Positions 1-64,000 of a stretch of 64,000 bases of DNA are shown here, piece by piece. Numbering within the stretch: position 1 is the first letter of the stretch; every line of letters starts with the position of its first letter. Position numbers and translations under genes: made by a program. Where the stretch lies: contig NZ_BBMB01000009.1 in assembly GCF_000971235.1 (NCBI RefSeq), forward strand, positions 1 to 64,000. The letters are read 5' to 3'. Below the pieces are notes generated by a model. It made no database searches, was not told where the DNA came from, and was given only the letters and a program-made list of their open reading frames with translations. The DNA is from Demequina subtropica. GTDB lineage: Bacteria > Actinomycetota > Actinomycetes > Actinomycetales > Demequinaceae.

Positions 1-107
1 AAGGAGGCTCCTGCGCAGAAAGGACCATCGTGACGATCCATGTGGAGAGAGGCCGCCGGCCCGCGTGTCGGCGAAGCCGCCTGCTAGGCCGGTGGGAGAG
101 TCGCCCC

Positions 108-905
108 GTGATTACGCGACTTCGTGCAGTAACGCTTGCCGCCATCGCCGGCGCAGTCCTCCCACTCACGGCCTGCATGCCCGCCGAGCTCGGTCTCGGC
201 GCCGCACCTGAAACATCACAGACCGCGACCGCGTCCGACGCTGCGGTCACGGTGGCCGTGTCCGAGGCTGTCACGATCGCTGCTGTCGGGGAGTGGCCCG
301 CCGACCAGGAGGGTTACGTGTTCTCTGTGGAGCCGCAGGGTGGTGCTGAGGAGTGGCTGGCGCAGGAGTGGCCGGAGTTGTGGGAGATCGGTGTGAGGTC
401 GATCGTGATGGCTCCGGGGACGAAGTATCCCGAGTACGAGTACCCCCAGATCCTCGTACGGTATATCGACGGTGTGCGCTACGAGGGCACCGAGGAGGCC
501 CCCCTGGGGCTCACCCAGGGTGACGACGTCCCCGGTGAGGTCATGTACGTGTTCGGCGACATGGCTGGTATGGCCGCCGTCGAGCATGGCGAGGGAAAGT
601 ACCGCGTCGTGCTGTTCCCCTCCGGGAAGGACAAGGACCTCTTCCGCATCGAGATCCGCCGTTCTGGACAGGTCAACACGGTCTTGTCGTACGCGGGGCT
701 CGGGTACGGCGAGTACCACACGTACGCGTCTACCGAGGAGGCTCTGGCGGATATCCGTGACGGAATCCCTGTTGGCGACGGCCGCGTCCTGGATCCCGCC
801 GAACTGTCCTCGATCCGGTTCGAGAACTACCAGAACTCTGGCACTGACTACGCCGTTGACGTGCGCACTTGGGACGTCGTCCCTGTGTTCGACCTGACAG
901 GCTGA
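108..905 (+). CDS. Lipoprotein of unknown function
   Basis: The predicted product of about 265 residues begins with a short signal peptide ending in a lipobox (LPLTAC), so it should be exported and lipid-anchored. I chose the GTG at 108 because GGAGAG lies 9 bases upstream and it leaves a normal signal peptide; a GTG at 30 also has an AAAGGA upstream but would add a 26-residue Arg-rich extension. The mature part is acidic and shows no motif I recognise. Its base composition looks less GC-rich than genes after 5 kb, and it sits on the integrase side of tRNA-Phe, so it is probably cargo of the integrated element. The function is unknown. Confidence 0.75.
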   Translation: MITRLRAVTLAAIAGAVLPLTACMPAELGLGAAPETSQTATASDAAVTVAVSEAVTIAAVGEWPADQEGYVFSVEPQGGAEEWLAQEWPELWEIGVRSIVMAPGTKYPEYEYPQILVRYIDGVRYEGTEEAPLGLTQGDDVPGEVMYVFGDMAGMAAVEHGEGKYRVVLFPSGKDKDLFRIEIRRSGQVNTVLSYAGLGYGEYHTYASTEEALADIRDGIPVGDGRVLDPAELSSIRFENYQNSGTDYAVDVRTWDVVPVFDLTG

Positions 906-985
906 AACCTCTTCTCGCGCTACTGTCGGGCAAACTTTTTCGCTGGTGTGGATACCCTTCGGCTGAACTGTTGAAGGGAGGCGAG

Positions 986-1075
986 ATGCCTAAGGTTCCT
1001 GCGGGCAAGATCGCCTGCCGAGACAAGGAGCTGTGCCGCGGCGCGGCATGGCATGAGCCGCCTCGCAGGACCTGA
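986..1075 (+). CDS. Possible small 29-residue protein
   Basis: A 29-codon frame has a good AAGGGAGG ribosome site 5 bases before its ATG and a TANNNT-like box (TACCCT) about 30 bases upstream, which suggests it could be expressed. The peptide is basic and contains two cysteines; I recognise no family. It lies in the otherwise geneless stretch 906-1220 between the lipoprotein and an IS remnant. It could equally be a decayed fragment. Confidence 0.3.
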   Translation: MPKVPAGKIACRDKELCRGAAWHEPPRRT

Positions 1076-1220
1076 CCGCATTCGAAGTCGCGCAGCGCGG
1101 CTGCCACAGGATTGCCGGATCATCAGGCGGCCGCCCTCCTCGAAGTGAGCCCTCCGACACAAACCCCGTCGCAGCCGCCCGGCCGACCCGCAAGGGCCCG
1201 GGGAGCCTGACCCGCTTCCG

Positions 1221-1461
1221 TGGACACCTGATCTGAGGCGATGATCGTCTTGGAAGGGAGTTCCACGAATGCCCGCACCGAAGTCGCCGGAGTTCCTGCG
1301 TCGAGCATTGGACCTCGTCGCGCAGGGTGAACCTGTCGCGGCGACCGCCCGCAATCTCGGGATCAGCGAGTCGTGTCTGCGTCGTTGGATGGCTCAGGAC
1401 GAGATCGACCGTGGCGACCGTGAAGGCCTGACCAGCGCTGAGAAGCGTGAGCTGGTCGAGC
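1221..1461 (+). mobile_element. Truncated IS3-type element, left end only
   Basis: A TGGACACCTG-type terminus at about 1221 is followed by the start of an IS3-style orfA at 1269. The element stops where a second IS begins at 1462. No continuation of it is visible beyond 2765, so the right part is deleted rather than merely interrupted. The exact left boundary is inferred. Confidence 0.5.
1269..1461 (+). pseudogene. Truncated IS3-family transposase OrfA
   Basis: The first 64 codons encode a typical IS3 OrfA helix-turn-helix (residues about 5-45, with ARNLGISESCLRRW) that recognises IS ends. An AAGGGAG ribosome site precedes the ATG. At codon 65 the frame runs into the terminal repeat of the next IS, so the leucine zipper and the link to OrfB are lost. 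It cannot make a working transposase. Confidence 0.75.
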
Positions 1462-1485
1462 TGAATCGGCCTGAGTTTCGTTCCG
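1462..1485. repeat. IS3 left terminal inverted repeat
   Basis: This 24-bp end (TGAATCGGCC...) is the exact reverse complement of 2742-2765 and marks one boundary of the element. Confidence 0.9.
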
Positions 1486-1486
1486 C

Positions 1487-2410
1487 TCAGTTTCTTTGTC
1501 CGACAGACGCCACTTGGGCGGCTGCGAGGTCAGCGTAGTACTCGGCTTCGACCTCCTCGGGAGTGCGCATGCCGAGTTCGCCATGGAGTCGCTGGTTGTT
1601 CCACCACCACACGTACTCGAGGGTCGCGAGCTCGACCTGCTCGACGGTCCGCCACGGGCCGCGCTGGCGGATCAGCTCGGTCTTGTAGAGGTTGTTGATC
1701 GCCTCGGCGAGCGCGTTGTCGTATGAGTCGCCCACGGTTCCCGTCGACGGCTTCGCGCCGAGCTCGACGACGCGGTCGGTGTAGACCATCGCCATGTAGT
1801 TCGACCCGTGGTCCGAGTGGTGCGTCAGCCCGCTGAGGTCTCCACCGGCGTCCCACGCCGCCATGTCGAGCGCCTGCAACGGCAGGATCTCTGCCTTGAG
1901 CGTCGACGCGACGTTCCAGCCCACGATCCTGCGTGAGAAGACGTCGGTGACGAACGCGACGTAAGCGAAGCCAGACCACGTCGCGACGTACGTGATGTCA
2001 GCCACCCACAACTGTCGTGGCCCTGGCGCATGGAAGTGGCGCTTCACCAGGTCCTTCGGCATCACGGCCTTCGGGTCGGACTTCGTGGTGAAGACCCGCT
2101 TGGACTTCTTCACCCCGCGCACGCCGGCGAGCCGCATGAGCCGCTCGGTCTGATCCCGCCCGATGTCCCAGCCCTGGCGGCGCATCAGTGCGTGCATCTT
2201 CCGACGGCCATAGACGCCGTAGTTCTCCGCGTGCAGGCGAGCGACCTCGGGAACGAGCAGGTCGTCGCGCAGCGCACGAGCGGACGGCGTCCTGCTCTTC
2301 GCGGCACGGTAGCCGCGAGAGGTGAGGAATCCCTGGACTGCTGGGCGCAGGACCCGGCAGATGGGCTCGACCCCGAAACGATCCTTGTGCTCGTCGATGA
2401 AGCGGATCAT
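1487..2410 (-). CDS. IS3-family transposase OrfB (DDE integrase)
   Basis: The OrfB part has the HTH_21 region and an rve integrase core with the DDE residues visible in VADITYV, HHSDHGSNY and the Glu of NALAEAIN. It catalyses strand transfer of the IS. The open frame continues upstream to 2581, overlapping orfA in the -1 frame, so the active protein is normally an OrfAB frameshift fusion. The coordinates given start at the first internal ATG (2410), just after the orfA stop. I could not point to a canonical slippery heptamer. Confidence 0.85.
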   Translation of the reverse strand: MIRFIDEHKDRFGVEPICRVLRPAVQGFLTSRGYRAAKSRTPSARALRDDLLVPEVARLHAENYGVYGRRKMHALMRRQGWDIGRDQTERLMRLAGVRGVKKSKRVFTTKSDPKAVMPKDLVKRHFHAPGPRQLWVADITYVATWSGFAYVAFVTDVFSRRIVGWNVASTLKAEILPLQALDMAAWDAGGDLSGLTHHSDHGSNYMAMVYTDRVVELGAKPSTGTVGDSYDNALAEAINNLYKTELIRQRGPWRTVEQVELATLEYVWWWNNQRLHGELGMRTPEEVEAEYYADLAAAQVASVGQRN

Positions 2411-2415
2411 CTCGG

Positions 2416-2718
2416 TCAGGGGCGGTCGAGCTCCTTCGCGAAGAACACGCTCGCAGCCTTGAGGATCTCGTTGGCCTTGCGCAGTTCGGCGTTCTCGCGC
2501 TTGAGGCGCTTGATCTCCGCCGCGGCCTCGCTGACGCCTCCGACCTTGCCGCCCGCGTTGGCCTCCATCTGGCGATGCCACAGGCGAAGCGTCTCGGGAC
2601 TCATCCCGAGCATCCCGGCCACGTGCCGCGTCGCATTGGTCAAGTTCGGGTGATCCGGCAACGCTTCGGCGAGCATCCTCAGGGCGCGCTCACGCATTTC
2701 CGGGGTGTAACGAGTCAT
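2416..2718 (-). CDS. IS3-family transposase OrfA
   Basis: The 100-residue product has the HTH_Tnp_1 fold (residues about 1-50, starting MTRYTPEMRERALRML) and a C-terminal leucine-zipper-like helix that binds the terminal repeats and dimerises. AAGGA lies 8 bases before the ATG at 2718. The frame overlaps the extended orfB frame by -1, the usual arrangement for making OrfAB. Confidence 0.85.
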   Translation of the reverse strand: MTRYTPEMRERALRMLAEALPDHPNLTNATRHVAGMLGMSPETLRLWHRQMEANAGGKVGGVSEAAAEIKRLKRENAELRKANEILKAASVFFAKELDRP

Positions 2719-2741
2719 GGGTTCCATCCTTGTCGATAGGA

Positions 2742-2765
2742 CGGAACGAAACTCAGGCCGATTCA
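2742..2765. repeat. IS3 right terminal inverted repeat
   Basis: This 24-bp end (...GGCCGATTCA) pairs exactly with 1462-1485. It lies just upstream of orfA. Confidence 0.9.
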
Positions 2766-2837
2766 CATCTCTGCCTTTCTGAAGGACCACAAATCTGTAG
2801 CGTGTGCCTGAAGGTAGCACAAGCGCCTAACATCTAG

Positions 2838-2843
2838 TAGCCT
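2838..2843 (+). promoter_or_regulatory. Leaderless -10 box for the XRE regulator
   Basis: TAGCCT ends 6 bases before the ATG at 2850. No ribosome site is present, which fits leaderless transcription. Confidence 0.45.
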
Positions 2844-2849
2844 GTGGGC

Positions 2850-3518
2850 ATGGAGATCCTGAGCTACTCCGAAGCGGTGGGCCGCTTCGTGCGTGAATAC
2901 CGACACGCACACGGGTTGACGATGGATGCGGTTGCAAGAGCGGGTCATAGTTTTGGGGCGACTTGGAGCCTCTCGAGCATCCAGAGCATCGAGGCGGGCA
3001 AGGCATCGCCGACAGTGCCGACCCTCCTCACGCTCGCACTCGCGCTCGGTTCGTTGACGGGTGAGCCGCTCAAGCTGACGGACCTCTTCGGAGCCGCTGA
3101 GGCCTTGGCGCATCCCATGCTCGGAACCGACTCGGTGCCACGCGAGTGGGTTGAGCGAGCGCTCGGAGGGGATCCTGTCCTGCCTCCGGGGCGCGAGACT
3201 CGTGCGGCTGAGGCGGCTGAGGCGGCTGAGGCGGCGGGGCGAACGCGGGCCTTTCCTTTCCTGGACGTGGAGAGGATCACGTATGGGGAACTTGCCCAAC
3301 TCTCCAGCCCGGCCGTGAGCCAGGCCGAGTACCGTGCGGGTCGGCAGCTTGGAGTGCAACCCGGGCGTGTGCAGGAAGTGGCCCGGGCGCTGTGGGGCAG
3401 GTCGCTCGATGACGAATCTGCTCGTCGCGCTGGAGAAGGAGCTTCGCCTCAGAAGCGTGGCAGGGCGACCCGGCGCCTTCTTGAGGAGCTTGGTGCGGCG
3501 CTTGAGGGTGAGGCCTGA
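2850..3518 (+). CDS. XRE-type HTH protein of an integrative element
   Basis: The N-terminal 60 residues form a Cro/C1-type helix-turn-helix (LTMDAVARAG ... LSSIQSIEAG). The C-terminal part is basic and may contain a second DNA-binding segment. A 9-bp triplication near 3209 encodes an AEAAEAAEAA linker. The ATG at 2850 suits the leaderless box; a GTG at 2844 is also in frame. The stop codon abuts the integrase start, so the pair is an operon, and the protein probably controls integration or excision of the element. The exact role is inferred. Confidence 0.7.
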   Translation: MEILSYSEAVGRFVREYRHAHGLTMDAVARAGHSFGATWSLSSIQSIEAGKASPTVPTLLTLALALGSLTGEPLKLTDLFGAAEALAHPMLGTDSVPREWVERALGGDPVLPPGRETRAAEAAEAAEAAGRTRAFPFLDVERITYGELAQLSSPAVSQAEYRAGRQLGVQPGRVQEVARALWGRSLDDESARRAGEGASPQKRGRATRRLLEELGAALEGEA

Positions 3519-4670
3519 GTGGCGCGTCCTCGTACTCAGATCGGCACGTACGGCACGATCAGCACCATTCAGGTCGGCGATGGGAAATGGCGGTCTCGCG
3601 CCCGCTACAGGTTCCCCGACGGGAAGTCTCGTCAGGTGGAGCGCTTTGCGCCAAGCCGCGCGAAAGCCGAGGCTGCGCTGCGCAGCGCCCTCCTCACGAT
3701 TGACGTCGAGCGCGGCGGCGGTCTGAAGTCCTCGACGAGCTTGCGCGAGTTGGGCGCGATGTTCCTGCAGGCGAAGCGCGAGGCGGGCCGCGCGGAAGGC
3801 ACGCTTGAGACCTATGGCTACGCGGTAAACGCGCACATCGTCACCAGCCTCGGTGATCTCTCCGTGGCGGAAGCGAAGCCCGAGCGGCTGCAGTGATTCC
3901 TAAGCCGGGTGGAGCGAGAGTCCGGGCACGGCGCAGCCAAGAACTGCAAGTCGTCGCTCTCGGGCATGCTCGGCCTCGCGGTGCGCAACGGCGCCATCGC
4001 GGCGAATCCCGTCAGGGAGATGGAGCGCATCTCTCGGCCGAAGGGCGCGAAGAAGGGGAGCAAGGCAATTCCGCTCGACGAGCTGCCCGCGTTCATGGAT
4101 AGGGTTCGTGCCGACGTTGAACTGCAGCGAAGCGACACCGTCGAGTTGGTGGAGTTCATGCTGGCATCTGGCTGGCGAGTGGCGGAGGTCTGCGCGCTCG
4201 ATGTCTCATCGGTCGACTTCGCGGCCGGCACGGCATGCATCGATGCCATCAGCGTCCGAGTCGCTGGCAAGGGCATGGTCAGGCAATCGCATGCGAAGAC
4301 CGAGAAGTCTGCTCGCACCACCAAGCTGCCTCAGGCGACGATGGACCTCCTGGCACGTCGTCACGAGCGCCTGGGGGAGTACACATCGCTGCTCTTCCCG
4401 ACTCCCCTGATGCGGATGCGCGACCCAGGGAATGTTCAGCGCGCGATCCGGGAGCGACGGGGCGAGCTCGGCTACTCCGACCTGTCTACGCACTCGTTCC
4501 GCAAGACCTGCGCCACGATCCTCGACAGGGCAGGCCTGTCTGCAACCGAGATCGCCGACTACCTCGGCCACGAGAACCCATCCCTCACTCAGGACGTCTA
4601 CATGAACACCGTCAAGGGCTCGACCCGGGCCGCGGAGATCACGTCCGAGCGCCTCGCTGGCCTCATCTGA
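3519..4670 (+). pseudogene. Tyrosine integrase interrupted by a TGA codon
   Basis: Two pieces in the same frame, 3519-3893 and 3897-4670, read as one phage-type integrase if the TGA at 3894-3896 is ignored. The arm-binding and core-binding domains lie before about residue 170. The catalytic domain shows R (SGWRVAEV), HxxR (HSFRKT), GHE (LGHENP) and the nucleophile Y (DVYMNT). Related integrases read RLQRFL at this point, so TGA is most simply a CGA-to-TGA transition. The gene starts with GTG directly after the XRE stop and ends 79 bp from the 3' end of tRNA-Phe, its probable attachment target. It is inactive unless the stop is read through. Confidence 0.85.
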
Positions 4671-4710
4671 CTGAAATGAAAGTGCGGGGTAAACGCGGGG
4701 TGCCCGACTG

Positions 4711-4746
4711 AAAAAAAGCGAAAAGCCCCTGCCTTAGCAGGGGCTT
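4711..4746. terminator. Bidirectional terminator between integrase and tRNA-Phe
   Basis: A 10-bp stem (AAGCCCCTGC / GCAGGGGCTT) with a 4-base loop is followed on the minus strand by a T-rich tract. It should end the tRNA operon, and probably integrase transcripts too. Confidence 0.8.
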
Positions 4747-4748
4747 CG

Positions 4749-4821
4749 TGGCTCCGACGGGCGTCGATCCCGTGACCTCACGATTTTCAGTCGTGCGCTC
4801 TACCAACTGAGCTACAGAGCC
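4749..4821 (-). tRNA. tRNA-Phe (GAA)
   Basis: A 73-nt cloverleaf folds with acceptor GGCTCTG/CGGAGCC (one G-T pair) and anticodon loop CTGAAAA on a CACGA/TCGTG stem. CCA is not encoded. Its 3' end faces the integrase, which makes it the likely attachment site of the element to the left. Confidence 0.95.
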
Positions 4822-4853
4822 TTGGCGCAGGGGCGTCCCCCCACTGAGACGAA

Positions 4854-4875
4854 AGCCCCTCCGTGAGAAGGGGCT
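4854..4875. terminator. Hairpin between tRNA-Phe and tRNA-Asp
   Basis: AGCCCCT and AGGGGCT form a 7-bp stem with an 8-base loop in the spacer. It may be a processing hairpin in the tRNA precursor rather than a terminator, because tRNA-Phe lies downstream. Confidence 0.4.
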
Positions 4876-4884
4876 CGCGCAACG

Positions 4885-4958
4885 CGACCCTGACGGGACT
4901 TGAACCCGCGACCTCCGCCGTGACAGGGCGGCGCGCTAACCAACTGCGCTACAGGGCC
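4885..4958 (-). tRNA. tRNA-Asp (GTC)
   Basis: A 74-nt cloverleaf has acceptor GGCCCTG/CAGGGTC and anticodon loop CTGTCAC on a CCGCC/GGCGG stem. CCA is not encoded. It is the middle gene of the Glu-Asp-Phe cluster. Confidence 0.95.
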
Positions 4959-5020
4959 TTGATCTCGCTAGAGACGCGAGCAAGACGTATGAAGTTTAGT
5001 ACATCCTGAGCCTGGCTCCG

Positions 5021-5093
5021 TACCCCCAACGGGATTCGAACCCGTGCTACCGCCGTGAAAGGGCGGCGTCCTAGGCCGCTAGACGATGAGGGC
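5021..5093 (-). tRNA. tRNA-Glu (TTC)
   Basis: A 73-nt cloverleaf has anticodon loop CTTTCAC on a CCGCC/GGCGG stem and a G-U first acceptor pair. It is the first gene of the minus-strand Glu-Asp-Phe tRNA cluster, with about 62-bp spacers, and probably shares one promoter. Confidence 0.95.
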
Positions 5094-5133
5094 TCGCTTC
5101 CACGCTTGGAAACCTTGCGCCGAGGCGTAGAAA

Positions 5134-5139
5134 ACTATA
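5134..5139 (-). promoter_or_regulatory. Possible -10 box of the tRNA operon
   Basis: TATAGT on the minus strand lies about 40 bases upstream of tRNA-Glu in an unusually AT-rich patch. I could not find a convincing -35 hexamer. Confidence 0.35.
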
Positions 5140-5231
5140 GGGGTAATGGAGCGAAAAATCCAATCGAGCGTCTGCCAGGCACGATGTGCGACGCGGGTGC
5201 GGCGCGCCAGACGCGTGGGAGCATCGTCTCC

Positions 5232-5582
5232 ATGGTGCAGATGACCCGCGAGGAGTTCGAGAAGGCCGTGGACGATGCGATCGACGCGGTCCCGGACGAG
5301 CTCCTGGACCTCGTCGACAACTGCGTGATCCTCATCGAGGACGAGCCCGAAGGGGACGACAAGGACCTCCTGGGCCTCTACGACGGCGTCGCGCTCACCG
5401 AGCGCGGCGACCTGTGGGGAGGCGAGCTGCCCGACCGCATCCTCATCTACATGAACCCCACGCTCCGCATGTGCGAGGACAAGGACGACGTGCGCGAGGA
5501 GGTGGCGATCACGGTGGTCCACGAGATCGCGCACCACTTCGGGATCGACGACGACCGCCTCCACGAGCTCGGCTGGGACTAA
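5232..5582 (+). CDS. Zincin-like metallopeptidase (PF06262 type)
   Basis: The 116-residue protein ends with HEIAHHFGIDDDRLHELGW, the hallmark of the small possible zinc-metallopeptidase family: H97 and H101 of HExxH plus a downstream acidic or His ligand near residue 106. No signal peptide is seen, so it should be cytosolic. I chose the ATG at 5232, with GGGAG 9 bases upstream; a second ATG at 5241 is possible. The substrate is unknown in this family. The gene is followed by a strong hairpin. Confidence 0.85.
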   Translation: MVQMTREEFEKAVDDAIDAVPDELLDLVDNCVILIEDEPEGDDKDLLGLYDGVALTERGDLWGGELPDRILIYMNPTLRMCEDKDDVREEVAITVVHEIAHHFGIDDDRLHELGWD

Positions 5583-5594
5583 CCCCCCGGACAC

Positions 5595-5639
5595 GACGAT
5601 GCCCGGGCCGCCCCCTGCCGAGGCGACCCGGGCATCGTC
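5595..5639. terminator. Terminator built from an inverted GACGATGC pair
   Basis: GACGATGCCCGGG at 5595-5607 pairs perfectly with CCCGGGCATCGTC at 5627-5639 around a 19-base loop. It lies between the convergent peptidase and permease genes and could serve both. The outer 8 bases are the iterated motif described in the findings. Confidence 0.7.
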
Positions 5640-5645
5640 CCGTTG

Positions 5646-7001
5646 CTAGTCCTCGTCGCCCTCGATGAAGGCGGGGCTCGCGACGGCGTGGGTGCCGGCG
5701 CGCCGGCTGATCCAGCCGAGCCCGTGGTAGATCACCAAGGCGGCGATCGCGCCGAGCGCGATGCCGTTGAAGATCATGTCGCCGGCCGTCGCGGTGAAGT
5801 CCGCGGTGCCGATGATGAGCGCGACGGCCGCCGTGACCAGGTTCACCGGGTTGGTGAAGTCGACCTTGGCCTCGACCCAGATGCGGGCACCCAGGACGGC
5901 GATGAGGCCGAACAGGAGCACCGAGAGCCCGCCGAGGATGCCCAGCGGGATGACGGCGACCATCGCGCCGAACTTGGGCACCAGGCTGAGCAGCAGCGCG
6001 ACCGCGGCCGCGGCCCAGTAGGCGAGGGTCGAGTAGACGCGGGTGGCGGCCATGACGCCGATGTTCTCCGCGTAGGTGGTGGTGCCGGAGCCGCCGCCGA
6101 GGCCGGCGACGATGGTCGCGGCGCCGTCCGCGAGCAGCGCGCGGCCGGTCTCGGGGTCGAGGTCGCGGTCGGTCATCGCGGACACCGACTTGAGGTGGCC
6201 GATGTTCTCCGCGATGAGGATGATCACCACGGGAACGAACGCGACCAGCACGCTGCCGTCGAAGCTGGGGGTGTGGAACTCGGGGATCCCGAACCAGTCG
6301 GCGGCGCCGATGTGGTCGAGCGCGGTCTGGTTGTCGAAGTCCTCGAGCGGCGTGGTCCACTCGCCGCGCAGCGCCGAGAAGACGCCGCCGATGACGGCGC
6401 CGAAGAGGATCGCGACGCGGCTGAGGAAGCCCTTGAACGCGACCATCGCGATGAGCGTCGCGGACAGCGTCACGAGCGCGGTCCACGGGCTCGCCGACCA
6501 CTGGCTCTTCGCGGCGCCCGCGAGGTTGAGACCGATGAGCGCGACCACGGCGCCGGTCACCACCGGCGGCATCGACCGGTCGATCCAGCCCGCGCCGAAG
6601 CGCGCGACCACCAGGCCGACGATCGCGAGCAGGATGCCGGCGAGCAGGATGCCGCCGAGGCCCTTCGAGATGGTGGCGGCGTCGAGCGGCGCGTTCGCGT
6701 TCGTCACGCCCGCGGCCGCGAGCGGGGCGATGAACGCGAAGCTCGAGCCGAGGTAGCTGGGCACGCGGTTGCGCGTGATCGTGAGGAACAGCGCGGTGCC
6801 GAAGGCGCTGAAGAACATCGTGGTCGATGCGGGCATGCCGGTGAGGGCGGGCACCAGCAGCGTGGACCCCATCATCGCGAGCACGTGCTGCGCTCCGATG
6901 CCGAAGGTGCGGGGGTACGTCAGTCGTTCGTCGGGGGCGACGGCCTTGCCGGGTGCGGCGTGCTTGCCGTCCCCGTGCAGCGTCCAGCTGAACATGCTCA
7001 T
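5646..7001 (-). CDS. NCS2-family uracil/xanthine permease
   Basis: The 451-residue protein is strongly hydrophobic with about 14 membrane segments and matches the nucleobase:cation symporter-2 family. The AENIGHL motif near the middle corresponds to the UraA substrate and proton-binding Glu region, and GLGGGSGTTTYAENIG corresponds to the second conserved half-helix. It should import uracil or a related base with a proton. The ATG at 7001 (MSMFSW) has AAGGAG close upstream; an ATG at 6995 has better spacing. A 190-bp gap separates it from galE. Confidence 0.85.
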   Translation of the reverse strand: MSMFSWTLHGDGKHAAPGKAVAPDERLTYPRTFGIGAQHVLAMMGSTLLVPALTGMPASTTMFFSAFGTALFLTITRNRVPSYLGSSFAFIAPLAAAGVTNANAPLDAATISKGLGGILLAGILLAIVGLVVARFGAGWIDRSMPPVVTGAVVALIGLNLAGAAKSQWSASPWTALVTLSATLIAMVAFKGFLSRVAILFGAVIGGVFSALRGEWTTPLEDFDNQTALDHIGAADWFGIPEFHTPSFDGSVLVAFVPVVIILIAENIGHLKSVSAMTDRDLDPETGRALLADGAATIVAGLGGGSGTTTYAENIGVMAATRVYSTLAYWAAAAVALLLSLVPKFGAMVAVIPLGILGGLSVLLFGLIAVLGARIWVEAKVDFTNPVNLVTAAVALIIGTADFTATAGDMIFNGIALGAIAALVIYHGLGWISRRAGTHAVASPAFIEGDED

Positions 7002-7129
7002 GGTTCTCCTTGATGCGGGGGGACTGCCGTGAAACCTAGTCTCTCCGCGCAGGCACGGGCGTGCACAACGATGCCTCCCCTCCCGACAGTGCCAACGGAA
7101 CCTGGGGCGACGCGCCGGCCGGAACCCGC

Positions 7130-7137
7130 GCATCGTC
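7130..7137 (-). repeat. Copy of the iterated GACGATGC motif
   Basis: In the 190-bp gap between the permease start and the galE end, the motif reads GGGACGATGCGCG on the minus strand. I see no other feature in this gap. Confidence 0.5.
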
Positions 7138-7191
7138 CCTTCTCGACGGCGTGTCGCGGCGAGATCCGTGGGGACTGTCCAGGGAGGGGGG

Positions 7192-8166
7192 TCAGTGCTT
7201 GGGGTGGGCCGCCCAGGCGCTGTCGACCATCTCCTGGACCGTGTGGCGCATGCCCCACCCGAGGTCGCGCGCCGCGAGCGTGCCGTCGGCGACGATGAGG
7301 TCGGGGTCGCCGGGGCGCCGGGGTCCCTCGACGGGGGTCTTGTCGGTGCCGGTGGCGGCGACCATCGCGTCGACGATCTGACGCACCGAGGTGCCCGATC
7401 CCGACCCCAGGTTGTAGATCGGCTCGAGCGTGTCACCGGCGTCGAGGCGCTGGGCCGCGACCACGTGCGCGGCCGCGAGGTCGCTCACGTGCACGTAGTC
7501 GCGCACGCACGTGCCGTCCGGCGTCGAGTAGTCGGTGCCGTTGATCTGCGGGGCCTTGCCGCTCTCGATCGCGAAGAACACCTTGGGGAACAGGTTGTGC
7601 GGCGAGGCGTCGTAGATGTCGGGGTAGCCCGAGCCGACCACGTTGAAGTACCGCAGGCTGGTCGCCGCGAGGGGCGCGCCGGCCATCGAGGTCGCGGTGA
7701 CCTGGTCCGCGATGAGCCATTCGCCGATGAGCTTGGAGCGCCCGTACGGAGACTCGGGCACGGTCGGGGTGGTCTCGGTCACCACCGCCACGCCCGAGTT
7801 GCCGTAGACGCCTGCCGAGGAGGAGAACACGAGGCGGCGGACGCCGGCCTTCTCCATCGCCTCGAGCAGCGAGCGCGTGCCGTCCACGTTGGCCTCGTAG
7901 TTGACCAGCGGGAACTTCACGGACTCGCCCGCGTACTTGTAGCCCGCGCAGTGGATGACGCCCACCACGCCGTGCTCGGTCATGAAGCGCTCGAGCGCCT
8001 CGGTCTCGAGGATCGACGCGTGGAGGAACGGGACGTCCGTGGGTACGAAGGCCTCGACCCCGCTCGAGAGGTCGTCGACCACCACGGGCGCGATGCCCGC
8101 CGCGGAGAGGGCCCGGACGACGTGCGAGCCGATGTAGCCGGCGCCGCCGGTGACAAGCCAGGACAT
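7192..8166 (-). CDS. galE: UDP-glucose 4-epimerase
   Basis: The 324-residue extended SDR begins with the NAD-binding GGAGYIGS motif (residues 7-14) and has the catalytic YxxxK in YGRSK. It interconverts UDP-galactose and UDP-glucose in the Leloir pathway. AAGGAG lies just before the ATG, 10 bases after the galK stop, so galT-galK-galE is one minus-strand operon. The length is normal. Confidence 0.93.
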   Translation of the reverse strand: MSWLVTGGAGYIGSHVVRALSAAGIAPVVVDDLSSGVEAFVPTDVPFLHASILETEALERFMTEHGVVGVIHCAGYKYAGESVKFPLVNYEANVDGTRSLLEAMEKAGVRRLVFSSSAGVYGNSGVAVVTETTPTVPESPYGRSKLIGEWLIADQVTATSMAGAPLAATSLRYFNVVGSGYPDIYDASPHNLFPKVFFAIESGKAPQINGTDYSTPDGTCVRDYVHVSDLAAAHVVAAQRLDAGDTLEPIYNLGSGSGTSVRQIVDAMVAATGTDKTPVEGPRRPGDPDLIVADGTLAARDLGWGMRHTVQEMVDSAWAAHPKH

Positions 8167-8176
8167 GGGACTCCTT

Positions 8177-9339
<1,163 letters not shown>

Positions 9340-9343
<4 letters not shown>

Positions 9344-10503
9344 AGTTCCTCCACGGGGTTGTCGTCGTCGGCACGGGCGATCGCGTCGCGCAGGGCGCGA
9401 GCGTGCTCCTCCTGAGGGATGTCCGCCACCCATGCTCCCATGGCGGCCTCGGAGCCTGCGAGGAACTTCATCTTGTCCTCGGCGCGGCGGGGGCTCGTGA
9501 TCTGCAGCATGAGCCGGACGCCGTCGGGTCGTTCCACCGGCGCCTGGTGCCACGCGGCGATGTACGGGGTCGGGGTGCTGTACCGGGCGTCGACGCCGCG
9601 CAGCAGGCGCAGGTAGAGGCCCGACAGCTCGGCGCGCTCGGCCAGCGAGGTCTCGGCCAGGTTCGCGACCGGACGATGCGGCATCACCTGGATCTCGAGC
9701 GGCCAGCGGGCGGCGAACGGCACGTAAGCGCTCCAGTGCTCGCCCGCGATCAGGAGGCGCGGCCCCCCGCGCTCGCGGTCGAGGACGTCCTCCATGAGCG
9801 TGGGGCCGTACGCCTCGATGGAGGCGAGCAGGCGCTGCGTGCGCGGGGTCACGTACGGGTACGCGTAGATCTGGCCGTGCGGGTGGTGGAGCGTGACGCC
9901 GATGGCCTCGCCGCGGTTCTCGAACGGGAAGACCTGGCGCACGGCGGGCACGCTCGAGAGCTCGGCGGTGCGGTGGGCCCACGCCTCGATCACGGTGCGC
10001 ATGCGCGAGCGCGACTGCGTCGCGAGCGAGCCGTCGTGCTCCGGGCTGAAGCACACCACCTCGCAGCGGCCCGCCGACGTGCCGATGCGCTCGAGGCCGA
10101 CGCCGTCGAGGCTCCCGTCGAGCTCCGCCGCGGGGCCGAACGAGGGCGACTTGTTCTCGAAGACCGCGACGTCGTAGCGGTCGGGGATCTCGGACGGGTT
10201 CCCGGGCGACTGCGGCGCGAGCGGGTCCAGGTGGGCGGGCGGCAGCATGACGCGGCCCTGACGCGCGGCGGCCACCGTGATCCACTCGCCGGTGAGCGGG
10301 TCCTGGCGCAGCTCGGCCGTCGCGGGCCTCGCGGCGAGCTCGCGCGCGTCACGGCGTCGCTCGGGCGCGAGGCCGGTGTCGGCGTCGTCGAAGTACAGCA
10401 GCTCGCGGCCGTCGGCGAGGCGGTCGCGCAGGACGCGCACCGCGTCGTCGCGCACGTGGATGGGGCGGTCGCCGACCTGGGAGGCGGTGGCGCTGAGGCT
10501 CAC
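9340..10503 (-). CDS. galT: Galactose-1-phosphate uridylyltransferase
   Basis: The 387-residue protein has the HPHGQ active-site motif, whose central His is uridylylated, near residue 208, and the N-terminal DPLTGEWI region. It exchanges UMP between UDP-glucose and galactose-1-phosphate. It is the first gene of the galTKE operon; two tandem operator-like repeats lie 34 bases upstream of its ATG. Confidence 0.93.
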
Positions 10504-10536
10504 GAAGGCTCCGTTCGTGGGGAGGTCCGGGTGATT

Positions 10537-10564
10537 GTTACCGTCAACATGTTATCGTCAACAT
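10537..10564. promoter_or_regulatory. Tandem LacI-type operators upstream of galT
   Basis: Two adjacent 14-bp units, GTTACCGTCAACAT and GTTATCGTCAACAT, each contain an imperfect TGTTGACG-TAACA palindrome on the minus strand. They resemble the box at 11865 before araD. They sit between galT and the divergent LacI gene. Confidence 0.6.
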
Positions 10565-10683
10565 CGCGATGGCGCGACGGGACCTGCGTCCCGCAGCGCC
10601 CCCGGTGCCGTGCGCCTTGCACGGTGCGCCCGCCGCGTCTCGTCCCCAGGACCTCGCTCCCGGGCGGGGCTGGCGCCGTCGGC

Positions 10684-10689
10684 TACCCT
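10684..10689 (+). promoter_or_regulatory. Leaderless -10 box for the first LacI gene
   Basis: TACCCT lies 7 bases before the ATG at 10697, with no ribosome site between. Confidence 0.45.
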
Positions 10690-10696
10690 GGCGCCC

Positions 10697-11719
10697 ATGA
10701 GACCCGAGCGCCCCGCGCCGCTGGCCAAGCAGGGCCGCGGGCCGAGCATGCACGATGTCGCTGCGCGGGCCGGTGTCTCCCACCAGACTGTCTCGCGCGT
10801 CCTCAACGACTTCCCCGGCATCCGCCCCGAGACTCGCGAGCGGGTCCAGGCCGCGATCCGCGAGCTCGGCTACCGCCGCAACATGGCGGCGCGCGCGCTC
10901 GCGACCGGACGCTCCGAGGTGATCGGCGTGATCATGCCCGAGGTGCCGCACTTCGGCCCCACGAGCACGCTCTACGCGATCGAGCACGCCGCCAAGCAGG
11001 TGGGCTTCAAGCCGCTCATCACCACCGCGTCGTGGGACTCGGAGTCGATGGGGGAGGCGCTGGACTTCCTGCTCGGGCGCGCCGTCGATGCGCTGGTGGT
11101 GATGGCGCAGCACCCCGACGTGCTCGCGGCCGTCGACGCGATCACCGACGTCCCCGTGCTGTTCGTGCTCACCGGCAACTCGCATGCCGAGCGCTCGGTG
11201 GCCGTCGACCAGGTCGCCGGCACGCGGCTCGCCCTGGACCACCTGTACTCGCTGGGCCACCGCCGCTTCCAGCACATCACCGGCATCGCGGGCCTCACGG
11301 AGGCGCAGCTGCGCCGCGACACCTTCCTCGAGTTCCTCGACGAGCACGGGCTCGAGCGCCTGCCGGTCCTCGAGGGGGACTGGAGCGCCGATGCCGGCTA
11401 CCGCGCGGGGCTCGAGGTCGAGGAGGGCGTCACGGCGCTGTTCGTCGCGAACGACCCGATGGCGATCGGCGCGATCCACGCGCTCGAGGAGCGTGGCCTG
11501 AGCGTGCCCCGCGACATCTCGGTCGTGGGCTTCGACGACGTCCCGGAGTCCGCGTACGCGCATCCCGGCCTCACCACCGTGCATCAGGACTTCGCCGCGG
11601 TCGGCCTGCGTGCGGTGTCGCTCGTGTTCGCCGCGATCAACGGCAAGGAGCCCGGACCGGTCGAGCCGATCGAGCCCTGGCTGGTGGTCCGCGACTCGAC
11701 CGCCCCGCTGCGGGCCTGA
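10697..11719 (+). CDS. LacI-family regulator, probable gal/ara repressor
   Basis: The 340-residue protein has the LacI helix-turn-helix at residues 17-45 (MHDVAARAGVSHQTVSRVLN) and a periplasmic-binding-protein-like sensor domain. It lies divergent to galTKE and directly upstream of araDA. Similar TGTT-ACG-TAA boxes occur before both operons, so it may control both; the inducer is unknown. The ATG at 10697 fits the leaderless box; an internal ATG at 10748 would remove an unusual 17-residue N-terminal extension. Confidence 0.8.
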   Translation: MRPERPAPLAKQGRGPSMHDVAARAGVSHQTVSRVLNDFPGIRPETRERVQAAIRELGYRRNMAARALATGRSEVIGVIMPEVPHFGPTSTLYAIEHAAKQVGFKPLITTASWDSESMGEALDFLLGRAVDALVVMAQHPDVLAAVDAITDVPVLFVLTGNSHAERSVAVDQVAGTRLALDHLYSLGHRRFQHITGIAGLTEAQLRRDTFLEFLDEHGLERLPVLEGDWSADAGYRAGLEVEEGVTALFVANDPMAIGAIHALEERGLSVPRDISVVGFDDVPESAYAHPGLTTVHQDFAAVGLRAVSLVFAAINGKEPGPVEPIEPWLVVRDSTAPLRA

Positions 11720-11726
11720 CGCGCCG

Positions 11727-11751
11727 GGCGGCCCGGCGGGCCTGGGCCGCC
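11727..11751 (+). terminator. Terminator of the first LacI gene
   Basis: GGCGGCCC and GGGCCGCC form an 8-bp stem with a 9-base loop, 8 bases after the stop codon. Confidence 0.6.
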
Positions 11752-11864
11752 GCGCATCGTTCGGCGTGAGGCCGCGGGGCACCTCGGCTAGCGTGGACGA
11801 TGGCCGCGCGACATGCGGTCGGGGCGGGACCTGCGACCCCCTGAACGGGGCGCGAGGAACTGTA

Positions 11865-11878
11865 TGTTAACGTTAAAA
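11865..11878. promoter_or_regulatory. Operator-like palindrome upstream of araD
   Basis: TGTTAACGTTAAAA contains the perfect palindrome TTAACGTTAA and resembles the two gal boxes at 10537. It lies in an AT-rich patch 129 bases before the araD start. The rest of 11752-12006 shows no gene. Confidence 0.6.
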
Positions 11879-12006
11879 CCAGCGACGCTCTCCACCAGGC
11901 AAAGGGGCCCCATGCTCGACCCGCGGTCGACATCGGATGAAGGCTCCCGTGCGCTGCGCGGAGAGGTCGACCCATCCAGGCGGTACCGAGGCAAGGAGAC
12001 TTCCGC

Positions 12007-12717
12007 ATGACCACGTTCACCCCCGAGCAGGAGGAGTCGATCCTCCGCAGCCGCGAGAAGGTGGCGAAGCTCCATGGCGAGCTCACGCGCTACAACCTGG
12101 TCGTGTGGACCGGCGGCAACGTCTCGGAGCGCGTGCCCGGCACGCAGCACTTCGTCATCAAGCCCTCCGGCGTCGACTACGACGACCTGGCGCCCGAGAA
12201 CATGATCCTGTGCGACCTCGACGGCAACGTGGTCCCCGGCTCGCTCGGCTCGGACCGCAGCCCCTCGTCGGACACCGCGGCGCACGCCTACGTGTACCGC
12301 GCGATGCCGAGCGTCGGCGGCGTGGTCCACACCCACTCGACCTACGCGACGGCGTGGGCGGCCCGCAACGAGCCCATCCCGTGCCACATCACCGGCATGG
12401 CGGACGAGTTCGGCGGCGAGATCCCCGTCGGCCCGTTCGCGATCATCGGCGACGACTCGATCGGCCGTGGCATCGTCGCGACGCTCGAGGGCCACCGCTC
12501 GCGCGCCGTCCTCATGGCCAACCACGGCGTCTTCACCATCGGCAAGGACGCGCGCGACGCCGTCAAGGCCGCCGTCATGTGCGAGGACGTCGCCAAGACC
12601 ACCCACATCGCCCGCCAGGGCGGTGCGCTCGTCGACATCCCCGAGGGGAAGATCGACGCGCTCTTCGACCGCTACCAGAACGTCTACGGACAGAAGCCGC
12701 AGGGAGGCATGCAGTGA
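12007..12717 (+). CDS. araD: L-ribulose-5-phosphate 4-epimerase
   Basis: The 236-residue class II aldolase-fold enzyme has the zinc-binding HTHS motif near residue 98 and conserved GGNVSER and KPSG motifs. It converts L-ribulose-5-phosphate to D-xylulose-5-phosphate. AAGGAG lies 8 bases before the ATG. It is unusual in leading the operon before araA and no araB kinase is nearby. Confidence 0.92.
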
Positions 12718-14228
12718 GCTCCATCGTCCCGAACCTCGCCGACTACGAGGTCTGGTTCCTCACCGGATCCCAGACCCTCTACGGCGACGAGGTCCTCAAG
12801 CAGGTCGCCGACCAGTCCACCGAGGTCGTCGAGACCCTGAAGGCCTCGGGGAACATCCCCGCGACGGTCGTGTGGAAGCCGGTCGTCAAGAACCGTGACG
12901 AGATCCTCGAGACCATCATGGCCGCGAACGCGGACCCCAAGGTCATCGGCGTCATCACCTGGATGCACACCTTCTCCCCGGCGAAGATGTGGATCGCGGG
13001 TCTCAACGCGCTGCAGAAGCCGCTGCTCCACCTCGCCACGCAGGCGAACCTCGAGCTGCCGTGGTCGACCATCGACTTCGACTTCATGAACCTCAACCAG
13101 GCCGCGCACGGCGACCGCGAGTACGCGTACATCGAGTCGCGCATGAACGTCGCCCGCACCACCGTGGTCGGCCACCCGTCGACGCCGGCCGTCTCCGAGC
13201 GCATCGGCGTGTGGTCGCGTGCCGCCGCCGGCGCCCTCGCCGCGAAGAACCTCAAGGTCGCGCGCTTCGGCGACAACATGCGCTTCGTCGCCGTCACCGA
13301 GGGTGACAAGACCGAGGCCGAGATCAAGCTCGGCGCCCAGATCAACACGTGGGGCGTCAACGAGCTCGCGGACCGTGTCAAGGCCGTGGCCGACGCCGAC
13401 GTCGACGCGATGGTCGACACCTACCTCGCCGAGTACGACGTGGTGCCCGAGCTGCTCAAGGGAGGCGAGCGTCACGAGTCGCTTCGCGATGCGGCCGCGA
13501 TCGAGGTCGCGCTGCGCTCGTTCCTGGTCGAGGGCGGCTTCGGCGCGTTCACCGACACCTTCGAGGACCTCGGCGAGCTCAAGCAGCTCCCGGGCCTCGC
13601 GGTGCAGCGCCTCATGGCCGACGGCTACGGCTTCGGCGCCGAGGGCGACTGGAAGACCGCCATCCTGGTCCACCTGTGCGCCGTCATGGGCGCGGGCCTG
13701 CCCGGCGGCTCCTCGCTCATGGAGGACTACACCTACCACCTGGTGCCCGGCCAGGAGCTCTCGCTCGGCGCCCACATGCTCGAGGTGAACCCCGCGCTCT
13801 CGTCCAAGAAGGCGAGCCTGGAGATCCACCCGCTCGGCATCGGCGGCAAGGAGGACCCGGTCCGCCTGGTCTTCACCGCGGACGCCGGCGAGGCCGTCGT
13901 CGTCGCGCTGTCCGACATGCGCGACCGCTTCCGCCTCGTGGCGAACGTGGTCGACAACGTCGACCTGCCCGAGCCCATGCCGAAGCTCCCCGTGGGCCAC
14001 GCGGTGTGGAAGCCCCGTCCCGACTTCACCACGGCCGTCGCGTCGTGGCTGCAGACCGGTGGCGCGCACCACACGGCCATGTCGAACCAGATCGGCATCG
14101 ACGTCATCAAGGACTTCGCGAAGATGGTGGGCATCGAGCTCCTCGTCATCGACGAGGACACCACCTACGAGGGCTTCGAGCAGCAGATCCGCTGGAACAA
14201 CGCGTACTACGCGATGGGCGGCCGCTGA
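12714..14228 (+). CDS. araA: L-arabinose isomerase
   Basis: The 504-residue protein is full length and shows the conserved [18 protein letters not shown] and GEGDWK segments of AraA. It isomerises L-arabinose to L-ribulose with a divalent metal. The start is GTG at 12714, overlapping the araD stop, and GGAGG in the end of araD serves as its ribosome site, so translation is coupled. Confidence 0.93.
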
Positions 14229-14262
14229 CGGTCTGAAGGCCGCCGCAGGCGGCTCCCGACGA

Positions 14263-14291
14263 GGGCCCCGACCGGGACGCGGTCGGGGCCC
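14263..14291 (+). terminator. Terminator of araDA
   Basis: A perfect 11-bp stem GGGCCCCGACC / GGTCGGGGCCC with a 7-base loop is followed by TTG, 35 bases after araA. Confidence 0.8.
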
Positions 14292-14339
14292 TTGCCGTGT
14301 CCGCGCGAGGTCCGTCAGGGGGCCTGCCGGGGGTGGCGG

Positions 14340-14347
14340 GACGATGC
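14340..14347 (+). repeat. Copy of the iterated GACGATGC motif
   Basis: GGGACGATGC lies between the araA terminator and the CebR-like box. It is the only copy between 10 and 19 kb. Confidence 0.5.
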
Positions 14348-14432
14348 CTGGCCGCCGTCGCACCGCTCGTCCGTGTCCGATTCGTCCTGGCGCGGCGCGA
14401 CCTCGTTCGCGCCGGGCAGCGCCGCGTGGAAC

Positions 14433-14446
14433 TGGGAGCGCTCCCA
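14433..14446. promoter_or_regulatory. CebR-like operator before the sugar ABC operon
   Basis: TGGGAGCGCTCCCA is a perfect 14-bp palindrome identical to the consensus known for CebR, a LacI-family repressor of Streptomyces. CATACT, a possible -10 box, starts at its last base. A second candidate promoter (TTGACG at about 14526) lies further down. A related box precedes the regulator at 18724. Confidence 0.7.
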
Positions 14447-14603
14447 TACTTTGGGCATCATCCCTGGTAAACCATTTTAATTCACGCTGTTGGTGCTCTG
14501 TGATCGCATTGTGACGCACGAGGTTTGACGTTTGTTGTGAACGCAAACACACTGGGTCTCGCACGGCCAGCGACGACGCAGGCCGGTATCTCGAGGAGGA
14601 GAT

Positions 14604-15776
14604 ATGAAGTTCAGGAAGATCCTGGCAGCGGGCGCCGGCGCGGCTCTCGCATTCACCCTGGCGGCCTGCTCCGGCGGCGGCGCGGGCTCGTCGGACGACA
14701 GCACGGCGGACGCGACCGGCGGCACCGACGGCGCGATGACCGAGGGTGGCACCATCGGCGTGGCGATGCCGACGCAGACCTCGGAGCGCTGGATCGCTGA
14801 CGGCGACGCGGTGAAGGCGGGCCTCGAGGCCGCCGGCTACTCCGTCGACCTGCAGTTCGGCAACGACGACATCCCGACCCAGTCGCAGCAGATCGACTCG
14901 ATGATCACCTCGGGCGTCGACGCCCTCATCATCGCGGCGATCGACGGCACCGCCCTCAAGGCGCAGCTCGACCAGGCGCACGACGCGGGCATCCCCGTCA
15001 TCTCCTACGACCGCCTCATCCGCGACTCGGAGTACGTCGACTTCTACGTCACCTTCGACAACTACAAGGTCGGCGTGCAGCAGGCGACCTCGCTGCTCGT
15101 GGGTCTCGGCATCCTCGACGAGAGCGGCGCGGAGACCGGCGAGGCCGGCCCGTTCAACGTCGAGCTCTTCGCCGGCTCGCTGGACGACAACAACGCGCAC
15201 TTCTTCTGGAGCGGCGCGATGGACACCCTTCAGCCGTACATCGACTCGGGTGCCCTCGTCGTCCCGTCGGGTGAGATGGACATCAACGTCACCAACACGC
15301 AGCAGTGGAAGCAGGAGACCGCGCAGACGCGTATGGACACGCTGCTCACCACCTACTACGTGGGCACCGACCTCAAGGTCGACGGCGTGCTGTCGCCCTA
15401 CGACGGCATCTCGCGCGGCATCATCACCGCCCTTCAGAACCAGGGCTACTCCGGTACGGTCGCCGACGGCTTCCCGGTCGTGACCGGTCAGGACGCGGAG
15501 ATCGCCTCCGTCAAGCTGATCGCGGACGACGTCCAGTTCGCGACCATCTTCAAGGACACCCGCAAGCTCGCGGACCAGGCGGTCACCGCGACCCTTGCGT
15601 ACCTCGAGGGCGGCGAGCCCGAGGCGAACGACACCACCACCTACGACAACGGTGTGAAGGTCGTCCCGTCGTACCTGCTCGAGTCGGACATCGTCTACGC
15701 CGACAACATCCAGTCGCTGCTGGTCGACAGCGGCTACTGGACCGCTGAGGAGGTCGAGGCCGGTCAGGCCTCGTGA
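14604..15776 (+). CDS. ChvE-type monosaccharide-binding lipoprotein
   Basis: The 390-residue protein starts with a lipoprotein signal (LAAC, Cys at residue 22) and continues with a periplasmic-binding-protein type 1 fold. The pattern resembles the multiple-sugar-binding protein ChvE, which binds galactose, arabinose, glucose or xylose. It is the first gene of a three-gene ABC importer and follows araDA, so arabinose or galactose is a reasonable substrate (inference). GGAGGAG precedes the ATG. Confidence 0.88.
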   Translation: MKFRKILAAGAGAALAFTLAACSGGGAGSSDDSTADATGGTDGAMTEGGTIGVAMPTQTSERWIADGDAVKAGLEAAGYSVDLQFGNDDIPTQSQQIDSMITSGVDALIIAAIDGTALKAQLDQAHDAGIPVISYDRLIRDSEYVDFYVTFDNYKVGVQQATSLLVGLGILDESGAETGEAGPFNVELFAGSLDDNNAHFFWSGAMDTLQPYIDSGALVVPSGEMDINVTNTQQWKQETAQTRMDTLLTTYYVGTDLKVDGVLSPYDGISRGIITALQNQGYSGTVADGFPVVTGQDAEIASVKLIADDVQFATIFKDTRKLADQAVTATLAYLEGGEPEANDTTTYDNGVKVVPSYLLESDIVYADNIQSLLVDSGYWTAEEVEAGQAS

Positions 15777-15782
15777 TCTGAC

Positions 15783-15814
15783 GGCGGTGCCGGTCCCTCG
15801 GGGCCGGCACCGCC
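15783..15814 (+). promoter_or_regulatory. Intercistronic hairpin after the sugar-binding gene
   Basis: GGCGGTGCCGG pairs perfectly with CCGGCACCGCC around a 10-base loop, 6 bases after the stop. Placed inside the operon, it probably stabilises the binding-protein mRNA or partly terminates. Confidence 0.7.
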
Positions 15815-15859
15815 CCTTCCTCTTGCTCAACCCCTCTCTCCCACCCTTGGAGGTGAGAC

Positions 15860-17401
15860 ATGCCGAAGCACATCCTTGAAATGCAGAAGATCACCAAGGT
15901 CTTCCCCGGCGTCAAGGCGCTCTCGGACGTCGAGCTCAGCGTGATCGACGGCGAGATCCACGGCATCTGCGGCGAGAACGGCGCAGGAAAGTCGACGCTG
16001 ATGAAGGTGCTGTCGGGTGTCTACCCCCATGGCACGTACGAGGGCGACATCGTCTACGACGGCGAGGTCCAGTCCTTCCACTCGATCCCCGATTCCGAGC
16101 ACAAGGGAATCGTGATCATCCACCAGGAGCTCGCGCTCATCCCCTACCTCTCGGTGGCGGAGAACATCTTCCTCGGCAACGAGCGCCGCGGGAAGAACGG
16201 GCTCATCGACTGGAACCTCACCAACCACGAGGCCATGAAGCTCCTCGATCAGGTGGGTCTCCACGAGAACCCGACCACGCCGGTCAACCAGCTGGGCGTG
16301 GGCAAGCAGCAGCTCATCGAGATCGCGAAGGCGCTGTCCAAGGACGTGCGGCTCCTCATCCTCGACGAGCCGACGGCTGCGCTGAACGACGACGACTCGG
16401 AGCACCTGCTCGGCCTGCTGCGCGCGCTCAAGGAGCGCGGCATCACGTCGATCATGATCTCCCACAAGCTCAACGAGATCGCCGAGATCTGCGACCGCGT
16501 CACCATCATCCGTGACGGTCACACGATCGAGACGATCGACGTCGACGACGACGCAGGCATGCAGGACCGCATCATCCGCGGCATGGTCGGTCGCGACCTC
16601 ACCAACCGCTACCCGTCGCGCAAGCACGTGGTCGGTGACGAGATCTTCCGTGTCGAGGACTGGACCGTCTACCACCCCACGCAGGAGGGGCGCGTCGTCG
16701 TCGACAACGCCTCCTTCAACGTCCGCAAGGGTGAGGTCGTGGGCATCGCCGGCGTCATGGGTGCCGGTCGCACCGAGCTCGCGATGAGCCTCTTCGGCAA
16801 GGCGTACGGCCGCGACATCACGGGCCGCACCTACCTCCACGGCGAGGAGGTGCAGATCAACAGCGTGTCCGAGGCGATCAAGCACGGCCTCGCGTACGCG
16901 ACCGAGGACCGCAAGCGCTACGGCCTCAACCTCATCGAGGACGTGCGTCGCAACATCTCCGCCGCCGCCCTGTTCAAGCTCTCGAAGCGTGGATGGGTCG
17001 ACGGCAACAAGGAGATCAAGGTCGCGGAGGAGTACCGCGGCTCGATGAACATCAAGACGCCGTCGGTCATGCAGACCGTCGGCAACCTCTCGGGCGGCAA
17101 CCAGCAGAAGGTGGTGCTGTCCAAGTGGATCTACTCGGACGCCGAGGTGCTCATCCTCGACGAGCCGACGCGCGGCATCGACGTCGGCGCGAAGTACGAG
17201 ATCTACACCATCATCAACAGGCTGGTGGCGGCGGGCAAGGCCGTCATCGTCATCTCGTCCGAGCTCCCTGAGCTGCTCGGCACGTGCGACCGCATCTACA
17301 CCCTCGCCTTCGGCGTGGTGACCGGCGAGGTGCCGGTCGCCGAGGCGACCCAGGAGAAGCTCATGGCTCTCATGACCCAGGAGAAGGAGGTCCGGGCATG
17401 A
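15860..17401 (+). CDS. Monosaccharide ABC transporter ATPase (two cassettes)
   Basis: The 513-residue protein contains two ABC cassettes, as in XylG/GguA/MmsA. The first has Walker [10 protein letters not shown] near residue 38 and Walker B LLILDEPT. The second has the degenerate P-loop GVMGAGRTE typical of this subfamily and the signature LSGGNQQKV. It energises import with the permease that follows. GGAGG lies 7 bases before the ATG. Confidence 0.92.
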
Positions 17402-18576
17402 CCGGCACCGCGAACATCAAGGATCTGCTGGTGCGGAACATCCGCACAAGCGGCATCTACATCGCCTTCGTGGTGATCGTGGCGTTGTTCGCCATCCTCA
17501 CGGACGGCAGGCTGCTCAGCCCCGGCAACATCACCAACCTGGTGCTGCAGTACTCCTACATCCTCATCCTCGCCATCGGCATGGTGATGGTGATCATCGC
17601 CGGTCACATCGACCTCTCGGTCGGATCGGTGGTCGCCTTCACGGGCGCGGTCTCCGCGGTGGTCGTGATCAAGAACGACATGCCGTGGTGGGCCGGCGTC
17701 ATCGCCGCGCTCATCACCGGTGTCGCGATCGGCGCGTGGCAGGGCTTCTGGGTGGCGTTCGTCGGGATCCCGGCGTTCATCACCACGCTCGCGGGCATGC
17801 TCCTGTTCCGCGGTCTCACGCACCTGACGCTCGGCTCCATCTCGCTGTCGCCGTTCCCGCAGTCCTACCAGAACATCGCGATGGGCTTCCAGAACGGCAT
17901 CCTGGGAGGCAACGGCTACGACGTCTTCACGCTCGTGGTCTTCGCCCTCGCGGTGGTCGGCTACGCGTTCAGCGCCTGGCGCACCCGCGCGTCGCGCATC
18001 GCCTACGAGCAGTCCGTCGAGGCCTTCCCGCTCTTCATCGCGAAGATCGTCGCGGTCGCCGCGGTGGTCATGTGGTTCGCCTGGCAGCTCGCCAACGCGC
18101 GCGGCCTGCCGAACGTGCTGATCATCCTCGCGGTGCTGGTGATCGTGTACTCGCTCGTGACCCAGCGCACGGTGTTCGGCCGTCACGTCTACGCCGTCGG
18201 TGGCAACCTCGCGGCCGCGATGCTCTCGGGCGTCAAGGTCAAGTGGGTGAACTTCGGCGTCATGCTCAACATGGGCGTGCTCGCGTCGGTCGCCGGCATC
18301 GTGTACTCGTCCCGCTCCAACGGCGCCCAGCCGGGCGCGGGCAACATGTTCGAGCTCGACGCGATCGCGGCGTGCTTCATCGGTGGTGCGGCGGTCACGG
18401 GTGGTGTCGGTCGTGTGACCGGCGCGATCGTCGGTGGTCTGATCATGGCGGTCATGTCGAACGGCATGCAGATCCTGTCGATCGGCCAGCCGGTGCAGTG
18501 GGTGGTCAAGGGCCTGGTCCTGCTGCTCGCCGTCGCGTTCGACGTCTTCAACAAGCGCCGCGCGGGCGCTCGCTGA
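17398..18576 (+). CDS. Monosaccharide ABC transporter permease
   Basis: The 392-residue membrane protein belongs to the RbsC/XylH branch (BPD_transp_2), with about 10 segments and the conserved GHIDLSVGS motif near residue 67. Its ATG overlaps the ATPase stop as ATGA, so the two subunits are coupled. It resembles GguB/MmsB, which is longer than RbsC. Confidence 0.92.
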
Positions 18577-18587
18577 TCCTGCGTCTC

Positions 18588-18628
18588 GCACGAGGGGCCT
18601 CGGGAGCTTCCCGGGGCCCCTCGTCGTG
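18588..18628 (+). terminator. Terminator of the sugar ABC operon
   Basis: CGAGGGGCC and GGCCCCTCG form the core of a long GC stem 15 bases after the permease stop, with further partial pairing inside the loop. Confidence 0.7.
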
Positions 18629-18674
18629 CATCGCCCGTGAGCGCAGCGGTCCCCGGCGCGCGTCGGCGCGCGGC

Positions 18675-18688
18675 TGAGAGCGCTCCTA
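18675..18688. promoter_or_regulatory. CebR-like operator before the second LacI gene
   Basis: TGAGAGCGCTCCTA keeps the AGAGCGCTC core of the box at 14433 and is likewise followed by CATACT (18692-18697). This suggests autoregulation. Confidence 0.55.
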
Positions 18689-18723
18689 GTCCATACTCGT
18701 AAGCGACACGAGAAGAGGTACCA

Positions 18724-19737
18724 GTGACGAAGCTGCGGGGTCGCCGGCCCACCATCGACGATGTGGCACGGGAGGCCGGGGTGTCGCGCGGCACGGTGTC
18801 CCGGGTCCTGAACGGCGGTCATTGGGTCTCGGACGGGGCGCGGGTCCAGGTCGAGAAGGCCATCAAGTCGACCGGCTACCGCATCAACCCGCACGCCCGA
18901 TCGCTCGCGACGAGCCGCACAGGCTCGGTCGGGTTCCTTCTCACGGAGTCCTACGAGCGGTTCTTCTCGGACCCGAACTTCCTCCAGATCTTGCGTTCCT
19001 CCGCCGACGCGCTCGCCGGGCACGGCATGACGCTCGTGCTGATCATGGCGGACACCCTCGACGAGCGGCACCGTGCCACCGAGTACCTCACCGGCGGTCA
19101 CGTCGACGGCGCGCTCGTGGTGTCCTCGCACCGTGACAGCCAGGAGTTCCTGGCCGAGCTGCTCGCCGCGCGGCTGCCCGTGATCTCCGCGGGCATCCCG
19201 CTGGGCTTCGAGGAGCAGGTGGGCTACGTGACGGCGGACGATGAGGGCGGCGCCCGGGCGATCATCGAGCACCTGGGCGCGCATGGCCGGACGCGCATCG
19301 TCCACCTCGCTGGACCGCAGGACACGTCCGGCGGCACGGGCCGCCTGCAGGCGTTCCGCACGGTGCTGGGCGCGGCGTACTCCGACGAGCTGGTGGCGTA
19401 CGGCGACTACAGCCGCGACTCGGGCGCGAACGCGATGCGCGAGATCCTCGCGCGCGAGGTCCCCTTCGACGCGGTCTTCGCGGCGAACGACCTCATGGCG
19501 GCCGGCGCGATGGACGTGCTGGCGAAGGCGGGCCTGAAGGTGCCGGAGGACGTCGCGGTGGTCGGCTTCGACGACTCCCCGGTGGCGCAGCAGACCACGC
19601 CCCAGCTCACCACGATGCGCCAGCCCTTCGACCGCGTGAGCGAGGAGATGATCCGGCTGCTGGTCGACGAGATCAACGGGCGACCGGCCGGCCGCGTGGT
19701 GATCCCGACCGAGCTGGTGGAGCGCGGCACCGTCTGA
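18724..19737 (+). CDS. LacI-family regulator, probable repressor of the sugar ABC operon
   Basis: The 337-residue protein has a LacI helix-turn-helix at residues 10-35 (IDDVAREAGVSRGTVSRVLN) and a sugar-sensing core ending with GFDDSPVAQ and TTMRQPF. It follows the sugar ABC operon, and similar palindromes precede both, so it is the best candidate regulator of that operon and itself. The start is GTG with AGAGG upstream. The inducer is unknown. Confidence 0.82.
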   Translation: MTKLRGRRPTIDDVAREAGVSRGTVSRVLNGGHWVSDGARVQVEKAIKSTGYRINPHARSLATSRTGSVGFLLTESYERFFSDPNFLQILRSSADALAGHGMTLVLIMADTLDERHRATEYLTGGHVDGALVVSSHRDSQEFLAELLAARLPVISAGIPLGFEEQVGYVTADDEGGARAIIEHLGAHGRTRIVHLAGPQDTSGGTGRLQAFRTVLGAAYSDELVAYGDYSRDSGANAMREILAREVPFDAVFAANDLMAAGAMDVLAKAGLKVPEDVAVVGFDDSPVAQQTTPQLTTMRQPFDRVSEEMIRLLVDEINGRPAGRVVIPTELVERGTV

Positions 19738-19748
19738 GCGCGGCGCGG

Positions 19749-20750
19749 TCAGCGCGGCGGCGCCGCCGAGGCGCGCACCACGAGCTCGCAGGGGATGAGC
19801 TCGATCCCTGCGGGAACGGAGTCCCCGGCGATGAGCGCGAGCACCTGCTCGACCAGCCGGCGTCCCACCGCCGCGAACGGCTGACGCACGGTCGTGAGCG
19901 GCGGGTTGAGGAAGCCCGCCAGCGAGATGTCGTCGAAGCCCACCACCGACAGGTCGCCGGGGATCCGCACGCCGGCCTCGGCGCACGCGAGCATGAGGCC
20001 GGTCGCCATCTCGTCGTTCGCGCAGAACACGGCTGTCGCCTCGCCCGAGTCCACGAGCGCGCGGCCGGCGGCGAGGCCCGAGGCGGCGGTCCAGTCGCCC
20101 CGCCACGGCTCGGGGACGCGCGCGCCGCGCTCCCTCAGCACGTCCTCCCAGGCGCCGAGCCGCGCGCGCGCCGGGATCGAGTCCTCGGGGCCGGCGAGGT
20201 GGTGCACGGTTCGGTGCCCCAGATCGAGCAGGTGCTCGACCGCCTGGCGCGCGCCCCCGGCGTGGTCGGACCCGACCATCGGCAGCCGCCCGCCGAAGGT
20301 CGCATCGGCCACCACCACGGGAAGCCCCGCCGGCAGGGCCAGGCGCCCGGCGTCCTCGATCTCGGCACGGATGATGATGAGCCCGTCGATCGCCTGATGC
20401 GACAGCCGCGAGGCCGCCTCCGCGACCTCGGCGTGCTCGGTCGAGTCGATGTCGAGCAGCGTGACGGTGTGGCCCGAGCCGCGCGCTGCCTGGACCACCG
20501 CCTCGACGATGCTCGACTCGCCGGTGCGCGCGAGCCGGTGCGCGATGACGCCGAGCGTCTCGAAGCTTCCGCTGCGCAGGGCCCGTGCCGCGGTGTTGGG
20601 GGTGTAGCCCACCGACTCCATCGCCTCGAGGACGCGCTGACGGGTGTCCGGGCTGACGTTGAGGGAGCCGTTCGCCACACGGGAGACGGTCTGTCCGGAG
20701 ACCCCGGCGAGGCGGGCGACGTCCGTCATGGAGGCGCGGGCCGGGCTCAT
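19749..20750 (-). CDS. LacI-family regulator, third copy
   Basis: The 333-residue protein has the HTH MTDVARLAGVSGQTVSRVAN at residues 8-27 and the full sensor domain. It is convergent with the previous LacI gene (12-bp gap) and lies 9 bases after the SDR gene, probably in one transcript with it. Its targets are not visible here; a local palindrome at 21566 is a hairpin rather than a clear LacI box. Confidence 0.82.
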   Translation of the reverse strand: MSPARASMTDVARLAGVSGQTVSRVANGSLNVSPDTRQRVLEAMESVGYTPNTAARALRSGSFETLGVIAHRLARTGESSIVEAVVQAARGSGHTVTLLDIDSTEHAEVAEAASRLSHQAIDGLIIIRAEIEDAGRLALPAGLPVVVADATFGGRLPMVGSDHAGGARQAVEHLLDLGHRTVHHLAGPEDSIPARARLGAWEDVLRERGARVPEPWRGDWTAASGLAAGRALVDSGEATAVFCANDEMATGLMLACAEAGVRIPGDLSVVGFDDISLAGFLNPPLTTVRQPFAAVGRRLVEQVLALIAGDSVPAGIELIPCELVVRASAAPPR

Positions 20751-20759
20751 GAGGGAACC

Positions 20760-21524
20760 CTAGTGGAGGTGCTCGCCCGTGGCGGCGACCAGGTGCTCGA
20801 CCAGCTCGACGCGCAGGCCGGCATCGAGCGCCGCGGGCGGGGGCGCCTCGGCGCGGCGCTTGTGGACGTACTGGCCGCCGCGGCGCGCGACAGGCTCATC
20901 CGAGGTCGCGAGCCACACGGGCGTGTCCGCGCCGTCCGAGACGGGCAGGGCCGCACGGGGACCGCCCATGCGGGTGCGGACCCAGCCGGGGTGGACCACG
21001 TTGATCTGCCGGTCGGTGTGCCGGGCCGCGAGCTCGAACGCCAGCATGGTGAGCAGCAGCTTCGAGTCGGCGTACGCCTGGTGGCTCTCCCAGTCGTCGG
21101 GGGTGGAGAGGTCGACGCGGGGGCGTCCCGCGAAGGCAGCATCGGAGCCGATGAGGACGATACGGCGGGGGACCGTGAGCAGGGCGCTCAGCAGGTAGGG
21201 CGCGACCAGGTTGACCTGGAGGATCCGCTCGATTCCGTCCTCCGTCGGGATGGGCCGCTCCTGCTCGGGGCCGAGCGCCGCGTTGTGGACGATCACGTCG
21301 TACGGGCCCCGGCCGCGCGCATCGTCCGCGAGAAGGCGTGTCGAGGAGAGGGAGTCGAGCCTCCCGGTCACGCCCGCGAGGGCGTCGGGGACGGCGGCGA
21401 GCGCCACCTCGGTGCGCGCGGCGTCGCGGCCGTGCACCACCACGTCGTAGCCGAGCGCGACCAGCCGGCGTGAGATCTCGGAGCCCAGGCCCTGGGCGGC
21501 TCCGGTGACGAGGGCGCGCGGCAT
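20760..21524 (-). CDS. Short-chain dehydrogenase/reductase
   Basis: The 254-residue Rossmann protein has the cofactor motif TGAAQGLG at residues 7-14, NNA-like HNAALG, a Ser region and the catalytic YxxxK in YADSK. The substrate cannot be deduced. I chose the ATG at 21524 because upstream codons give no domain; no clear ribosome site is present. It appears co-transcribed with the LacI gene that follows. Confidence 0.82.
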   Translation of the reverse strand: MPRALVTGAAQGLGSEISRRLVALGYDVVVHGRDAARTEVALAAVPDALAGVTGRLDSLSSTRLLADDARGRGPYDVIVHNAALGPEQERPIPTEDGIERILQVNLVAPYLLSALLTVPRRIVLIGSDAAFAGRPRVDLSTPDDWESHQAYADSKLLLTMLAFELAARHTDRQINVVHPGWVRTRMGGPRAALPVSDGADTPVWLATSDEPVARRGGQYVHKRRAEAPPPAALDAGLRVELVEHLVAATGEHLH

Positions 21525-21565
21525 GCGGCCATTGTCGCCGGTCGGGCACCACATGGGTAGAGCAG

Positions 21566-21589
21566 GCTGCCCCCAGTTGTGGGGGCAGC
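21566..21589. promoter_or_regulatory. Hairpin or operator between divergent genes
   Basis: GCTGCCCCC and GGGGGCAGC form a perfect 9-bp stem with a 6-base loop between the SDR and secreted-protein genes. A TAGCGT box (21610-21615) and a CGCCTGCACAGGCG near-palindrome (21622-21635) follow, likely parts of the secreted-protein promoter and leader. Confidence 0.4.
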
Positions 21590-21660
21590 GCGGAGGGAGG
21601 GCGCGGCGGTAGCGTGCGATTCGCCTGCACAGGCGGGCATTCATCACAAAGGGGTGACAA

Positions 21661-22425
21661 GTGGATACAGGGGTGAAGGTGACGCGCCGCGGGCGCGTCG
21701 CGATCGTGGGCGCGGCGATGGCGCTGATCGCCTCGATCGGGCTGGCGCCGGCGGCATCGGCAGCCGAGGGCACGATCATCAACGACAGCTGCAGCGGCAA
21801 CCTGGCCTGGTACGGGCAGCTCGACACGCAGGAGGACCGCGGAGCGCGCACCACCGAGGCCAAGCCCGTCGTGAGGGGTCAGGTGAAGTCGTGCGTCACC
21901 AAGTACAAGATCCCCGACAGCAACTCGACCTACGACTACTACTACGTGACCGTCGAGCTCGATGTGGCGCACACGAGCACGGCCACCGCGAAGTACTACA
22001 CGACGAACTACGCGCCGTGGTCGATCAGCATCGGCTCGAGCATCGCGGCGGCCGGCGACAGCTACAAGTCGACCGGCTCGATCGACCTGCCGGCCACCTG
22101 CGGGTCCTTCTCGGTCGGCGTGAGCGTCTCCTTCTTCGGCGTCTCCTACTCGCCCGCGGCGAGCGGATGCGGGTCCGTGATCAACCGCACCGCGTTCAAT
22201 GCGACCGGCGCGTCGTGGTCGCACACGAACATCGCCAAGATCAACCAGATCGGCGTCGCCTACGCCATCAGGGTTCCGCAGGGCAAGGTTCCGGGCTTCG
22301 CCGTCACGGTCAAGCGGCCCCAGTACCAGTACAGCTACTCCTCGGTCGCGGGCTCCGCAGGCGTGTACTGGTGGAAGGCGACCCAGACCTCGTCCGCAGC
22401 CCGCTACTGGACGACTAACGTGTAG
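21661..22425 (+). CDS. Secreted protein of unknown function
   Basis: The 254-residue product has a Sec signal peptide with cleavage after ASA near residue 35. The mature part is rich in Tyr, Ser, Thr and Asn, has four cysteines likely forming disulfides, and looks like a beta-rich extracellular protein. I recognise no family. The GTG at 21661 follows AAAGGGGTGAC; two later GTG codons (21673, 21679) are possible starts. Confidence 0.7.
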   Translation: MDTGVKVTRRGRVAIVGAAMALIASIGLAPAASAAEGTIINDSCSGNLAWYGQLDTQEDRGARTTEAKPVVRGQVKSCVTKYKIPDSNSTYDYYYVTVELDVAHTSTATAKYYTTNYAPWSISIGSSIAAAGDSYKSTGSIDLPATCGSFSVGVSVSFFGVSYSPAASGCGSVINRTAFNATGASWSHTNIAKINQIGVAYAIRVPQGKVPGFAVTVKRPQYQYSYSSVAGSAGVYWWKATQTSSAARYWTTNV

Positions 22426-22503
22426 TCGGACCGCCGGTGTGCGGGGCTCTCGATAGAGCCTCGCGCACCGGCGCCGCCGACCGCCCCACCACCCGGAGGA
22501 ACC

Positions 22504-22992
22504 ATGGGAATCGCCGACGAGCTCGTCGCCAACAACCGCGAGTACGCGACCACCTACACGCCGGACCGGCCGCTGCCGCCGCGCCGCCAGCTCGCGGTGG
22601 TCGCGTGCATGGACTCGCGCCTCGACACGTTCGCGATGCTGGGCCTCGAGGTGGGTGACGCGCACGTCATGCGGAACGCAGGCGGCGTCATCACGGATGA
22701 CATGATCCGGTCGCTGGTCATCTCGCAGCGGAAGCTCGGCACGCGCGAGATCATCCTCATCCACCACACGGACTGCGGTGCGCTCACCTTCACGGACGAC
22801 GAGCTGCGCAACCAGCTGCTCGACGAGACCGGCCTCAAGCCCACGTGGAGCCCCGAGTCCTTCCGCGACCTGGACGCGGACCTGCGCCAGTCGATGGAGC
22901 GCCTGCGCCGCAACCCGTTCCTGGTCGACACGTCCCAGGTCCGCGGCTTCGTGTTCGACGTCCACACCGGGGAGCTGCGCGAGGTCGTCTGA
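22504..22992 (+). CDS. Beta-class carbonic anhydrase
   Basis: The 162-residue protein carries CMDSR (Zn ligand C35, with the D37-R39 dyad) and HTDCG (ligands H88 and C91), diagnostic of beta carbonic anhydrases. It hydrates CO2 to bicarbonate in the cytoplasm. GGAGG lies 5 bases before the ATG. The length matches the short actinobacterial type. Confidence 0.93.
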   Translation: MGIADELVANNREYATTYTPDRPLPPRRQLAVVACMDSRLDTFAMLGLEVGDAHVMRNAGGVITDDMIRSLVISQRKLGTREIILIHHTDCGALTFTDDELRNQLLDETGLKPTWSPESFRDLDADLRQSMERLRRNPFLVDTSQVRGFVFDVHTGELREVV

Positions 22993-23013
22993 GCACGGGC
23001 GCCCGGCGGGGCG

Positions 23014-23019
23014 CATACT
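23014..23019 (+). promoter_or_regulatory. Leaderless -10 box for the DUF1232 gene
   Basis: CATACT lies 6 bases before the GTG at 23026. Confidence 0.4.
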
Positions 23020-23025
23020 GAGGCC

Positions 23026-23286
23026 GTGTGGTGGAGCTTCCTGCAGGCGGTCAGGCGCGGCGAGCATCGTCTGGCGCCCATGACCTGGGTCGTGGCCGCC
23101 GGGGCCGTGCTCTACACGCTCTGGCCGCTCGACCTCATCGCGGACCTGCTGCTCCCGCTCGGGATCGTCGACGACCTCGGGCTGTGGGTGGTCGCGTTCA
23201 CGCTCCTCAACCGGGAGCGGCGGCGATTCGAGGAGTCGCGGCACGGTGCCGTGGTGGACGTCGAGGGGACGGTCCGGCGCTCCTGA
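23026..23286 (+). CDS. DUF1232 (YkvA-like) membrane protein
   Basis: The 86-residue protein shows one or two membrane segments around the family motif PLDLIADLLLPLGIVDD. The family's function is unknown. The GTG start fits a leaderless promoter. It is followed 15 bases later by a separate leaderless gene. Confidence 0.8.
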   Translation: MWWSFLQAVRRGEHRLAPMTWVVAAGAVLYTLWPLDLIADLLLPLGIVDDLGLWVVAFTLLNRERRRFEESRHGAVVDVEGTVRRS

Positions 23287-23288
23287 CG

Positions 23289-23294
23289 TAGCGT
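23289..23294 (+). promoter_or_regulatory. Leaderless -10 box for the flavodoxin-like gene
   Basis: TAGCGT lies 7 bases before the ATG at 23302. Confidence 0.45.
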
Positions 23295-23301
23295 CGAGAG
23301 C

Positions 23302-24021
23302 ATGACCGATTTCAGTGATCTGTCCGCGGTGGTGGTCAACTGCACGCTCAAGCCCTCGCCGACGCTCTCGCATACCCAGGGGCTGCTCGACAACGCGATC
23401 GCGATCCTTCGCGCCCAGGGCGTGGGGGTGGAGCTGATCAGGGCGGTCGACCACGCCATCGCCCCAGGCGTCTACCCGGACATGCGCGAGGACGTGCCCG
23501 GCGGGAAGCAGGAGCGGGACGACTGGCCGGAGCTGGCGCCGCGCATCCTCGGCGCGGACATCCTGATCCTCGGGACGCCGATCTGGCTCGGCGACAAGTC
23601 GTCGGTCGCGACGCGCGTGATCGAGCGGCTCTACGGGCTCTCCGGCGACCTCAACGATCGCGGTCAGTACCTCTACTACGGCCGCACGGCGGGCGTGGTG
23701 GTGACGGGGAACGAGGACGGCGTCAAGCATGTGGCGATGAATGTCCTCTACAGCCTGCAGCACCTGGGCTACGTGATCCCTCCGAACGCCGATGCGGGAT
23801 GGATCGGCCCGGTGGGTCCCGGCCCGTCCTACCTGGATCCCGGCAGCGGGGGACCCGAGAGCGACTTCACGCGCCGCAACACCACGTTCATGACGTGGAA
23901 CCTCCTTCACACGGCCCGCTGGCTGAAGGACGGCGGCGGCTTCCCGCCGGGCGGCAACTCGCGCCGCGAGTGGGATGCCGGGGCGCGGTTCGACCACCCG
24001 AACCCGGAGTACCGCGCATGA
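23302..24021 (+). CDS. Flavodoxin-fold NAD(P)H-dependent FMN reductase family protein
   Basis: The 239-residue protein has the flavodoxin-like fold: a phosphate-binding loop near NCTLKPSPTLSHT (residues 13-25), GTPIWLGDKSS, and GVVVTGNEDG. It probably binds FMN and reduces an unknown acceptor. It is followed with an ATGA overlap by a GyrI-like protein. Confidence 0.8.
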   Translation: MTDFSDLSAVVVNCTLKPSPTLSHTQGLLDNAIAILRAQGVGVELIRAVDHAIAPGVYPDMREDVPGGKQERDDWPELAPRILGADILILGTPIWLGDKSSVATRVIERLYGLSGDLNDRGQYLYYGRTAGVVVTGNEDGVKHVAMNVLYSLQHLGYVIPPNADAGWIGPVGPGPSYLDPGSGGPESDFTRRNTTFMTWNLLHTARWLKDGGGFPPGGNSRREWDAGARFDHPNPEYRA

Positions 24022-24503
24022 CCACGACGCACCTTCCCCAGCGGCCCTACGTGGGCGTGCCTCTGGAGGTCACGCTCGAGGAGCTCCCCCGGGTGGTGGG
24101 GGAGGCCTTCGACCGTGTCGCGACGATGCTCGCGGCGCACGGCGCGGCACCGCGCGGCGCCGTGATCAGGTACATCGCGTTCCGGCCGGGCGACGTGGTG
24201 GACATCGAGGTCGGGCATCTGGTGGATCCGGCCGAGCTCGAGGGTGCGCCCATCGAGGCGGACGTGCTCCCGGCAGGCGAGTACTCGGTGGTGCACCACG
24301 AGGGCCCGTACGCGGAGCTCGGGGAGGTGACGGCGCGGCTCATGGACACGTGGCCCGACGCGGGGCTCGTGCCCGCGATGGCGCATACGACCACGGGCGA
24401 CGACTACGCCTCGTGGTACGAGCTCTACCTCGACATGCCCCGACCCGGCCCGAGGGGGCCGGAGGGCGCGGTGGAGGTCTGCGTGCTCGTGCTCCCGGCG
24501 TGA
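24018..24503 (+). CDS. GyrI-like small-molecule-binding protein
   Basis: The 161-residue protein matches the AraC effector-binding/GyrI-like fold: an N-terminal strand with RPYVGVPLEV, a central IRYIAF, and the C-terminal ending WYELYLDMP and VCVLVLPA. Such proteins bind or detoxify small cationic ligands. The overlap with the flavodoxin-like gene suggests a joint stress or detoxification role, but this is inference. Confidence 0.72.
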   Translation: MTTTHLPQRPYVGVPLEVTLEELPRVVGEAFDRVATMLAAHGAAPRGAVIRYIAFRPGDVVDIEVGHLVDPAELEGAPIEADVLPAGEYSVVHHEGPYAELGEVTARLMDTWPDAGLVPAMAHTTTGDDYASWYELYLDMPRPGPRGPEGAVEVCVLVLPA

Positions 24504-24530
24504 GCCGGCGTCACGATGCAGGGCGTGGGT

Positions 24531-24797
24531 TCAGGCGGCGAGCGCGAGCTCGCTGAGGATCAGGCGACGCATGTCGCCCTCCTCGTCGGCCTCCCGGTAG
24601 GCGAGCATGCCGCCGGGGGTCGTGCATCGTCCATCGCCGTGGTCCGCGACCTGCGCGCCCACCCGGAGCAGCTCGGGCTGGCGGATGCGCCACACGAGCA
24701 TGGAGTCGCCGTCCGACATCAGCGCCCAGGTGCTCCCGACCTCCATGACCGTGCGCAGCAGCGGTCGGGTGCCGTGGACCAGGGGCGTGATGTTCAT
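24531..24797 (-). CDS. Conserved-looking small protein of unknown function
   Basis: The 88-residue product has no signal peptide or clear motif; it contains WALMSDGDSMLVWRI, which suggests a small beta fold. Its ATG overlaps the stop of the upstream membrane protein as ATGA, which supports both genes being real. I do not recognise the family. Confidence 0.6.
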   Translation of the reverse strand: MNITPLVHGTRPLLRTVMEVGSTWALMSDGDSMLVWRIRQPELLRVGAQVADHGDGRCTTPGGMLAYREADEEGDMRRLILSELALAA

Positions 24798-25285
24798 GTG
24801 GGCGACTCTACGCCCGCGGCGGGACGCTGGATGACCGCGCGGATGGCGGCGACGAGCGCGCCCGGGTCGTCCGCCGCGACAGCGACCGCCTCACGGTCCA
24901 GCGCCGTCGCCGTCGGGGCATCGAGCCTGAGGAGCACGTTCGCCTCGCCCGCGTAGAGGGTGCGTCCGGCGCCGCGGGGGAGGTTGTCGCTCGACGGCAC
25001 GGTGCGAGCCTCGACGATGCCCGCGACCGGCACCACCACGGGGCGCCGGAGGCCTCGGTGCACGGTCAGCGTCCCGTCCTCGAGCCGCAGCGGGCGGCGC
25101 ACCGCCGCGACCCAGTCGACGAGCACGTACCCGATGAACAGGACCGATGCGACGGTGACGACGAGCGCGACGGTCGCGTTCCAGCGCGCGAGCAGCAGGT
25201 GCGCGACGGGGATCTCGACCGCCGACACGGCCGTCACGGCGAGCACGAGCTGGCGTGGCAGCCCGAGCGCATAGGAGAACTCCAT
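24794..25285 (-). CDS. Small membrane protein with a cytoplasmic tail
   Basis: The 163-residue product has two or three membrane helices in the first 70 residues, then a soluble part with RLEDGTLTVHRG resembling PH-like domains of small actinobacterial membrane proteins. It is translationally coupled to the following 88-residue protein. The function is unknown. Confidence 0.65.
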   Translation of the reverse strand: MEFSYALGLPRQLVLAVTAVSAVEIPVAHLLLARWNATVALVVTVASVLFIGYVLVDWVAAVRRPLRLEDGTLTVHRGLRRPVVVPVAGIVEARTVPSSDNLPRGAGRTLYAGEANVLLRLDAPTATALDREAVAVAADDPGALVAAIRAVIQRPAAGVESPT

Positions 25286-25304
25286 GCGCCCAGGCTAGGC
25301 GGCC

Positions 25305-27128
25305 TCAGTTGTCCTTCGGTGCGTCGGGCGGCGGGGCGGCGCCGCCATCGTCGACGGGTGCCTCGGTGGTGCGGTGGGCGATCGCGATCGCGTCGGTGTC
25401 GAGCGACTCGTAGTGCGGGACGGCGGTGTCGGCCGAGGCGGAGGCATCGGTCGCGCCTGGTGCTGCGGCGCCCTCCGGCCGGCGCAGCAGCCGGTCCAGG
25501 ATCTTCGCCCGTGGTCTCGGCAGCTCGCCGGTCGCGTCGAGCCCGTAGGTGTCGCCGATGTGCTCGACGAACTGCTGGCGGGTCACCTTGAGGTAGGCGC
25601 GATGCTCGCGTTCGAAGGCGCGGAACAGCGACACGACCATCCCGATCATCACGAAGCTGAAGGGCAGTGCAGTGATGATCGCGGCCGTCTGGAGCGCGGT
25701 GAGGCCGCCCGAGAGCAGCAGGGCGATCGCGACGGCCGCGGTGGTGCAGGCCCAGAACACGCGCAGCCACTTCGCGGGCGTCTCCTGGCCGCCGGACGTG
25801 AGCATGGACAGCACGAAGCTGCCCGAGTCGGAGGAGGTCACGAAGAAGATGCCGACCAGCAGCACGGCGCCCAGCGTGAGCACGCTGCCGCCGGGCAGGT
25901 TGTCGAGCATGTCGAACAGCGCGCCCTCGGTGTCGATGGTGCCGTCCGCGGCGATGAGGCCGCCTCCGCCCTCGAGCTCCTGGTAGAGGGCCGTGCCTCC
26001 CATGACCGCGAACCACAGGAACGTGATCATCGCGGGGACCAGCAGGACGCCCCACACGAACTCGCGCACGGTGCGGCCCTTGGAGACGCGTGCGATGAAC
26101 ACGCCGACGAAGGGCGCCCACGCGATCCACCAGCCCCAGTAGAAGGTGGTCCAGCTCGCCTGCCAGGCGGCGCCCTCGGCGCCCGCGTACGCGGACACGT
26201 TGAAGCTGAGCCCGACGAAGTTCTGGATGTAGTTGCCGATCGACTGCACGAACTCACGCAGCAGGAACAGCGTGGGGCCCGCGAAGAGCACGAAGAACAG
26301 CAGGACTGCGGCGAGGGCGAGGTTGATGTTGGACAGCCACTTCATGCCGCGCGCGAGCCCCGTGAGCAGGCTGAACAAGGTGACGATGGTGATGACGACG
26401 ATGAGCACCACCTCCGTGGTGGTGCTCGGCTCGGCGATGCCGGCGGAGCCGAGCCCGGCAGCGATCTGCAGGACGCCCAGGCCCAGCGAGGTCGCGATGC
26501 CGAACAGGGTGCCCAGCACGGCGGTGATGTCGATGAGGTTGCCCCAGCGGCCCTCGACGTGCTTGCCGAGAAGCGGCTCGAGCGCCCAGCGGATGGAGAC
26601 GGGACGCCCGCGACGGTGCACCGCATAGGCGATCGCGAGGCCCACGATGATGTAGATCGACCACGCGTGGATGCCCCAGTGAAGGAAGGTCTGGGACATC
26701 GCGGACTGCGCGAGCTGCTCAGGGGTGCCGCTCACCCCGGGGCGCGGGCTCGCGTAGTGGGAGAGCGGCTCGGCCACGCCGTAGAAGACGAGGCCGATGC
26801 CCATGCCCGCCGCGAACAGGAGCGCGTACCAGGAGAACTTGGAGAAGGCCGGCTCGTCGCCGTCCTTGCCGAGCACGATGTCGCCGTACCTGCTGAACCC
26901 GAGGTAGAGCGTCACGACGACGAAGAAGGCGGCGATCAGCACGTAGTACCAGCCGAAGGCCGAGATGATGTTGGCCTGGATGGTGTCGAAGACCGACTCT
27001 GCCATGTCCGGCGCGACGATCGCGAAGAGCGCGAAGCCGAGGATCAGCACGGCGGAGGGCCAGAAGACCCACTTGGCGAGGTCCTCGCGCGTCATCGCCT
27101 GCCTGGGCTTCGCTTCGGTCGCGGTCAT
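25305..27128 (-). CDS. BCCT-family betaine/choline/carnitine transporter
   Basis: The 607-residue protein has 12 expected membrane helices, the GMGIG sodium-site motif (AAGMGIGLVFYG) and the aromatic substrate box WTTFYWGWWIAWAPF. It should import betaine or a similar quaternary amine with Na+. The C-terminal tail of about 90 residues is charged, like the osmosensing tail of BetP. The ATG at 27128 has GGAGG 5 bases upstream; a GTG two codons earlier is less likely. Confidence 0.92.
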   Translation of the reverse strand: MTATEAKPRQAMTREDLAKWVFWPSAVLILGFALFAIVAPDMAESVFDTIQANIISAFGWYYVLIAAFFVVVTLYLGFSRYGDIVLGKDGDEPAFSKFSWYALLFAAGMGIGLVFYGVAEPLSHYASPRPGVSGTPEQLAQSAMSQTFLHWGIHAWSIYIIVGLAIAYAVHRRGRPVSIRWALEPLLGKHVEGRWGNLIDITAVLGTLFGIATSLGLGVLQIAAGLGSAGIAEPSTTTEVVLIVVITIVTLFSLLTGLARGMKWLSNINLALAAVLLFFVLFAGPTLFLLREFVQSIGNYIQNFVGLSFNVSAYAGAEGAAWQASWTTFYWGWWIAWAPFVGVFIARVSKGRTVREFVWGVLLVPAMITFLWFAVMGGTALYQELEGGGGLIAADGTIDTEGALFDMLDNLPGGSVLTLGAVLLVGIFFVTSSDSGSFVLSMLTSGGQETPAKWLRVFWACTTAAVAIALLLSGGLTALQTAAIITALPFSFVMIGMVVSLFRAFEREHRAYLKVTRQQFVEHIGDTYGLDATGELPRPRAKILDRLLRRPEGAAAPGATDASASADTAVPHYESLDTDAIAIAHRTTEAPVDDGGAAPPPDAPKDN

Positions 27129-27141
27129 GCACACCTCCCCT

Positions 27142-27160
27142 GGTCCGGAGGTCCCGGACC
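27142..27160. promoter_or_regulatory. Leader hairpin before the BCCT gene
   Basis: GGTCCGG and CCGGACC form a 7-bp stem with a 5-base loop immediately upstream of the ribosome site. It may affect translation, or end the GH3-BCCT interval. Confidence 0.35.
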
Positions 27161-27251
27161 CTGTGACAATCCTGCACCCCGGGGACCGCGCACGCGCGGG
27201 GGACGCCTGCTTCGGCGGCCCTCGCGCGTGCGCACGTCGGCGGCTCGAGGG

Positions 27252-29627
27252 TCAGCTGCGCGCGCGCCACGCCTTCGACGAGGTCACGTTGAGCCCTCGG
27301 ATCAGCCGGTCGAGACCGGCAAGCGTGAGCTTGCCGCCGCTTCCCATCGCGACCATACGCAGCGGGGCCTCGCGGGTGGCGGCGTCGAACATCGCCATGG
27401 TGGTCGCATCGGCCTCCGACATGTCAAACGCCTTCTTCGCCTGCTGGAGCATCATGCCCGCGACCACGCGGCCGGTGGCGGTCTCCTTGAGGTCGGCGAC
27501 GGTCGAGTCGCGGTGGTAGGGGAGGGGGCCCTTCGCCTCCGGGATCTCGCGGCCGAGCATGAGCCGGAACTCGTTGTCGTTCGCGACGAAGACGGTGGGG
27601 CCATGCGCGGGCGAGACGGCCTCGCCGAACTCGACCTTGATCGTGCGGCGCGCGCGGATGTCGGTCGACGAGGCGCCGACCAGGACCTCGAAGGCACCGG
27701 GCTCGACGCGCCATTCCTGGGAGCGGACGTCCCAGACGGAGAAGGCGCGGCGATCTAGCTTGAGGGTCACCTTCTCCGAGCCTCCGGGCTCGAGGTGCAC
27801 CTTCGCGAAGCCCTTGAGCTCCTTCGCGGGGCGGTAGGCCGCGCATTCGGGGTCGCGCACGTAGACCTGCACCACCTCCGAGCCGGCGCGCGGCCCGACG
27901 TTGGTGACGGTGACCGTGACCGTGTAGCCCTCGCCGGACTTGCGGACGCTGAGGCCCGAGTAGTCGAAGGCCGTGTAGGTGAGGCCGTGGCCGAACGGGA
28001 AGCGCGCCGGGATACCCGCCGTGTCGTGGTACCGGTAGCCGACGAACAGGCCCTCGCGGTACTCGACCTGCTTGGGGTGGCGCGCGAAGTCCCGGTCCGC
28101 GGGGAGGTCGGCGGCGGAGATGGGGAAGGACTCGGCCAGGCGGCCGCCGGGCGCCGCGTCGCCGAGGAGCACGTCGGCGAGCGCAGAGCCGGAGGCCTGG
28201 CCGCCCAGGTAGGCCTCGACGAGCGCGGCGGGACGGTCGGCCCAGGGCAGCTCGACCGGCGAGCCGTTCTGGAGGGCGACGACGGTGCGGTCGTTGGCGT
28301 CGAGCGCGGCTGCGATCACCGCGGTGTGGCCGTCGGGAAGGCGGAGGTGGGGGCGGTCGAAGCCCTCGGACTCGTACGACTGGGGCAGCCCCGCGAGCAC
28401 GACGACCACATCGGCCTTGCGTGCGGCTTCGCGGACCTCGTCGAGCAGGACCTCCTCGGTCTCTCCGGTGGTGGCGTCGTAGCCCGGTGCGTAGTGGACC
28501 TCGGCGGCGTCGCCGACCGCGGTGCGCAGCGCGGAGAGGAACGTGTCCACCTGGGTCGGGTTCACGAGCGAGGACCCCGCACCCTGGTAGCGCGGCTTCT
28601 TCGCGAAGGCGCCGATGACGGCGATGCTGCCGGTGCGCTCGAGCGGGAGGATCCCGTCGTTCGTGAGGAGCACTGTTCCGGCGGTCGCCGCGCGGCGGGC
28701 CAGCTCGTGGTGGGCGTCGCGGTCGAACTCCGAGGTGCCTTCGGCCTCGCTCGCGCGGAGCGCCAGGTCGATCACGCGCGTGACGGCGAGGTCGAGCTCG
28801 GCAGTGGTGAGCAGGCCCTTCGCGTGGGCCTCCTTGACCTGGGCGTCCCAGGCGCCGCCGCTTCCGGGCATCTCGAGGTCGAGCCCCGCGCAGATCCCGA
28901 GCGCGCGGTCGGACACCGCGAACCAGTCCGACATCACCAGGCCGTCGAAGCCCCAGTCGTCGCGCAGCTTGTCGGTGAGGAGCTCACGGTTGATGTCGGC
29001 GTGCTCGCCGTTGATCTTGTTGTACGAGCACATCACGGTCCACGGGCTCGACTCCTTGACGGCGATCTCGAACCCGGTGAGGTACAGCTCGTTGAGCGTG
29101 CGGTCGTCGACCACCGAGTCGCACGACATGCGGAAGAACTCCTGGTTGTTCGCCGCGTAGTGCTTGAGGCATGCGCCGACGCCCTCGGACTGGATGCCGC
29201 GCACCAGGGCGGCCGCGAGCTTCCCGGAGACGAACGGGTCCTCGGAGAAGTACTCGAAGTTGCGCCCGCCGGCGGGGTGGCGCTTGATGTTGAGGCCGGG
29301 GCCCAGGAGCACTGCCACGTCGTTGGCGCGGGACTCGCGGCCGAGAGCGCTACCGACCTCCTCGACGAGCGCCGGGTCCCAGGTCGAACCGAGGGTCACG
29401 GCGGGCGGGAAGCAGGTGGCCGGCACGGACTCGTTGATGCCCAGGTGGTCGGTGCTCGCAGTCTGCTTGCGCACCCCGTGGGGCCCGTCCGTCAGCATGA
29501 TCGACGGCACCCCGTGCTCGTCGAGGGCCTCGGTGGTCCAGGCGTCCTTGCCGGACACCAGTCGGATCTTCTCGTCAGTTGTCAGGCGCGAGACGATCTG
29601 CTCGGCCCTCTCGTAGGTGGCGCGCAT
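27252..29627 (-). CDS. GH3 family beta-glucosidase
   Basis: The 791-residue protein has the GH3 N-terminal barrel with LTDGPHG, KHYAANNQE and the catalytic nucleophile in VMSDWF (D234), a GH3 C-terminal domain, and a fibronectin type III-like domain near residues 590-670. There is no signal peptide, so it hydrolyses imported oligosaccharides in the cytoplasm. AGAGGA precedes the ATG. It lies upstream of the BCCT gene on the same strand with a 123-bp gap. Confidence 0.92.
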   Translation of the reverse strand: MRATYERAEQIVSRLTTDEKIRLVSGKDAWTTEALDEHGVPSIMLTDGPHGVRKQTASTDHLGINESVPATCFPPAVTLGSTWDPALVEEVGSALGRESRANDVAVLLGPGLNIKRHPAGGRNFEYFSEDPFVSGKLAAALVRGIQSEGVGACLKHYAANNQEFFRMSCDSVVDDRTLNELYLTGFEIAVKESSPWTVMCSYNKINGEHADINRELLTDKLRDDWGFDGLVMSDWFAVSDRALGICAGLDLEMPGSGGAWDAQVKEAHAKGLLTTAELDLAVTRVIDLALRASEAEGTSEFDRDAHHELARRAATAGTVLLTNDGILPLERTGSIAVIGAFAKKPRYQGAGSSLVNPTQVDTFLSALRTAVGDAAEVHYAPGYDATTGETEEVLLDEVREAARKADVVVVLAGLPQSYESEGFDRPHLRLPDGHTAVIAAALDANDRTVVALQNGSPVELPWADRPAALVEAYLGGQASGSALADVLLGDAAPGGRLAESFPISAADLPADRDFARHPKQVEYREGLFVGYRYHDTAGIPARFPFGHGLTYTAFDYSGLSVRKSGEGYTVTVTVTNVGPRAGSEVVQVYVRDPECAAYRPAKELKGFAKVHLEPGGSEKVTLKLDRRAFSVWDVRSQEWRVEPGAFEVLVGASSTDIRARRTIKVEFGEAVSPAHGPTVFVANDNEFRLMLGREIPEAKGPLPYHRDSTVADLKETATGRVVAGMMLQQAKKAFDMSEADATTMAMFDAATREAPLRMVAMGSGGKLTLAGLDRLIRGLNVTSSKAWRARS

Positions 29628-29790
29628 CGTTTTCCTCTGTGGAGAAGGGGGACTGCTTCGTCGGTTCTTCCATCCTATCGACGGCCTGTGCTGGGACGAT
29701 GCAGGACGCGGGTCCCCCTTCCGGGTTCGGATCCGGCTTCTTCGGCCAGCTTCTGCTGGGACCTCTCCATCCCGGTTCCTCCGCTCTGCT

Positions 29791-29821
29791 GGCGCGCCCG
29801 CCGTCGTGCCGCGGGCGTGCC
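29791..29821 (-). terminator. Hairpin downstream of the DUF222-HNH gene
   Basis: GGCGCGCCCGC and GCGGGCGTGCC form an 11-bp stem with a 9-base loop. Within 29628-29866 I also see a GACGATGC copy (29695-29702) and a TAGGAT box (minus) that may be the GH3 promoter -10; no other gene is visible. Confidence 0.5.
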
Positions 29822-29866
29822 TGTGTGGCGCCCGCCGTGGGGGTGGGCGCCGTCGGGGCGTGGTGG

Positions 29867-31174
29867 TCAGTGGGGTGCGTGTTGGGGGAGGTCGAGGTGG
29901 AGTGCGGCTTTGCCGCCGGGTCTGGGGGCGCGAGCAGGGTCGATGGTGGCGGGTGGGGTGAACCAGACGTCGGTGGCGGTGGCGTGGACTTGCCAGCCGT
30001 CGTCGTGGATGCGGTGGTGACAGCGGGTGCATAGCAGCACGCCGTTGGACAGGTCGGAGCGGCCGCCGTGGGACCAGTGGCGGATGTGGTGGGCGTCGCA
30101 CCAGGACACGGGGGCGTGGCAGAACGCACACCCGCCGTCACGTTCGGCGAGCGCGATCCTCTGGGCGGGGGCGAAGAACCGTTTCGCATAGCCCACGTCC
30201 AGGGCTTGGGAGCCGGTGCCGAGGACGACGGGCAGGATCTGCATGTCCACGGCGAGGCGGCGGACGTCGCCGGGGCTGAGGGGCACGCCGATCGCGTCGC
30301 AGGAGCCGAGCCCGACGCCGGTGCGCAGCGCCTCCTCGTCGATGCGCACCACGACAGTCGTGGATACCCCGGAGCCGGGCGCGGTGCACCGCATCCCGTG
30401 ACGGGCGAGGTCCACGAGCGCGTCGACGCGCATCCGTCCGGCCTCGCCCGCATCGGCGGGACCGAGACCTTCGTCGCGGCGCTTGGCGAACCCCGCCGAG
30501 ACCTGTGCATCCAGCCAGGTCTTCACCACCGCACCCGACGCGGCATCGAGCCGGCCGGTGAGGTTCACCATCCCGTCGCTGGCTTCGGTGACGTTGAGGA
30601 AGCGCTCACGGCGTTGACGGTCCTGACGCTCCTGCCAGCGGTCCACGTCCCAGCGGGCGACCACGTCCGTGCAGGTCTTGCGCAAGTCGGCCAGCGACAG
30701 CCTCCGCGCGGCCGCCACGAGCTTGTTGGCCAGCGCATCGCCGGCGCCGGCGCACTGGTCCAGGGTCTCCACGATCAGGCGGGCCTGCGCCGTCGACAGC
30801 TCGCCGGCGAGCACCGCGGCCGCCACCGGCGCGGACCCTCGCCCCGCCCCGCCCTCACCGTCGGCGGTGAGAAGCGTGCCGGCCTCGATCGCGTCCCGGG
30901 CCTGACCACCCGTGCCGCCCTGACCTTGCGCGACCATCTGGTGCGCGTTCCGGTGCCCGTGCTTGCGCGCCATGCCCCCACCCTTCGCGCTGTCGGACCG
31001 GCGGGCGACCTCGGCAGCCACCGCAGCATGCGGCAGGGCGGCCAGGCGTGCGAACCGCGCCGTCATCTCCAGCACGGCCGCGAGCTCGGCTTCCGACAGC
31101 GCCCCCAGGTCGCGGTCCTCGAACGGCGCGAGCGCCTCACGCGCCGCGTCGATCACCTCTACCGGGAAGGTCAT
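29867..31174 (-). CDS. DUF222 protein with C-terminal HNH endonuclease domain
   Basis: The 435-residue protein has the DUF222 region (residues about 20-320) and an HNH motif at the C-terminus: CAFC, DAHHIRHWSHGG, LCTRCHH. This architecture is common and repeated in actinobacterial genomes (13E12-type family). The role is uncertain; mobile or repair functions have been suggested. The ATG at 31174 gives the usual N-terminus, but no ribosome site is evident. Confidence 0.85.
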   Translation of the reverse strand: MTFPVEVIDAAREALAPFEDRDLGALSEAELAAVLEMTARFARLAALPHAAVAAEVARRSDSAKGGGMARKHGHRNAHQMVAQGQGGTGGQARDAIEAGTLLTADGEGGAGRGSAPVAAAVLAGELSTAQARLIVETLDQCAGAGDALANKLVAAARRLSLADLRKTCTDVVARWDVDRWQERQDRQRRERFLNVTEASDGMVNLTGRLDAASGAVVKTWLDAQVSAGFAKRRDEGLGPADAGEAGRMRVDALVDLARHGMRCTAPGSGVSTTVVVRIDEEALRTGVGLGSCDAIGVPLSPGDVRRLAVDMQILPVVLGTGSQALDVGYAKRFFAPAQRIALAERDGGCAFCHAPVSWCDAHHIRHWSHGGRSDLSNGVLLCTRCHHRIHDDGWQVHATATDVWFTPPATIDPARAPRPGGKAALHLDLPQHAPH

Positions 31175-31320
31175 GACACCAGTCAACACGAGGGGTCTGA
31201 CACTCAAGCCCCGACATCCACCCTGGTAGATGTGGAAAAACGGCACCGGATTCCGGGCTGTGGACATCGCATCGGAGGTAAGCCGGCAGGCCCGGCTCCG
31301 GCCCCTTCCCGCGGATCGCA

Positions 31321-31326
31321 TACGCT
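31321..31326 (+). promoter_or_regulatory. Leaderless -10 box for the siderophore-interacting protein
   Basis: TACGCT lies 6 bases before the ATG at 31333. Confidence 0.45.
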
Positions 31327-31332
31327 CCCACC

Positions 31333-32142
31333 ATGCCCCGCCCCGAAGGTCAGCCGCGCCCCAGCAACCCCGACGGCCGCCCGAACCGGCCGCTCCGCAC
31401 CCTCGCGGTCGTGCGCACGGAGCGCCTCACCCCCGGCATGGTCCGCGTGATCCTCACGGGTCCGGACCTCGACGAGCTGCCCGAGCTCACCCTGACGGAC
31501 CACTACGTGAAGCTGAGGTTCGGCGACGTCACGCGCACGTACACGATCCGCTCGTTCGACCGCGAGGCCCGCGAGTTGGCGATCGACTTCGTGATCCACG
31601 GCGACGAAGGCCTCGCCGGCCCGTGGGCCGCCGCTGCGCAGCCGGGCGACACCGTCACCTTCGCGGGCCCGGGCGGCGGTTGGGCGCCGAGCCCGGACGC
31701 GGACGCCCACCTCCTCGTCGGTGACGAGTCGGCCCTGCCTGCGATCGCGGCCGCGCTCGACCGCCTCAAGGCCACGAGGGACGATGCGCGGGCGGACGTC
31801 TACCTCGAGGTCGCCGGCGCGGGGGAGCAGCAGGTGTTGCCGACCACCGCCGGCACCACCGTCACCTGGATCCATCGCGGCCCCGGCGACCGGTACGGGG
31901 AGGCCCTCACGCGCGCCGTGATCGAGGCCGTGCTGCCCGACGGCAGGCTCGAGGCCTTCGTCCACGGCAACGCGGACATGGTCAAGCCTCTGCGCCGCCA
32001 TTTGTTCACCATGTTGAGCATTCCCCGCGAGAACGTGTCGATCTCGGGCTACTGGCGCACCGGGATGAACGAGGACGGCTGGCAGTCCAGCAAGCGCGAG
32101 TTCAACGCGCAGATGGAGGCCGAGCAGGACGCGCGCGTCTGA
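31333..32142 (+). CDS. Siderophore-interacting protein (ferric reductase)
   Basis: The 269-residue flavoprotein has the FAD-binding RTYTIRSF motif near residue 62, the GDESALPAI nucleotide-binding segment, and the C-terminal SGYWRTGMNEDGW typical of the SIP/ViuB family. It releases iron from ferric siderophores in the cytoplasm using NAD(P)H. No siderophore transporter or synthesis gene is adjacent. Confidence 0.9.
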   Translation: MPRPEGQPRPSNPDGRPNRPLRTLAVVRTERLTPGMVRVILTGPDLDELPELTLTDHYVKLRFGDVTRTYTIRSFDREARELAIDFVIHGDEGLAGPWAAAAQPGDTVTFAGPGGGWAPSPDADAHLLVGDESALPAIAAALDRLKATRDDARADVYLEVAGAGEQQVLPTTAGTTVTWIHRGPGDRYGEALTRAVIEAVLPDGRLEAFVHGNADMVKPLRRHLFTMLSIPRENVSISGYWRTGMNEDGWQSSKREFNAQMEAEQDARV

Positions 32143-32157
32143 GCGGAGCCCGAGCGC

Positions 32158-32165
32158 GCATCGTC
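32158..32165 (-). repeat. Copy of the iterated GACGATGC motif
   Basis: It reads GGGACGATGCGCG on the minus strand, between the convergent SIP and aldo/keto reductase genes. Confidence 0.5.
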
Positions 32166-32169
32166 CCGT

Positions 32170-33018
32170 CTACATCTCCTCGTGCGTCTCGGGGTCGCCG
32201 TCGAAGAGTCGCCCGTCGGGGCGGCCGAGCGCCGTGATCGCCTCGACCTCCTCGGGAAGGAGGGTGAACGAGTCGACGGCGAGGTTCTCGGCCTGACGCG
32301 ACGGGGTCGCGGACTTGGGCAGCGGGAGCGAGCCGCGCTCGAGGTGCCACCGCAGGATCACCTGGGCCGGCGTGACCCCGAGGCGCGACGCGGCCGCCAC
32401 CACCACGGGCTCGGCGTAGGGCGCGTTGCGCTTGCCCAGCGGGCTCCACGCCTGGGTGACGATCCCCAGCTCGGCGTGCTTCGCGACCAGGGAGGTCTGG
32501 GGGAAGTAGGGGTGCAGCTCGACCTGGTTGATCGCGGGCACGACCCCCGAGTCGGCGATGACCTCGTCGAGCAGGCGCTCGTTGAAGTTGCTCACGCCGA
32601 TCGACCGCACCACCCCGCGCTCCCGCAGCTCGATGAGCGCGCGCCACGCCTCCTTGTACAGGCCCGCGGACGGGTTCGGCCAGTGGATGAGCATGACGTC
32701 GATGCGGTCGAGCCCGAGCCGCGCGAGCGACTCGTAGCCGGACGCGATCGCGCGGTCGAATGCGTGATGGCGTCCGGGCAGCTTGGTCTGCACGGTGACG
32801 TCGCCGCGCGAGGTCTTGCCCTTCGCGAGGTACTCGCGGGCGGCGAGCCCGACCACGCCCTCGTTCTCGTAGTTCACGGCCGAGTCGAGCAGGCGGTAGC
32901 CGGTCTTGAGCGCCGAGCGGACGGCGATCCGGCCCTCGTCCCCGACCAGGGGGTAGGTGCCGAAGCCGAGCGCCGGGATGGTGAAGCCGTCGTTGAGCGT
33001 CAGGGTGGGAAGGGTCAT
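32170..33018 (-). CDS. Aldo/keto reductase
   Basis: The 282-residue TIM-barrel enzyme has the family signatures around LLDSAVNYENE (catalytic Asp and Tyr), TKLPG (Lys) and MLIHWPNP (His), and the IGVSNF motif. It reduces carbonyls with NADPH; the closest pattern is the 2,5-diketo-gluconate reductase group. I chose the ATG at 33018, which has a TAGGGT leaderless box 7 bases upstream; a GTG at 33027 overlaps that box. Confidence 0.9.
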   Translation of the reverse strand: MTLPTLTLNDGFTIPALGFGTYPLVGDEGRIAVRSALKTGYRLLDSAVNYENEGVVGLAAREYLAKGKTSRGDVTVQTKLPGRHHAFDRAIASGYESLARLGLDRIDVMLIHWPNPSAGLYKEAWRALIELRERGVVRSIGVSNFNERLLDEVIADSGVVPAINQVELHPYFPQTSLVAKHAELGIVTQAWSPLGKRNAPYAEPVVVAAASRLGVTPAQVILRWHLERGSLPLPKSATPSRQAENLAVDSFTLLPEEVEAITALGRPDGRLFDGDPETHEEM

Positions 33019-33025
33019 GCCGTCC

Positions 33026-33031
33026 ACCCTA
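33026..33031 (-). promoter_or_regulatory. Leaderless -10 box for the aldo/keto reductase
   Basis: TAGGGT on the minus strand lies 7 bases before the ATG at 33018. Confidence 0.45.
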
Positions 33032-33048
33032 GCCAGGCCCTGCGCACG

Positions 33049-33056
33049 GACGATGC
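33049..33056 (+). repeat. Copy of the iterated GACGATGC motif
   Basis: CGGACGATGCGCGGG lies in the short divergent gap between the aldo/keto reductase and the RibD-like gene. Confidence 0.5.
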
Positions 33057-33094
33057 GCGGGTTACCTTGACCCAGGGGGAGGGAGGAAAATGCG

Positions 33095-33667
33095 ATGGGT
33101 CGCCTGATCTACGCGTTCAACTGCTCGCTCGACGGGTACATCAACGACGCCGCCGGCGCGTTCGACTGGTCCATGCCGGACGAGGAGCTCCACGACCACT
33201 TCATGCGTCTCGCATGGGACGCGCCGACCCTCCTCTACGGTCGCCGTATCTACGAGACGATGCGCGTCTGGGAGGACATGCGCGAGGACCCGGGCCAGCC
33301 GCGCGCCATGCGCGACTACGCCGAGGCGTGGTGCGCCGCCCAGAAGATCGTCTACTCGACCACGCTCGAGGATCCCGGCTACCCGCGCACCCGCGTCGAG
33401 CGGACCTTCGATCCCGCGGAGGTCGCCGCGCTCAAGGCGGCATCGCCGACCGACATGAGCATCGCCGGCGCCGAGCTGGCCTCGCACGCGCTGCGCGCCG
33501 GACTGGTCGACGAGCTCCAGCTCGCGATCGCGCCGGTCGTGGTCGGCGGCGGCACGCGCATGCTGCCGGATGGGCTGAGGCTGGACCTCGAGCTGGTCGA
33601 GCATCGGCGCTTCCCGCAGGGGGCGCTCCTGGTGAGGTACCTGGTCAAGGACCCCCAGGGCGGGTGA
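33095..33667 (+). CDS. RibD C-terminal/dihydrofolate-reductase-like protein
   Basis: The 190-residue protein begins MGRLIYAFNCSLDGYI, and has LLYGRRIYETM and the C-terminal APVVVGGGTRM, matching the RibD_C domain family of stand-alone reductases. It probably uses NADPH; the substrate is unknown. GGGAGGAAAA precedes the start; an ATG at 33090 is out of frame. Confidence 0.85.
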   Translation: MGRLIYAFNCSLDGYINDAAGAFDWSMPDEELHDHFMRLAWDAPTLLYGRRIYETMRVWEDMREDPGQPRAMRDYAEAWCAAQKIVYSTTLEDPGYPRTRVERTFDPAEVAALKAASPTDMSIAGAELASHALRAGLVDELQLAIAPVVVGGGTRMLPDGLRLDLELVEHRRFPQGALLVRYLVKDPQGG

Positions 33668-33673
33668 CGATGC
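33666..33673 (+). repeat. Copy of the iterated GACGATGC motif
   Basis: The motif overlaps the stop codon of the RibD-like gene (TGACGATGC). Confidence 0.45.
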
Positions 33674-33715
33674 GGCTCCCGCGCTCGGCGTACGAGCTTG
33701 CGACCGAGCCGGGGA

Positions 33716-34129
33716 TCAGCCGAGCGGGTCGATGCCCTCGGCGGAGGCCTCGGCCGTCACGGGCTTGAGCGTGAGCTGCCATGCGGCGCCCACCACCCAG
33801 GCGATGCCGCCGAACAGCGTGAGGTACAGGCCGATGGTCGCCGCGCCGTTCATGTCGACCAGGCCGATGAGCGCGGTGAGGATCGCGAGCACCAGGAGCG
33901 CGATCTGCGACGCGCGACCGGGGGTGCGCTCGGCGCCGAACAGGCCAGTCGTGACGGCGAACGTGATGCCTCCGCCGATCGCGAACACGAGCGTGATGAG
34001 GCCGTCGCCCTCGATGCCGATGGCGCTGATCCCGAAGATCGAGACCCACGGAAGGAACGCGGACAGGGCGACGACGACGATGGCGATGGCCGAGATCCGC
34101 TGGGGCGTGGTGAGACGTTCGATGCGCAT
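33716..34129 (-). CDS. Four-helix membrane protein of unknown function
   Basis: The 137-residue protein begins with a short basic segment and then shows four hydrophobic helices. I recognise no family motif. The ATG at 34129 sits 7 bases after a TACGTT leaderless box, and it is divergent to the sigma factor. Confidence 0.65.
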   Translation of the reverse strand: MRIERLTTPQRISAIAIVVVALSAFLPWVSIFGISAIGIEGDGLITLVFAIGGGITFAVTTGLFGAERTPGRASQIALLVLAILTALIGLVDMNGAATIGLYLTLFGGIAWVVGAAWQLTLKPVTAEASAEGIDPLG

Positions 34130-34136
34130 GTGTCGG

Positions 34137-34142
34137 AACGTA
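34137..34142 (-). promoter_or_regulatory. Leaderless -10 box for the membrane protein
   Basis: TACGTT on the minus strand lies 7 bases before the ATG at 34129. Confidence 0.45.
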
Positions 34143-34226
34143 TCGGCGGGTAGAAGGGGTGTCAACGGTCCGTGACGAGGGTCTCACCGGGCTCCGCACG
34201 GGCATCATGGGGGCATCCTGGCCGAG

Positions 34227-34234
34227 GACGATGC
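34227..34234 (+). repeat. Copy of the iterated GACGATGC motif
   Basis: AGGACGATGCGCGCC lies upstream of the sigma factor gene. Confidence 0.5.
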
Positions 34235-34296
34235 GCGCCCCCCAACCGATCGCGATGCGCGTGCGTCTTCGCTGGCATGAGCACCAAGGGGGGCAT

Positions 34297-34860
34297 ATGA
34301 GCGGCTGGCGGGAGACCCTCGACGTGCTGATGCGCGAGCGGGGGCGGGCGCTGTTCGGCTACGCGTACGTCCTGACGGGCAACCGCGAGCAGGCCGAGGA
34401 CCTCCTGCAGGATGCGCTGGTGCGCACGTTCCGCACGGGCCGGGCGCTGCGCAGCGTCGAGGCCGCGCACTCCTACGTCAAGCGGGCGATCGCCACGGCC
34501 TACATCGATGGCGGGCGGCGCGCGGCGGCTCGCCCGCGCACGGTCGGCGCGGACGCCGACGCGTCGAGGGGCCGCGATCTGCGGATGGTCGCTCCCGACC
34601 ATGGCGCGCGTGTGGACCAGGCGCTCGACCTGCACGCTGCGCTCCTGACGCTGTCGCCGCGGGAGCGTGCCTGCATCGTGCTCCGTCACCTCGACGAGCT
34701 CCCGCTGAGCGAGGTTGCGCACACGCTGGGACTGGCTCCCGGCACCGTCAAGCGTTACCTGCACGACGGCATCGTCAAGCTCCGCGCCGTCCTCCCCGAG
34801 GTCGACCTGGAGGACACCGAGACCGTGGCGGTCCACGCACGTGAGGGAGGATCACGATGA
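34297..34860 (+). CDS. ECF sigma factor, SigE/SACE group
   Basis: The 187-residue protein has sigma region 2 (ALFGYAYVLTGNREQAEDLL) and region 4 (LSPRERACIVLRH through APGTVKRYL). It should direct RNA polymerase to a small stress regulon. I chose the ATG at 34297, with AAGGGGGG 3-4 bases upstream. The stop overlaps the next gene as ATGA, so its partner is translated with it. Confidence 0.88.
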   Translation: MSGWRETLDVLMRERGRALFGYAYVLTGNREQAEDLLQDALVRTFRTGRALRSVEAAHSYVKRAIATAYIDGGRRAAARPRTVGADADASRGRDLRMVAPDHGARVDQALDLHAALLTLSPRERACIVLRHLDELPLSEVAHTLGLAPGTVKRYLHDGIVKLRAVLPEVDLEDTETVAVHAREGGSR

Positions 34861-35885
34861 CCGGCAGCACGAGCGACTCCCTGCACGACCTTCGCGCGCT
34901 CGCGGGAGCGCTGCTCGAGGACGATGCTCTCGTCGCCCGGCAGGTCGCCGTCGCGGCGCGCGTCGAGCGCCATCGCCGCGTCCGCGCGGTCGTGGCCGGC
35001 GCGACCGGGTTGGCCGTGGTGGGGGTGTTGGCCGTCGGGGCGATCCTGTGGCCCTCGCCCGAGACGCTCGCTCCGGCGCCGGCCGGCACCCCGGCGCCGT
35101 CCGCATCGACCAGCGCCGACGCCGCGACCGACGTATGCGACGAGCTCGTCGAGATCTCCGGCAAGCCCATCGGCAACATCGGCGGGATCGAGCACGAGTG
35201 GAACGGCATGCCGGACGCGCCGTGCGAGGACTGGCCCGCGCGCGTGCTCGCGCATCCGAACACGGTGGTGATCAACACGAGCGACGGCACCATGCTTCAG
35301 CTGGACTACCGGATCGAGAGCGACGATATCGACGCCTACCGCGACCTGGGCCCGGACTTCCTCGTCCCCTTCCCTGACCCTTCCTGGCCGGTGGACAAGC
35401 TCATCACCATCGACACCGCGACCGGGGTCATCGTGGACGTGATGGCCATCCCGGAGGGCGCCGAGACGTTCGGACTGGACGCGGATGTCCCGTCGAGCCC
35501 GTCGGACCAGGTGGAGGCGGTGCTCGACGCGTTCGCGCATCCGGCGGGCCTGACCCCGCTCGCGGGCGGATGGACGCTGCTCGACGGCGGGGTCACCACC
35601 GCGGGCGCGTACGCCCCCGCACTGGTCTACCTGACGACCGAGACCTACGTGACGTGGACCACGGATCCCGAGACCACGCCGGAGTCGTACTACAGCGCCA
35701 CCCTGTGGCCTGAGCGCAAGATGCCTGACGAGCACGGCGACGGCAGCGCGGTGCAGTGCGCCGTGGGCGATGCCTTCCTGGTGGTCGTCAGGCATCCGGA
35801 GGGCGATGCGGACGCGGCGGCGATGCAGGAGGCGCTGGTCGAGGCTCTGCGAGGGGTCACCGGCCTCACGCTCGACGGCTGCTGA
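34857..35885 (+). CDS. Membrane protein partnered with the sigma factor
   Basis: The 342-residue protein has a cytoplasmic N-terminal segment of about 45 residues, one membrane helix (residues about 46-66), a Pro/Ala/Ser linker and a large acidic extracellular domain. The ATGA overlap with the sigma gene suggests an anti-sigma or sensor role. No zinc-binding ZAS motif (HxxxCxxC) is visible, so its mode of action is unknown. Confidence 0.7.
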   Translation: MTGSTSDSLHDLRALAGALLEDDALVARQVAVAARVERHRRVRAVVAGATGLAVVGVLAVGAILWPSPETLAPAPAGTPAPSASTSADAATDVCDELVEISGKPIGNIGGIEHEWNGMPDAPCEDWPARVLAHPNTVVINTSDGTMLQLDYRIESDDIDAYRDLGPDFLVPFPDPSWPVDKLITIDTATGVIVDVMAIPEGAETFGLDADVPSSPSDQVEAVLDAFAHPAGLTPLAGGWTLLDGGVTTAGAYAPALVYLTTETYVTWTTDPETTPESYYSATLWPERKMPDEHGDGSAVQCAVGDAFLVVVRHPEGDADAAAMQEALVEALRGVTGLTLDGC

Positions 35886-35891
35886 GCCGAT

Positions 35892-38465
35892 TCACGCCTC
35901 CTCGAGCGCCCCGAGGCGCTGCGCGGCCGCGACCGCGCGGGCACGCGTCGGCTCGCCCAGCTTGCGCAGCACCGCGGAGACGTGATGCTCGACCGTGCGC
36001 GGCGACAGCACCAGGTCGCGCGCGATGTCGGGCGTCGAGAGCCCTTGCCCGAGGAGCCGCAGCACCTCGAGCTCGCGCGCCGTGAGCTGAGCCGTGTTGG
36101 TGCGTGCGGCGCCCCGAGGCCGACGCGGCAGCGGGAGGTCGCGCTGGCGTCGGGTGCGCAGCACGGCCTCGACCGCGAGAGGGGCACCGAGCTCGTCGAG
36201 CGCGCGCACGGCACGGTCCGCGGCCGCGGGATCGGGGTCGAGCGCCGCGGCGTAGGCGGCCCACACGGGGCTCCCGATCTCTGTCCACGTCCTTGCGGCG
36301 CCGCCCCAGTCGGCCGCGAGCATGCGCGCGAACGGCTCGGGCACGTCGATCCCGGGCTCGGACTCGATCCCGCCGAGCAGCCGCCACCACGCCAGCTCGC
36401 CCAGCGCCCACGGATCGCGATGGTCGAGCGCCAGGTCCCACGCGGACCGTGTGAGGTCCTCGACCTCCGAGGCGGCGCCCCGCAGCCAGGCGTCCTCCGC
36501 GGCGGCGCAGCTCGCCGGAGCGATGCGCTGGAGCTCGCCCGTGCCCGATGCGAGATCGGAGGCCATCGACAGGTATGCCACCGGGTCGTCCCCACGCCTC
36601 GCGGCGACGCGGCCCGCCGCGGCGGCCGCAGGGATCGCGGACACGGGCGCGACGCCCGAGGCCCCGAGGACGATGCGCGCGACGGCGAGCGACTCCTCGA
36701 ACCGCCCGAGGTCGCCGAGGGCCACGCACCGCCACGCCTGCATGTACCGCGTCCACGAGTCGAGGTCGCGCTCCTCGCAGTAGCGGATGCCGGCCTCGAG
36801 CTCGCGCATGCCCGGTCCGTAGCGGCGCTGCTCGACCGCGACCGCGCCCAGGTTCGTGTAGGCCCGCGCCACGTGCTCCTCGAGCCCGCCCGCGAGCGCG
36901 ACGTCCAGGCTCTGGTGCAGTCGTGCGGTGCCCTCCTCGACGCGGCCGGACATGACTGCCGAGGCGCCTAGGTTGTTGAGCGCATGCGCCTGGATCTCCG
37001 TCTCGCCCAGGCGCGTGGCGAGCGCGAGCGCGCGCCCGCCCCACCGCGTCACCTCGGCGTCGTCCATCGCGAGCATGCGCAGCTGCGCGAGGTTGCTGAG
37101 CGCCATCGCGAGCGCGGGGGTCTCGCCGTGCGGCTCGAGCGAGGCGATCGCTCGCGTCGCGTAGCGCTCCGCGTCGGCTCCGCGGCCCAGGAACCAGGAC
37201 AGTCGCGACAGCCAGCGCTCGTCCTCGCCCACCGCCGCGTCGTCCCCGTGGAGGGAGTGCAGCTCGAGCGCGTGCTGGCGCGCGGTGATGGCCTCGCGCA
37301 GCTGGTCGGTGAGGTAGCACTGGTAGGACAGCTCGACGAAGAGCGCCGCCCGGTCGACGCCCGCGACCCCCTGCTGGAGCGCCGAGCGGAACTGCGCGGC
37401 CGCCTCCCGATGCGCGCCCAGCTGCGCGGCCCGCCGGCCCGCCGCGGTCGCGTGGCGCACCACGCTCTCCTGCTCCCCGCATCGTGCCGCGTGGTGCGCG
37501 ATGCGGCGGTGATCCTCGGGGGTGCGTGCCTCGACCTCGCGCAGCGCGCGCCGATGCAGCTGGCGGGCCCGCAGCGCCGACATGCCCTGCTCGACGGCCT
37601 GGCGCGCGAGCTCGTGGCGGAAGCCGACGCCGTCCGCGCCTGCGACCAGCACGCCGTCGTCGAGGCACAGGTCGACGGCGTCGACGCCGCGCCCCGCGAC
37701 CGCCGCGATGAGGCCGGCATCCGCCGCCGAGCCGAGCGTGGCCGCGGCGCACGCCGCATCCTGGGCCGCCGCAGGAAGACGTGCGAACCTCGCGAGGACC
37801 GCATCGCTCACGCTCGCGGGAAGGGCCATGCTCCCCGCCGCGAGCAGCTCGCTCACGAAGAAGGCGTTGCCGCCGGTGCGCAGGTGCAGCGCGACGGGGT
37901 CGAGCGCTGCGTCGGTGCCGGCGACCAGCGTCGCGACGCCGGCGAGGGTCAGCGACGGCACCTCGACACGCATGGTGCGAGGTGCCGTCGCCAGGTCCCC
38001 GAGCAGCTCGGTGAGCGGGTGCTGCGCGGAGACGTCGTCGGGCCGGTAGGTCGCGGCGATCATCACGGGGATGCCGTCGAGCCGGCGCGCGAGGTAGCGG
38101 AGCGCGTCGAGCGTCGCCTCGTCGGCCCAATGGAGGTCCTCGAGGATCACGAGCGACGGCTCGGATCCCAGCGCCGCGCGCAGCGCCGTGAAGAGCGAGA
38201 CGCGGTCCCCCTCAGACTCGAGCCGCGGCCTGATCTCCGGCACCGCCTCGTGGAAGGCGGCGAGCGCATCGGCGGTGGTGACGTTGTCGGCGCCGCCGAG
38301 CCGTACGCGGCAGCGCGGGGCGGACTGCTCGGCGAACGCGCGCATGAGCGTCGACTTCCCCGCGCCCGCCTCGCCCGAGACGAAGGCGAGGACGCCGCTG
38401 CCGGCCAGCGCATCGTCCAACGACGCGCGCAGACCGCTCAGCTGGGCGTCGCGTTCGACGAGCAT
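35892..38465 (-). CDS. Large ATP-binding LuxR-family regulator (LAL type)
   Basis: The 857-residue protein has an N-terminal AAA/STAND ATPase with Walker A GEAGAGKST (residues 31-39) and Walker B LVILEDLHWAD, a long alpha-helical TPR-like middle, and a C-terminal LuxR helix-turn-helix (LTARELEVLRLLGQGLS ... SPRTVEHHV). Such proteins activate transcription after sensing an unknown ligand. It ends 6 bases from the anti-sigma-like gene (convergent) and starts 16 bases after a DUF4242 gene. Confidence 0.88.
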   Translation of the reverse strand: MLVERDAQLSGLRASLDDALAGSGVLAFVSGEAGAGKSTLMRAFAEQSAPRCRVRLGGADNVTTADALAAFHEAVPEIRPRLESEGDRVSLFTALRAALGSEPSLVILEDLHWADEATLDALRYLARRLDGIPVMIAATYRPDDVSAQHPLTELLGDLATAPRTMRVEVPSLTLAGVATLVAGTDAALDPVALHLRTGGNAFFVSELLAAGSMALPASVSDAVLARFARLPAAAQDAACAAATLGSAADAGLIAAVAGRGVDAVDLCLDDGVLVAGADGVGFRHELARQAVEQGMSALRARQLHRRALREVEARTPEDHRRIAHHAARCGEQESVVRHATAAGRRAAQLGAHREAAAQFRSALQQGVAGVDRAALFVELSYQCYLTDQLREAITARQHALELHSLHGDDAAVGEDERWLSRLSWFLGRGADAERYATRAIASLEPHGETPALAMALSNLAQLRMLAMDDAEVTRWGGRALALATRLGETEIQAHALNNLGASAVMSGRVEEGTARLHQSLDVALAGGLEEHVARAYTNLGAVAVEQRRYGPGMRELEAGIRYCEERDLDSWTRYMQAWRCVALGDLGRFEESLAVARIVLGASGVAPVSAIPAAAAAGRVAARRGDDPVAYLSMASDLASGTGELQRIAPASCAAAEDAWLRGAASEVEDLTRSAWDLALDHRDPWALGELAWWRLLGGIESEPGIDVPEPFARMLAADWGGAARTWTEIGSPVWAAYAAALDPDPAAADRAVRALDELGAPLAVEAVLRTRRQRDLPLPRRPRGAARTNTAQLTARELEVLRLLGQGLSTPDIARDLVLSPRTVEHHVSAVLRKLGEPTRARAVAAAQRLGALEEA

Positions 38466-38481
38466 CTGCCCAGTCAACCGC

Positions 38482-38733
38482 TCAGAGCCCCTCCACCACC
38501 AGGTGGATCTCGTCGGCGACCAGGCCGTGCGCCTCGCGGTGGACGGTGTTCGCGGCCTCCGCATCCGGGGCGTCGACCAGGCAGAAGATCTTGCCGGCCG
38601 ACTCGTCGACCCAGTAGCGGAGGTAGTGGACCCCGTGCCCGTCCTGCTTCTCGAGGTCGGCGGCGTGGGCCTTCGCGACATCGTCGATCCCGACCGGGCC
38701 GTCGAGGTGGTGGACATCCATGTAGAGCGCCAT
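38482..38733 (-). CDS. DUF4242 (SCO4226-like) nickel-binding family protein
   Basis: The 83-residue ferredoxin-like protein begins MALYMDVHHLDGPV and contains LRYWVDESAGKIFCLVDAP and EAHGLVADEI, matching the DUF4242 family whose Streptomyces member SCO4226 binds Ni(II). It is probably co-transcribed with the LAL regulator, so it might provide a signal to it; this link is inference. Confidence 0.85.
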   Translation of the reverse strand: MALYMDVHHLDGPVGIDDVAKAHAADLEKQDGHGVHYLRYWVDESAGKIFCLVDAPDAEAANTVHREAHGLVADEIHLVVEGL

Positions 38734-38816
38734 GGCGGTGCCTTTCGTGAGGTGCACGTCCGGGTGATCGTGCCCTCCGAGTCCATCGCGTCGCGGCGCC
38801 TCGCGGATCGGGGAGA

Positions 38817-39131
38817 TCACCTATGTTCGCGCGGCGCGCCTCGCGAAGTCCTCGACCGCGGCGAGCCCCTTCTCCATGAAGGCCGTCTCCCCGAGGTGGT
38901 GAGCGCGACCTCCATGCGGTCGCCGACGGCGAGGATGCTCACGGACAGCGTCAGGCGGTTCGAGCCGGTCATGCTGTAGCGCTCGTAGGTGCGCAGGAGC
39001 ATGCGCGCGTCGCCGATGCTGAGCTCGTCCTGGTGCTCGACCGACGCCGAGGTGCTTCCCCGGAGGATGGCGCTGTCGAGGTGCGCGGCGAGCGCATCCG
39101 CCGAACCGGTGAGAGATCGGGTCTCGTACAC
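38817..39131 (-). pseudogene. DUF6054-like gene with an internal frameshifting deletion
   Basis: From the GTG at 39131 the product reads like a DUF6054 protein through YERYSMTGSNRLTLSVSI and VALTTSG, then switches to a basic Arg-rich tail. In another frame the DNA continues with LGETAFMEKGLAAVEDFARR, the expected family ending, to a TAG at 38821. About 11 conserved residues between are missing. The junction lies at a CTCGGG, which suggests a small non-triplet deletion. AGGGGGC precedes the start. I recalled the family pattern from memory, so this call is moderate. Confidence 0.55.
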
Positions 39132-39199
39132 GTGCTGCCCCCTGTGGTCTGTGCTCGCGTTCCGGAGCCTAAGGTGCGCGGCGTCCCCGCCGCTAGCGG

Positions 39200-39241
39200 G
39201 ACGATGCGGTGGCCGGGAGCCGCCGGTGGTGGCGCATCGTC
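39200..39241. repeat. Inverted pair of GACGATGCG motifs
   Basis: GACGATGCG (39200-39208) and CGCATCGTC (39233-39241) are perfect inverted copies 24 bases apart in the divergent gap before the SnoaL-like gene. They could form a hairpin or a paired protein site. Confidence 0.6.
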
Positions 39242-39252
39242 GCGCGGGCGCG

Positions 39253-39258
39253 TAGAAA
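39253..39258 (+). promoter_or_regulatory. Possible leaderless -10 box
   Basis: TAGAAA lies 6 bases before the ATG at 39265; the last base departs from TANNNT. Confidence 0.3.
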
Positions 39259-39264
39259 CGAGGC

Positions 39265-39621
39265 ATGACCCGAGCGAGCGACTGGCTGGACGGCTACCTC
39301 AAGGCGTGGGAGACCAAGGCAGCGGAGGATGTCCGCGCGATCTTCACCGACGACGCGGAGTACTGGTACCGCCCCAACGACGAGGAGCCGGTGCGCGGCA
39401 TCGACGCGATCATCGAGGCGTGGATGGAGCCCGAGCCGGGGGTGCCCGTGCCCGACCTCGCGGTCCTCATCGAGGACGGGTCGCTGGGGATTATCAAGGG
39501 CACGGTCGACTACCCGGGGCACGAGACCTATACGAACCTGTGGGAGGTGTGGTTCGCGCCGGACGGCCGGGCCGCGAGGTTCGTCGAGTGGTACATGACG
39601 CCGCGCTCGCCGGCCTCCTGA
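39265..39621 (+). CDS. SnoaL/NTF2-like fold protein
   Basis: The 118-residue protein has the NTF2-like pattern: an N-terminal helix (WLDGYLKAWETKAAEDV), FTDDAEYWYRP, GIDAIIEAW and a sheet ending in FVEWYMTPR. Members act as small enzymes or binding proteins; the function here is unknown. The gene ends one base before tRNA-Lys on the opposite strand. Confidence 0.75.
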   Translation: MTRASDWLDGYLKAWETKAAEDVRAIFTDDAEYWYRPNDEEPVRGIDAIIEAWMEPEPGVPVPDLAVLIEDGSLGIIKGTVDYPGHETYTNLWEVWFAPDGRAARFVEWYMTPRSPAS

Positions 39622-39622
39622 G

Positions 39623-39695
39623 TGGGCCCCGTGGGGCTCGAACCCACGACCTACGGATTAAAAGTCCGCTGCTCTACCGACTGAGCTAGAGGCCC
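39623..39695 (-). tRNA. tRNA-Lys (TTT)
   Basis: A 73-nt cloverleaf has acceptor GGGCCTC/GGGGCCC and anticodon loop CTTTTAA on a GCGGA/TCCGT stem. CCA is not encoded. It follows the VanZ-like gene by 10 bases on the same strand. Confidence 0.95.
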
Positions 39696-39705
39696 GCCGC
39701 CCATG

Positions 39706-40254
39706 TTAGTCAGCGTCGCGTCTGCGTCCCGCATCGGATCCCCCCAGTGCGAGCACCACGCCGGCGGCCAGCGCGCCCAGGAACGCGCCCGAGGTGTTGA
39801 GGATGATGTCGTCGACATCGGCCACGCGGCCCAGCAGGTACTGCGTCGACTCGATCGCGGCGGACAGCGCCGCGCCCAGGAACGTCGCGGTCACCACGCG
39901 CATCGCGATGCCGCGCCGCGTCATGAGCGCCACCACCGTGCCGAACGGGATGAAGAGCACGATGTTGCCCACCAGGTTGAGCCACGGCTCGCGCGCGCCC
40001 GTGTTGAGCGCGCGGCGGATCTCCTGACCGGGGTCGAGGTTGACGCCGCCGGTCCCTGGATCGTGCGTCACGAGCGTGAGGCCGATGGTGATCCACCCGA
40101 TCACCGCGAGGCACGTGAGCAGCGCGGCCCACAGCGCGGTGCGCCGGCCATGCCCGAAGATCGCGCCGAGCCCCCACGCGACCAGCACCAGCACCCCGCC
40201 GATGAGCGCGATCGGGAGGGCCATCGTGGCCTCCTCATAGCGCAGCGTCAGCAT
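39706..40254 (-). CDS. VanZ-family membrane protein
   Basis: The 182-residue protein has four or five membrane helices with VGNIVLFIPFG and ESTQYLLGRVADVDDIILNT, the conserved VanZ-like motifs. Some members affect teicoplanin resistance, most have no known role. GGAGG precedes the ATG at 40254. Confidence 0.88.
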   Translation of the reverse strand: MLTLRYEEATMALPIALIGGVLVLVAWGLGAIFGHGRRTALWAALLTCLAVIGWITIGLTLVTHDPGTGGVNLDPGQEIRRALNTGAREPWLNLVGNIVLFIPFGTVVALMTRRGIAMRVVTATFLGAALSAAIESTQYLLGRVADVDDIILNTSGAFLGALAAGVVLALGGSDAGRRRDAD

Positions 40255-40310
40255 CGTTCCTCCTGGTCCGGTCGGGGTGTCAACGCGCCAGCGTACGTGA
40301 GCGTGCCTGG

Positions 40311-41222
40311 CTACGCGGCGAGCACGCCCAGCTCGGAGAAACCCCTCCAGGCCATCATGACGTTCAGCGGACGATCCAGCACGGCCCAGGACGCGCACTT
40401 GGCGACCGCGATGCCGCGCATGCGCGCCTCGAGCCCCGGGTCGTCGCACCCGGTCGCGTCGAGGTAGGCCGCCACCGCATCGTCCACACCCGCGGCGGGC
40501 ATCGCCGTGTAGAGGAAGGACAGGTCGACGGCGCGCTCGCAGCCGGCCATCTTGCCCCAGTCGATGATCCCCGCGAAGGCGCCGTCGACGCCCAGCAGGT
40601 TCGAGCCGTGCGGGTCCGCGTGCGACCACACGACGTCGCGCGGCGCCGGGGCGTCGAGGGCCTCGTCCCACACATCGCCCACGGCGCCCAGATCGAGCCG
40701 CTCACCGCCGGGACCCTCCGCGCTCGCGAGCCGCCGCAGCGCCCACTCGAGGTTCTCGGCGCGCTCGCACAGGGTGATCGACTGCTCCGGGTTGAACCAC
40801 GCGTCCGGGCCCGCGGGGGAATGCACCTGCGCGAAGGCCCGCCCGAGCGCCGCGCCGGACGATGCGTCGAGCGGCGTCGCATCGGCCGCCCGCCCGGGCA
40901 GCCACGAGACCAGGGCCCACGGCCACGGGTACCCGTCCTGTCCCACGCCGCTCTCGACGATGCGCGGGTGCGGGAAGTCCCACGTGGCCCCCACGGTGCC
41001 GAGCAGGTGGGTCTCGCGCGCGAGCGACCCGACCGCCTGCTCGACGCGCGGCAGGCGCAGGCTCAGGTCCTCGCCCAGCCGGTAGACCACCATGTCCCAG
41101 CCGTCGAAGCGCTCGCCGATCTCGAGATGCGCGAGCCCCGGCAGCTGCCGGTCCACGAGCGCGCGCGCGAGCCCGGGCGAGATGGCGGGGTGCGCGGGCG
41201 GCGGTCCCGAGTCGCGGATCAT
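40311..41222 (-). CDS. Aminoglycoside phosphotransferase-fold kinase
   Basis: The 303-residue protein has the APH kinase motifs: catalytic SHADPHGSNLL (HxDxxxxN) near residue 200 and IIDWGKM (Asp for Mg) near residue 220. It may phosphorylate an aminoglycoside, macrolide or another small molecule; resistance cannot be inferred from sequence alone. The ATG at 41222 is 6 bases after a TAGCGT box. Confidence 0.85.
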   Translation of the reverse strand: MIRDSGPPPAHPAISPGLARALVDRQLPGLAHLEIGERFDGWDMVVYRLGEDLSLRLPRVEQAVGSLARETHLLGTVGATWDFPHPRIVESGVGQDGYPWPWALVSWLPGRAADATPLDASSGAALGRAFAQVHSPAGPDAWFNPEQSITLCERAENLEWALRRLASAEGPGGERLDLGAVGDVWDEALDAPAPRDVVWSHADPHGSNLLGVDGAFAGIIDWGKMAGCERAVDLSFLYTAMPAAGVDDAVAAYLDATGCDDPGLEARMRGIAVAKCASWAVLDRPLNVMMAWRGFSELGVLAA

Positions 41223-41228
41223 CCGGCG

Positions 41229-41234
41229 ACGCTA
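41229..41234 (-). promoter_or_regulatory. Leaderless -10 box for the APH-like gene
   Basis: TAGCGT on the minus strand lies 6 bases before the ATG at 41222. Confidence 0.45.
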
Positions 41235-41404
41235 TCAGCGAGGGTGCTCGCGGCGACCAGGTGCTCGGGCATCCCGTCCTCCTCGCATCGCCGTGGGGTC
41301 AAGCCTAGGTCGCGCGCGCCGCGCCTGGCATGCGGTGTCGGTGCGGCCTGCCACGATGTACCCCGCCGTGGGGCAGGTGTCCCCGCGTGAGCTGAGGAGA
41401 GACC

Positions 41405-41917
41405 ATGACGACACAGCAGCCCGGCCACTACCCGGACGGCACGTACGCCGCCGCACCGTACGGCGAGCCGTACGCCGGTGCGCCTGCCGCGGACCCGTAT
41501 GCAGCGGCTCCCGTCGCCCCGTACGCCGGCGAGCAGTACGCCGGCGCCCCGTACGGTGGCGCGCCCTACGCGGGCGCTCCCGGCGCACCCGCCTCGCCCT
41601 TCGGCATGGGCCCCGGCTCCTTCGTGTTCACGCCGCGCGTCGGCGCCTTCGTCGGAACGTACCTGCTGGCCATCCTCATCATCGTGTTCACATTCGGCAT
41701 CCTCACCCCCTACGCGGTGGTCCTGCTCGAGCGCTACAAGGCCAAGTCCTCGACCATCGATGGACGCCAGCTCGTGTTCGTGGGCAGCGCCGCCGAGCTC
41801 TTCGGCAAGTGGATCTGGTGGCTCTTCCTCACCGTGATCACCTTCGGGATCTACTCCTTCTGGTGGTACCCGAAGATGTTCCAGTGGACCTGGCAGAACC
41901 TGCGTTTCGCATCGTGA
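41405..41917 (+). CDS. DUF898-like membrane protein with a Pro/Tyr/Ala-rich N-terminus
   Basis: The 170-residue protein begins with about 65 residues of low complexity (repeated PYAGAP and PYGG units), followed by two membrane helices and the DUF898/YjgN-like ending FGIYSFWWYPKMFQWTWQN. The function is unknown. GAGGAG lies 5 bases before the ATG. A clear terminator follows. Confidence 0.75.
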   Translation: MTTQQPGHYPDGTYAAAPYGEPYAGAPAADPYAAAPVAPYAGEQYAGAPYGGAPYAGAPGAPASPFGMGPGSFVFTPRVGAFVGTYLLAILIIVFTFGILTPYAVVLLERYKAKSSTIDGRQLVFVGSAAELFGKWIWWLFLTVITFGIYSFWWYPKMFQWTWQNLRFAS

Positions 41918-41926
41918 ACCGAGGGT

Positions 41927-41951
41927 GCCGGGGTCGTTGTCAGACCCCGGC
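41927..41951 (+). terminator. Terminator of the DUF898-like gene
   Basis: GCCGGGGTC and GACCCCGGC form a perfect 9-bp stem with a 7-base loop, 9 bases after the stop. The next promoter box begins 3 bases later. Confidence 0.75.
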
Positions 41952-41953
41952 GC

Positions 41954-41959
41954 TAATCT
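41954..41959 (+). promoter_or_regulatory. Leaderless -10 box for the small protein gene
   Basis: TAATCT lies 7 bases before the ATG at 41967. Confidence 0.45.
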
Positions 41960-41966
41960 CACGCGC

Positions 41967-42185
41967 ATGATCGACGTGGAGCTTCTGGAGAGCATGCGCG
42001 CCGCCGCAAGGCGAGCCGCGCAGGGCATGGGCGCGGAGCCGCCGCTGGCCGAGCGGATCGCGCAGGACGTGGTCGCGCGCCTCATCGCGGGCGGGCTCGC
42101 GCAGCTCGAGGATCCGGTCGCCCACGCCGCCGCGTGCGGCGCTGGCGATGCCGTCGCGCGCGTGGGGCGCGGCCGGGCGGCCTGA
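41967..42185 (+). CDS. Small helical protein of unknown function
   Basis: The 72-residue product is mostly helical and Ala-rich with no recognised motif. The start is supported by the leaderless box just upstream and by the terminator before it. Confidence 0.55.
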   Translation: MIDVELLESMRAAARRAAQGMGAEPPLAERIAQDVVARLIAGGLAQLEDPVAHAAACGAGDAVARVGRGRAA

Positions 42186-42203
42186 CGCGGACGCGGCCCG
42201 CCC

Positions 42204-42209
42204 TACGCT
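42204..42209 (+). promoter_or_regulatory. Leaderless -10 box for the DUF1349 gene
   Basis: TACGCT lies 6 bases before the ATG at 42216. Confidence 0.45.
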
Positions 42210-42215
42210 GGCGCC

Positions 42216-42806
42216 ATGGAGCTCGCTGACCTGCTCGAGACCGGGGCATGGACCTCGGCACCGGTCGCCGTACGCCTCGAGGGCGCGGCGCTGACGGTGG
42301 AGGCGCGGGAGGGCTCCGACGCGTGGCGGACCACCAGCTACGGGTTCATCCACGACGACGCCCACGCCCTGGTGGCGCCGTTCGGCGCCGAGGCCGCGAT
42401 CGAGGTGTCGTGGGTGCTGGACTACGACGCGCAGTTCGATCAGGCGGGCGTCATGCTCCGTGTCGACGCGGAGACCTGGATCAAGGCCGGGGTCGAGGTC
42501 TCTGACGGGGTGGCGCAGGTGGGCGCCGTGGTGACGCACGGTCGCTCCGACTGGTCGGTGGCCCCGGTCCCGGAATGGGCGGGCCGCGAGGTCACCGTGC
42601 GGGCCTCCCGGTCCGGTGACGCGGTGACGGTGCGCGCCCGCGTCGAGGGCGAGCCGTGGCGGCTGGTCCGCGTCGCTCCGCTCGACCCTGACGCGACCGT
42701 CCTGGCGGGGCCCTTCTGCTGCGCCCCCACCCGTGCGGGGCTCGTGGTGACCTTCACGGGGGTGCGCGTCGGCGAGCCGGACGCGGCGCTCCATCCGGAG
42801 CCGTGA
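42216..42806 (+). CDS. DUF1349 concanavalin-like protein
   Basis: The 196-residue protein has the DUF1349 jelly-roll pattern: YGFIHDDAH, YDAQFDQAGVMLR, TWIKAGVEVSDG and GPFCCAPTRAGLVVTF. Family members have a concanavalin/glucanase-like fold and may bind carbohydrate. There is no signal peptide. The stop is one base from the AzlD stop on the other strand. Confidence 0.82.
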   Translation: MELADLLETGAWTSAPVAVRLEGAALTVEAREGSDAWRTTSYGFIHDDAHALVAPFGAEAAIEVSWVLDYDAQFDQAGVMLRVDAETWIKAGVEVSDGVAQVGAVVTHGRSDWSVAPVPEWAGREVTVRASRSGDAVTVRARVEGEPWRLVRVAPLDPDATVLAGPFCCAPTRAGLVVTFTGVRVGEPDAALHPEP

Positions 42807-42807
42807 G

Positions 42808-43122
42808 CTAGAGCCCCGCGAGCAGGAGCGCCCCGAACGCGACCACGCCCGCCGCGACGGTCACGCCCATGGACCGCTTCCAGAGCGCGACGCCCGTTGC
42901 GACCACCGCGGCGAGGTGCCAGGCCCCGAAGCCGCGCCATTCGGTCCCGTCGAGCAGGAGCGCGTTGGCCACGATCGCCGCCATCGCGGCCGGGCCCACC
43001 AGGGCGAGCGCACGCGTCACGCCCGGCGGCAGCTCACGGTCGCCGCCCAGCAGCGCGACGCCCGACAGGCGGATCAGGTACGTGCCCACGGCCGCGGCGG
43101 TGAACACCAGGAACGCCGTCAC
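42808..43122 (-). CDS. azlD: AzlD-type branched-chain amino acid exporter subunit
   Basis: The 104-residue protein has three to four membrane helices and the family pattern YLIRLSGVALLG and NALLLDG. It works with AzlC to export branched-chain amino acids. The GTG at 43122 overlaps the AzlC stop as GTGA. Confidence 0.85.
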   Translation of the reverse strand: MTAFLVFTAAAVGTYLIRLSGVALLGGDRELPPGVTRALALVGPAAMAAIVANALLLDGTEWRGFGAWHLAAVVATGVALWKRSMGVTVAAGVVAFGALLLAGL

Positions 43123-43901
43123 GACGCCCCCTGCTCGTCCTCGAGGGCGGGCCGGGCCGCGGGCTCCGCCGCCGCATCGTCCGTGCGCGCGCGGCGGGGG
43201 ACCATCGCGCCCGCCGTGATCCCGGCGAGCGCCCCGCCGAGCACGTTGAGCCCGTAGGGCAGGTCGCGACCCAGCAGCACGACCGCCACGGAGACGGCGA
43301 CGGCCACCAGCGCGGGGGAGTCCCGCAGGCCGGGCACCAGCACCGCGAGGAACATGAGCGGCACGATGAACCCGATCTGCCACGAGTCCGGGATGACGGG
43401 GCCGAGCGCGATCCCTGCGGCGGTGCCCATCGCCCACACGGCCACGAACGGGCCCGAGGCGCCCCAGATGAACCACCGGCGGCGCACCGGGTCGGGCCAG
43501 CGCTCGGCGTGCTGGAGCGACACCACCGCGGACTGGTCCGTCATCACGTGCGCGAGGCCCAGCCGCCACCGGCGCGGGAACGCGGAGAACACCGGCGCGA
43601 GGGCCGCGGAGTAGAGGGCGAGCCGGGCGTTGATCACCAGCGCCGTCAGCACAGCGATCGCGGCCGGGGCGCCCGCGCGCAGCTGCTCGACCATCGCGAT
43701 CTGGCTCGCGCCGGCCACCACCGTGACCGAGGCGTAGTTGCCCACCCAGGCGTTGATCCCCGCGACCCGCACGAGCGCCCCGAACGCGAGACCGAACAGC
43801 ACCGCGCCCGGCATCAGCGGCGCGACGGCGCGGATGCCCGCCCACGTGTCGGCCCACTGCTGGGGGCCGATGCGCAGGAAGGTCCGCTCGCGAGTGCTCA
43901 C
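43119..43901 (-). CDS. azlC: AzlC-type branched-chain amino acid exporter subunit
   Basis: The 260-residue membrane protein matches AzlC: APLMPGAVLFGLAFGAL near the start, and NARLALYSAAL and VMTDQSAVV in the middle. The start is GTG at 43901 with CACACT 7 bases upstream and no ribosome site. It is the first gene of azlCD. Confidence 0.87.
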   Translation of the reverse strand: MSTRERTFLRIGPQQWADTWAGIRAVAPLMPGAVLFGLAFGALVRVAGINAWVGNYASVTVVAGASQIAMVEQLRAGAPAAIAVLTALVINARLALYSAALAPVFSAFPRRWRLGLAHVMTDQSAVVSLQHAERWPDPVRRRWFIWGASGPFVAVWAMGTAAGIALGPVIPDSWQIGFIVPLMFLAVLVPGLRDSPALVAVAVSVAVVLLGRDLPYGLNVLGGALAGITAGAMVPRRARTDDAAAEPAARPALEDEQGAS

Positions 43902-43992
43902 CCGAGCGAGTGTGGCACGCCGCGGTGCCGGGCGGATGTCCCGGACAGGTCCGGACGCACCGCGACCCCGGCACGGGGCCGGGGTCGCGGTG

Positions 43993-44000
43993 GACGATGC
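43993..44000 (+). repeat. Copy of the iterated GACGATGC motif
   Basis: GTGGACGATGCGCGG lies just after the end of the DUF1540 gene. Confidence 0.5.
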
Positions 44001-44009
44001 GCGGTGCGG

Positions 44010-44297
44010 CTACACGCGCGCCGCGAAGGTGAGGCAGTCGGCGACGTCGGTGCTGCCGCCCACCGCGATCGAGTCCGCGGTGCACATGAGGTTGTCGTTG
44101 TGCTGGCACTCCTCGAGCGAGCACGCTCCCACGGCCGCGGTGGCGTCCGCGCCGCCCTTGTGGGACGAGTCGACGAACGTGTTGCACGCGGCGTGGGCTC
44201 CGACCGAGATCGCGCCGGCGTGGCAGCCGTCGTGGTTGTAGCCGCACGTCTCCACGGAGCACGAGGAGACGATGGGAAGTCCGATCGAGACAGGCAT
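44010..44297 (-). CDS. DUF1540 protein with two Cys-rich repeats
   Basis: The 95-residue protein holds two similar units: CSVETCGYNHDGCHAGAI and CSLEECQHNDNLMCTADS, each followed by a further Cys in CNTF or CLTF. This fits the DUF1540 family, small proteins likely binding a metal through Cys. GGAGG lies 5 bases before the ATG at 44297. The function is unknown. Confidence 0.8.
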   Translation of the reverse strand: MPVSIGLPIVSSCSVETCGYNHDGCHAGAISVGAHAACNTFVDSSHKGGADATAAVGACSLEECQHNDNLMCTADSIAVGGSTDVADCLTFAARV

Positions 44298-44533
44298 GGC
44301 ACCCTCCAACGGTTCGCGTCCGCCGGTCCGTCCCGGCGGCCCTCGTCCCGAATCTACGCGCCTTCCTCGGGATGGGAAGGGTCTGCGGATATGTGCGCTC
44401 ACAGCATGTCGATAATCCGCGTCTGCGGGGACCGTGCCACAAGTTGAGGAGGGACGGGAACAAATATCGGCAGTTGGTCGTCTGTATGGGTGTACCCACC
44501 ACGGCGTGAGTCGCATGGGACACCCAGGTGAGA

Positions 44534-44583
44534 ACGCGTGGCGTCCGACCTCCTCCCCCCCTCGGAGGTCGGGCGCCTCGCGT
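44534..44583 (+). ncRNA. C-loop hairpin, possible 3' end of a small RNA
   Basis: A 13-bp stem (44541-44553 with 44564-44576) carries a 10-base loop with seven Cs, and extends by five pairs across a small internal loop. No plus-strand gene lies upstream (azlCD and DUF1540 are on the minus strand), so it would terminate an unannotated plus-strand RNA from within 44298-44534. It recalls actinobacterial C-rich-loop RNAs such as 6C, but only one C-loop is seen. Confidence 0.35.
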
Positions 44584-44645
44584 CTTGATCTGTACAGGCC
44601 CCAAGAGACGGGCTCGGCGCGCGATTCGGGAGCGCACCGCGCGCG

Positions 44646-44651
44646 TAGGCT
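44646..44651 (+). promoter_or_regulatory. Possible -10 box of msrB
   Basis: TAGGCT lies 20 bases before the msrB ATG, giving a short leader that includes AAGGAG. Confidence 0.4.
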
Positions 44652-44671
44652 TGCCGGGGAAGGAGCCCACC

Positions 44672-45085
44672 ATGAGCCCCAACAAGATCGTGAAGACCGA
44701 CGCCGAGTGGCGTGCCCAGCTGACCGATGTCGAGTTCCAGGTGCTGCGCGAGGCCGCCACCGAGCGCCCGTGGACCGGCGAGCTGATCGACGAGAAGCGC
44801 GACGGCGTCTTCCGTTGCCGCGCCTGCGGGGCGCAGCTGTTCCCCTCGGGCACCAAGTTCGACTCGCACTGCGGGTGGCCCAGCTTCTACGATGCCGAAG
44901 AGGGCGCCGTCACGCTGCACGAGGACCTCTCGCACGGCATGGTCCGCACCGAGGTGCGCTGCGCCGCGTGCGACTCGCACCTGGGCCACGTGTTCCCCGA
45001 TGCCCCGCAGACGCCCACGGGCGAGCGCTTCTGCATCAACTCGGTCTCGCTGACCTTCGACCAGTCCGAGGGCGAGCCCGCCTAG
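44672..45085 (+). CDS. msrB: Peptide-methionine (R)-S-oxide reductase
   Basis: The 137-residue enzyme has four zinc cysteines in CRAC (C49, C52) and CAAC (C97, C100), the GWPSF motif and the catalytic Cys in RFCIN (C121), with C67 as a possible resolving Cys. It reduces methionine-R-sulfoxide in proteins. AAGGAG lies 6 bases before the ATG. Its stop overlaps the GTG of the next gene by one base. Confidence 0.93.
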
Positions 45086-45714
45086 TGGTGGAGCACCGCT
45101 ACCGCCGCCCTGCCATGCTCGACATGGAGCTGGCGGACCAGATCGAGGGCGACATCGATCCCGCGGACCGCGGCCTCATCGCGCATGAGACTGCGCTCGC
45201 GATCGTGTCGCAGGCGCGCGAGTCGAAGGACCCCCAGCTGGTCGAGCGGCTGGTGCGCCTGGTCGACGAGGAGGGCATCGACACCGTCGCGATGATGTGG
45301 TCGAAGGCGGGGGAGCACACCCTGCCCGGCGCGCTGTGGCGGATCTACATGATCCGCGAGTGGGTCAAGCACGACGCGACGTCGGTCGCGCGCTCGTACC
45401 ACCAGGGCGTCCACGCCGCGCATGTGCGTCACGCGATCGCCGGCGTCGAGGACCCGCCCGGGCCCGACGAGGTCCGCACGCTCGCGGATGCCGTCCTGTC
45501 CGGGGTGTTCGCGGGCGACCTCGCCGTCGCGCTCGAGCGCGCCGGGGCGTTCTGCCGCGTGGTTGCCACCGGCGCGGCCTTCGAGGCCGAGTCCGACGAG
45601 GGCCACGCCGATGCGCGCGCCCACCGCACCACCATGCGCGCGGCCCAGCTGCTGCGTACGGGCGAGGACCTCGAGCGCTGCGCCGCCATGTGGCGCGAGG
45701 GCCGCTTGGACTGA
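45085..45714 (+). CDS. Conserved actinobacterial helical protein, function unknown
   Basis: The 209-residue protein is all-helical and acidic with PAMLDMELADQIEGDIDPADRG near the start and GALWRIYMIREWV in the middle. I recall similar proteins in related genera without known function. The GTG at 45085 overlaps the msrB TAG; an ATG at 45115 is an alternative. Coupling with msrB is probable. Confidence 0.7.
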   Translation: MVEHRYRRPAMLDMELADQIEGDIDPADRGLIAHETALAIVSQARESKDPQLVERLVRLVDEEGIDTVAMMWSKAGEHTLPGALWRIYMIREWVKHDATSVARSYHQGVHAAHVRHAIAGVEDPPGPDEVRTLADAVLSGVFAGDLAVALERAGAFCRVVATGAAFEAESDEGHADARAHRTTMRAAQLLRTGEDLERCAAMWREGRLD

Positions 45715-46092
45715 CCCGACGCGCCTCCTGTCGAGATGGGCGTTCACGGTCGTTTCTGCGGCCTGATGGGCTCCCATGGGGCATCCGCGTGCGCAGTCGA
45801 GCTCCGGCCGCGGTCGTGATGTTCGCGGAACGCTTGAAGTCCTGGGGATGGCGTCGCATCGCCTCCGGGCGGGCGTATGGTGGGGGTGACGTCGGACCGC
45901 GGTAGCCCCGGGCTCCAAATCCAGCCGCTTCGAGCGGCCTTCGCGCCGACTGGCGCTCCCGGTCCGGCGTCGTCTCATGCCCGGAGCGACGCTCAGCGCC
46001 CCATGGGGCGCGACCCGGGCGAGAAAGCGACCGTCAGCTCCCCATTCCGGACCGGGACACGCGTGTGTCCCCGGTGGGTCGAGTCGCGGAGA
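45715..46092. other. Gene-free gap with nothing recognised
   Basis: This 378-bp gap between convergent genes shows no credible reading frame, tRNA, or strong terminator. Its composition is slightly less biased than its neighbours and it could be a decayed gene. Confidence 0.4.
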
Positions 46093-47067
46093 TCAGACGT
46101 GCACGCGCAGCAGGTGCGTCTCGACCGCCACCACCACGGGCCCGGACTCCCAGTCCGCGACGTGCGCGACCAGCACGCCGCCGGCGGGCAGGTAGGGGTT
46201 CGAGCGCGGCAGCGCGCCGCGCGTGTACGGCCGCACGGCCGCGCGGAGCATCTCGATGATGGTCGGCAGCGTGGGCCGGTGGACGCAGACGACCCGCGGT
46301 GAGCGCTTGCGCAGGAGCTTGCCGAACACGGTCGCCGTCTCGAGCGGACGATGCGCGTGGCGGGGCTCGGTGAGGGCCTCGTGGACGTGGATGTCCGAGC
46401 CGATCGCGTCGGCGTACGGCGTCACGGTGTCGACGCAGCGGCGCGCGGGCGACGACTCGATCTTCGAGATCCCGAACGATGCGATGAGCGGCACCAGCGC
46501 CTGCGCGCGCTCCTTGCCGGACTTGCTGAGCGGCCGCTTCGCGTCGGCGAGCTTCCATGCCTTGCGCCGCTTGGCGCGCGCGTGCCTCACCAGCATGAAG
46601 GGCCTGGTGTCGAGCCGTCCTGCGGCGTAGGCGTCGACCAGCGCGTCGAGCGGTCGGAGATCGTCGGGGAACGTGATGAGGGCGTGCGCCTGCTCGACGG
46701 TGAGCCAGCGCATCTGGTCGATCTCGTTCTTGGACGCGTCCTTGAACCTCGGGCGCGCGCGGACCGCGGCGGCGCCGGAGGACATGAGCTCGGCGGCCCA
46801 GTACTTCACCACCTTCTGCTTGCCGGCCGCGATCGGGTAGCGCAGCGTTGGAAGCGGCTGGCCCAGCACCACCTGCTTGCCCGTCTCCTCGGCCACCTCG
46901 CGGACCGCGCACTCGGGCAGCGACTCGCCGGGATCGAGCTTCCCCTTGGGCCACGACCAGTCGTTGTAGCGAGGCCGGTGCACCGCGAGCACCTGCAGCT
47001 CGCCGTCCCGGATGCGCCACACGAGCGCACCGGCGGCCACGACGGTGCCCTCGGGGTAGTGGTTCAC
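46093..47067 (-). CDS. MutT1-like Nudix hydrolase fused to a histidine phosphatase
   Basis: The 324-residue protein has a Nudix box at residues 42-64 (GKLDPGES ... REVAEETG) and a second domain from about residue 155 that starts LVRHARA, a histidine-phosphatase active site. This matches mycobacterial MutT1, which degrades 8-oxo-GTP/dGTP and diadenosine polyphosphates. The GTG at 47067 overlaps the ppk stop as GTGA, so the two are coupled, as in mycobacteria and relatives. Confidence 0.9.
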
Positions 47068-49319
47068 TTCCCCTTGGCCCTCCGCTTGGGCTGCCGGCGG
47101 ATGTACGTGCCCTGGAGGTCCTTGAGCCGGTTGCCCTCGCCGTCGGTGACGGTGTGGCTCCACGTGCCGTCCTCGTGCAGCTCCCAGCCCGCAACCTGCC
47201 TGCTCATCGCCATGTCGATGTTCTCGATGAGGCTCGCCACCTGCAGCTCGTCCGTCACGGTGATGAGCGCCTCGATGCGGCGGTCGAGGTTGCGGTGCAT
47301 GAGGTCGGCCGAGCCGATGAACACCTCGGGGTCGCCGTCGTTCGCGAAGGCGTAGATGCGCGAGTGCTCGAGGAACCGGCCCAGGATCGAGCGGACCCGG
47401 ATGTTCTCGGAGAAGCCGGGCACCCCGGGTCGCACCGCGCAGATGCCGCGCACGTTGACGTCGACCTTCACGCCCGCGTTCGAGGCGCGGTAGAGGGCGT
47501 CGATCGTCTTCTCGTCGACGATCGAGTTGACCTTGATCTTGACCCACGCCTCCTTGCCCTCGGCGGCGTTCCTGGCCTCGCGCTCGATGCGCTCGATGAG
47601 GCCGGCGCGCACGCCGATCGGGGCGACGATGAGCCGGCGGAAGCGCGACTTGGGCGCGTAGCCCGAGAGCTGGTTGAAGAGCTTGGTGAGGTCCGCCCCC
47701 ACCTCGGGGTTCTTGGTGAGCAGGCCGTAGTCCTCGTAGAGGCGTGCCGTCTTCGGGTGGTAGTTGCCGGTGCCGATGTGGCTGTAGCGCTGGAGGCCGT
47801 CCTCCTCCTGGCGCACCACGAGCGACAGCTTGCAGTGCGTCTTGAGCCCGACCAGGCCGTAGACCACGTGCACCCCGGCCTGCTCGAGCTTGCGCGCCCA
47901 CGAGATGTTGCGCCGCTCGTCGAAGCGCGCCTTGATCTCGACCAGCGCGAGCACCTGCTTGCCCGCGTGCGCTGCCTCGATGAGCGCGTCGACGATGGGC
48001 GAGTCGCCCGAGGTGCGGTACAGCGTCTGCTTGATCGCGAGCACCTTCGGATCAGCGGCCGCCTGCGCGAGGAAGGCCTGCACCGACGTCGAGAAGGAGT
48101 CGTAGGGGTGGTGCAGCAGCACGTCCCCGCGCGTGATCGCGTCGAAGACGTTCTGCTCGTCGGCGGTCTCGACGGGGGCCAACCGGTGGTGCGTGGTGGG
48201 CCGGAAGGACTCGAACTGGAGCGAGGGCCGGTCGAGGTCCGCGATGAGGTTGAGGCCCGTGAGGTCGAGCGGCGCGGGCAGGTGGAACACGTCGTTCTCG
48301 GTGATGCCGAGCTCGCGCACCAGCAGCTCGCGGATCTTGGGCGGGAGGTCGTCGGCCACCTCGAGGCGGACCGCGGGGCCGAAGCGCCGGCGCAGCAGCT
48401 CCTTCTCCATGGCCTTGAGGAGGTTCTCGGCATCGTCCTCCTCGACCTCGACGTCCTCGTTGCGGGTGACGCGGAACGTGTAGTGCGCCGCGACCTTCAT
48501 GCCGGGGAACAGGTAGTCGAGGTGTGCCCCGATGACGTCCTCGAGCGGGACGAAGCTGCGCGGCTCGTCGGACAGCGACGCCGCGTCGGTCACCTGGCCC
48601 ACGTGGCCCGCGGCGTCGACCGAGAGGAACCGCGGCAGCGTCTCGGGCACCTTGACGCGCGCGAAGTAGTCCTTGCCGGTCTCGGGGTCGACGATCTCGA
48701 CGGCGATGTTGAGCGACAGCCCCGAGATGTACGGGAAGGGGTGCGCGGGGTCGACCGCGAGCGGCGTGAGCACGGGGAAGATGTCGGCGCGGAACAGCTT
48801 GCGCAGGCGCTCGCGCTCGGCGTCGCCGAGGTCCTCCTGCCGCACCAGCTGGATGCCCTCGTTCGCGAGCGCGGGGCGCACCTGGTCCTCGAACGTCTCG
48901 GCGTGGCGGTCCATGAGCTCGTGCGCGCGCTCGATGATCGCGTCGATCTGGCGGCTCGCGCTCATGCCCGTGGCGGACGGCACCGCGAAGCCGGCGGCGA
49001 TGCGGCGCTTGAGCCCGGCGACCCGCACCATGAAGAACTCGTCGAGGTTGGAGGCGAAGATCGCGAGGAAGCGCGCGCGCTCGAGCAGGGGCGTCTGCGG
49101 GTCCTCGGCCATCTCGAGCACGCGCTCGTTGAAGGCGAGCCACGACAGCTCGCGGTCCAGGTAGCGCTCGTCCGGCAGCGCGGACGGCGACTCGTCCTCC
49201 TCGAACTCGACGGTGGGGACGGGGTACGTCTCCTCGGAGTCGAGCGCAGGCGCGTCGGCCAGCGGCGCGGGAGCGGGCGTGGAGGCGTTGACGTCGAGGC
49301 TCTCGGACATGTGGCCCAT
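47064..49319 (-). CDS. ppk1: Polyphosphate kinase 1
   Basis: The 751-residue protein has the N-domain [16 protein letters not shown], the head domain, and the catalytic C-domains with [20 protein letters not shown] and [20 protein letters not shown]. It makes polyphosphate from ATP through a phospho-His. Two ATGs (49319 and 49310) are close; neither has a strong ribosome site. The first 40 residues are a variable acidic extension. Confidence 0.93.
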
Positions 49320-49417
49320 CGTTCCACGGGAGCCCCGCCTGCGTCACCCGTCCGCGGTCCCGGGTCCGGAGGCGCCGGGCGCGGCTCGGGCGGGCGCCGC
49401 CGCTTGCACCCTTCAGT

Positions 49418-49440
49418 TGTTTCAGGCAATACTGAAAACA
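49418..49440. promoter_or_regulatory. Operator overlapping the start of the regulator gene
   Basis: TTTCAG-N6-CTGAAA (49420-49437) is a perfect inverted repeat. It covers AATACT, a -10-like box that lies 6 bases before the ATG at 49440. The layout suggests leaderless, autoregulated transcription. Confidence 0.6.
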
Positions 49441-49904
49441 TGCCGATGGACGATGCGCAGCACGCGTACGTGGACAGGGTCGCGACCTTCTTCACGATGT
49501 TCGGCTCCGCGCGCGCGTGGGCCGAGATCCTCGGGTGGCTCATGATCTGCGAACCCGCCGAGCAGACCCAGGCCCAGATCGCCGAGGACCTCGGGCTGAG
49601 CGCCGGCACGGTCTCGACGCAGCTGCGCGCGCATGTGCAGCTCGGGATGGTCGAGCAGGTGCGGGTGCGTGGCGACCGCACGCAGCGCTACCGGCTCCGT
49701 TCGGGGGCCTGGTACGCGGTCATGGCCTCCGAGCTCGAGCGCATCCGCGCCCTCGGCGACCTCGCGCGCGCCGGCGACGGCGTGCTTCCCCGGGACAGAC
49801 CCGAACGGGTCACGGAGCTCGGCGACCTCGCCGACTTCTTCGCACGCGAATGGCCGCCGCTCATGGAGCGCATGACGGCAGAGCTCGAGAAGGGACCAGC
49901 ATGA
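49440..49904 (+). CDS. GbsR/MarR-type transcription regulator
   Basis: The 154-residue winged-helix protein has its recognition helix in IAEDLGLSAGTVSTQLRAH (residues about 45-63) and a C-terminal helical dimer region. It overlaps the ABC ATPase start as ATGA and probably represses this exporter operon through the palindrome at its own start. Confidence 0.82.
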   Translation: MPMDDAQHAYVDRVATFFTMFGSARAWAEILGWLMICEPAEQTQAQIAEDLGLSAGTVSTQLRAHVQLGMVEQVRVRGDRTQRYRLRSGAWYAVMASELERIRALGDLARAGDGVLPRDRPERVTELGDLADFFAREWPPLMERMTAELEKGPA

Positions 49905-50857
49905 CCACCACCCCCGCCATCGAGACCGTGGGTCTCACCAAGCGCTTCGGCGACTTCACCGCGGTGCAGGACGTGTCCCTGCAGATCGGCCCCGGGGAGA
50001 TCTTCGGCTTCCTCGGGCCCAACGGTGCGGGCAAGTCGACGACCATCCGATGCCTGCTCGACCTCATCCGGCCCTCGGAGGGCGAGTGCCGCATCGTCGG
50101 GCTCGACTCGCGCAAGGACGCCGTCGAGATCCGCCGCCACCTGGGCTTCCTGCCCTCCGACCTCGCGCTCTACCCGAACCTCACGGGGCGCGAGACGCTC
50201 GAGTTCCTCGCGAACCTGCGCGGAGGCGTCGACTGGACGTGGGTCGATGCGCTGGCCGACCGCCTCGACGCCGACCTGGGCAAGAAGGTGGGCGAGCTCT
50301 CGTCCGGCAACCGCCAGAAGGTCGGGCTCATCCAGGCCTTCATGAACCGCCCCGAGGTGGTGATCCTCGACGAGCCGATCACGGGCCTCGACCCGCTGGT
50401 GCAGCTCGAGTTCCACACGCTCATGCGCGAGCAGGTGGCAGAGGGGCGCACGGTCTTCCTCTCCAGCCACACGCTGTCCGAGGTCGAGCGGGTCGCCGAC
50501 CGCGTCGGCTTCATCCGCCGCGGGCACCTCATCGCGGTCGAGCGCATGGACGAGCTCAAGGACAAGGCGCTGCGCCGCGTGACGCTCGAGTTCGCGCACC
50601 CGGTCGCGGTCGACGCGTTCGACGGCGTCGAGGGCGTGCACAGCGTGAGCGCCGAGGGCGACACGGTGACCGCGCAGTACGAGGGCTCGATGGCCCCGTT
50701 GCTCAAGGTCGCCACCGCTCATGACGTGCTCTCGCTGTCGTCCGCGAGCGTCGACCTCGACGAGATCTTCCTCGAGTTCTACCGCGACGAGGTCAGCGAG
50801 GCCGAGGGTGACGCCGAGGACGTGCCCGCCGCCGCGGCCGCCGGGGAGCGTGCGTGA
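49901..50857 (+). CDS. ABC exporter ATPase
   Basis: The 318-residue protein has Walker A GPNGAGKST (near residue 43), signature LSSGNRQKV and Walker B VVILDEP, and a C-terminal domain of about 90 residues like DrrA-type ATPases. It pairs with the permease that follows. The substrate is unknown. Confidence 0.9.
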   Translation: MTTTPAIETVGLTKRFGDFTAVQDVSLQIGPGEIFGFLGPNGAGKSTTIRCLLDLIRPSEGECRIVGLDSRKDAVEIRRHLGFLPSDLALYPNLTGRETLEFLANLRGGVDWTWVDALADRLDADLGKKVGELSSGNRQKVGLIQAFMNRPEVVILDEPITGLDPLVQLEFHTLMREQVAEGRTVFLSSHTLSEVERVADRVGFIRRGHLIAVERMDELKDKALRRVTLEFAHPVAVDAFDGVEGVHSVSAEGDTVTAQYEGSMAPLLKVATAHDVLSLSSASVDLDEIFLEFYRDEVSEAEGDAEDVPAAAAAGERA

Positions 50858-52512
50858 TGCTGCGCACCCTGTACCTCAAGTCGATCCGCGATCGCGCGGC
50901 CTCGGCGCTCATCGGCGCCTCCTCCCTCTGGTTCGTCGCGGTCTTCGGCATGTGGGCGTACGCGGGCCTCGGCGACGACTCGGTGTCGTTCTTCGACGAC
51001 ATGCCGGCCTTCTACACGGACCTCATCGGCATCAACGGCGACGCGGGCGTCGCGGGCCTCATGCTCAGCATGATGTTCAACTTCATCGGCCCGTTCGTGG
51101 TGGCGGGGATCGCGGTCTCCATGGGTGCGGCGGCGCTCGCGGGCGAGGAGAACGACGGCACGATGAACGTGCTCACCACCGCTCCTCGCTCCCGGTCGCG
51201 CCTGCTCGCCTCGAAGGGCCTCGCCGCGCTCACGATCGCGCTGGTGGTGAACGTGCTCGCGTGGGCCGGCTACCTCGTGTCGATCCTCGCGTTCGGGGAG
51301 TCCGCGGCAGACGTCAACATCGGCGCGGCCACGGTGCACGTCACCGCGGTCGCGCTGCTCTACGGCGCGGTCGCCTTCGCGCTCGGCGCCGCGACAGGGC
51401 ACCAACGGCTCGCCTCCGGGGTCGGCACCGCGTTCCTGGTGGTCTCGTTCTTCGGCGCGGGCCTGCTGCCCATGATCGACGGCGGCGAGGACTGGGCGAA
51501 GATCTTCCCCTGGTACTACATCAACGCAGCCTCCCCGCTGGTCGACGGCGTCGACTGGACGCAGGTGCTGGTGCTCCTCGCGATCACGGCGGCCCTGGTC
51601 GTGGTGGGGTGGGCGGCCTACGTGCGACGCGACCTCGTCTCGGGCGCGACGACGGTGCCGCTCCTGGCGCGCTTCCAGGAGGACGAGCGGCTGGCGCGCA
51701 TGCTCGAGCTGCTGCGGGGCCGTTCGAGCACGCGAGGCATCGTGGGCAAGGCCCTCAGCGAGAGCCGTGCCATCCTCACCATCGCCGGGGGCGGCATCTT
51801 CCTCATGACGGCTCTGATGGGCCCGATGTTCAACCTCGTCTCCGACTTCGTCGGCGAGTTCGCCGACGCCTTCCCCGACAACATCATGGCGATGGTGGGA
51901 TTCGCGGACTACTCGCGTCCCGAGGGCTGGTACCACGGCGAGATGCTGTCGATCACGGTGCCGGTGGCGGTCGCGGTTGCCGCGATCGCCGCGGGCGCGG
52001 CGCTCGCGGGCGAGGAGCGGGCGCGGACCATCTCCGTGCTGCTCGGCTCACCGCTGTCCCGCGCCGCCGTGGCGTGGCGCCGCGCGCTTGCCGTGCTCGC
52101 TGTCGCAGCGGTGAACGCGCTCGCGACGGTGGCCGGGATCGCGCTCGGCAACTGGGTCGGCGGGCTCGGGATCTCGTACCTGCACATCCTCGCGACCGGC
52201 GTGCTCGTGTGGGGCCTCGGCGCCGTGTTCGGGGCCGCGGCGTTCCTGGGCGGCGCGCTCACCGGGCAGCCCAAGGTGGCGGTGGGCGTGGGCACGGGGG
52301 TCGCGGTGGTGGGCTGGGCGCTCACGGCGTTCGCCGCCGTGAACGATGCGCTCGTCCCGATCGCGCACCTGTCGCCGTACTACTACTACACGTGGGAGTT
52401 CCCGCTCGACAATGGCCTCTACTGGTACCAGCCGGTGGTGCTGTTCGGCGCGGCGGCGGCTCTGTTCGCGGCGGGCGTCGCGGGCTACGTGCGGCGTGAT
52501 CTCAAGGGCTGA
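50854..52512 (+). CDS. ABC-2 type exporter permease, double length
   Basis: The 552-residue membrane protein has about 12 helices in two repeated halves, each containing an AALAGEE motif (GAAALAGEENDGTMNVL and GAALAGEERARTISVLLG). It resembles large actinobacterial exporter permeases. The GTG at 50854 overlaps the ATPase stop; an ATG at 50857 is an equal choice. Confidence 0.87.
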   Translation: MMLRTLYLKSIRDRAASALIGASSLWFVAVFGMWAYAGLGDDSVSFFDDMPAFYTDLIGINGDAGVAGLMLSMMFNFIGPFVVAGIAVSMGAAALAGEENDGTMNVLTTAPRSRSRLLASKGLAALTIALVVNVLAWAGYLVSILAFGESAADVNIGAATVHVTAVALLYGAVAFALGAATGHQRLASGVGTAFLVVSFFGAGLLPMIDGGEDWAKIFPWYYINAASPLVDGVDWTQVLVLLAITAALVVVGWAAYVRRDLVSGATTVPLLARFQEDERLARMLELLRGRSSTRGIVGKALSESRAILTIAGGGIFLMTALMGPMFNLVSDFVGEFADAFPDNIMAMVGFADYSRPEGWYHGEMLSITVPVAVAVAAIAAGAALAGEERARTISVLLGSPLSRAAVAWRRALAVLAVAAVNALATVAGIALGNWVGGLGISYLHILATGVLVWGLGAVFGAAAFLGGALTGQPKVAVGVGTGVAVVGWALTAFAAVNDALVPIAHLSPYYYYTWEFPLDNGLYWYQPVVLFGAAAALFAAGVAGYVRRDLKG

Positions 52513-52518
52513 CCCGCC

Positions 52519-52636
52519 GCGGCTCCGCCACACCGATCAGCGGCTCCGCCACACGGGTCCCGGCGTGTCGCCGGCGTGTTGCGGCGTGCGGCCCTGGAGT
52601 CCGCGCCTATCCGGGGGCCGCGTGTGGCGGAGCCGC
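52519..52636. repeat. 15-bp repeat: two direct copies and one inverted copy
   Basis: GCGGCTCCGCCACAC occurs at 52519-52533 and 52540-52554, and inverted at 52622-52636. Alternative hairpins can form between the third copy and either of the first two. It lies between the exporter permease and the convergent acetyltransferase and may act as a terminator. Confidence 0.75.
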
Positions 52637-52647
52637 AGCGGGAGGGG

Positions 52648-53106
52648 TCAGAGCTCCCGGGTGTAGAAGCGCGAGAACGGGTCGAGGGCGTAGCCGGCGA
52701 ACGGCCCGCACTCGGTGAAGCCTGCGCGCTCGTACAGACGATGCGCGGCGTGGAAGGGCTCGGACGTCCCCGTCTCGAGGCTCACGCGGACGAGCCTCAG
52801 GTCGCGACCCACGCCCATGAGGTGGTCGAGCACCGCGGTCGCGACGCCGCGGCCGCGCTGATCGCCGGCGGTCCGCATCGACTTGATCTCGCCGTGCACC
52901 GGCTCGATCACCGCGATCGCGCCCACCCCGAGCAAGGCGCCGTCCCCGTCGCGCGCCGCGACGAACCTCACGTGCGGCGCGCGCAGCCGGTCGACGTCGA
53001 GCGCGTGCACCGAGCAGGCGGGCGAGGTCGCGTGCATGTCGGCGAGGTGCTCCGTCAGGAGCGCGGTGATGTCCGGGCTGCCGGGGTCGGCGAGGGCGAT
53101 CTGCAT
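52648..53106 (-). CDS. GNAT-family N-acetyltransferase
   Basis: The 152-residue protein has the GNAT acetyl-CoA loop in RTAGDQRGRGVATAVLDHLM and the later LETGTSEPFHAAHRLYERAGF. It transfers an acetyl group to an unknown amine. GAGG lies in the short leader. Confidence 0.87.
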   Translation of the reverse strand: MQIALADPGSPDITALLTEHLADMHATSPACSVHALDVDRLRAPHVRFVAARDGDGALLGVGAIAVIEPVHGEIKSMRTAGDQRGRGVATAVLDHLMGVGRDLRLVRVSLETGTSEPFHAAHRLYERAGFTECGPFAGYALDPFSRFYTREL

Positions 53107-53231
53107 GGCCTCATCCTCTCGCGCCGCGCGAGTGCGCCCGCCATGCTGGGTCGGAGGGGCGAAGATGCCTTTCCGTGCTACGGTTTCCTCAAGTGGAGAA
53201 ATCGGCCGCGGGTGGTCGGGAAGGAAGTGCC

Positions 53232-54269
53232 ATGAAGGCGATGATCCTCAAGGAGTTCCGCGAGCTGCGCCGCGACAGGCGGACGATGGCGATGCTCATC
53301 GTGCTGCCGATCGTGCTGCTCACGATCTTCGGCTACGCCGCGAACTTCACCGTCGACACGATCCCCACGCGCGTCATCGGCCCCGGCGCGGAGCAGGTGG
53401 TGGCGAACGCCCCCGACCTGTTCGAGATCGGTGAGGTGGACGCGGACGCGACCACCAACGACGCGCTCGCCTGGATGCGCGACAACGAGACCGAGGTGGT
53501 GATCGACACCACCACGCAGCCCCCGACGGCGTACGTCGACGGCGCGAGCCTCTTCACGGCGCAGAGCGCCTCCGTCGCCTTCGCCCGCATGGGCGATCAG
53601 GTGCAGGTCGACATCCTCTTCAATCCCGACCTGGAGACCTCGTGGGTCATGGTGCCCGCGCTGATCGGCCTCATCCTGACCTTCATCGGCACCATCATCA
53701 CGTCGATCGGGCTGGTGAAGGAGCGCCAGTCGGGCACGCTCGAGCAGCTCGCGGTGATGCCGCTCAAGCCGGCCGACGTCATCATCGGCAAGATCGCCCC
53801 GTACTTCCTGCTCGCGTCCTTCGACATGCTCGTCGTGACGTTCCTCGGCGTATGGATCTTCGATGTGCCGTTCGAGGGCAACCCCTGGCTCTTCGCGGTG
53901 GGCGCCGGGATCTTCCTCTTCGTGGTGCTGGGCATCGGTGTGCTGATCTCGACGGTCTCGCAGACCCAGGCTCAGGCGATCCAGCTCGCGATCATGCTGC
54001 TGCTCCCGCAGATCCTGCTGTCGGGCTTCATCTTCCCGCTCGACGCGATGCCGACCGCGATCGCGGCGATCGGGCGCTGCCTGCCCCTCACGTACTTCGT
54101 CGAGATCGCGCAGGGGATCTTCCTGCGCGGCGCCGGCATCAGCGCCCTGTGGATCCCCTTCGCGGTCCTCACGGGGATGGCTCTCCTGGTGTTCTCCGCC
54201 GCGGTCCTGCGGTTCCGGCGCGATCTCGCGCCGAGCGCGCACCACCGGGCGAAGGCGAAGGCCGCCTGA
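53232..54269 (+). CDS. ABC-2 exporter permease, YbhS/YbhR-like
   Basis: The 345-residue protein has an N-terminal helix, a large extracytoplasmic domain (residues about 35-140), and five more helices with ERQSGTLEQLAVMPL, the ABC-2 permease signature. AAGGA precedes the ATG. Only one permease gene is present, so it may act as a homodimer. Its stop overlaps the first ATPase ATG. Confidence 0.88.
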   Translation: MKAMILKEFRELRRDRRTMAMLIVLPIVLLTIFGYAANFTVDTIPTRVIGPGAEQVVANAPDLFEIGEVDADATTNDALAWMRDNETEVVIDTTTQPPTAYVDGASLFTAQSASVAFARMGDQVQVDILFNPDLETSWVMVPALIGLILTFIGTIITSIGLVKERQSGTLEQLAVMPLKPADVIIGKIAPYFLLASFDMLVVTFLGVWIFDVPFEGNPWLFAVGAGIFLFVVLGIGVLISTVSQTQAQAIQLAIMLLLPQILLSGFIFPLDAMPTAIAAIGRCLPLTYFVEIAQGIFLRGAGISALWIPFAVLTGMALLVFSAAVLRFRRDLAPSAHHRAKAKAA

Positions 54270-55075
54270 TGCCCGCGTGGGGAGCCCACGGGCTCACGGT
54301 CGAACGGGGCGGACGCGCGGCCCTCGCCGACGTCACCCTCACCGTCGAGCCCGGCGAGATCGTCGCGGTCGTGGGCGGCGACGGTGCGGGCAAGACCACG
54401 TTGCTGCGCGCGCTCGCGGGCGCGATCGCCCCGACCTCGGGGGACGTGGCCGCCCCGGCGCTCGAGCGCATCGGCTTCATGCCCACCGCCGCCGGCGTGT
54501 GGCGCGACCTCTCGGTCGACGAGAACATCGCGTTCGTCGCCGCGGCCCACGGGCTGTCCGGCGAGACGCTGCGCGAGCGCCGCGCCGCGCTGCTCGCCGG
54601 CGCCGGCCTCGAGCATGCGACGTCGCGCCTCGCGCGCAACCTCTCGGGCGGCATGCGGCAGAAGCTCGCGTTCTCGCTCGCGATGCTGCACCGGCCCGAC
54701 CTGCTGATCCTCGACGAGCCGTCCACGGGCGTCGACCCGGTCAGCCGCGTCGACCTGTGGCGCATGGTGTCGCTCGCCGCGTCGCAAGGCGCGGCCGTGG
54801 TGATGGCCACCACGTACCTCGACGAGGCCGAGCGTGCCCATCGCGTGATGGTGCTCGACGCGGGCGAGATCCTGCTCGAGGGGGCGCCGGCGCAGGTGCT
54901 CGCGAGCGTCCCCGGCCACGTGGTCGAGTCCGCGGAGCCCGGCGATCCCGGCCGCACGTGGAGACGGGGCCGGCGCTACCGCGTCTGGTCGCCCGACGAG
55001 CCGCCGCACGGCACCGCGCGAGTGGCCGACATCGAGGACGCCGTGGTCGCCGCGGCCATCGCGAAGGGGGCCTGA
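54269..55075 (+). CDS. ABC exporter ATPase, matches the N-half of YbhF
   Basis: The 268-residue protein has Walker A GGDGAGKTT, signature LSGGMRQKL and Walker B LLILDEPSTGVDP. The wording of these motifs resembles the first cassette of YbhF. The ATG shares a base with the permease stop. Confidence 0.85.
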   Translation: MPAWGAHGLTVERGGRAALADVTLTVEPGEIVAVVGGDGAGKTTLLRALAGAIAPTSGDVAAPALERIGFMPTAAGVWRDLSVDENIAFVAAAHGLSGETLRERRAALLAGAGLEHATSRLARNLSGGMRQKLAFSLAMLHRPDLLILDEPSTGVDPVSRVDLWRMVSLAASQGAAVVMATTYLDEAERAHRVMVLDAGEILLEGAPAQVLASVPGHVVESAEPGDPGRTWRRGRRYRVWSPDEPPHGTARVADIEDAVVAAAIAKGA

Positions 55076-55078
55076 GCC

Positions 55079-55936
55079 ATGGCCGAACTGCTCATCCGCG
55101 CGACGGACGTCACGCGTCGCTTCGGGGACTTCACCGCCGTCGACCAGGTATCGCTCACGGTCGAGCCCGGAGAGATCGTCGGCCTGCTCGGCGCGAACGG
55201 CGCCGGCAAGACCACGCTGATCCGCATGATCCTGGGCCTGCTGCCGCCCACCGACGGCCGGCTCGAGCTCATGGGGCGGGCCCCCGATCGCGAGGGTCGC
55301 GCGCGCCTCGGCTACGTGCCGCAGGGGCTGGGGCTGTGGGACGACCTCACGGTCGAGGAGAACCTCGCATTCGTCGACGAGGCGTTCGGCTCGCGCGCGA
55401 CTGCGGTGCCGGAGGCCCTCGCGACCTCGCGCGAGAGCCTCGTCGGGGGCATCGGCCTCGGGCGTCAGCGCCAGCTCGCCTTCGCCGCGGCGCTGGGCCA
55501 CGGGCCCGAGCTGCTCGTGCTCGACGAGCCCACGTCGGGCGTGGACCCGCTGTCCCGCGCACGGCTGTGGGACACCATCCACGAGAGCGCCGACGCCGGC
55601 GCGGGCGTGCTCGTCACCACGCACTACATGCAGGAGGCCGAGCAGTGCGACAGGCTCGTGCTGATGTCGCAGGGGGTCGCGGTGGCGTCCGGGCAGCTCG
55701 CGGACATCGTCGGCGGCACCACTGCGCTCGCGGTGCGCACCGAGCGGTGGCAGGACGCCTTCGCCGCGCTCGACGATGCGGGGGTCCTGGTCATGCTCTC
55801 GGGCACCCATGTGCGCGCGGTCGACGCCTCGGCGGAGCGTGTGCGCGCTGCGCTCGGAGGCCTCGAGGCCGAGCTCGAGGCGGTGCCCGCGACGCTCGAG
55901 GAGGCGATGGTCGCGCGCGAGCGCGCGGCGGCCTGA
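55079..55936 (+). CDS. ABC exporter ATPase, matches the C-half of YbhF
   Basis: The 285-residue protein has Walker A GANGAGKTT and Walker B LLVLDEPTSGVDP, but its signature is GIGLGRQRQLAFAAAL rather than LSGGQ. This atypical form is usual for the second cassette of YbhF-like ATPases. A C-terminal domain of about 60 residues follows. Three bases separate it from the previous ATPase. Confidence 0.85.
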   Translation: MAELLIRATDVTRRFGDFTAVDQVSLTVEPGEIVGLLGANGAGKTTLIRMILGLLPPTDGRLELMGRAPDREGRARLGYVPQGLGLWDDLTVEENLAFVDEAFGSRATAVPEALATSRESLVGGIGLGRQRQLAFAAALGHGPELLVLDEPTSGVDPLSRARLWDTIHESADAGAGVLVTTHYMQEAEQCDRLVLMSQGVAVASGQLADIVGGTTALAVRTERWQDAFAALDDAGVLVMLSGTHVRAVDASAERVRAALGGLEAELEAVPATLEEAMVARERAAA

Positions 55937-55938
55937 GC

Positions 55939-55946
55939 GCATCGTC
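55939..55946 (-). repeat. Copy of the iterated GACGATGC motif
   Basis: GGGGACGATGCGC on the minus strand lies just after the exporter operon. Confidence 0.5.
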
Positions 55947-56010
55947 CCCGGTCCGAAGGCGCATGCGCGCGCGGCGGCGCGTGCGTCCCGGGCCGGCCCC
56001 GCGCGATGCC

Positions 56011-56016
56011 TAGGGT
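56011..56016 (+). promoter_or_regulatory. Leaderless -10 box for the PAP2 gene
   Basis: TAGGGT lies 7 bases before the ATG at 56024. Confidence 0.45.
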
Positions 56017-56023
56017 GGGCCGC

Positions 56024-56830
56024 ATGACTCGACGCATGCGTGCCTCCGACGCGGTGCTCGCGCTGTGGCCCGCGGCGGTGCTCACGGCCGCGGGCGTGGC
56101 GGGATTCGTCGGGCTCCTCGACTGGGTGCGCGAGAACGAGGAACTTGCGCGCGTCGACCAGCCGCTGCTCGAGCTCCTCGCGGACCAACGCTCGCCCGGG
56201 CTCGAGACCTTCTTCTCCGTGGTGTCGTTCGTGGGCGGGCCCGCGGTGCTGCCCGTGGTGGTCGCGCTGATCGCGCTGGTGTGGTGGCGCGTGTCGCGCT
56301 CGTGGTGGGAGCCCGTGCTGCTGGTGGTCGCGATGGTGATGTCCACGGCGCTCACGGTGGTGCTCAAGGCCGTGGTCGGGAGGGACAGGCCGGCGGACGT
56401 CCTCATGGTGGTGCCGGGGGGCGAGTCCTCCGGCTCGTTCCCCTCGGGCCACACGGTCGGCGCGACGACGCTGGTCCTGGTGGTGGGCTACCTGCTCTGG
56501 CATGAGGATGCCGAGGCGTCGTGGGCGCTCACGGGCTGGGTGCTCGCGTCCGCGGCCATCATCGCCGCGGTCGGTGCGGCCCGCCTGTACCTCGGCTACC
56601 ACTTCCTCACGGACGTCATCGCCGGCCTGTGCGTCGCGCTCGCGGTGCTCGGCGTGGTCGTGGGCGCGGAGCGCTGGCACGATCTCTGGCTCGAGCGGCG
56701 CGACCCGCCCGCGCGGCCTCGCGCGCTCGCCGCGGCCGACGAGGACCTCGTATGGATGCGCGACGCGGGCGATGACGGCGACGCGGAGGCGGCGGAGGCC
56801 GAGCGAGGCGTCGAGGGCGACGGCCGCTGA
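56024..56830 (+). CDS. PAP2-family membrane phosphatase
   Basis: The 268-residue protein has six membrane helices and the three PAP2 motifs: KAVVGRDRP (residues 115-123), PSGH (140-143) and R187-H193-D197 (ARLYLGYHFLTDV). It dephosphorylates a lipid phosphate on the outer face, possibly undecaprenyl pyrophosphate or phosphatidate. The 50-residue C-terminal tail is acidic and Ala-rich. Confidence 0.9.
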   Translation: MTRRMRASDAVLALWPAAVLTAAGVAGFVGLLDWVRENEELARVDQPLLELLADQRSPGLETFFSVVSFVGGPAVLPVVVALIALVWWRVSRSWWEPVLLVVAMVMSTALTVVLKAVVGRDRPADVLMVVPGGESSGSFPSGHTVGATTLVLVVGYLLWHEDAEASWALTGWVLASAAIIAAVGAARLYLGYHFLTDVIAGLCVALAVLGVVVGAERWHDLWLERRDPPARPRALAAADEDLVWMRDAGDDGDAEAAEAERGVEGDGR

Positions 56831-56846
56831 GCGGAGCGGTCCCGGC

Positions 56847-56854
56847 GACGATGC
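56847..56854 (+). repeat. Copy of the iterated GACGATGC motif
   Basis: GGCGACGATGCCGCG lies shortly after the PAP2 stop; it is the last copy in the window. Confidence 0.5.
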
Positions 56855-56871
56855 CGCGCAGTGAAGGGCCC

Positions 56872-56942
56872 GAAGACGAAGGTGCCCCGGGAGGTCGGCT
56901 GCGCTGGGGGGCACCGCGGCCGTCCCTCCCGGGGACGTCTTC
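56872..56942. terminator. Long hairpin between convergent genes
   Basis: CCCCGGGAGG (56885-56894) pairs with CCTCCCGGGG (56925-56934), extended by GAAGACG with CGTCTTC on the outside. It lies between PAP2 and the convergent cupredoxin gene and probably stops both transcripts. Nothing else is recognised up to 57082 except TGGGATCGCTCCCA at 57061. Confidence 0.65.
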
Positions 56943-57082
56943 AGCGATCTGGGCCGTTCTCAGGCCCGTCGCATGGTTCAGTGTAGGGCCTGACCATGGT
57001 CACGGCAACGAGGATCGCAACGTTTTTTCCACGCATGTCGCGGCGCCCCTCGCGGCGCCGTGGGATCGCTCCCAGGGGGCGG

Positions 57083-57472
57083 CTACGAGGCGGTGATCTC
57101 GATCTCCATCCCGCGGGTCCGGTGGTCGCCCACCGAGCAGTACAAGGTGTAGGTCCCCGGCTCGAGCGTGACCTCGAACGAGTCGGTCTCGCCGGGCTCG
57201 ATCACGGCCGTCGCGCCGCCAGGGTCGCCCTCGAGCACGAGGTCGTGACCCATGGCGCCGTCGTTCGTGAGCACGAGCTCGACCGGCCCCGCCGGCACAT
57301 CGGTCGCGCTTGCCGCGAAGGCGTACTCCGTCGCGGAGACGTCGACCACCGTGGCGTTCGTCTCAGGGGATGAGACGGAGGGGGCGTCGGCGTCGCCGCC
57401 GCACGCGGACAGCGCTCCGACGAGCGTGAGGACCGCGATCGCGGTCACGGGGCGAGACGGGGACAGGCGCAT
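57083..57472 (-). CDS. Cupredoxin-domain lipoprotein
   Basis: The 129-residue protein has a lipobox (LSAC, Cys24) and a plastocyanin-like domain with copper ligands H76 (MGHDL), C112 and H117 (YCSVGDH) and M122. It is likely an exported copper electron carrier anchored to the membrane. GGAGG lies 5 bases before the ATG at 57472. It is divergent to the peptide transporter. Confidence 0.87.
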   Translation of the reverse strand: MRLSPSRPVTAIAVLTLVGALSACGGDADAPSVSSPETNATVVDVSATEYAFAASATDVPAGPVELVLTNDGAMGHDLVLEGDPGGATAVIEPGETDSFEVTLEPGTYTLYCSVGDHRTRGMEIEITAS

Positions 57473-57515
57473 CGTGACCTCCTGACCGGACCACGGTACG
57501 TCCGCATCGTGGACG

Positions 57516-57537
57516 GTGACCGTAACGATTCGGTCAC
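57516..57537. promoter_or_regulatory. Inverted repeat in the divergent promoter region
   Basis: GTGACCG-N8-CGGTCAC lies between the cupredoxin and peptide transporter genes. It may be a regulator site; the protein is unknown. The rest of 57473-57687 shows no gene. Confidence 0.4.
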
Positions 57538-57687
57538 GCCGTACGGGACGCTCCGCGCCGAAAGTTTCAGGAATGTAAAACATCGCCTCCCGTCCGCGAT
57601 CCGGCCCAGGCGCCGTGCCAGGATCCTTTGCCACGACCGCTGCGCGCTCAGTCGCCGGTCGACACCTGCACAAGGAGGGCAACACCC

Positions 57688-59331
57688 ATGCGGAACCCGT
57701 CCCACCTGCGCCGCGCTGCCGTGGTCTCCGGCATCGCCGTCACGGCGCTGACGCTCGCCGCCTGCTCCGGCGGCGACTCCGACACGGACACCAGCGGCGA
57801 GCCCGCCGACGGCGGCTCGACCAGCGAGGCGCTCATCGTCGGCACCACCGACAAGGTCACCACGCTCGACCCGGCCGGCTCGTACGACAACGGCTCGCTC
57901 GCGGTCCAGACCCAGGTCTTCCCGTACCTGGTCAACACGGACTACAACAGCACCGACGTGGTCCCCGACCTCGCCGAGACCGCCGAGTTCACGTCGCCGA
58001 CCGAGTACACGGTCACGCTCCCCGAGGGCCTCACCTGGGCGAACGGCAACGCGCTCACCTCCTCGGACGTGAAGTTCTCCTTCGACCGCAACCTCGCGAT
58101 CGCGGACCCGAACGGCGCGTCGAGCCTGCTCTACAACCTCGACAGCGTCGAGACGCCCGACGAGACGACCGTGGTGTTCCACCTCAAGACGGCGGACGAC
58201 CAGGTCTTCCCGTTCATCCTCACGAGCTTCCCCGGCGCGATCGTCGACGAGGAGGTCTTCGCGGCCGACGCGATCACGCCCGACGAGGAGATCGTCGCGG
58301 GCAACGCCTTCGCCGGCCCGTACACGATCACCTCGTGGGACTTCAACAAGACCGTCGAGTTCACGCCCAACGAGTCCTACCAGGGCCTGCTCGCAGCCCC
58401 GGTCAACGGCGGCGTGATCCTCAGCTACTTCGCCGAGTCGTCGAACCTCAAGCTCGCCGTCCAGGAGGGCGACATCGACGTGGCGTACCGCTCGCTCTCG
58501 GCGACCGACGTCGAGGACCTCTCGGGCAACGACGCGGTGCAGGTCGTCAACGGCCCCGGCGGTGAGATCCGCTACATCGTGTTCAACTTCGACACGCAGC
58601 CCTACGGCGCGGCGACCCCCGAGGCCGATGAGGCCAAGGCTCTCGCGGTCCGTCAGGCCGTGGCCGACCTGGTCGACCGCGACGCGATCTCGGAGCAGGT
58701 CTACAAGGGCACCTACACGCCGCTCTACTCGTACGTCCCCGAGGGCTTCGCGGGCGCGACCGAGTCGCTCAAGGAGCTCTACGGCGACGGCGCGGGCGCG
58801 CCGGACGCCGACAAGGCGGCCCAGACCCTCGCCGATGCCGGCGTGGAGACGCCGGTCAAGCTGAGCCTGCAGTACAACCCCGACCACTACGGCCCGTCCT
58901 CCGGCGACGAGTACGCCCTGGTCAAGTCGCAGCTCGAGGCCACGGGCCTGTTCGAGGTCGACCTCAAGTCGACCGAGTGGGTCCAGTACTCCGAGGACCG
59001 CACCGCCGACGTCTACCCGGCCTACCAGCTCGGCTGGTTCCCGGACTACTCGGACGCGGACAACTACCTCACGCCGTTCTTCCTCACGGAGAACTTCCTG
59101 GGCAACCACTACTCGAACCCCGACGTGGACGAGATGATCCTCGCGCAGGCCGTCACCACGGACCCCGCCGAGCGCACCTCGCTCATCGAGGAGATCCAGG
59201 ACACCGTCGCGGGCGACCTCTCGACCCTGCCGCTGCTGCAGGGCGCGCAGGTCGCGGTCGCGGGCGCCGACGTCTCGGGCGTCACCCTCGACGCGTCGTT
59301 CAAGTTCCGCTTCGCTCCTCTGACGAAGTAG
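57688..59331 (+). CDS. Oligopeptide/dipeptide-binding lipoprotein
   Basis: The 547-residue family 5 solute-binding protein has a lipobox (LAAC, Cys near residue 26) and conserved ETAEFTSPTEYTVTLPEG and KFSFDRN segments. It captures peptides, or possibly oligosaccharides, outside the membrane for the permeases downstream. AAGGAGG lies 9 bases before the ATG. Confidence 0.9.
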   Translation: MRNPSHLRRAAVVSGIAVTALTLAACSGGDSDTDTSGEPADGGSTSEALIVGTTDKVTTLDPAGSYDNGSLAVQTQVFPYLVNTDYNSTDVVPDLAETAEFTSPTEYTVTLPEGLTWANGNALTSSDVKFSFDRNLAIADPNGASSLLYNLDSVETPDETTVVFHLKTADDQVFPFILTSFPGAIVDEEVFAADAITPDEEIVAGNAFAGPYTITSWDFNKTVEFTPNESYQGLLAAPVNGGVILSYFAESSNLKLAVQEGDIDVAYRSLSATDVEDLSGNDAVQVVNGPGGEIRYIVFNFDTQPYGAATPEADEAKALAVRQAVADLVDRDAISEQVYKGTYTPLYSYVPEGFAGATESLKELYGDGAGAPDADKAAQTLADAGVETPVKLSLQYNPDHYGPSSGDEYALVKSQLEATGLFEVDLKSTEWVQYSEDRTADVYPAYQLGWFPDYSDADNYLTPFFLTENFLGNHYSNPDVDEMILAQAVTTDPAERTSLIEEIQDTVAGDLSTLPLLQGAQVAVAGADVSGVTLDASFKFRFAPLTK

Positions 59332-59340
59332 GGCATCGCG

Positions 59341-59376
59341 CCGATGGGGCAGCCGGACAGCCGGCTGCCCCATCGG
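59341..59376 (+). promoter_or_regulatory. Perfect intercistronic hairpin after the peptide-binding gene
   Basis: CCGATGGGGCAGCCGG pairs perfectly with CCGGCTGCCCCATCGG around a 4-base loop (ACAG), 9 bases after the stop. It is inside the operon, so it probably protects the binding-protein mRNA and reduces downstream expression. Confidence 0.8.
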
Positions 59377-59391
59377 CCTGTCCGTTCCATC

Positions 59392-59409
59392 CCGGGAGCG
59401 CGCTCCCGG
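59392..59409. promoter_or_regulatory. 18-bp perfect palindrome before the permease genes
   Basis: CCGGGAGCGCGCTCCCGG has half-sites like the CebR-type boxes (GGGAGCG/CGCTCCC) but with two extra central bases. It lies 16 bases upstream of the dppB-like ATG. It may be a regulator site or a second hairpin. Confidence 0.5.
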
Positions 59410-59425
59410 AAAAGTGAGGTACCCC

Positions 59426-60520
59426 ATGTCGACGACGACTGACGTCGCCGCGGACGCGGTCTCCGAGCCGCCGCCCGCACTCGCACCCAAGGCCGCCCGT
59501 GGCGGCGGATTCGGACGCTACGTCCTGGTGCGGCTCCTGCTCATGATCCCGACGGTGCTGATCCTCGTGACGCTCGTCTTCTTCCTGATCCGGCTCACCG
59601 GGGATCCGATCACCGCCGCGCTGGGCGGGAGGCTCCCGGCCGATCAGCTCGCCGAGCGGATCCACGAGGCCGGCTACGACCGTCCGCTGATCGTCCAGTA
59701 CCTCGAGTACCTCGGCCAGATCCTCACCCTGGACTTCGGCAACACCATCACCGACAACCAGCCGGTCACGTCCGTGCTCGCGGAGTACGGCGCGGCCACG
59801 CTCGAGCTCGTGACGTACTCGCTCGTCGTCGCGTTCCTCATCGGCATCCCGTTCGGCCTCATCGCCGCCGCCAACCGCGACCGTTGGCCCGACGCGGCGC
59901 TGCGCGTGAGCGCCATCTTCTTCTACGCGACGCCCGTCTTCTTCGCGGGCCTGGTCGCCAAGCTCGTGTTCTCCGTCTGGCTCGGCTGGTTCCCCGTCTC
60001 GGGCCGGGCCGGCGTGCGTACCGAGCTCGCGCTCGGCCGCGACGGCGGGACCGGCATCTACCTCATCGACGCGATCCGCAGCGGCAACGGCGAGTACGTG
60101 TGGGACGTCCTGTCGCACGCGGTGCTGCCCGCGATGACGCTCGGCCTTCTCACCGCCGGCATCTTCCTTCGGCTCGTGCGCACCAACGTCATCGGCACCC
60201 ACAACATGCCCTACATCGACGCCGCACGCTCCCGGGGCGTCAGCGAGTCGCGGCTGATCCGCACGCACGCGTACCGGCCGGCGCTCATCCCGATCATCAC
60301 CGTGATCGGCCTGCAGATCGCCCTCATGCTGGGAGGCGCGGTGCTGACCGAGACCACCTTCGAGTGGCAGGGGCTGGGCTTCCAGCTCGCGAAGTACCTG
60401 CAGGCGCGCGACTTCGTCGCCGTCCAGGGCATCGTGGCGCTCATCGCGATCATCGTCGCCCTCGCCAACTTCATCGTCGACATCATCGCGGCCCTGATCG
60501 ACCCGAGGGTGAGGTACTGA
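59426..60520 (+). CDS. Peptide ABC transporter permease, DppB-like
   Basis: The 364-residue membrane protein has an N-terminal helix after a 30-residue tail and a BPD_transp_1 domain with the EAA-like loop IDAARSRGVSESRLIRTHA. It forms the channel with the next permease. GTGAGG precedes the ATG; a GTG at 59414 is an alternative start. Confidence 0.9.
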   Translation: MSTTTDVAADAVSEPPPALAPKAARGGGFGRYVLVRLLLMIPTVLILVTLVFFLIRLTGDPITAALGGRLPADQLAERIHEAGYDRPLIVQYLEYLGQILTLDFGNTITDNQPVTSVLAEYGAATLELVTYSLVVAFLIGIPFGLIAAANRDRWPDAALRVSAIFFYATPVFFAGLVAKLVFSVWLGWFPVSGRAGVRTELALGRDGGTGIYLIDAIRSGNGEYVWDVLSHAVLPAMTLGLLTAGIFLRLVRTNVIGTHNMPYIDAARSRGVSESRLIRTHAYRPALIPIITVIGLQIALMLGGAVLTETTFEWQGLGFQLAKYLQARDFVAVQGIVALIAIIVALANFIVDIIAALIDPRVRY

Positions 60521-60521
60521 G

Positions 60522-61511
60522 ATGACCACGTCCCGTCTGCTCGGCCGCCTGCCGGTCGTCCACCAGCTGCGCCAGGCCGTCGGCCTGCAGCGCGGCATGC
60601 TCGTCGCCGGGCTCGTGCTCACCGGCGTCTTCCTGGTCCTCGCGGTCCTGGCGCCCGTCCTCGCCCCCTACGGCTACTCGCAGCTCTCCGACGAGTCCGG
60701 GAACTTCGGCGCCCAGCAGGCGCCGTCCGCCGAGCATTGGCTCGGCACCACGGTCGGCGGGTACGACGTGCTCTCCAGGGTGATCTGGGGAGCGCGGACC
60801 GCGCTGCTCGTCATCATCGTCGCGGTGCTGCTGTCGGTGTTCGTGGGCATCCTGCTGGGGCTCGTGTCGGGCTACCTGGGCGGCTGGGTGGACCGCGTGC
60901 TCGTGGTCGTCGCGGACGCGATCTACGCGTTCCCGACCCTGCTGCTCGCCATCGTCGCCGCGATCGCCATCTCTGGCGGCCAGTCCGGCCTGTGGTCGGG
61001 CGTCTTCGCTGCCGCGATCTCGATCACCGTCGTGTTCATCCCGCAGTACTTCCGCGTGGTGCGCGCCGAGGTGGTCCGCGTCAAGGCGGAGGCGTTCATC
61101 GAGTCGGCCAAGGTCATCGGCGCCTCCACCCCGCGCATCATGTTCCGCCACGTCCTGCGCAACTCGACGCGCACCCTGCCCGTGATCGTCACGCTCAACG
61201 CGGCCGAGGCCGTGCTGACGCTGGCGGCGCTGGGCTTCCTGGGACTCGGCATCGAGCCGACCTCCGCGGCGGAATGGGGCTTCGACCTCAACAAGTCCAT
61301 CAGCGACGTCGCCGCGGGGATCTGGTGGACGGCGGTCCCGCCGGGCATCGCGATCGTGCTGGCCGTGCTGGGCATCACGCTCATCGGCGAGAGCCTCAAC
61401 GACCTCGCGGACCCGCGCCTGCGCGCGCGCCGTCGAGGCAAGGGCACGCCGGCCGATGCGGTCGCGCAGTCGGAGCCCGTCGCGCGTGAAGAGCTGGGAG
61501 AGGTGCAGTGA
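60522..61511 (+). CDS. Peptide ABC transporter permease, DppC-like
   Basis: The 329-residue protein has the OppC N-terminal region, HWLGTTVGGYDVLSRVIWGA, and the EAA loop IESAKVIGASTPRIMFRHVL. It starts one base after the DppB stop. Confidence 0.9.
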   Translation: MTTSRLLGRLPVVHQLRQAVGLQRGMLVAGLVLTGVFLVLAVLAPVLAPYGYSQLSDESGNFGAQQAPSAEHWLGTTVGGYDVLSRVIWGARTALLVIIVAVLLSVFVGILLGLVSGYLGGWVDRVLVVVADAIYAFPTLLLAIVAAIAISGGQSGLWSGVFAAAISITVVFIPQYFRVVRAEVVRVKAEAFIESAKVIGASTPRIMFRHVLRNSTRTLPVIVTLNAAEAVLTLAALGFLGLGIEPTSAAEWGFDLNKSISDVAAGIWWTAVPPGIAIVLAVLGITLIGESLNDLADPRLRARRRGKGTPADAVAQSEPVAREELGEVQ

Positions 61512-63166
61512 TGGCAGGCGAGAGCACGAACGCGGTCGAGATCCGCGACCTCAACGTCACCTTCGCGACGGACGGCGGCGACGTGCACGCCGTGCGCGGC
61601 GTGAGCCTCGACGTGCGCCCCGGCGAGGTGCTCGCCATCGTGGGAGAGTCGGGCAGCGGCAAGACCGTCACGGCGCGCACGATCCTGGGGCTGCTGGGTT
61701 CCACCGCGGTCACGAGCGGCGCGGTGGTGGTCTCCGGCACCGACGTGGTCGGTCTCGACGCGTCGGGGCTTCGCCGCCTGCGCGGCGAGAAGGCGGCCAT
61801 GATCTTCCAGGAGCCCTCGATGGCGCTGAACCCCGTGTTCAGCGTCGGCTGGCAGCTCGCGGAGGGCCTGCGCGCGCACGGCCGCATCTCGAAGGCGGAG
61901 GCGAAGGCCAAGGCGGTCGACATGCTCCGGCGCGTCGGGATCCCCGAGCCCGAGCGGCGCGTCAACGACTACCCGCACCAGTTCTCCGGCGGCCAGAAGC
62001 AGCGCATCGTCATCGCGATGGCGCTCGCGATGCAGCCCGCGGTGATCATCGCGGACGAGCCGACCACGGCGCTCGACGTGACCGTGCAGGCCGAGATCCT
62101 CGACCTCCTGCGCCGCCTGCGCGATGAGGAGGGGACCGCGATCGTGCTCATCACCCACAACATGGGCGTGGTGGCGGATCTCGCCGATCGCGTCGCGGTG
62201 ATGCTGCACGGCGAGGTCGTCGAGACCGCGCCCGTCGCGGACATCTTCGACGCGCCTCAGCACGAGTACACGCGGCGCCTGCTCGACGCCGTGCCGCGCC
62301 TCGAGGCGGCCGACCGGCCGCCGCTGCCCGAGCCCGCCGCGGCGCCGCTCGTGGTCGCCAAGGACCTCATCATCGAGTACCCCGGCCGCTTCGGCCGGCG
62401 CTCCACCTTCCGCGCGGTGCACGAGGTCAGCTTCTCGATCGCGCCGGGCGAGGTGCTGGGCCTGGTGGGCGAGTCCGGATCCGGCAAGTCGACCATCGGC
62501 CGCGCGATCGCGGGCCTCACGCCTGTCGCGGGCGGCTCCCTGCAGGTGCTCGGCACGGAGATGCTGGGGGTCAAGGAGCGCGAGTTCCGGCCCAAGCGGC
62601 GCGAGATCGGGTTCGTGTTCCAGGATCCGGCGACCAGCTTCAACCCGCTGCTGACCATCGCGGACAACGTGGCGGAGCCGCTTATCGTCCACGGCCAGGC
62701 GAGGCACGCGGGCGACGCCCGGTCCAAGGTCGATGAGCTGCTCGAGGCGGTGCAGCTGCCGGCGACGTTCGGCGACCGCTACCCGCATGAGCTCTCGGGA
62801 GGCCAGCGTCAGCGGGCGTCGCTCGCCCGCGCGCTCGCGCTCGACCCCAAGCTGCTCATCGCGGACGAGCCGACGTCCGCCCTGGACGTCTCGGTGCAGG
62901 CGCGTGTGCTGGAGCTGTTCATCGAGCTCCAGGAGCGCTTCGGCTTCGCGACGCTGTTCATCAGCCACGACCTCGCGGTGGTGGACATGCTCGCCGACCG
63001 CATCGGCGTGCTGCACCAGGGTCGCCTGGTCGAGGAGGGCACGGGTGCCGAGGTGCTCGGCGCCCCCAAGGACCCCTACACGCAGCGGCTGCTTGCGTCC
63101 CTGCCCGTGCCGGACCCGGCCGAGCAGGCGAAGCGCCGCGAGGAGTGGGCGGCGCTCAGCAGCTGA
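61511..63166 (+). CDS. Fused double ATPase of the peptide transporter, DppDF-like
   Basis: The 551-residue protein contains both ATPases found separately in many transporters. The first has Walker A GESGSGKTV and signature FSGGQKQRI; the second has GESGSGKST and LSGGQRQRA. GGGAGAGG lies 7 bases before the ATG at 61511, which shares a base with the DppC stop; a GTG at 61508 is an alternative. With the three upstream genes it completes the importer. Confidence 0.92.
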   Translation: MAGESTNAVEIRDLNVTFATDGGDVHAVRGVSLDVRPGEVLAIVGESGSGKTVTARTILGLLGSTAVTSGAVVVSGTDVVGLDASGLRRLRGEKAAMIFQEPSMALNPVFSVGWQLAEGLRAHGRISKAEAKAKAVDMLRRVGIPEPERRVNDYPHQFSGGQKQRIVIAMALAMQPAVIIADEPTTALDVTVQAEILDLLRRLRDEEGTAIVLITHNMGVVADLADRVAVMLHGEVVETAPVADIFDAPQHEYTRRLLDAVPRLEAADRPPLPEPAAAPLVVAKDLIIEYPGRFGRRSTFRAVHEVSFSIAPGEVLGLVGESGSGKSTIGRAIAGLTPVAGGSLQVLGTEMLGVKEREFRPKRREIGFVFQDPATSFNPLLTIADNVAEPLIVHGQARHAGDARSKVDELLEAVQLPATFGDRYPHELSGGQRQRASLARALALDPKLLIADEPTSALDVSVQARVLELFIELQERFGFATLFISHDLAVVDMLADRIGVLHQGRLVEEGTGAEVLGAPKDPYTQRLLASLPVPDPAEQAKRREEWAALSS

Positions 63167-63190
63167 CCGACGCCCCTCCCGGCGCATGCA

Positions 63191-63234
63191 GAACGCCCCC
63201 GCCTCCGACCTTCGGGTCGGGGACGGGGGCGTTC
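63191..63234 (+). terminator. Strong terminator with a TTCG tetraloop
   Basis: A stem of about 20 bp (GAACGCCCCCG outer, CCGACC inner) closes on a TTCG loop, with one mismatch and one wobble. It ends the peptide transporter operon and also lies just past the convergent surface-protein gene. Confidence 0.85.
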
Positions 63235-63246
63235 CGCGTGCGGAGG

Positions 63247-64000
63247 CTAGACCTCCCGGCGGCGCATGACCATCAGCCCGGCGCCCGCGAGCATGAGCGC
63301 GACCGCGACCACGAGCAGCCCTGCCGGCTCGGCGCCGGTGGAGGCGAGCTCCTCCGCCTCGTCGGCGTCCTCGGTCGCGGGGACGGCGGTCTCCTCGGCC
63401 GTGTCCTCGACCGCGATGTCCTCGTCCTCGACCACGGTGTCCTCGTCCTCGTCCTCGACCGCGGCCGGGACCACAGTGACGGTGACCGATGCGGTGGCGC
63501 CGGCGAGCGTCGCGGTGATGGTGTGCTCGCTCGCGTGCGGGAAGGTCACCGAGAGCCCATCGACCACGTCGGTGCCCACGGAGCTCGACAGCACCGCCGA
63601 CGACGTGTCGACCGTGCGGCCGAGGTGGTCGGTTCCCGTCACCGTGAAAGCGAGCGAGCCGCCCTGGTCGACGGACGTGGCCGACGGCGTGAGGGTGAGC
63701 TCCACATCGGTCACCGCGTAGACGGTGACGTCGCCCGTGAGGACCGTGTCGGCGTCGAGCCAGTCGCCGGAGCCATCGGCCGCGAGGTTCCAGCCCATGC
63801 CCGCCGGCGCGGCGGGGAGGGTGCGGTAGCCCGCGTCGAAGGTCGGGGCGTACACGCGCACGGGGCTGTGGGAGGTCCCGCCCGCCGAGTCGAACGACAC
63901 CTCGAAGTTGTGGCCGGTGATCGTGACCGAGGAGATGCGCCACGTGGCGATGGAGATGACGCCCTCGTTGTGGATCTGGCCCAGGTCGCTGATGGCGCCG
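63247..64000 (-). CDS. Cell-wall-anchored surface protein, N-terminus outside the window
   Basis: The visible C-terminal 250 codons stay open to the window edge, so the gene is partial at its 5' end. It shows Ig-like beta segments, an acidic Glu/Asp/Val-rich stalk (VEDEDEDT and VEDEDIAVED) and a sorting signal: LASTG, a hydrophobic helix and RRREV. LAxTG is the motif used by class E sortases of high-GC actinobacteria. A GTG at 63900 is an internal codon, not the start. Confidence 0.82.
   Translation of the reverse strand, partial: GAISDLGQIHNEGVISIATWRISSVTITGHNFEVSFDSAGGTSHSPVRVYAPTFDAGYRTLPAAPAGMGWNLAADGSGDWLDADTVLTGDVTVYAVTDVELTLTPSATSVDQGGSLAFTVTGTDHLGRTVDTSSAVLSSSVGTDVVDGLSVTFPHASEHTITATLAGATASVTVTVVPAAVEDEDEDTVVEDEDIAVEDTAEETAVPATEDADEAEELASTGAEPAGLLVVAVALMLAGAGLMVMRRREV

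Follow-up and report, generated by a model that had tools for sequence, protein, structure and literature searches.

A tyrosine integrase gene beside tRNA-Phe in Demequina subtropica is interrupted by one in-frame TGA codon

In the IntA integrase of the Salmonella prophage ST64B, a protein of about 407 residues, residue 165 corresponds to an in-frame TGA. Full-length IntA is reported to be made by read-through, as judged by Western blot and in vitro recombination, and relatives to carry either Arg or the stop at the TGA position (PMC12455584). In the PRF elements of Oenococcus oeni, the integrase gene of a phage remnant is broken into two ORFs, and a frameshift is suspected (PMC8074189). Both systems resemble a locus that we identified in Demequina subtropica. 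Like ST64B IntA, the Demequina protein is a tyrosine integrase whose frame is broken by a single TGA ahead of an intact catalytic domain. It differs from IntA as reported in that relatives vary at the column of the stop, none of those found carries a stop there, and the stop lies at position 126 rather than 165 (each in its own numbering). Like the PRF integrase genes, it is broken into two ORFs, but the break is a nonsense codon.

More broadly, the gene resembles the tyrosine integrases of phages and islands that integrate into tRNA genes (PHROG 1; Pfam accession PF00589 with PF22022/PF14659). It shares their domain order and catalytic residues, and its locus shares the att core in a tRNA 3′ end and an adjoining repressor-like gene. 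Unlike integrases of this class, it has a TGA in its core-binding domain. Unlike tRNA-integrating phages and islands, the visible part of its island contains insertion sequences and no recognised phage structural gene.

The window analysed here covers the opening 64 kb of contig C15 from a 23-contig draft genome of 3.08 Mb. The contig begins at window base 1, and the features considered below are as follows.

30 to 905, + strand: lipoprotein-like ORF with a putative signal peptide (by eye)
1269 to 1480, + strand: truncated transposase orfA-like fragment (by eye), cut by the insertion sequence
1462 to 2765, − strand: IS3-family insertion sequence with perfect 24-bp terminal inverted repeats
2844 to 3518, + strand: HTH repressor-like gene, its TGA end directly before the integrase start
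3519 to 4670, + strand: interrupted tyrosine integrase gene, its GTG start abutting the upstream gene's stop
3894 to 3896, + strand: in-frame TGA (codon 126) within the core-binding (SAM-like/Phage_int_M) domain
3909 to 4670, + strand: in-frame 253-aa ORF past the stop, from the ORF list, with a GTG start; catalytic domain without the N-terminal part
4722 to 4747, − strand: terminator-like hairpin between the integrase and tRNA-Phe, on the element side of the att core (one found against a mean of 1.2 in shuffled sequences, weak when taken alone)
4748 to 4783, + strand: 36-bp att core bordering the island on its tRNA side and formed by the tRNA-Phe 3′ end, with an exact repeat at C17:185681-185716
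4748 to 4821, − strand: tRNA-Phe (gaa), the integration target, clustered with tRNA-Asp and tRNA-Glu

Apart from the TGA at codon 126, the integrase frame is open throughout, and both halves lie in a single frame as originally predicted. With X at the stop, the protein matches PHROG 1 ‘integrase’ (E 7.5e-51), and its 383 residues align end to end with seven full-length relatives at 60–70% identity. This alignment implies that the frame is not open merely by chance. Past the stop, the sequence matches PF00589 (E 2.7e-20). Residues R220, K260, H325, R328, H351 and Y361, which we take to be the catalytic set (R-K-H-R-H-Y) of the tyrosine integrase family, all fall in columns that are invariant in eight of eight sequences (the integrase itself and the seven relatives), in agreement with the earlier claim that the catalytic residues are all kept. 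Codon 126 is spanned by Phage_int_M (residues 85–168) and Phage_int_SAM_3 (residues 80–129), both of which score below the Pfam cut-off in the interrupted integrase; Phage_int_M falls just under it here and above it in relatives L036, L038 and L041. The nearest solved relatives by sequence are the integrase chain 3nkh and the Int chains 6emy, 6en0 and 6emz (E 2e-7 to 2e-6), from a search that returned four distinct sequences at E ≤ 1e-5. Because of the TGA at codon 126, we class the gene as an interrupted integrase and not as a working member of the family.

The original prediction held that a conserved Arg codon (CGA) had been turned into TGA. This is not borne out by the relatives. Among 18 readable homolog rows, the codon-126 column contains Lys (six rows), Arg (six), Pro (two), Ala (two) and Gln (two), with CGA in a single row, the 33% identical relative L010. 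The seven distinct full-length proteins with at least 60% identity have Lys in four cases, Pro in two and Arg in one, with CGA in none. (Identical protein pairs among the rows are L039/L040 and L037/L097.) A nineteenth row, L099, is out of frame at this column and was left out of the count; read from residue 22, it has Lys there and is 95% identical to L098. In the alignment of eight sequences, the flanking R-L-Q and F are invariant and position 126 itself varies. No stop occupies this column in any of the 18 rows, and recurrence of the stop at the same site was not seen. The relatives do not reveal the original codon at 126.

Two observations bear on the extent of the island. The exact 36 bp of the tRNA 3′ end occur at both ends, on two contigs, the C17 copy sitting 1.1 kb from that contig's end. 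The same-genus genomes G006 and G008 show the empty site: in them tRNA-Phe adjoins the C17-side flank, which comprises a hairpin and, beyond it, the end of the gene that also lies there on C17 (hydrolase-like by eye). Because of this empty site, we infer that the two att ends bound one element across the two contigs. The last 1.1 kb of C17 and the first 4.7 kb of C15 would then be opposite ends of a single insertion or of stacked insertions. The sequence between them is unassembled, and the island is at least about 5.8 kb long. In an attempt to bridge the two contigs, no second near copy of window positions 1–2843 or of the C17 tail was found in the genome. In the draft assembly, neither an empty attB nor a circular junction is present on any contig.

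The visible island holds two different IS3-family transposase genes, one per contig and 36% identical to each other, together with the lipoprotein-like ORF and the repressor–integrase pair. The ORF at 30–905 has no Pfam or NCBIfam match, and no second copy of the IS3-family element at 1462–2765 was found in the genome. None of the few visible ORFs looks, by appearance, like a resistance gene. The island also seems to carry its own terminator-like hairpin (4722–4747) next to tRNA-Phe, substituting for the one that stayed behind on the side of C17.

We identified 10 related loci in named genomes, including Cryobacterium, Diaminobutyricibacter, Microbacterium and Brevibacterium, by a scan for short peptide patterns, so that the numbers of intact and ruined copies below are copies found and not a census. 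The integrase match adjoins tRNA-Phe in all 10, and likewise in same-genus copies in G027 and G041. Six of the named loci are full length (aligned over residues 1–383). The other four are C-terminal pieces (residues 245–383, 308–383, 350–383 or 334–383) and have enough upstream sequence to have housed the remainder. Among 396 genomes of the order, 10 have a match at E ≤ 1e-60. Eight of these matches lack an internal stop, one of which (L099, in G374) shifts frame near residue 21, and two have one (G000 and G027). A genus-wide listing gives internal stops in the matches of 3 of 44 genomes (G000, G027 and G023). The G027 copy has an insertion sequence in place of its N-terminal part, contains one TGA and one TAG, and has lost the catalytic Arg and Tyr. 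The G041 copy consists of frameshifted pieces.

All six named full-length loci (L036–L041) have a repressor homolog ahead of the integrase, as do L097–L099 and, in part, L096. Five neighbouring genes divergent from these repressor–integrase pairs were scanned. Those of L036, L037 and L038 match D5/DUF5906-type replication families above the Pfam cut-off, that of L041 matches Rep_OBD just below it (24.1 vs 24.6 bits), and that of L039 has no match. By these sequence matches, the tRNA-Phe integrase family may represent small replicating islands or phage satellites. A PADLOC scan of ten neighbours in relatives gave matches only on one ABC-transporter ATPase, which we take to be generic.

The age of the lesion was approached through the terminal branch of the interrupted gene. 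The ratio of change at codon positions 1+2 over position 3 is 0.052, within the 0.031–0.057 of seven close relatives and compared with 0.269 and 0.093 in two distant outgroup rows. This value suggests that constraint lasted through most of the branch, in a test that is weak, with saturated third positions and node support of 30–52 around the interrupted gene. As a test for relaxed selection, this comparison with the seven close relatives gave no clear signal. The interrupted gene is changed at 17 of 187 otherwise invariant sites, the most of the set, versus 1–12 per relative in the seven relatives. These changes could reflect some relaxation and a lesion older than thought, but the gene is also the most isolated member of the close set, with the longest branch. 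Only the TGA is broken, and there is no clear sign of long decay; on balance, the break would be recent or the codon occasionally read.

We consider it likely that this gene served as the integrase for a small mobile island inserted in the tRNA-Phe 3′ end, was intact until recently, and was inactivated when a single nonsense mutation struck the core-binding domain. Held in the chromosome since then, the island would have gathered insertion sequences and be entering a decay that has gone further in related genomes at this tRNA gene. This reading is based on the stop within the frame, the repeated att core, the empty site of two relatives, the homologous regulator–integrase pairs beside tRNA-Phe and the decayed copies elsewhere. 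No active integrase would be made, and the island would be unable to excise. That the element is fixed unless the stop is read through or another integrase acts, as first proposed, still holds as a reading. A genome search for a second close integrase found none; the only other matches are 33% and 24% identical over the C-terminal half (E 3.4e-5 and 1.5e-4). Matches were found in 1167 phage records and 48 plasmid records, all below 60% identity, and these collections thus hold no near-identical free element. In viral contigs, scanned for close relatives only, a single candidate stretch was not confirmed. The event is most likely real but ordinary, a recently interrupted integrase of a tRNA-Phe island. 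It offers a snapshot of a mobile island getting stuck, through one nonsense codon with the catalytic domain intact, at a tRNA-Phe site that in relatives harbours full-length as well as ruined copies.

Counting against inactivation is that nothing apart from the TGA is degraded. Low-level read-through could supply scarce full-length integrase, with the stop as a brake on that supply. The remainder of the gene is intact and apparently constrained, and relatives carry Lys, Arg, Pro, Ala or Gln at position 126, so that an inserted residue would probably be tolerated and a read-through product could well be functional. We regard such read-through as unlikely here, even with the precedent reported for ST64B IntA (PMC12455584). 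None of the 18 homolog rows shares the stop, and the stops in G027 lie elsewhere. The base after the TGA is T, which is an efficient termination context in E. coli, and the RNA fold past the stop is unremarkable (z −1.62; 14 of 200 shuffles equally stable). TGA is also a normal stop here, ending both the upstream HTH gene and the integrase itself. A search for tRNA-Sec in the genome gave 10 sub-threshold matches, of which the best three proved on inspection to be tRNA-Ser, tRNA-Gly and tRNA-Trp(CCA), and none over the Rfam cut-off; as a control, the search gave matches in 14 of 14 control genomes, above the cut-off in 5. With no tRNA-Sec over the cut-off and TGA ending both genes, we rejected selenocysteine or global TGA recoding. 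A stop maintained as a brake, with integrase made only by occasional read-through as in ST64B IntA, is by the same analogy decidedly unlikely. If true, it would broaden stop-codon control of integrases to include a high-GC actinobacterial island and a different region of the protein, and read-through of any kind, if shown, would add a further case of such control.

A sequence artefact would account for the same single-codon event. An assembly or base-calling error, or a polymorphism in the culture, might hide a true gene that is intact, and the otherwise intact frame and a position 3.9 kb from a contig end in a 23-contig draft fit such an error. The assembly has a listed completeness of 100% and contamination of 0.01%, and decay of integrases at the tRNA-Phe site is common, which together make an artefact improbable. 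Least plausible, with hardly any chance of being correct, is a split integrase in which residues 1–125 and a C-terminal fragment reinitiated from the GTG at 3909 act together. The C-terminal ORF does begin 12 nt past the TGA and keeps all catalytic residues. The break, however, falls inside the core-binding domain and not at a domain border, no Shine-Dalgarno sequence is seen by eye before the GTG, and none of the 18 homolog rows is split at the same place.

Copies of the tRNA-Phe 3′ end also occur in series in other genomes. We identified five in tandem within about 18 kb at G029:C4:1160031-1178195 (L117), several on short contigs in G021 and two in G004. Judging by these repeats, insertions seem to stack at the tRNA-Phe site, as at a hot spot. 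A lipoprotein-like gene on C17 (L002:904-1455) lies just outside the distal att site and has no counterpart at that spot in G006, whose matched flanking pieces are 54 bp apart. Adjoining the ruined integrase in G027 is a 12-kb att-bounded stretch (L115, G027:C3:591500-606500) that encodes a sugar ABC transporter, an FGGY kinase and a sugar-binding protein. This stretch also contains an insertion sequence, whose transposase is 91% identical to that of the window.

What the first reader, a model, noticed from the sequence alone, without database searches (positions are those of the whole stretch)
5221..56854. Highly iterated 8-mer GACGATGC, enriched between genes
By eye I find 36 copies. Plus orientation starts: 5595, 9672, 14340, 20505, 24122, 25013, 29695, 31781, 33049, 33666, 34227, 34920, 36669, 39200, 40858, 40956, 43993, 46347, 49449, 52737, 55772, 56847. 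Minus orientation (GCATCGTC) starts: 5221, 5632, 7130, 19295, 21319, 23064, 24624, 32158, 38410, 39234, 40477, 43174, 48430, 55939. At about 72% GC roughly 2 are expected. About 15 are intergenic although intergenic DNA is near 10% of the window, and these extend to GGGACGATGCGCG. None occur in 1-5220 (the integrated element) or after 56.9 kb. In genes it often forces the rare codon GAT. It could be a HIP1-like motif, an uptake sequence, a chromosome-orienting site or a methylase/nucleoid-protein site.
Basis: seen in the sequence. Interest (0 to 1): 0.7.

Follow-up and report, generated by a model that had tools for sequence, protein, structure and literature searches.

The report
DNA-uptake-sequence-like repeat in Demequina
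A ten-letter DNA word scattered about a thousand times through genomes of the bacterium Demequina, and spelled differently in different species, looks like a 'self' tag for taking up DNA from relatives, a device so far known only in two Gram-negative bacterial families.

Summary
GACGATGC occurs 42 times in the window (7-9 expected). Genome-wide the unit is the non-palindromic 10-mer GGACGATGCG (1079 copies, 552+/527-). It is the most over-represented word at k=7-13, 3.5-fold above synonymous-codon shuffles in genes and about 26-fold above Markov expectation between genes, without strand polarity; beyond about 13 nt the flanks are unrelated.

The genome is Demequina (Actinomycetota); the motif is confined to this genus. 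Other species carry hundreds to thousands of copies of related words sharing CGAYGC (GGCCGATGCG/T/C, GGCCGACGCT, GCCCGACGCT): mutually exclusive 'dialects'. Two species show none. Codon choice follows dialect: GAC-Asp-Ala takes rare GAT in 66% of cases here, GCC-Asp-Ala in 81-84% in most B species. Inverted pairs sit about 15 bp past gene ends. ComEA/ComEC and type IV pilus genes are present across the genus.

This is the signature of Neisseria DUS and Haemophilus USS, not HIP1, KOPS, Chi, REP or a methylase site. Best reading: an independent DNA uptake sequence, the first in a Gram-positive lineage. Inferred, not shown: that Demequina is transformable and prefers the motif, and what the receptor is.

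The parts
5221..5228 (-). motif copy GACGATGC in CDS 5184-5582
5271..5278 (+). motif copy (GGACGATGCG) in CDS, missed by reader
5595..5639 (.). inverted pair of motif copies (5595 +, 5632 -) between convergent genes, 12 and 6 bp from the two gene 3' ends: terminator-like hairpin
7130..7137 (-). intergenic copy with full extension GGGACGATGCGCG
9672..9679 (+). motif copy (10-mer) in CDS
12470..12477 (-). motif copy in CDS, missed by reader
14340..14347 (+). motif copy (in a 49-codon doubtful ORF; possibly intergenic)
19295..19302 (-). motif copy (10-mer) in CDS
20505..20512 (+). motif copy in CDS
21319..21326 (-). motif copy (10-mer) in CDS
23064..23071 (-). intergenic motif copy
24122..24129 (+). 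motif copy in CDS
24624..24631 (-). motif copy in CDS
25013..25020 (+). motif copy in CDS
29695..29702 (+). intergenic motif copy
31780..31787 (+). motif copy with full extension GGGACGATGCGCG, in CDS 31333-32142
32158..32165 (-). intergenic copy with full extension, between convergent genes (15 and 4 bp from their ends)
33049..33056 (+). intergenic motif copy (10-mer)
33256..33263 (+). motif copy in CDS, missed by reader
33666..33673 (+). motif copy overlapping a stop codon
34227..34234 (+). intergenic motif copy (10-mer)
34769..34776 (-). motif copy in CDS, missed by reader
34920..34927 (+). motif copy in CDS
36669..36676 (+). motif copy (10-mer) in CDS
38410..38417 (-). motif copy (10-mer) in CDS
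39200..39241 (.). inverted pair of motif copies (39200 +, 39234 -), intergenic hairpin
40477..40484 (-). motif copy (10-mer) in CDS
40858..40865 (+). motif copy (10-mer) in CDS
40956..40963 (+). motif copy in CDS
43174..43181 (-). motif copy (10-mer) in CDS
43993..44000 (+). intergenic motif copy (10-mer)
46347..46354 (+). motif copy (10-mer) in CDS
48430..48437 (-). motif copy in CDS
49449..49456 (+). motif copy (10-mer) at the start of CDS 49446-49904
50091..50098 (-). motif copy in CDS, missed by reader
52737..52744 (+). motif copy in CDS
55772..55779 (+). motif copy in CDS
55939..55946 (-). intergenic motif copy (10-mer), 2 bp after a gene end
56847..56854 (+). intergenic motif copy, 16 bp after a gene end
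62004..62011 (-). motif copy in CDS, missed by reader (refutes 'none after 56.9 kb')

Best explanation
The motif is a DNA uptake sequence of Demequina. Proposed mechanism: a surface DNA receptor, most likely a pilin of the type IV pilus, binds double-stranded DNA carrying the species' word (core CGATGC, or CGACGC in some species). The pilus retracts through PilT, ComEA and ComEC take the DNA in, and recombination replaces the resident allele. Alleles that carry the word arrive more often than alleles that lack it, so copies build up wherever they are tolerated: between genes, as inverted pairs that can double as terminators, and in genes at codon contexts that can hold them. When receptor specificity drifts, the whole genome is slowly rewritten, which gives the dialects. 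Shown here: motif, abundance, strand symmetry, positional and codon effects, dialects, restriction to the genus, presence of type IV pilus, ComEA and ComEC genes. Inferred: that Demequina transforms, that uptake prefers the motif, and which protein is the receptor.
For: (1) About 1100 strand-symmetric copies of GGACGATGCG (552+/527-), the top word at k=7-13, with a sharp information profile: changes at positions 4-9 (CGATGC) are at or near background, positions 1, 2 and 10 tolerate changes, position 3 tolerates C, the other dialect's letter. (2) Excess in genes not due to codons (297 vs 85 +/- 8) and stronger between genes (86 vs 3.3). (3) Dialects: whole-genome counts fall into largely exclusive classes, GGACGATGCG, GGCCGATGC, GCCCGACGCT, with further 3' and internal variants, broadly following phylogeny. 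(4) Codon choice is dialect-specific. (5) Inverted pairs: 68 of 77 outside coding sequence, median 15 bp from a gene 3' end, richer in convergent than divergent spacers (22/63 vs 10/78). (6) At background elsewhere in the order and in sampled sister-genus genomes. (7) ComEC and ComEA in 43 of 44 genomes, a pilB homologue in 44 of 44, and a full type IV pilus operon in this genome. (8) Same fingerprint as described for known uptake sequences: many copies in genes, excess in non-coding DNA, about 10% as inverted repeats, no orientation bias (PMC1939737); dialects sharing an inner core (PMC3630211).
Against: No Demequina transformation is on record in the papers searched. The receptor is not identified: minor pilins of the pilus operon vary without following dialect, and the orphan pilin found in most species was not found in this genome, which has a strong motif. 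Two species with the machinery have no word, so the machinery alone does not predict it. Spacing is random, not even as reported for known uptake sequences. Dialect follows the tree only broadly: dialect A also appears beside the two species without a word, and dialect C in two distant branches.
Confidence: 0.75

Rival explanations
1. The motif is the binding site of an intracellular nucleoid-associated or chromosome-organising protein, with dialects caused by co-evolution of that protein and its thousand sites; or a HIP1-like word of unknown use.
For: High abundance spread over the genome, strict core, excess between genes. HIP1 of cyanobacteria (own knowledge) shows that an abundant word can be lineage-wide without known uptake.
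Against: Rewriting a thousand selected sites in several related species needs strong selection at each; biased gene transfer does it without. HIP1 is a palindrome, this motif is not. Inverted pairs at gene ends and absence in two species are not predicted.
Confidence: 0.14
2. A polar chromosome signal: KOPS-type FtsK-orienting site, Chi site or architecture-imparting sequence.
For: A non-palindromic 8-mer at such density is the right kind of word.
Against: Strand use is balanced in the 20-kb stretches (chi2 16.6 for 21; same in five other genomes). KOPS and Chi are strongly oriented along replichores (own knowledge).
Confidence: 0.03
3. A methyltransferase or restriction site, whose marking protects or flags DNA.
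For: Short motifs with changing specificity are typical of methylases (own knowledge); no modification data were available.
Against: Methylation gives no drive to accumulate sites 25-fold, and restriction selects against sites.
Confidence: 0.04
4. A mobile intergenic repeat (REP/MITE) or a terminator stem.
For: Inverted pairs near gene ends exist.
Against: Most copies are single and 76% lie in genes; flanks beyond about 13 nt are unrelated; close inverted pairs are a small minority of copies.
Confidence: 0.03
5. Chance, codon-pair or mutational bias.
For: High G+C makes CG-rich words common.
Against: Markov and synonymous-shuffle controls, reversed-pattern controls near zero, dialect-specific codon choice.
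Confidence: 0.01

Closest known systems
DNA uptake sequence (DUS) of Neisseriaceae, dialects (PMC3630211)
   Same: 10-12 nt word, hundreds to thousands of copies, both strands, dialects differing by one to a few bases around a fixed core, inverted pairs at gene ends, type IV pilus present
   Different: Unrelated sequence (core CGAYGC, not CTG); Actinomycetota, a Gram-positive lineage; receptor not identified; uptake not shown
Uptake signal sequence (USS) of Pasteurellaceae (PMC12616744, PMC1939737)
   Same: 9-nt core, many copies in genes, excess in non-coding DNA, no orientation bias, two types
   Different: No AT-rich flanking segments here; spacing random rather than even; unrelated sequence
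Micrococcus luteus competence (review PMC6370729)
   Same: Actinobacterium with comEA/comEC and a type IV filament
   Different: Uses a Flp/Tad pilus; no uptake sequence mentioned in the passages read; Demequina carries a type IV pilus operon with pilB, pilT, pilC, pilD, pilM
HIP1 of cyanobacteria (own knowledge)
   Same: Highly iterated octamer across a lineage
   Different: Palindromic, function unknown; here non-palindromic with species dialects

Membership tests
DNA uptake sequences (functional class DUS/USS) | short non-palindromic word, hundreds to thousands of copies, far above composition | tested here: met
   1079 copies of the 10-mer genome-wide; 173 vs 6.8 on 464 kb
DNA uptake sequences (functional class DUS/USS) | both strands equally, no replichore polarity | tested here: met
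   552/527; chi2 16.6 for 21 stretches
DNA uptake sequences (functional class DUS/USS) | enriched in non-coding DNA, part as inverted pairs at gene ends | tested here: met
DNA uptake sequences (functional class DUS/USS) | lineage dialects sharing an inner core | tested here: met
DNA uptake sequences (functional class DUS/USS) | pilus and DNA-translocation machinery present | tested here: met
   pilB homologue in 44/44, ComEC and ComEA in 43/44; operon in this genome. DprA not searched for.
DNA uptake sequences (functional class DUS/USS) | motif raises DNA binding, uptake or transformation | not testable with these tools
   needs bench work
DNA uptake sequences (functional class DUS/USS) | dedicated receptor (ComP or similar) | tested here: inconclusive
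   orphan pilin family found in most species but not in this one; operon minor pilins do not follow dialect
Neisserial DUS (sequence family) | CTG core, GCCGTCTGAA-like | tested here: not met
   core is CGAYGC
KOPS / Chi | strand bias along replichores | tested here: not met
HIP1 | palindrome GCGATCGC | tested here: not met
   motif is GGACGATGCG
REP / MITE | conserved element of 20+ nt, intergenic | tested here: not met
   no conservation beyond about 13 nt, most copies in genes

The most novel reading that the evidence does not exclude
Demequina has an independently evolved, sequence-specific DNA uptake system with at least five dialects, the first in a Gram-positive lineage and the third known lineage of uptake sequences. 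Its receptor specificity has switched several times within one genus, leaving genomes such as this one with a secondary load of the sister dialect.
Probability: 0.7. Interest if true: 0.92.

Novelty: new variant of a known kind. Interest (0 to 1): 0.85.

Why it matters
[quoted passage not shown] A case in Actinomycetota would show that it evolved outside Proteobacteria and without an outer membrane. A genus with several dialects and with species lacking any word is a natural experiment for why uptake specificity arises, switches and is lost, and for how it shapes gene exchange and codon use. It is directly testable in culturable type strains.

Tried and rejected
Strand alternation of neighbouring copies looked significant in this genome (41% same strand, P=0.002) but did not replicate in independent loci (47% and 50%): dropped. 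GGATGCCGA as a dialect of G027 and G001: counts are flat across the genus: rejected. Even spacing: variance/mean about 1: not supported. Homologous-site rewriting between dialects: one alaS column fits (A word in 12 A genomes, B word in 6 B genomes) but others do not; low weight, and the attempt to print that column missed it. Operon minor pilins as receptor: variation does not follow dialect. Orphan pilin as receptor: confident pilin-like model (pLDDT 89) and sequence matches to type IV pilins in the PDB mainly in the N-terminal helix, but the fold search gave no significant match and no orphan copy was found in this genome. Literature search for the bare 8-mer listed only unrelated papers.

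Full report
OBSERVATION. GACGATGC occurs 42 times in the window against 7.0 +/- 3.0 in dinucleotide shuffles, none of 100 shuffles reaching 42, and 9.2 under a third-order Markov model. By my gene of 42 are intergenic, in about 13% of the window. The element at 1-5220 (rve transposase, phage integrase, tRNA cluster) has none, where about 3.7 would be expected (P about 0.02).

THE UNIT. On 464 kb of the same genome the word is the most over-represented one at every length from 7 to 13: GACGATGC 391 vs 68.7, GGACGATGCG 173 vs 6.8, GGGACGATGCGCG 39 vs 0.3. Whole genome: 1079 copies of the 10-mer, 552 and 527 on the two strands, reversed control 3. There is no conservation beyond about 13 nt, so copies are not pieces of a mobile repeat. 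Single-substitution counts give a profile: changes at positions 4-9 (CGATGC) are at or near background; changes at 1, 2 and 10 are mostly 3-7 times over-represented; at position 3, A to C is 4.3-fold over.

PLACEMENT. In coding sequence 297 copies against 85 +/- 8 in synonymous-codon shuffles (maximum of 100 shuffles 106); between genes 86 against 3.3. The motif dictates codons: GAT is 11% of Asp codons, 13% after a GAC Asp when no Ala follows, but 66% in GAC-Asp-Ala. Strands are balanced in the stretches (chi2 16.6 for 21; other genomes), which excludes KOPS- or Chi-like polarity at that scale. Inverted pairs that can form a hairpin are a minority. In loci of other Demequina species, which had been selected for such pairs, 68 of 77 lie outside predicted coding sequence, median 15 bp from a gene 3' end, in 22 of 63 convergent but 10 of 78 divergent spacers.

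LINEAGE AND DIALECTS. In 274 genomes of other genera of the order GGGACGATGCG is at background (at most 18 copies) against 315-884 in the A species sampled. Within the genus the 10-mer counts are bimodal. Most low genomes carry their own word instead: GGCCGATGC at about 400-2000 copies in about twenty species, with 3' variants G, T(G) or C(G); GCCCGACGCT at 908 copies in G009 and 254 in G011; GGCCGACGCT in G003; GGGACGATGCCCG in D. sediminis; no word in samples of G001 and G027, nor of two sister-genus genomes. GGCCGATGCT, GGCCGACGCT and GCCCGACGCT differ by single steps, which looks like a path of change. On a three-gene tree (rpsD, alaS, mltG) dialect A fills one clade plus two species next to those without a word; dialect B is elsewhere. 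This genome also has a secondary excess of B (487 copies).

SAME-RESIDUE CONTROL. For the same amino acids, codon choice switches with dialect: GAC-Asp-Ala uses GAT in 66% (this genome) and 55% (other A species), but 21-33% in B genomes; GCC-Asp-Ala uses GAT in 81-84% in B genomes (50% of 16 cases in G036) but 16% in other A species and 49% in this genome. Genomes with dialects C or D, no word, or of the sister genus show no such effect. Protein sequence cannot explain this; a force acting on the DNA word can.

MACHINERY. ComEC in 43 of 44 genomes, ComEA next to it, a pilB homologue in all 44. In this genome one gene cluster holds pilB, pilT, pilC, pilA, two minor pilins, a pilX-like gene, pilD and pilM (names of the less conserved genes are by position and N-terminal motif). 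A small orphan pilin with an invariant W-C...C tail lies between an acetyltransferase gene and metE in the four species examined, and relatives lie outside the pilus cluster in most genomes; in this genome and two close relatives only the PilA of the cluster carries that tail. It is a candidate receptor, no more.

READING. The set of features (abundance, symmetry, non-coding excess, copies in genes, inverted pairs at gene ends, dialects around a fixed core) is that of DUS and USS (PMC1939737, PMC3630211). PMC12616744 (2025) calls Neisseriaceae and Pasteurellaceae the only families known to do this. My searches of open papers found no report for Demequina or any actinobacterium; subscription literature was not searched. 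I put 0.75 on an uptake sequence. What keeps it from being higher: no transformation data, no receptor, two species with machinery but no word, and random spacing.

LIMITS. Gene calls are from my own simple gene finder. Dialects of several species rest on 20-120 kb samples, though the three main words were counted genome-wide. The tree uses three genes from one locus.

Noticed in passing
window 1-5220: Integrated element next to tRNA-Phe/Asp/Glu (4748-5093, -): rve-type transposase 1487-2410 (-), phage integrase 3909-4670 (+), lower G+C, no motif copy.
   Followed up: partly
L281-L284, L293-L322: Orphan type IV pilin of about 137 aa with an invariant W-C...C tail; in four species it lies between an acetyltransferase gene and metE. 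Related tail in the PilA of the window's genome (L221:13339-13797).
   Followed up: partly
window (23 copies of GCCGATGC) and whole genome (487 copies of GGCCGATGC): Secondary excess of the sister dialect in the window's own genome; relic of an earlier dialect or receptor tolerance.
   Followed up: partly
L222-L260: Minor pilins of the type IV pilus cluster are highly variable between Demequina species and do not follow the dialect.
   Followed up: partly
own genome and B genomes: Neighbouring motif copies seemed to alternate strands (40-41% same strand), but an independent set gave 47-50%.
   Followed up: yes
L246 or L207 (G027 pilus or comEC locus): A run of C or G longer than 10 in the loci of a species without any uptake word; possibly a phase-variable tract.
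   Followed up: no
window and own-genome sample: GCGATCGC/CGCGATCGCG and ATCGCGAT-type words are also mildly over-represented (2-5 fold).
   Followed up: no
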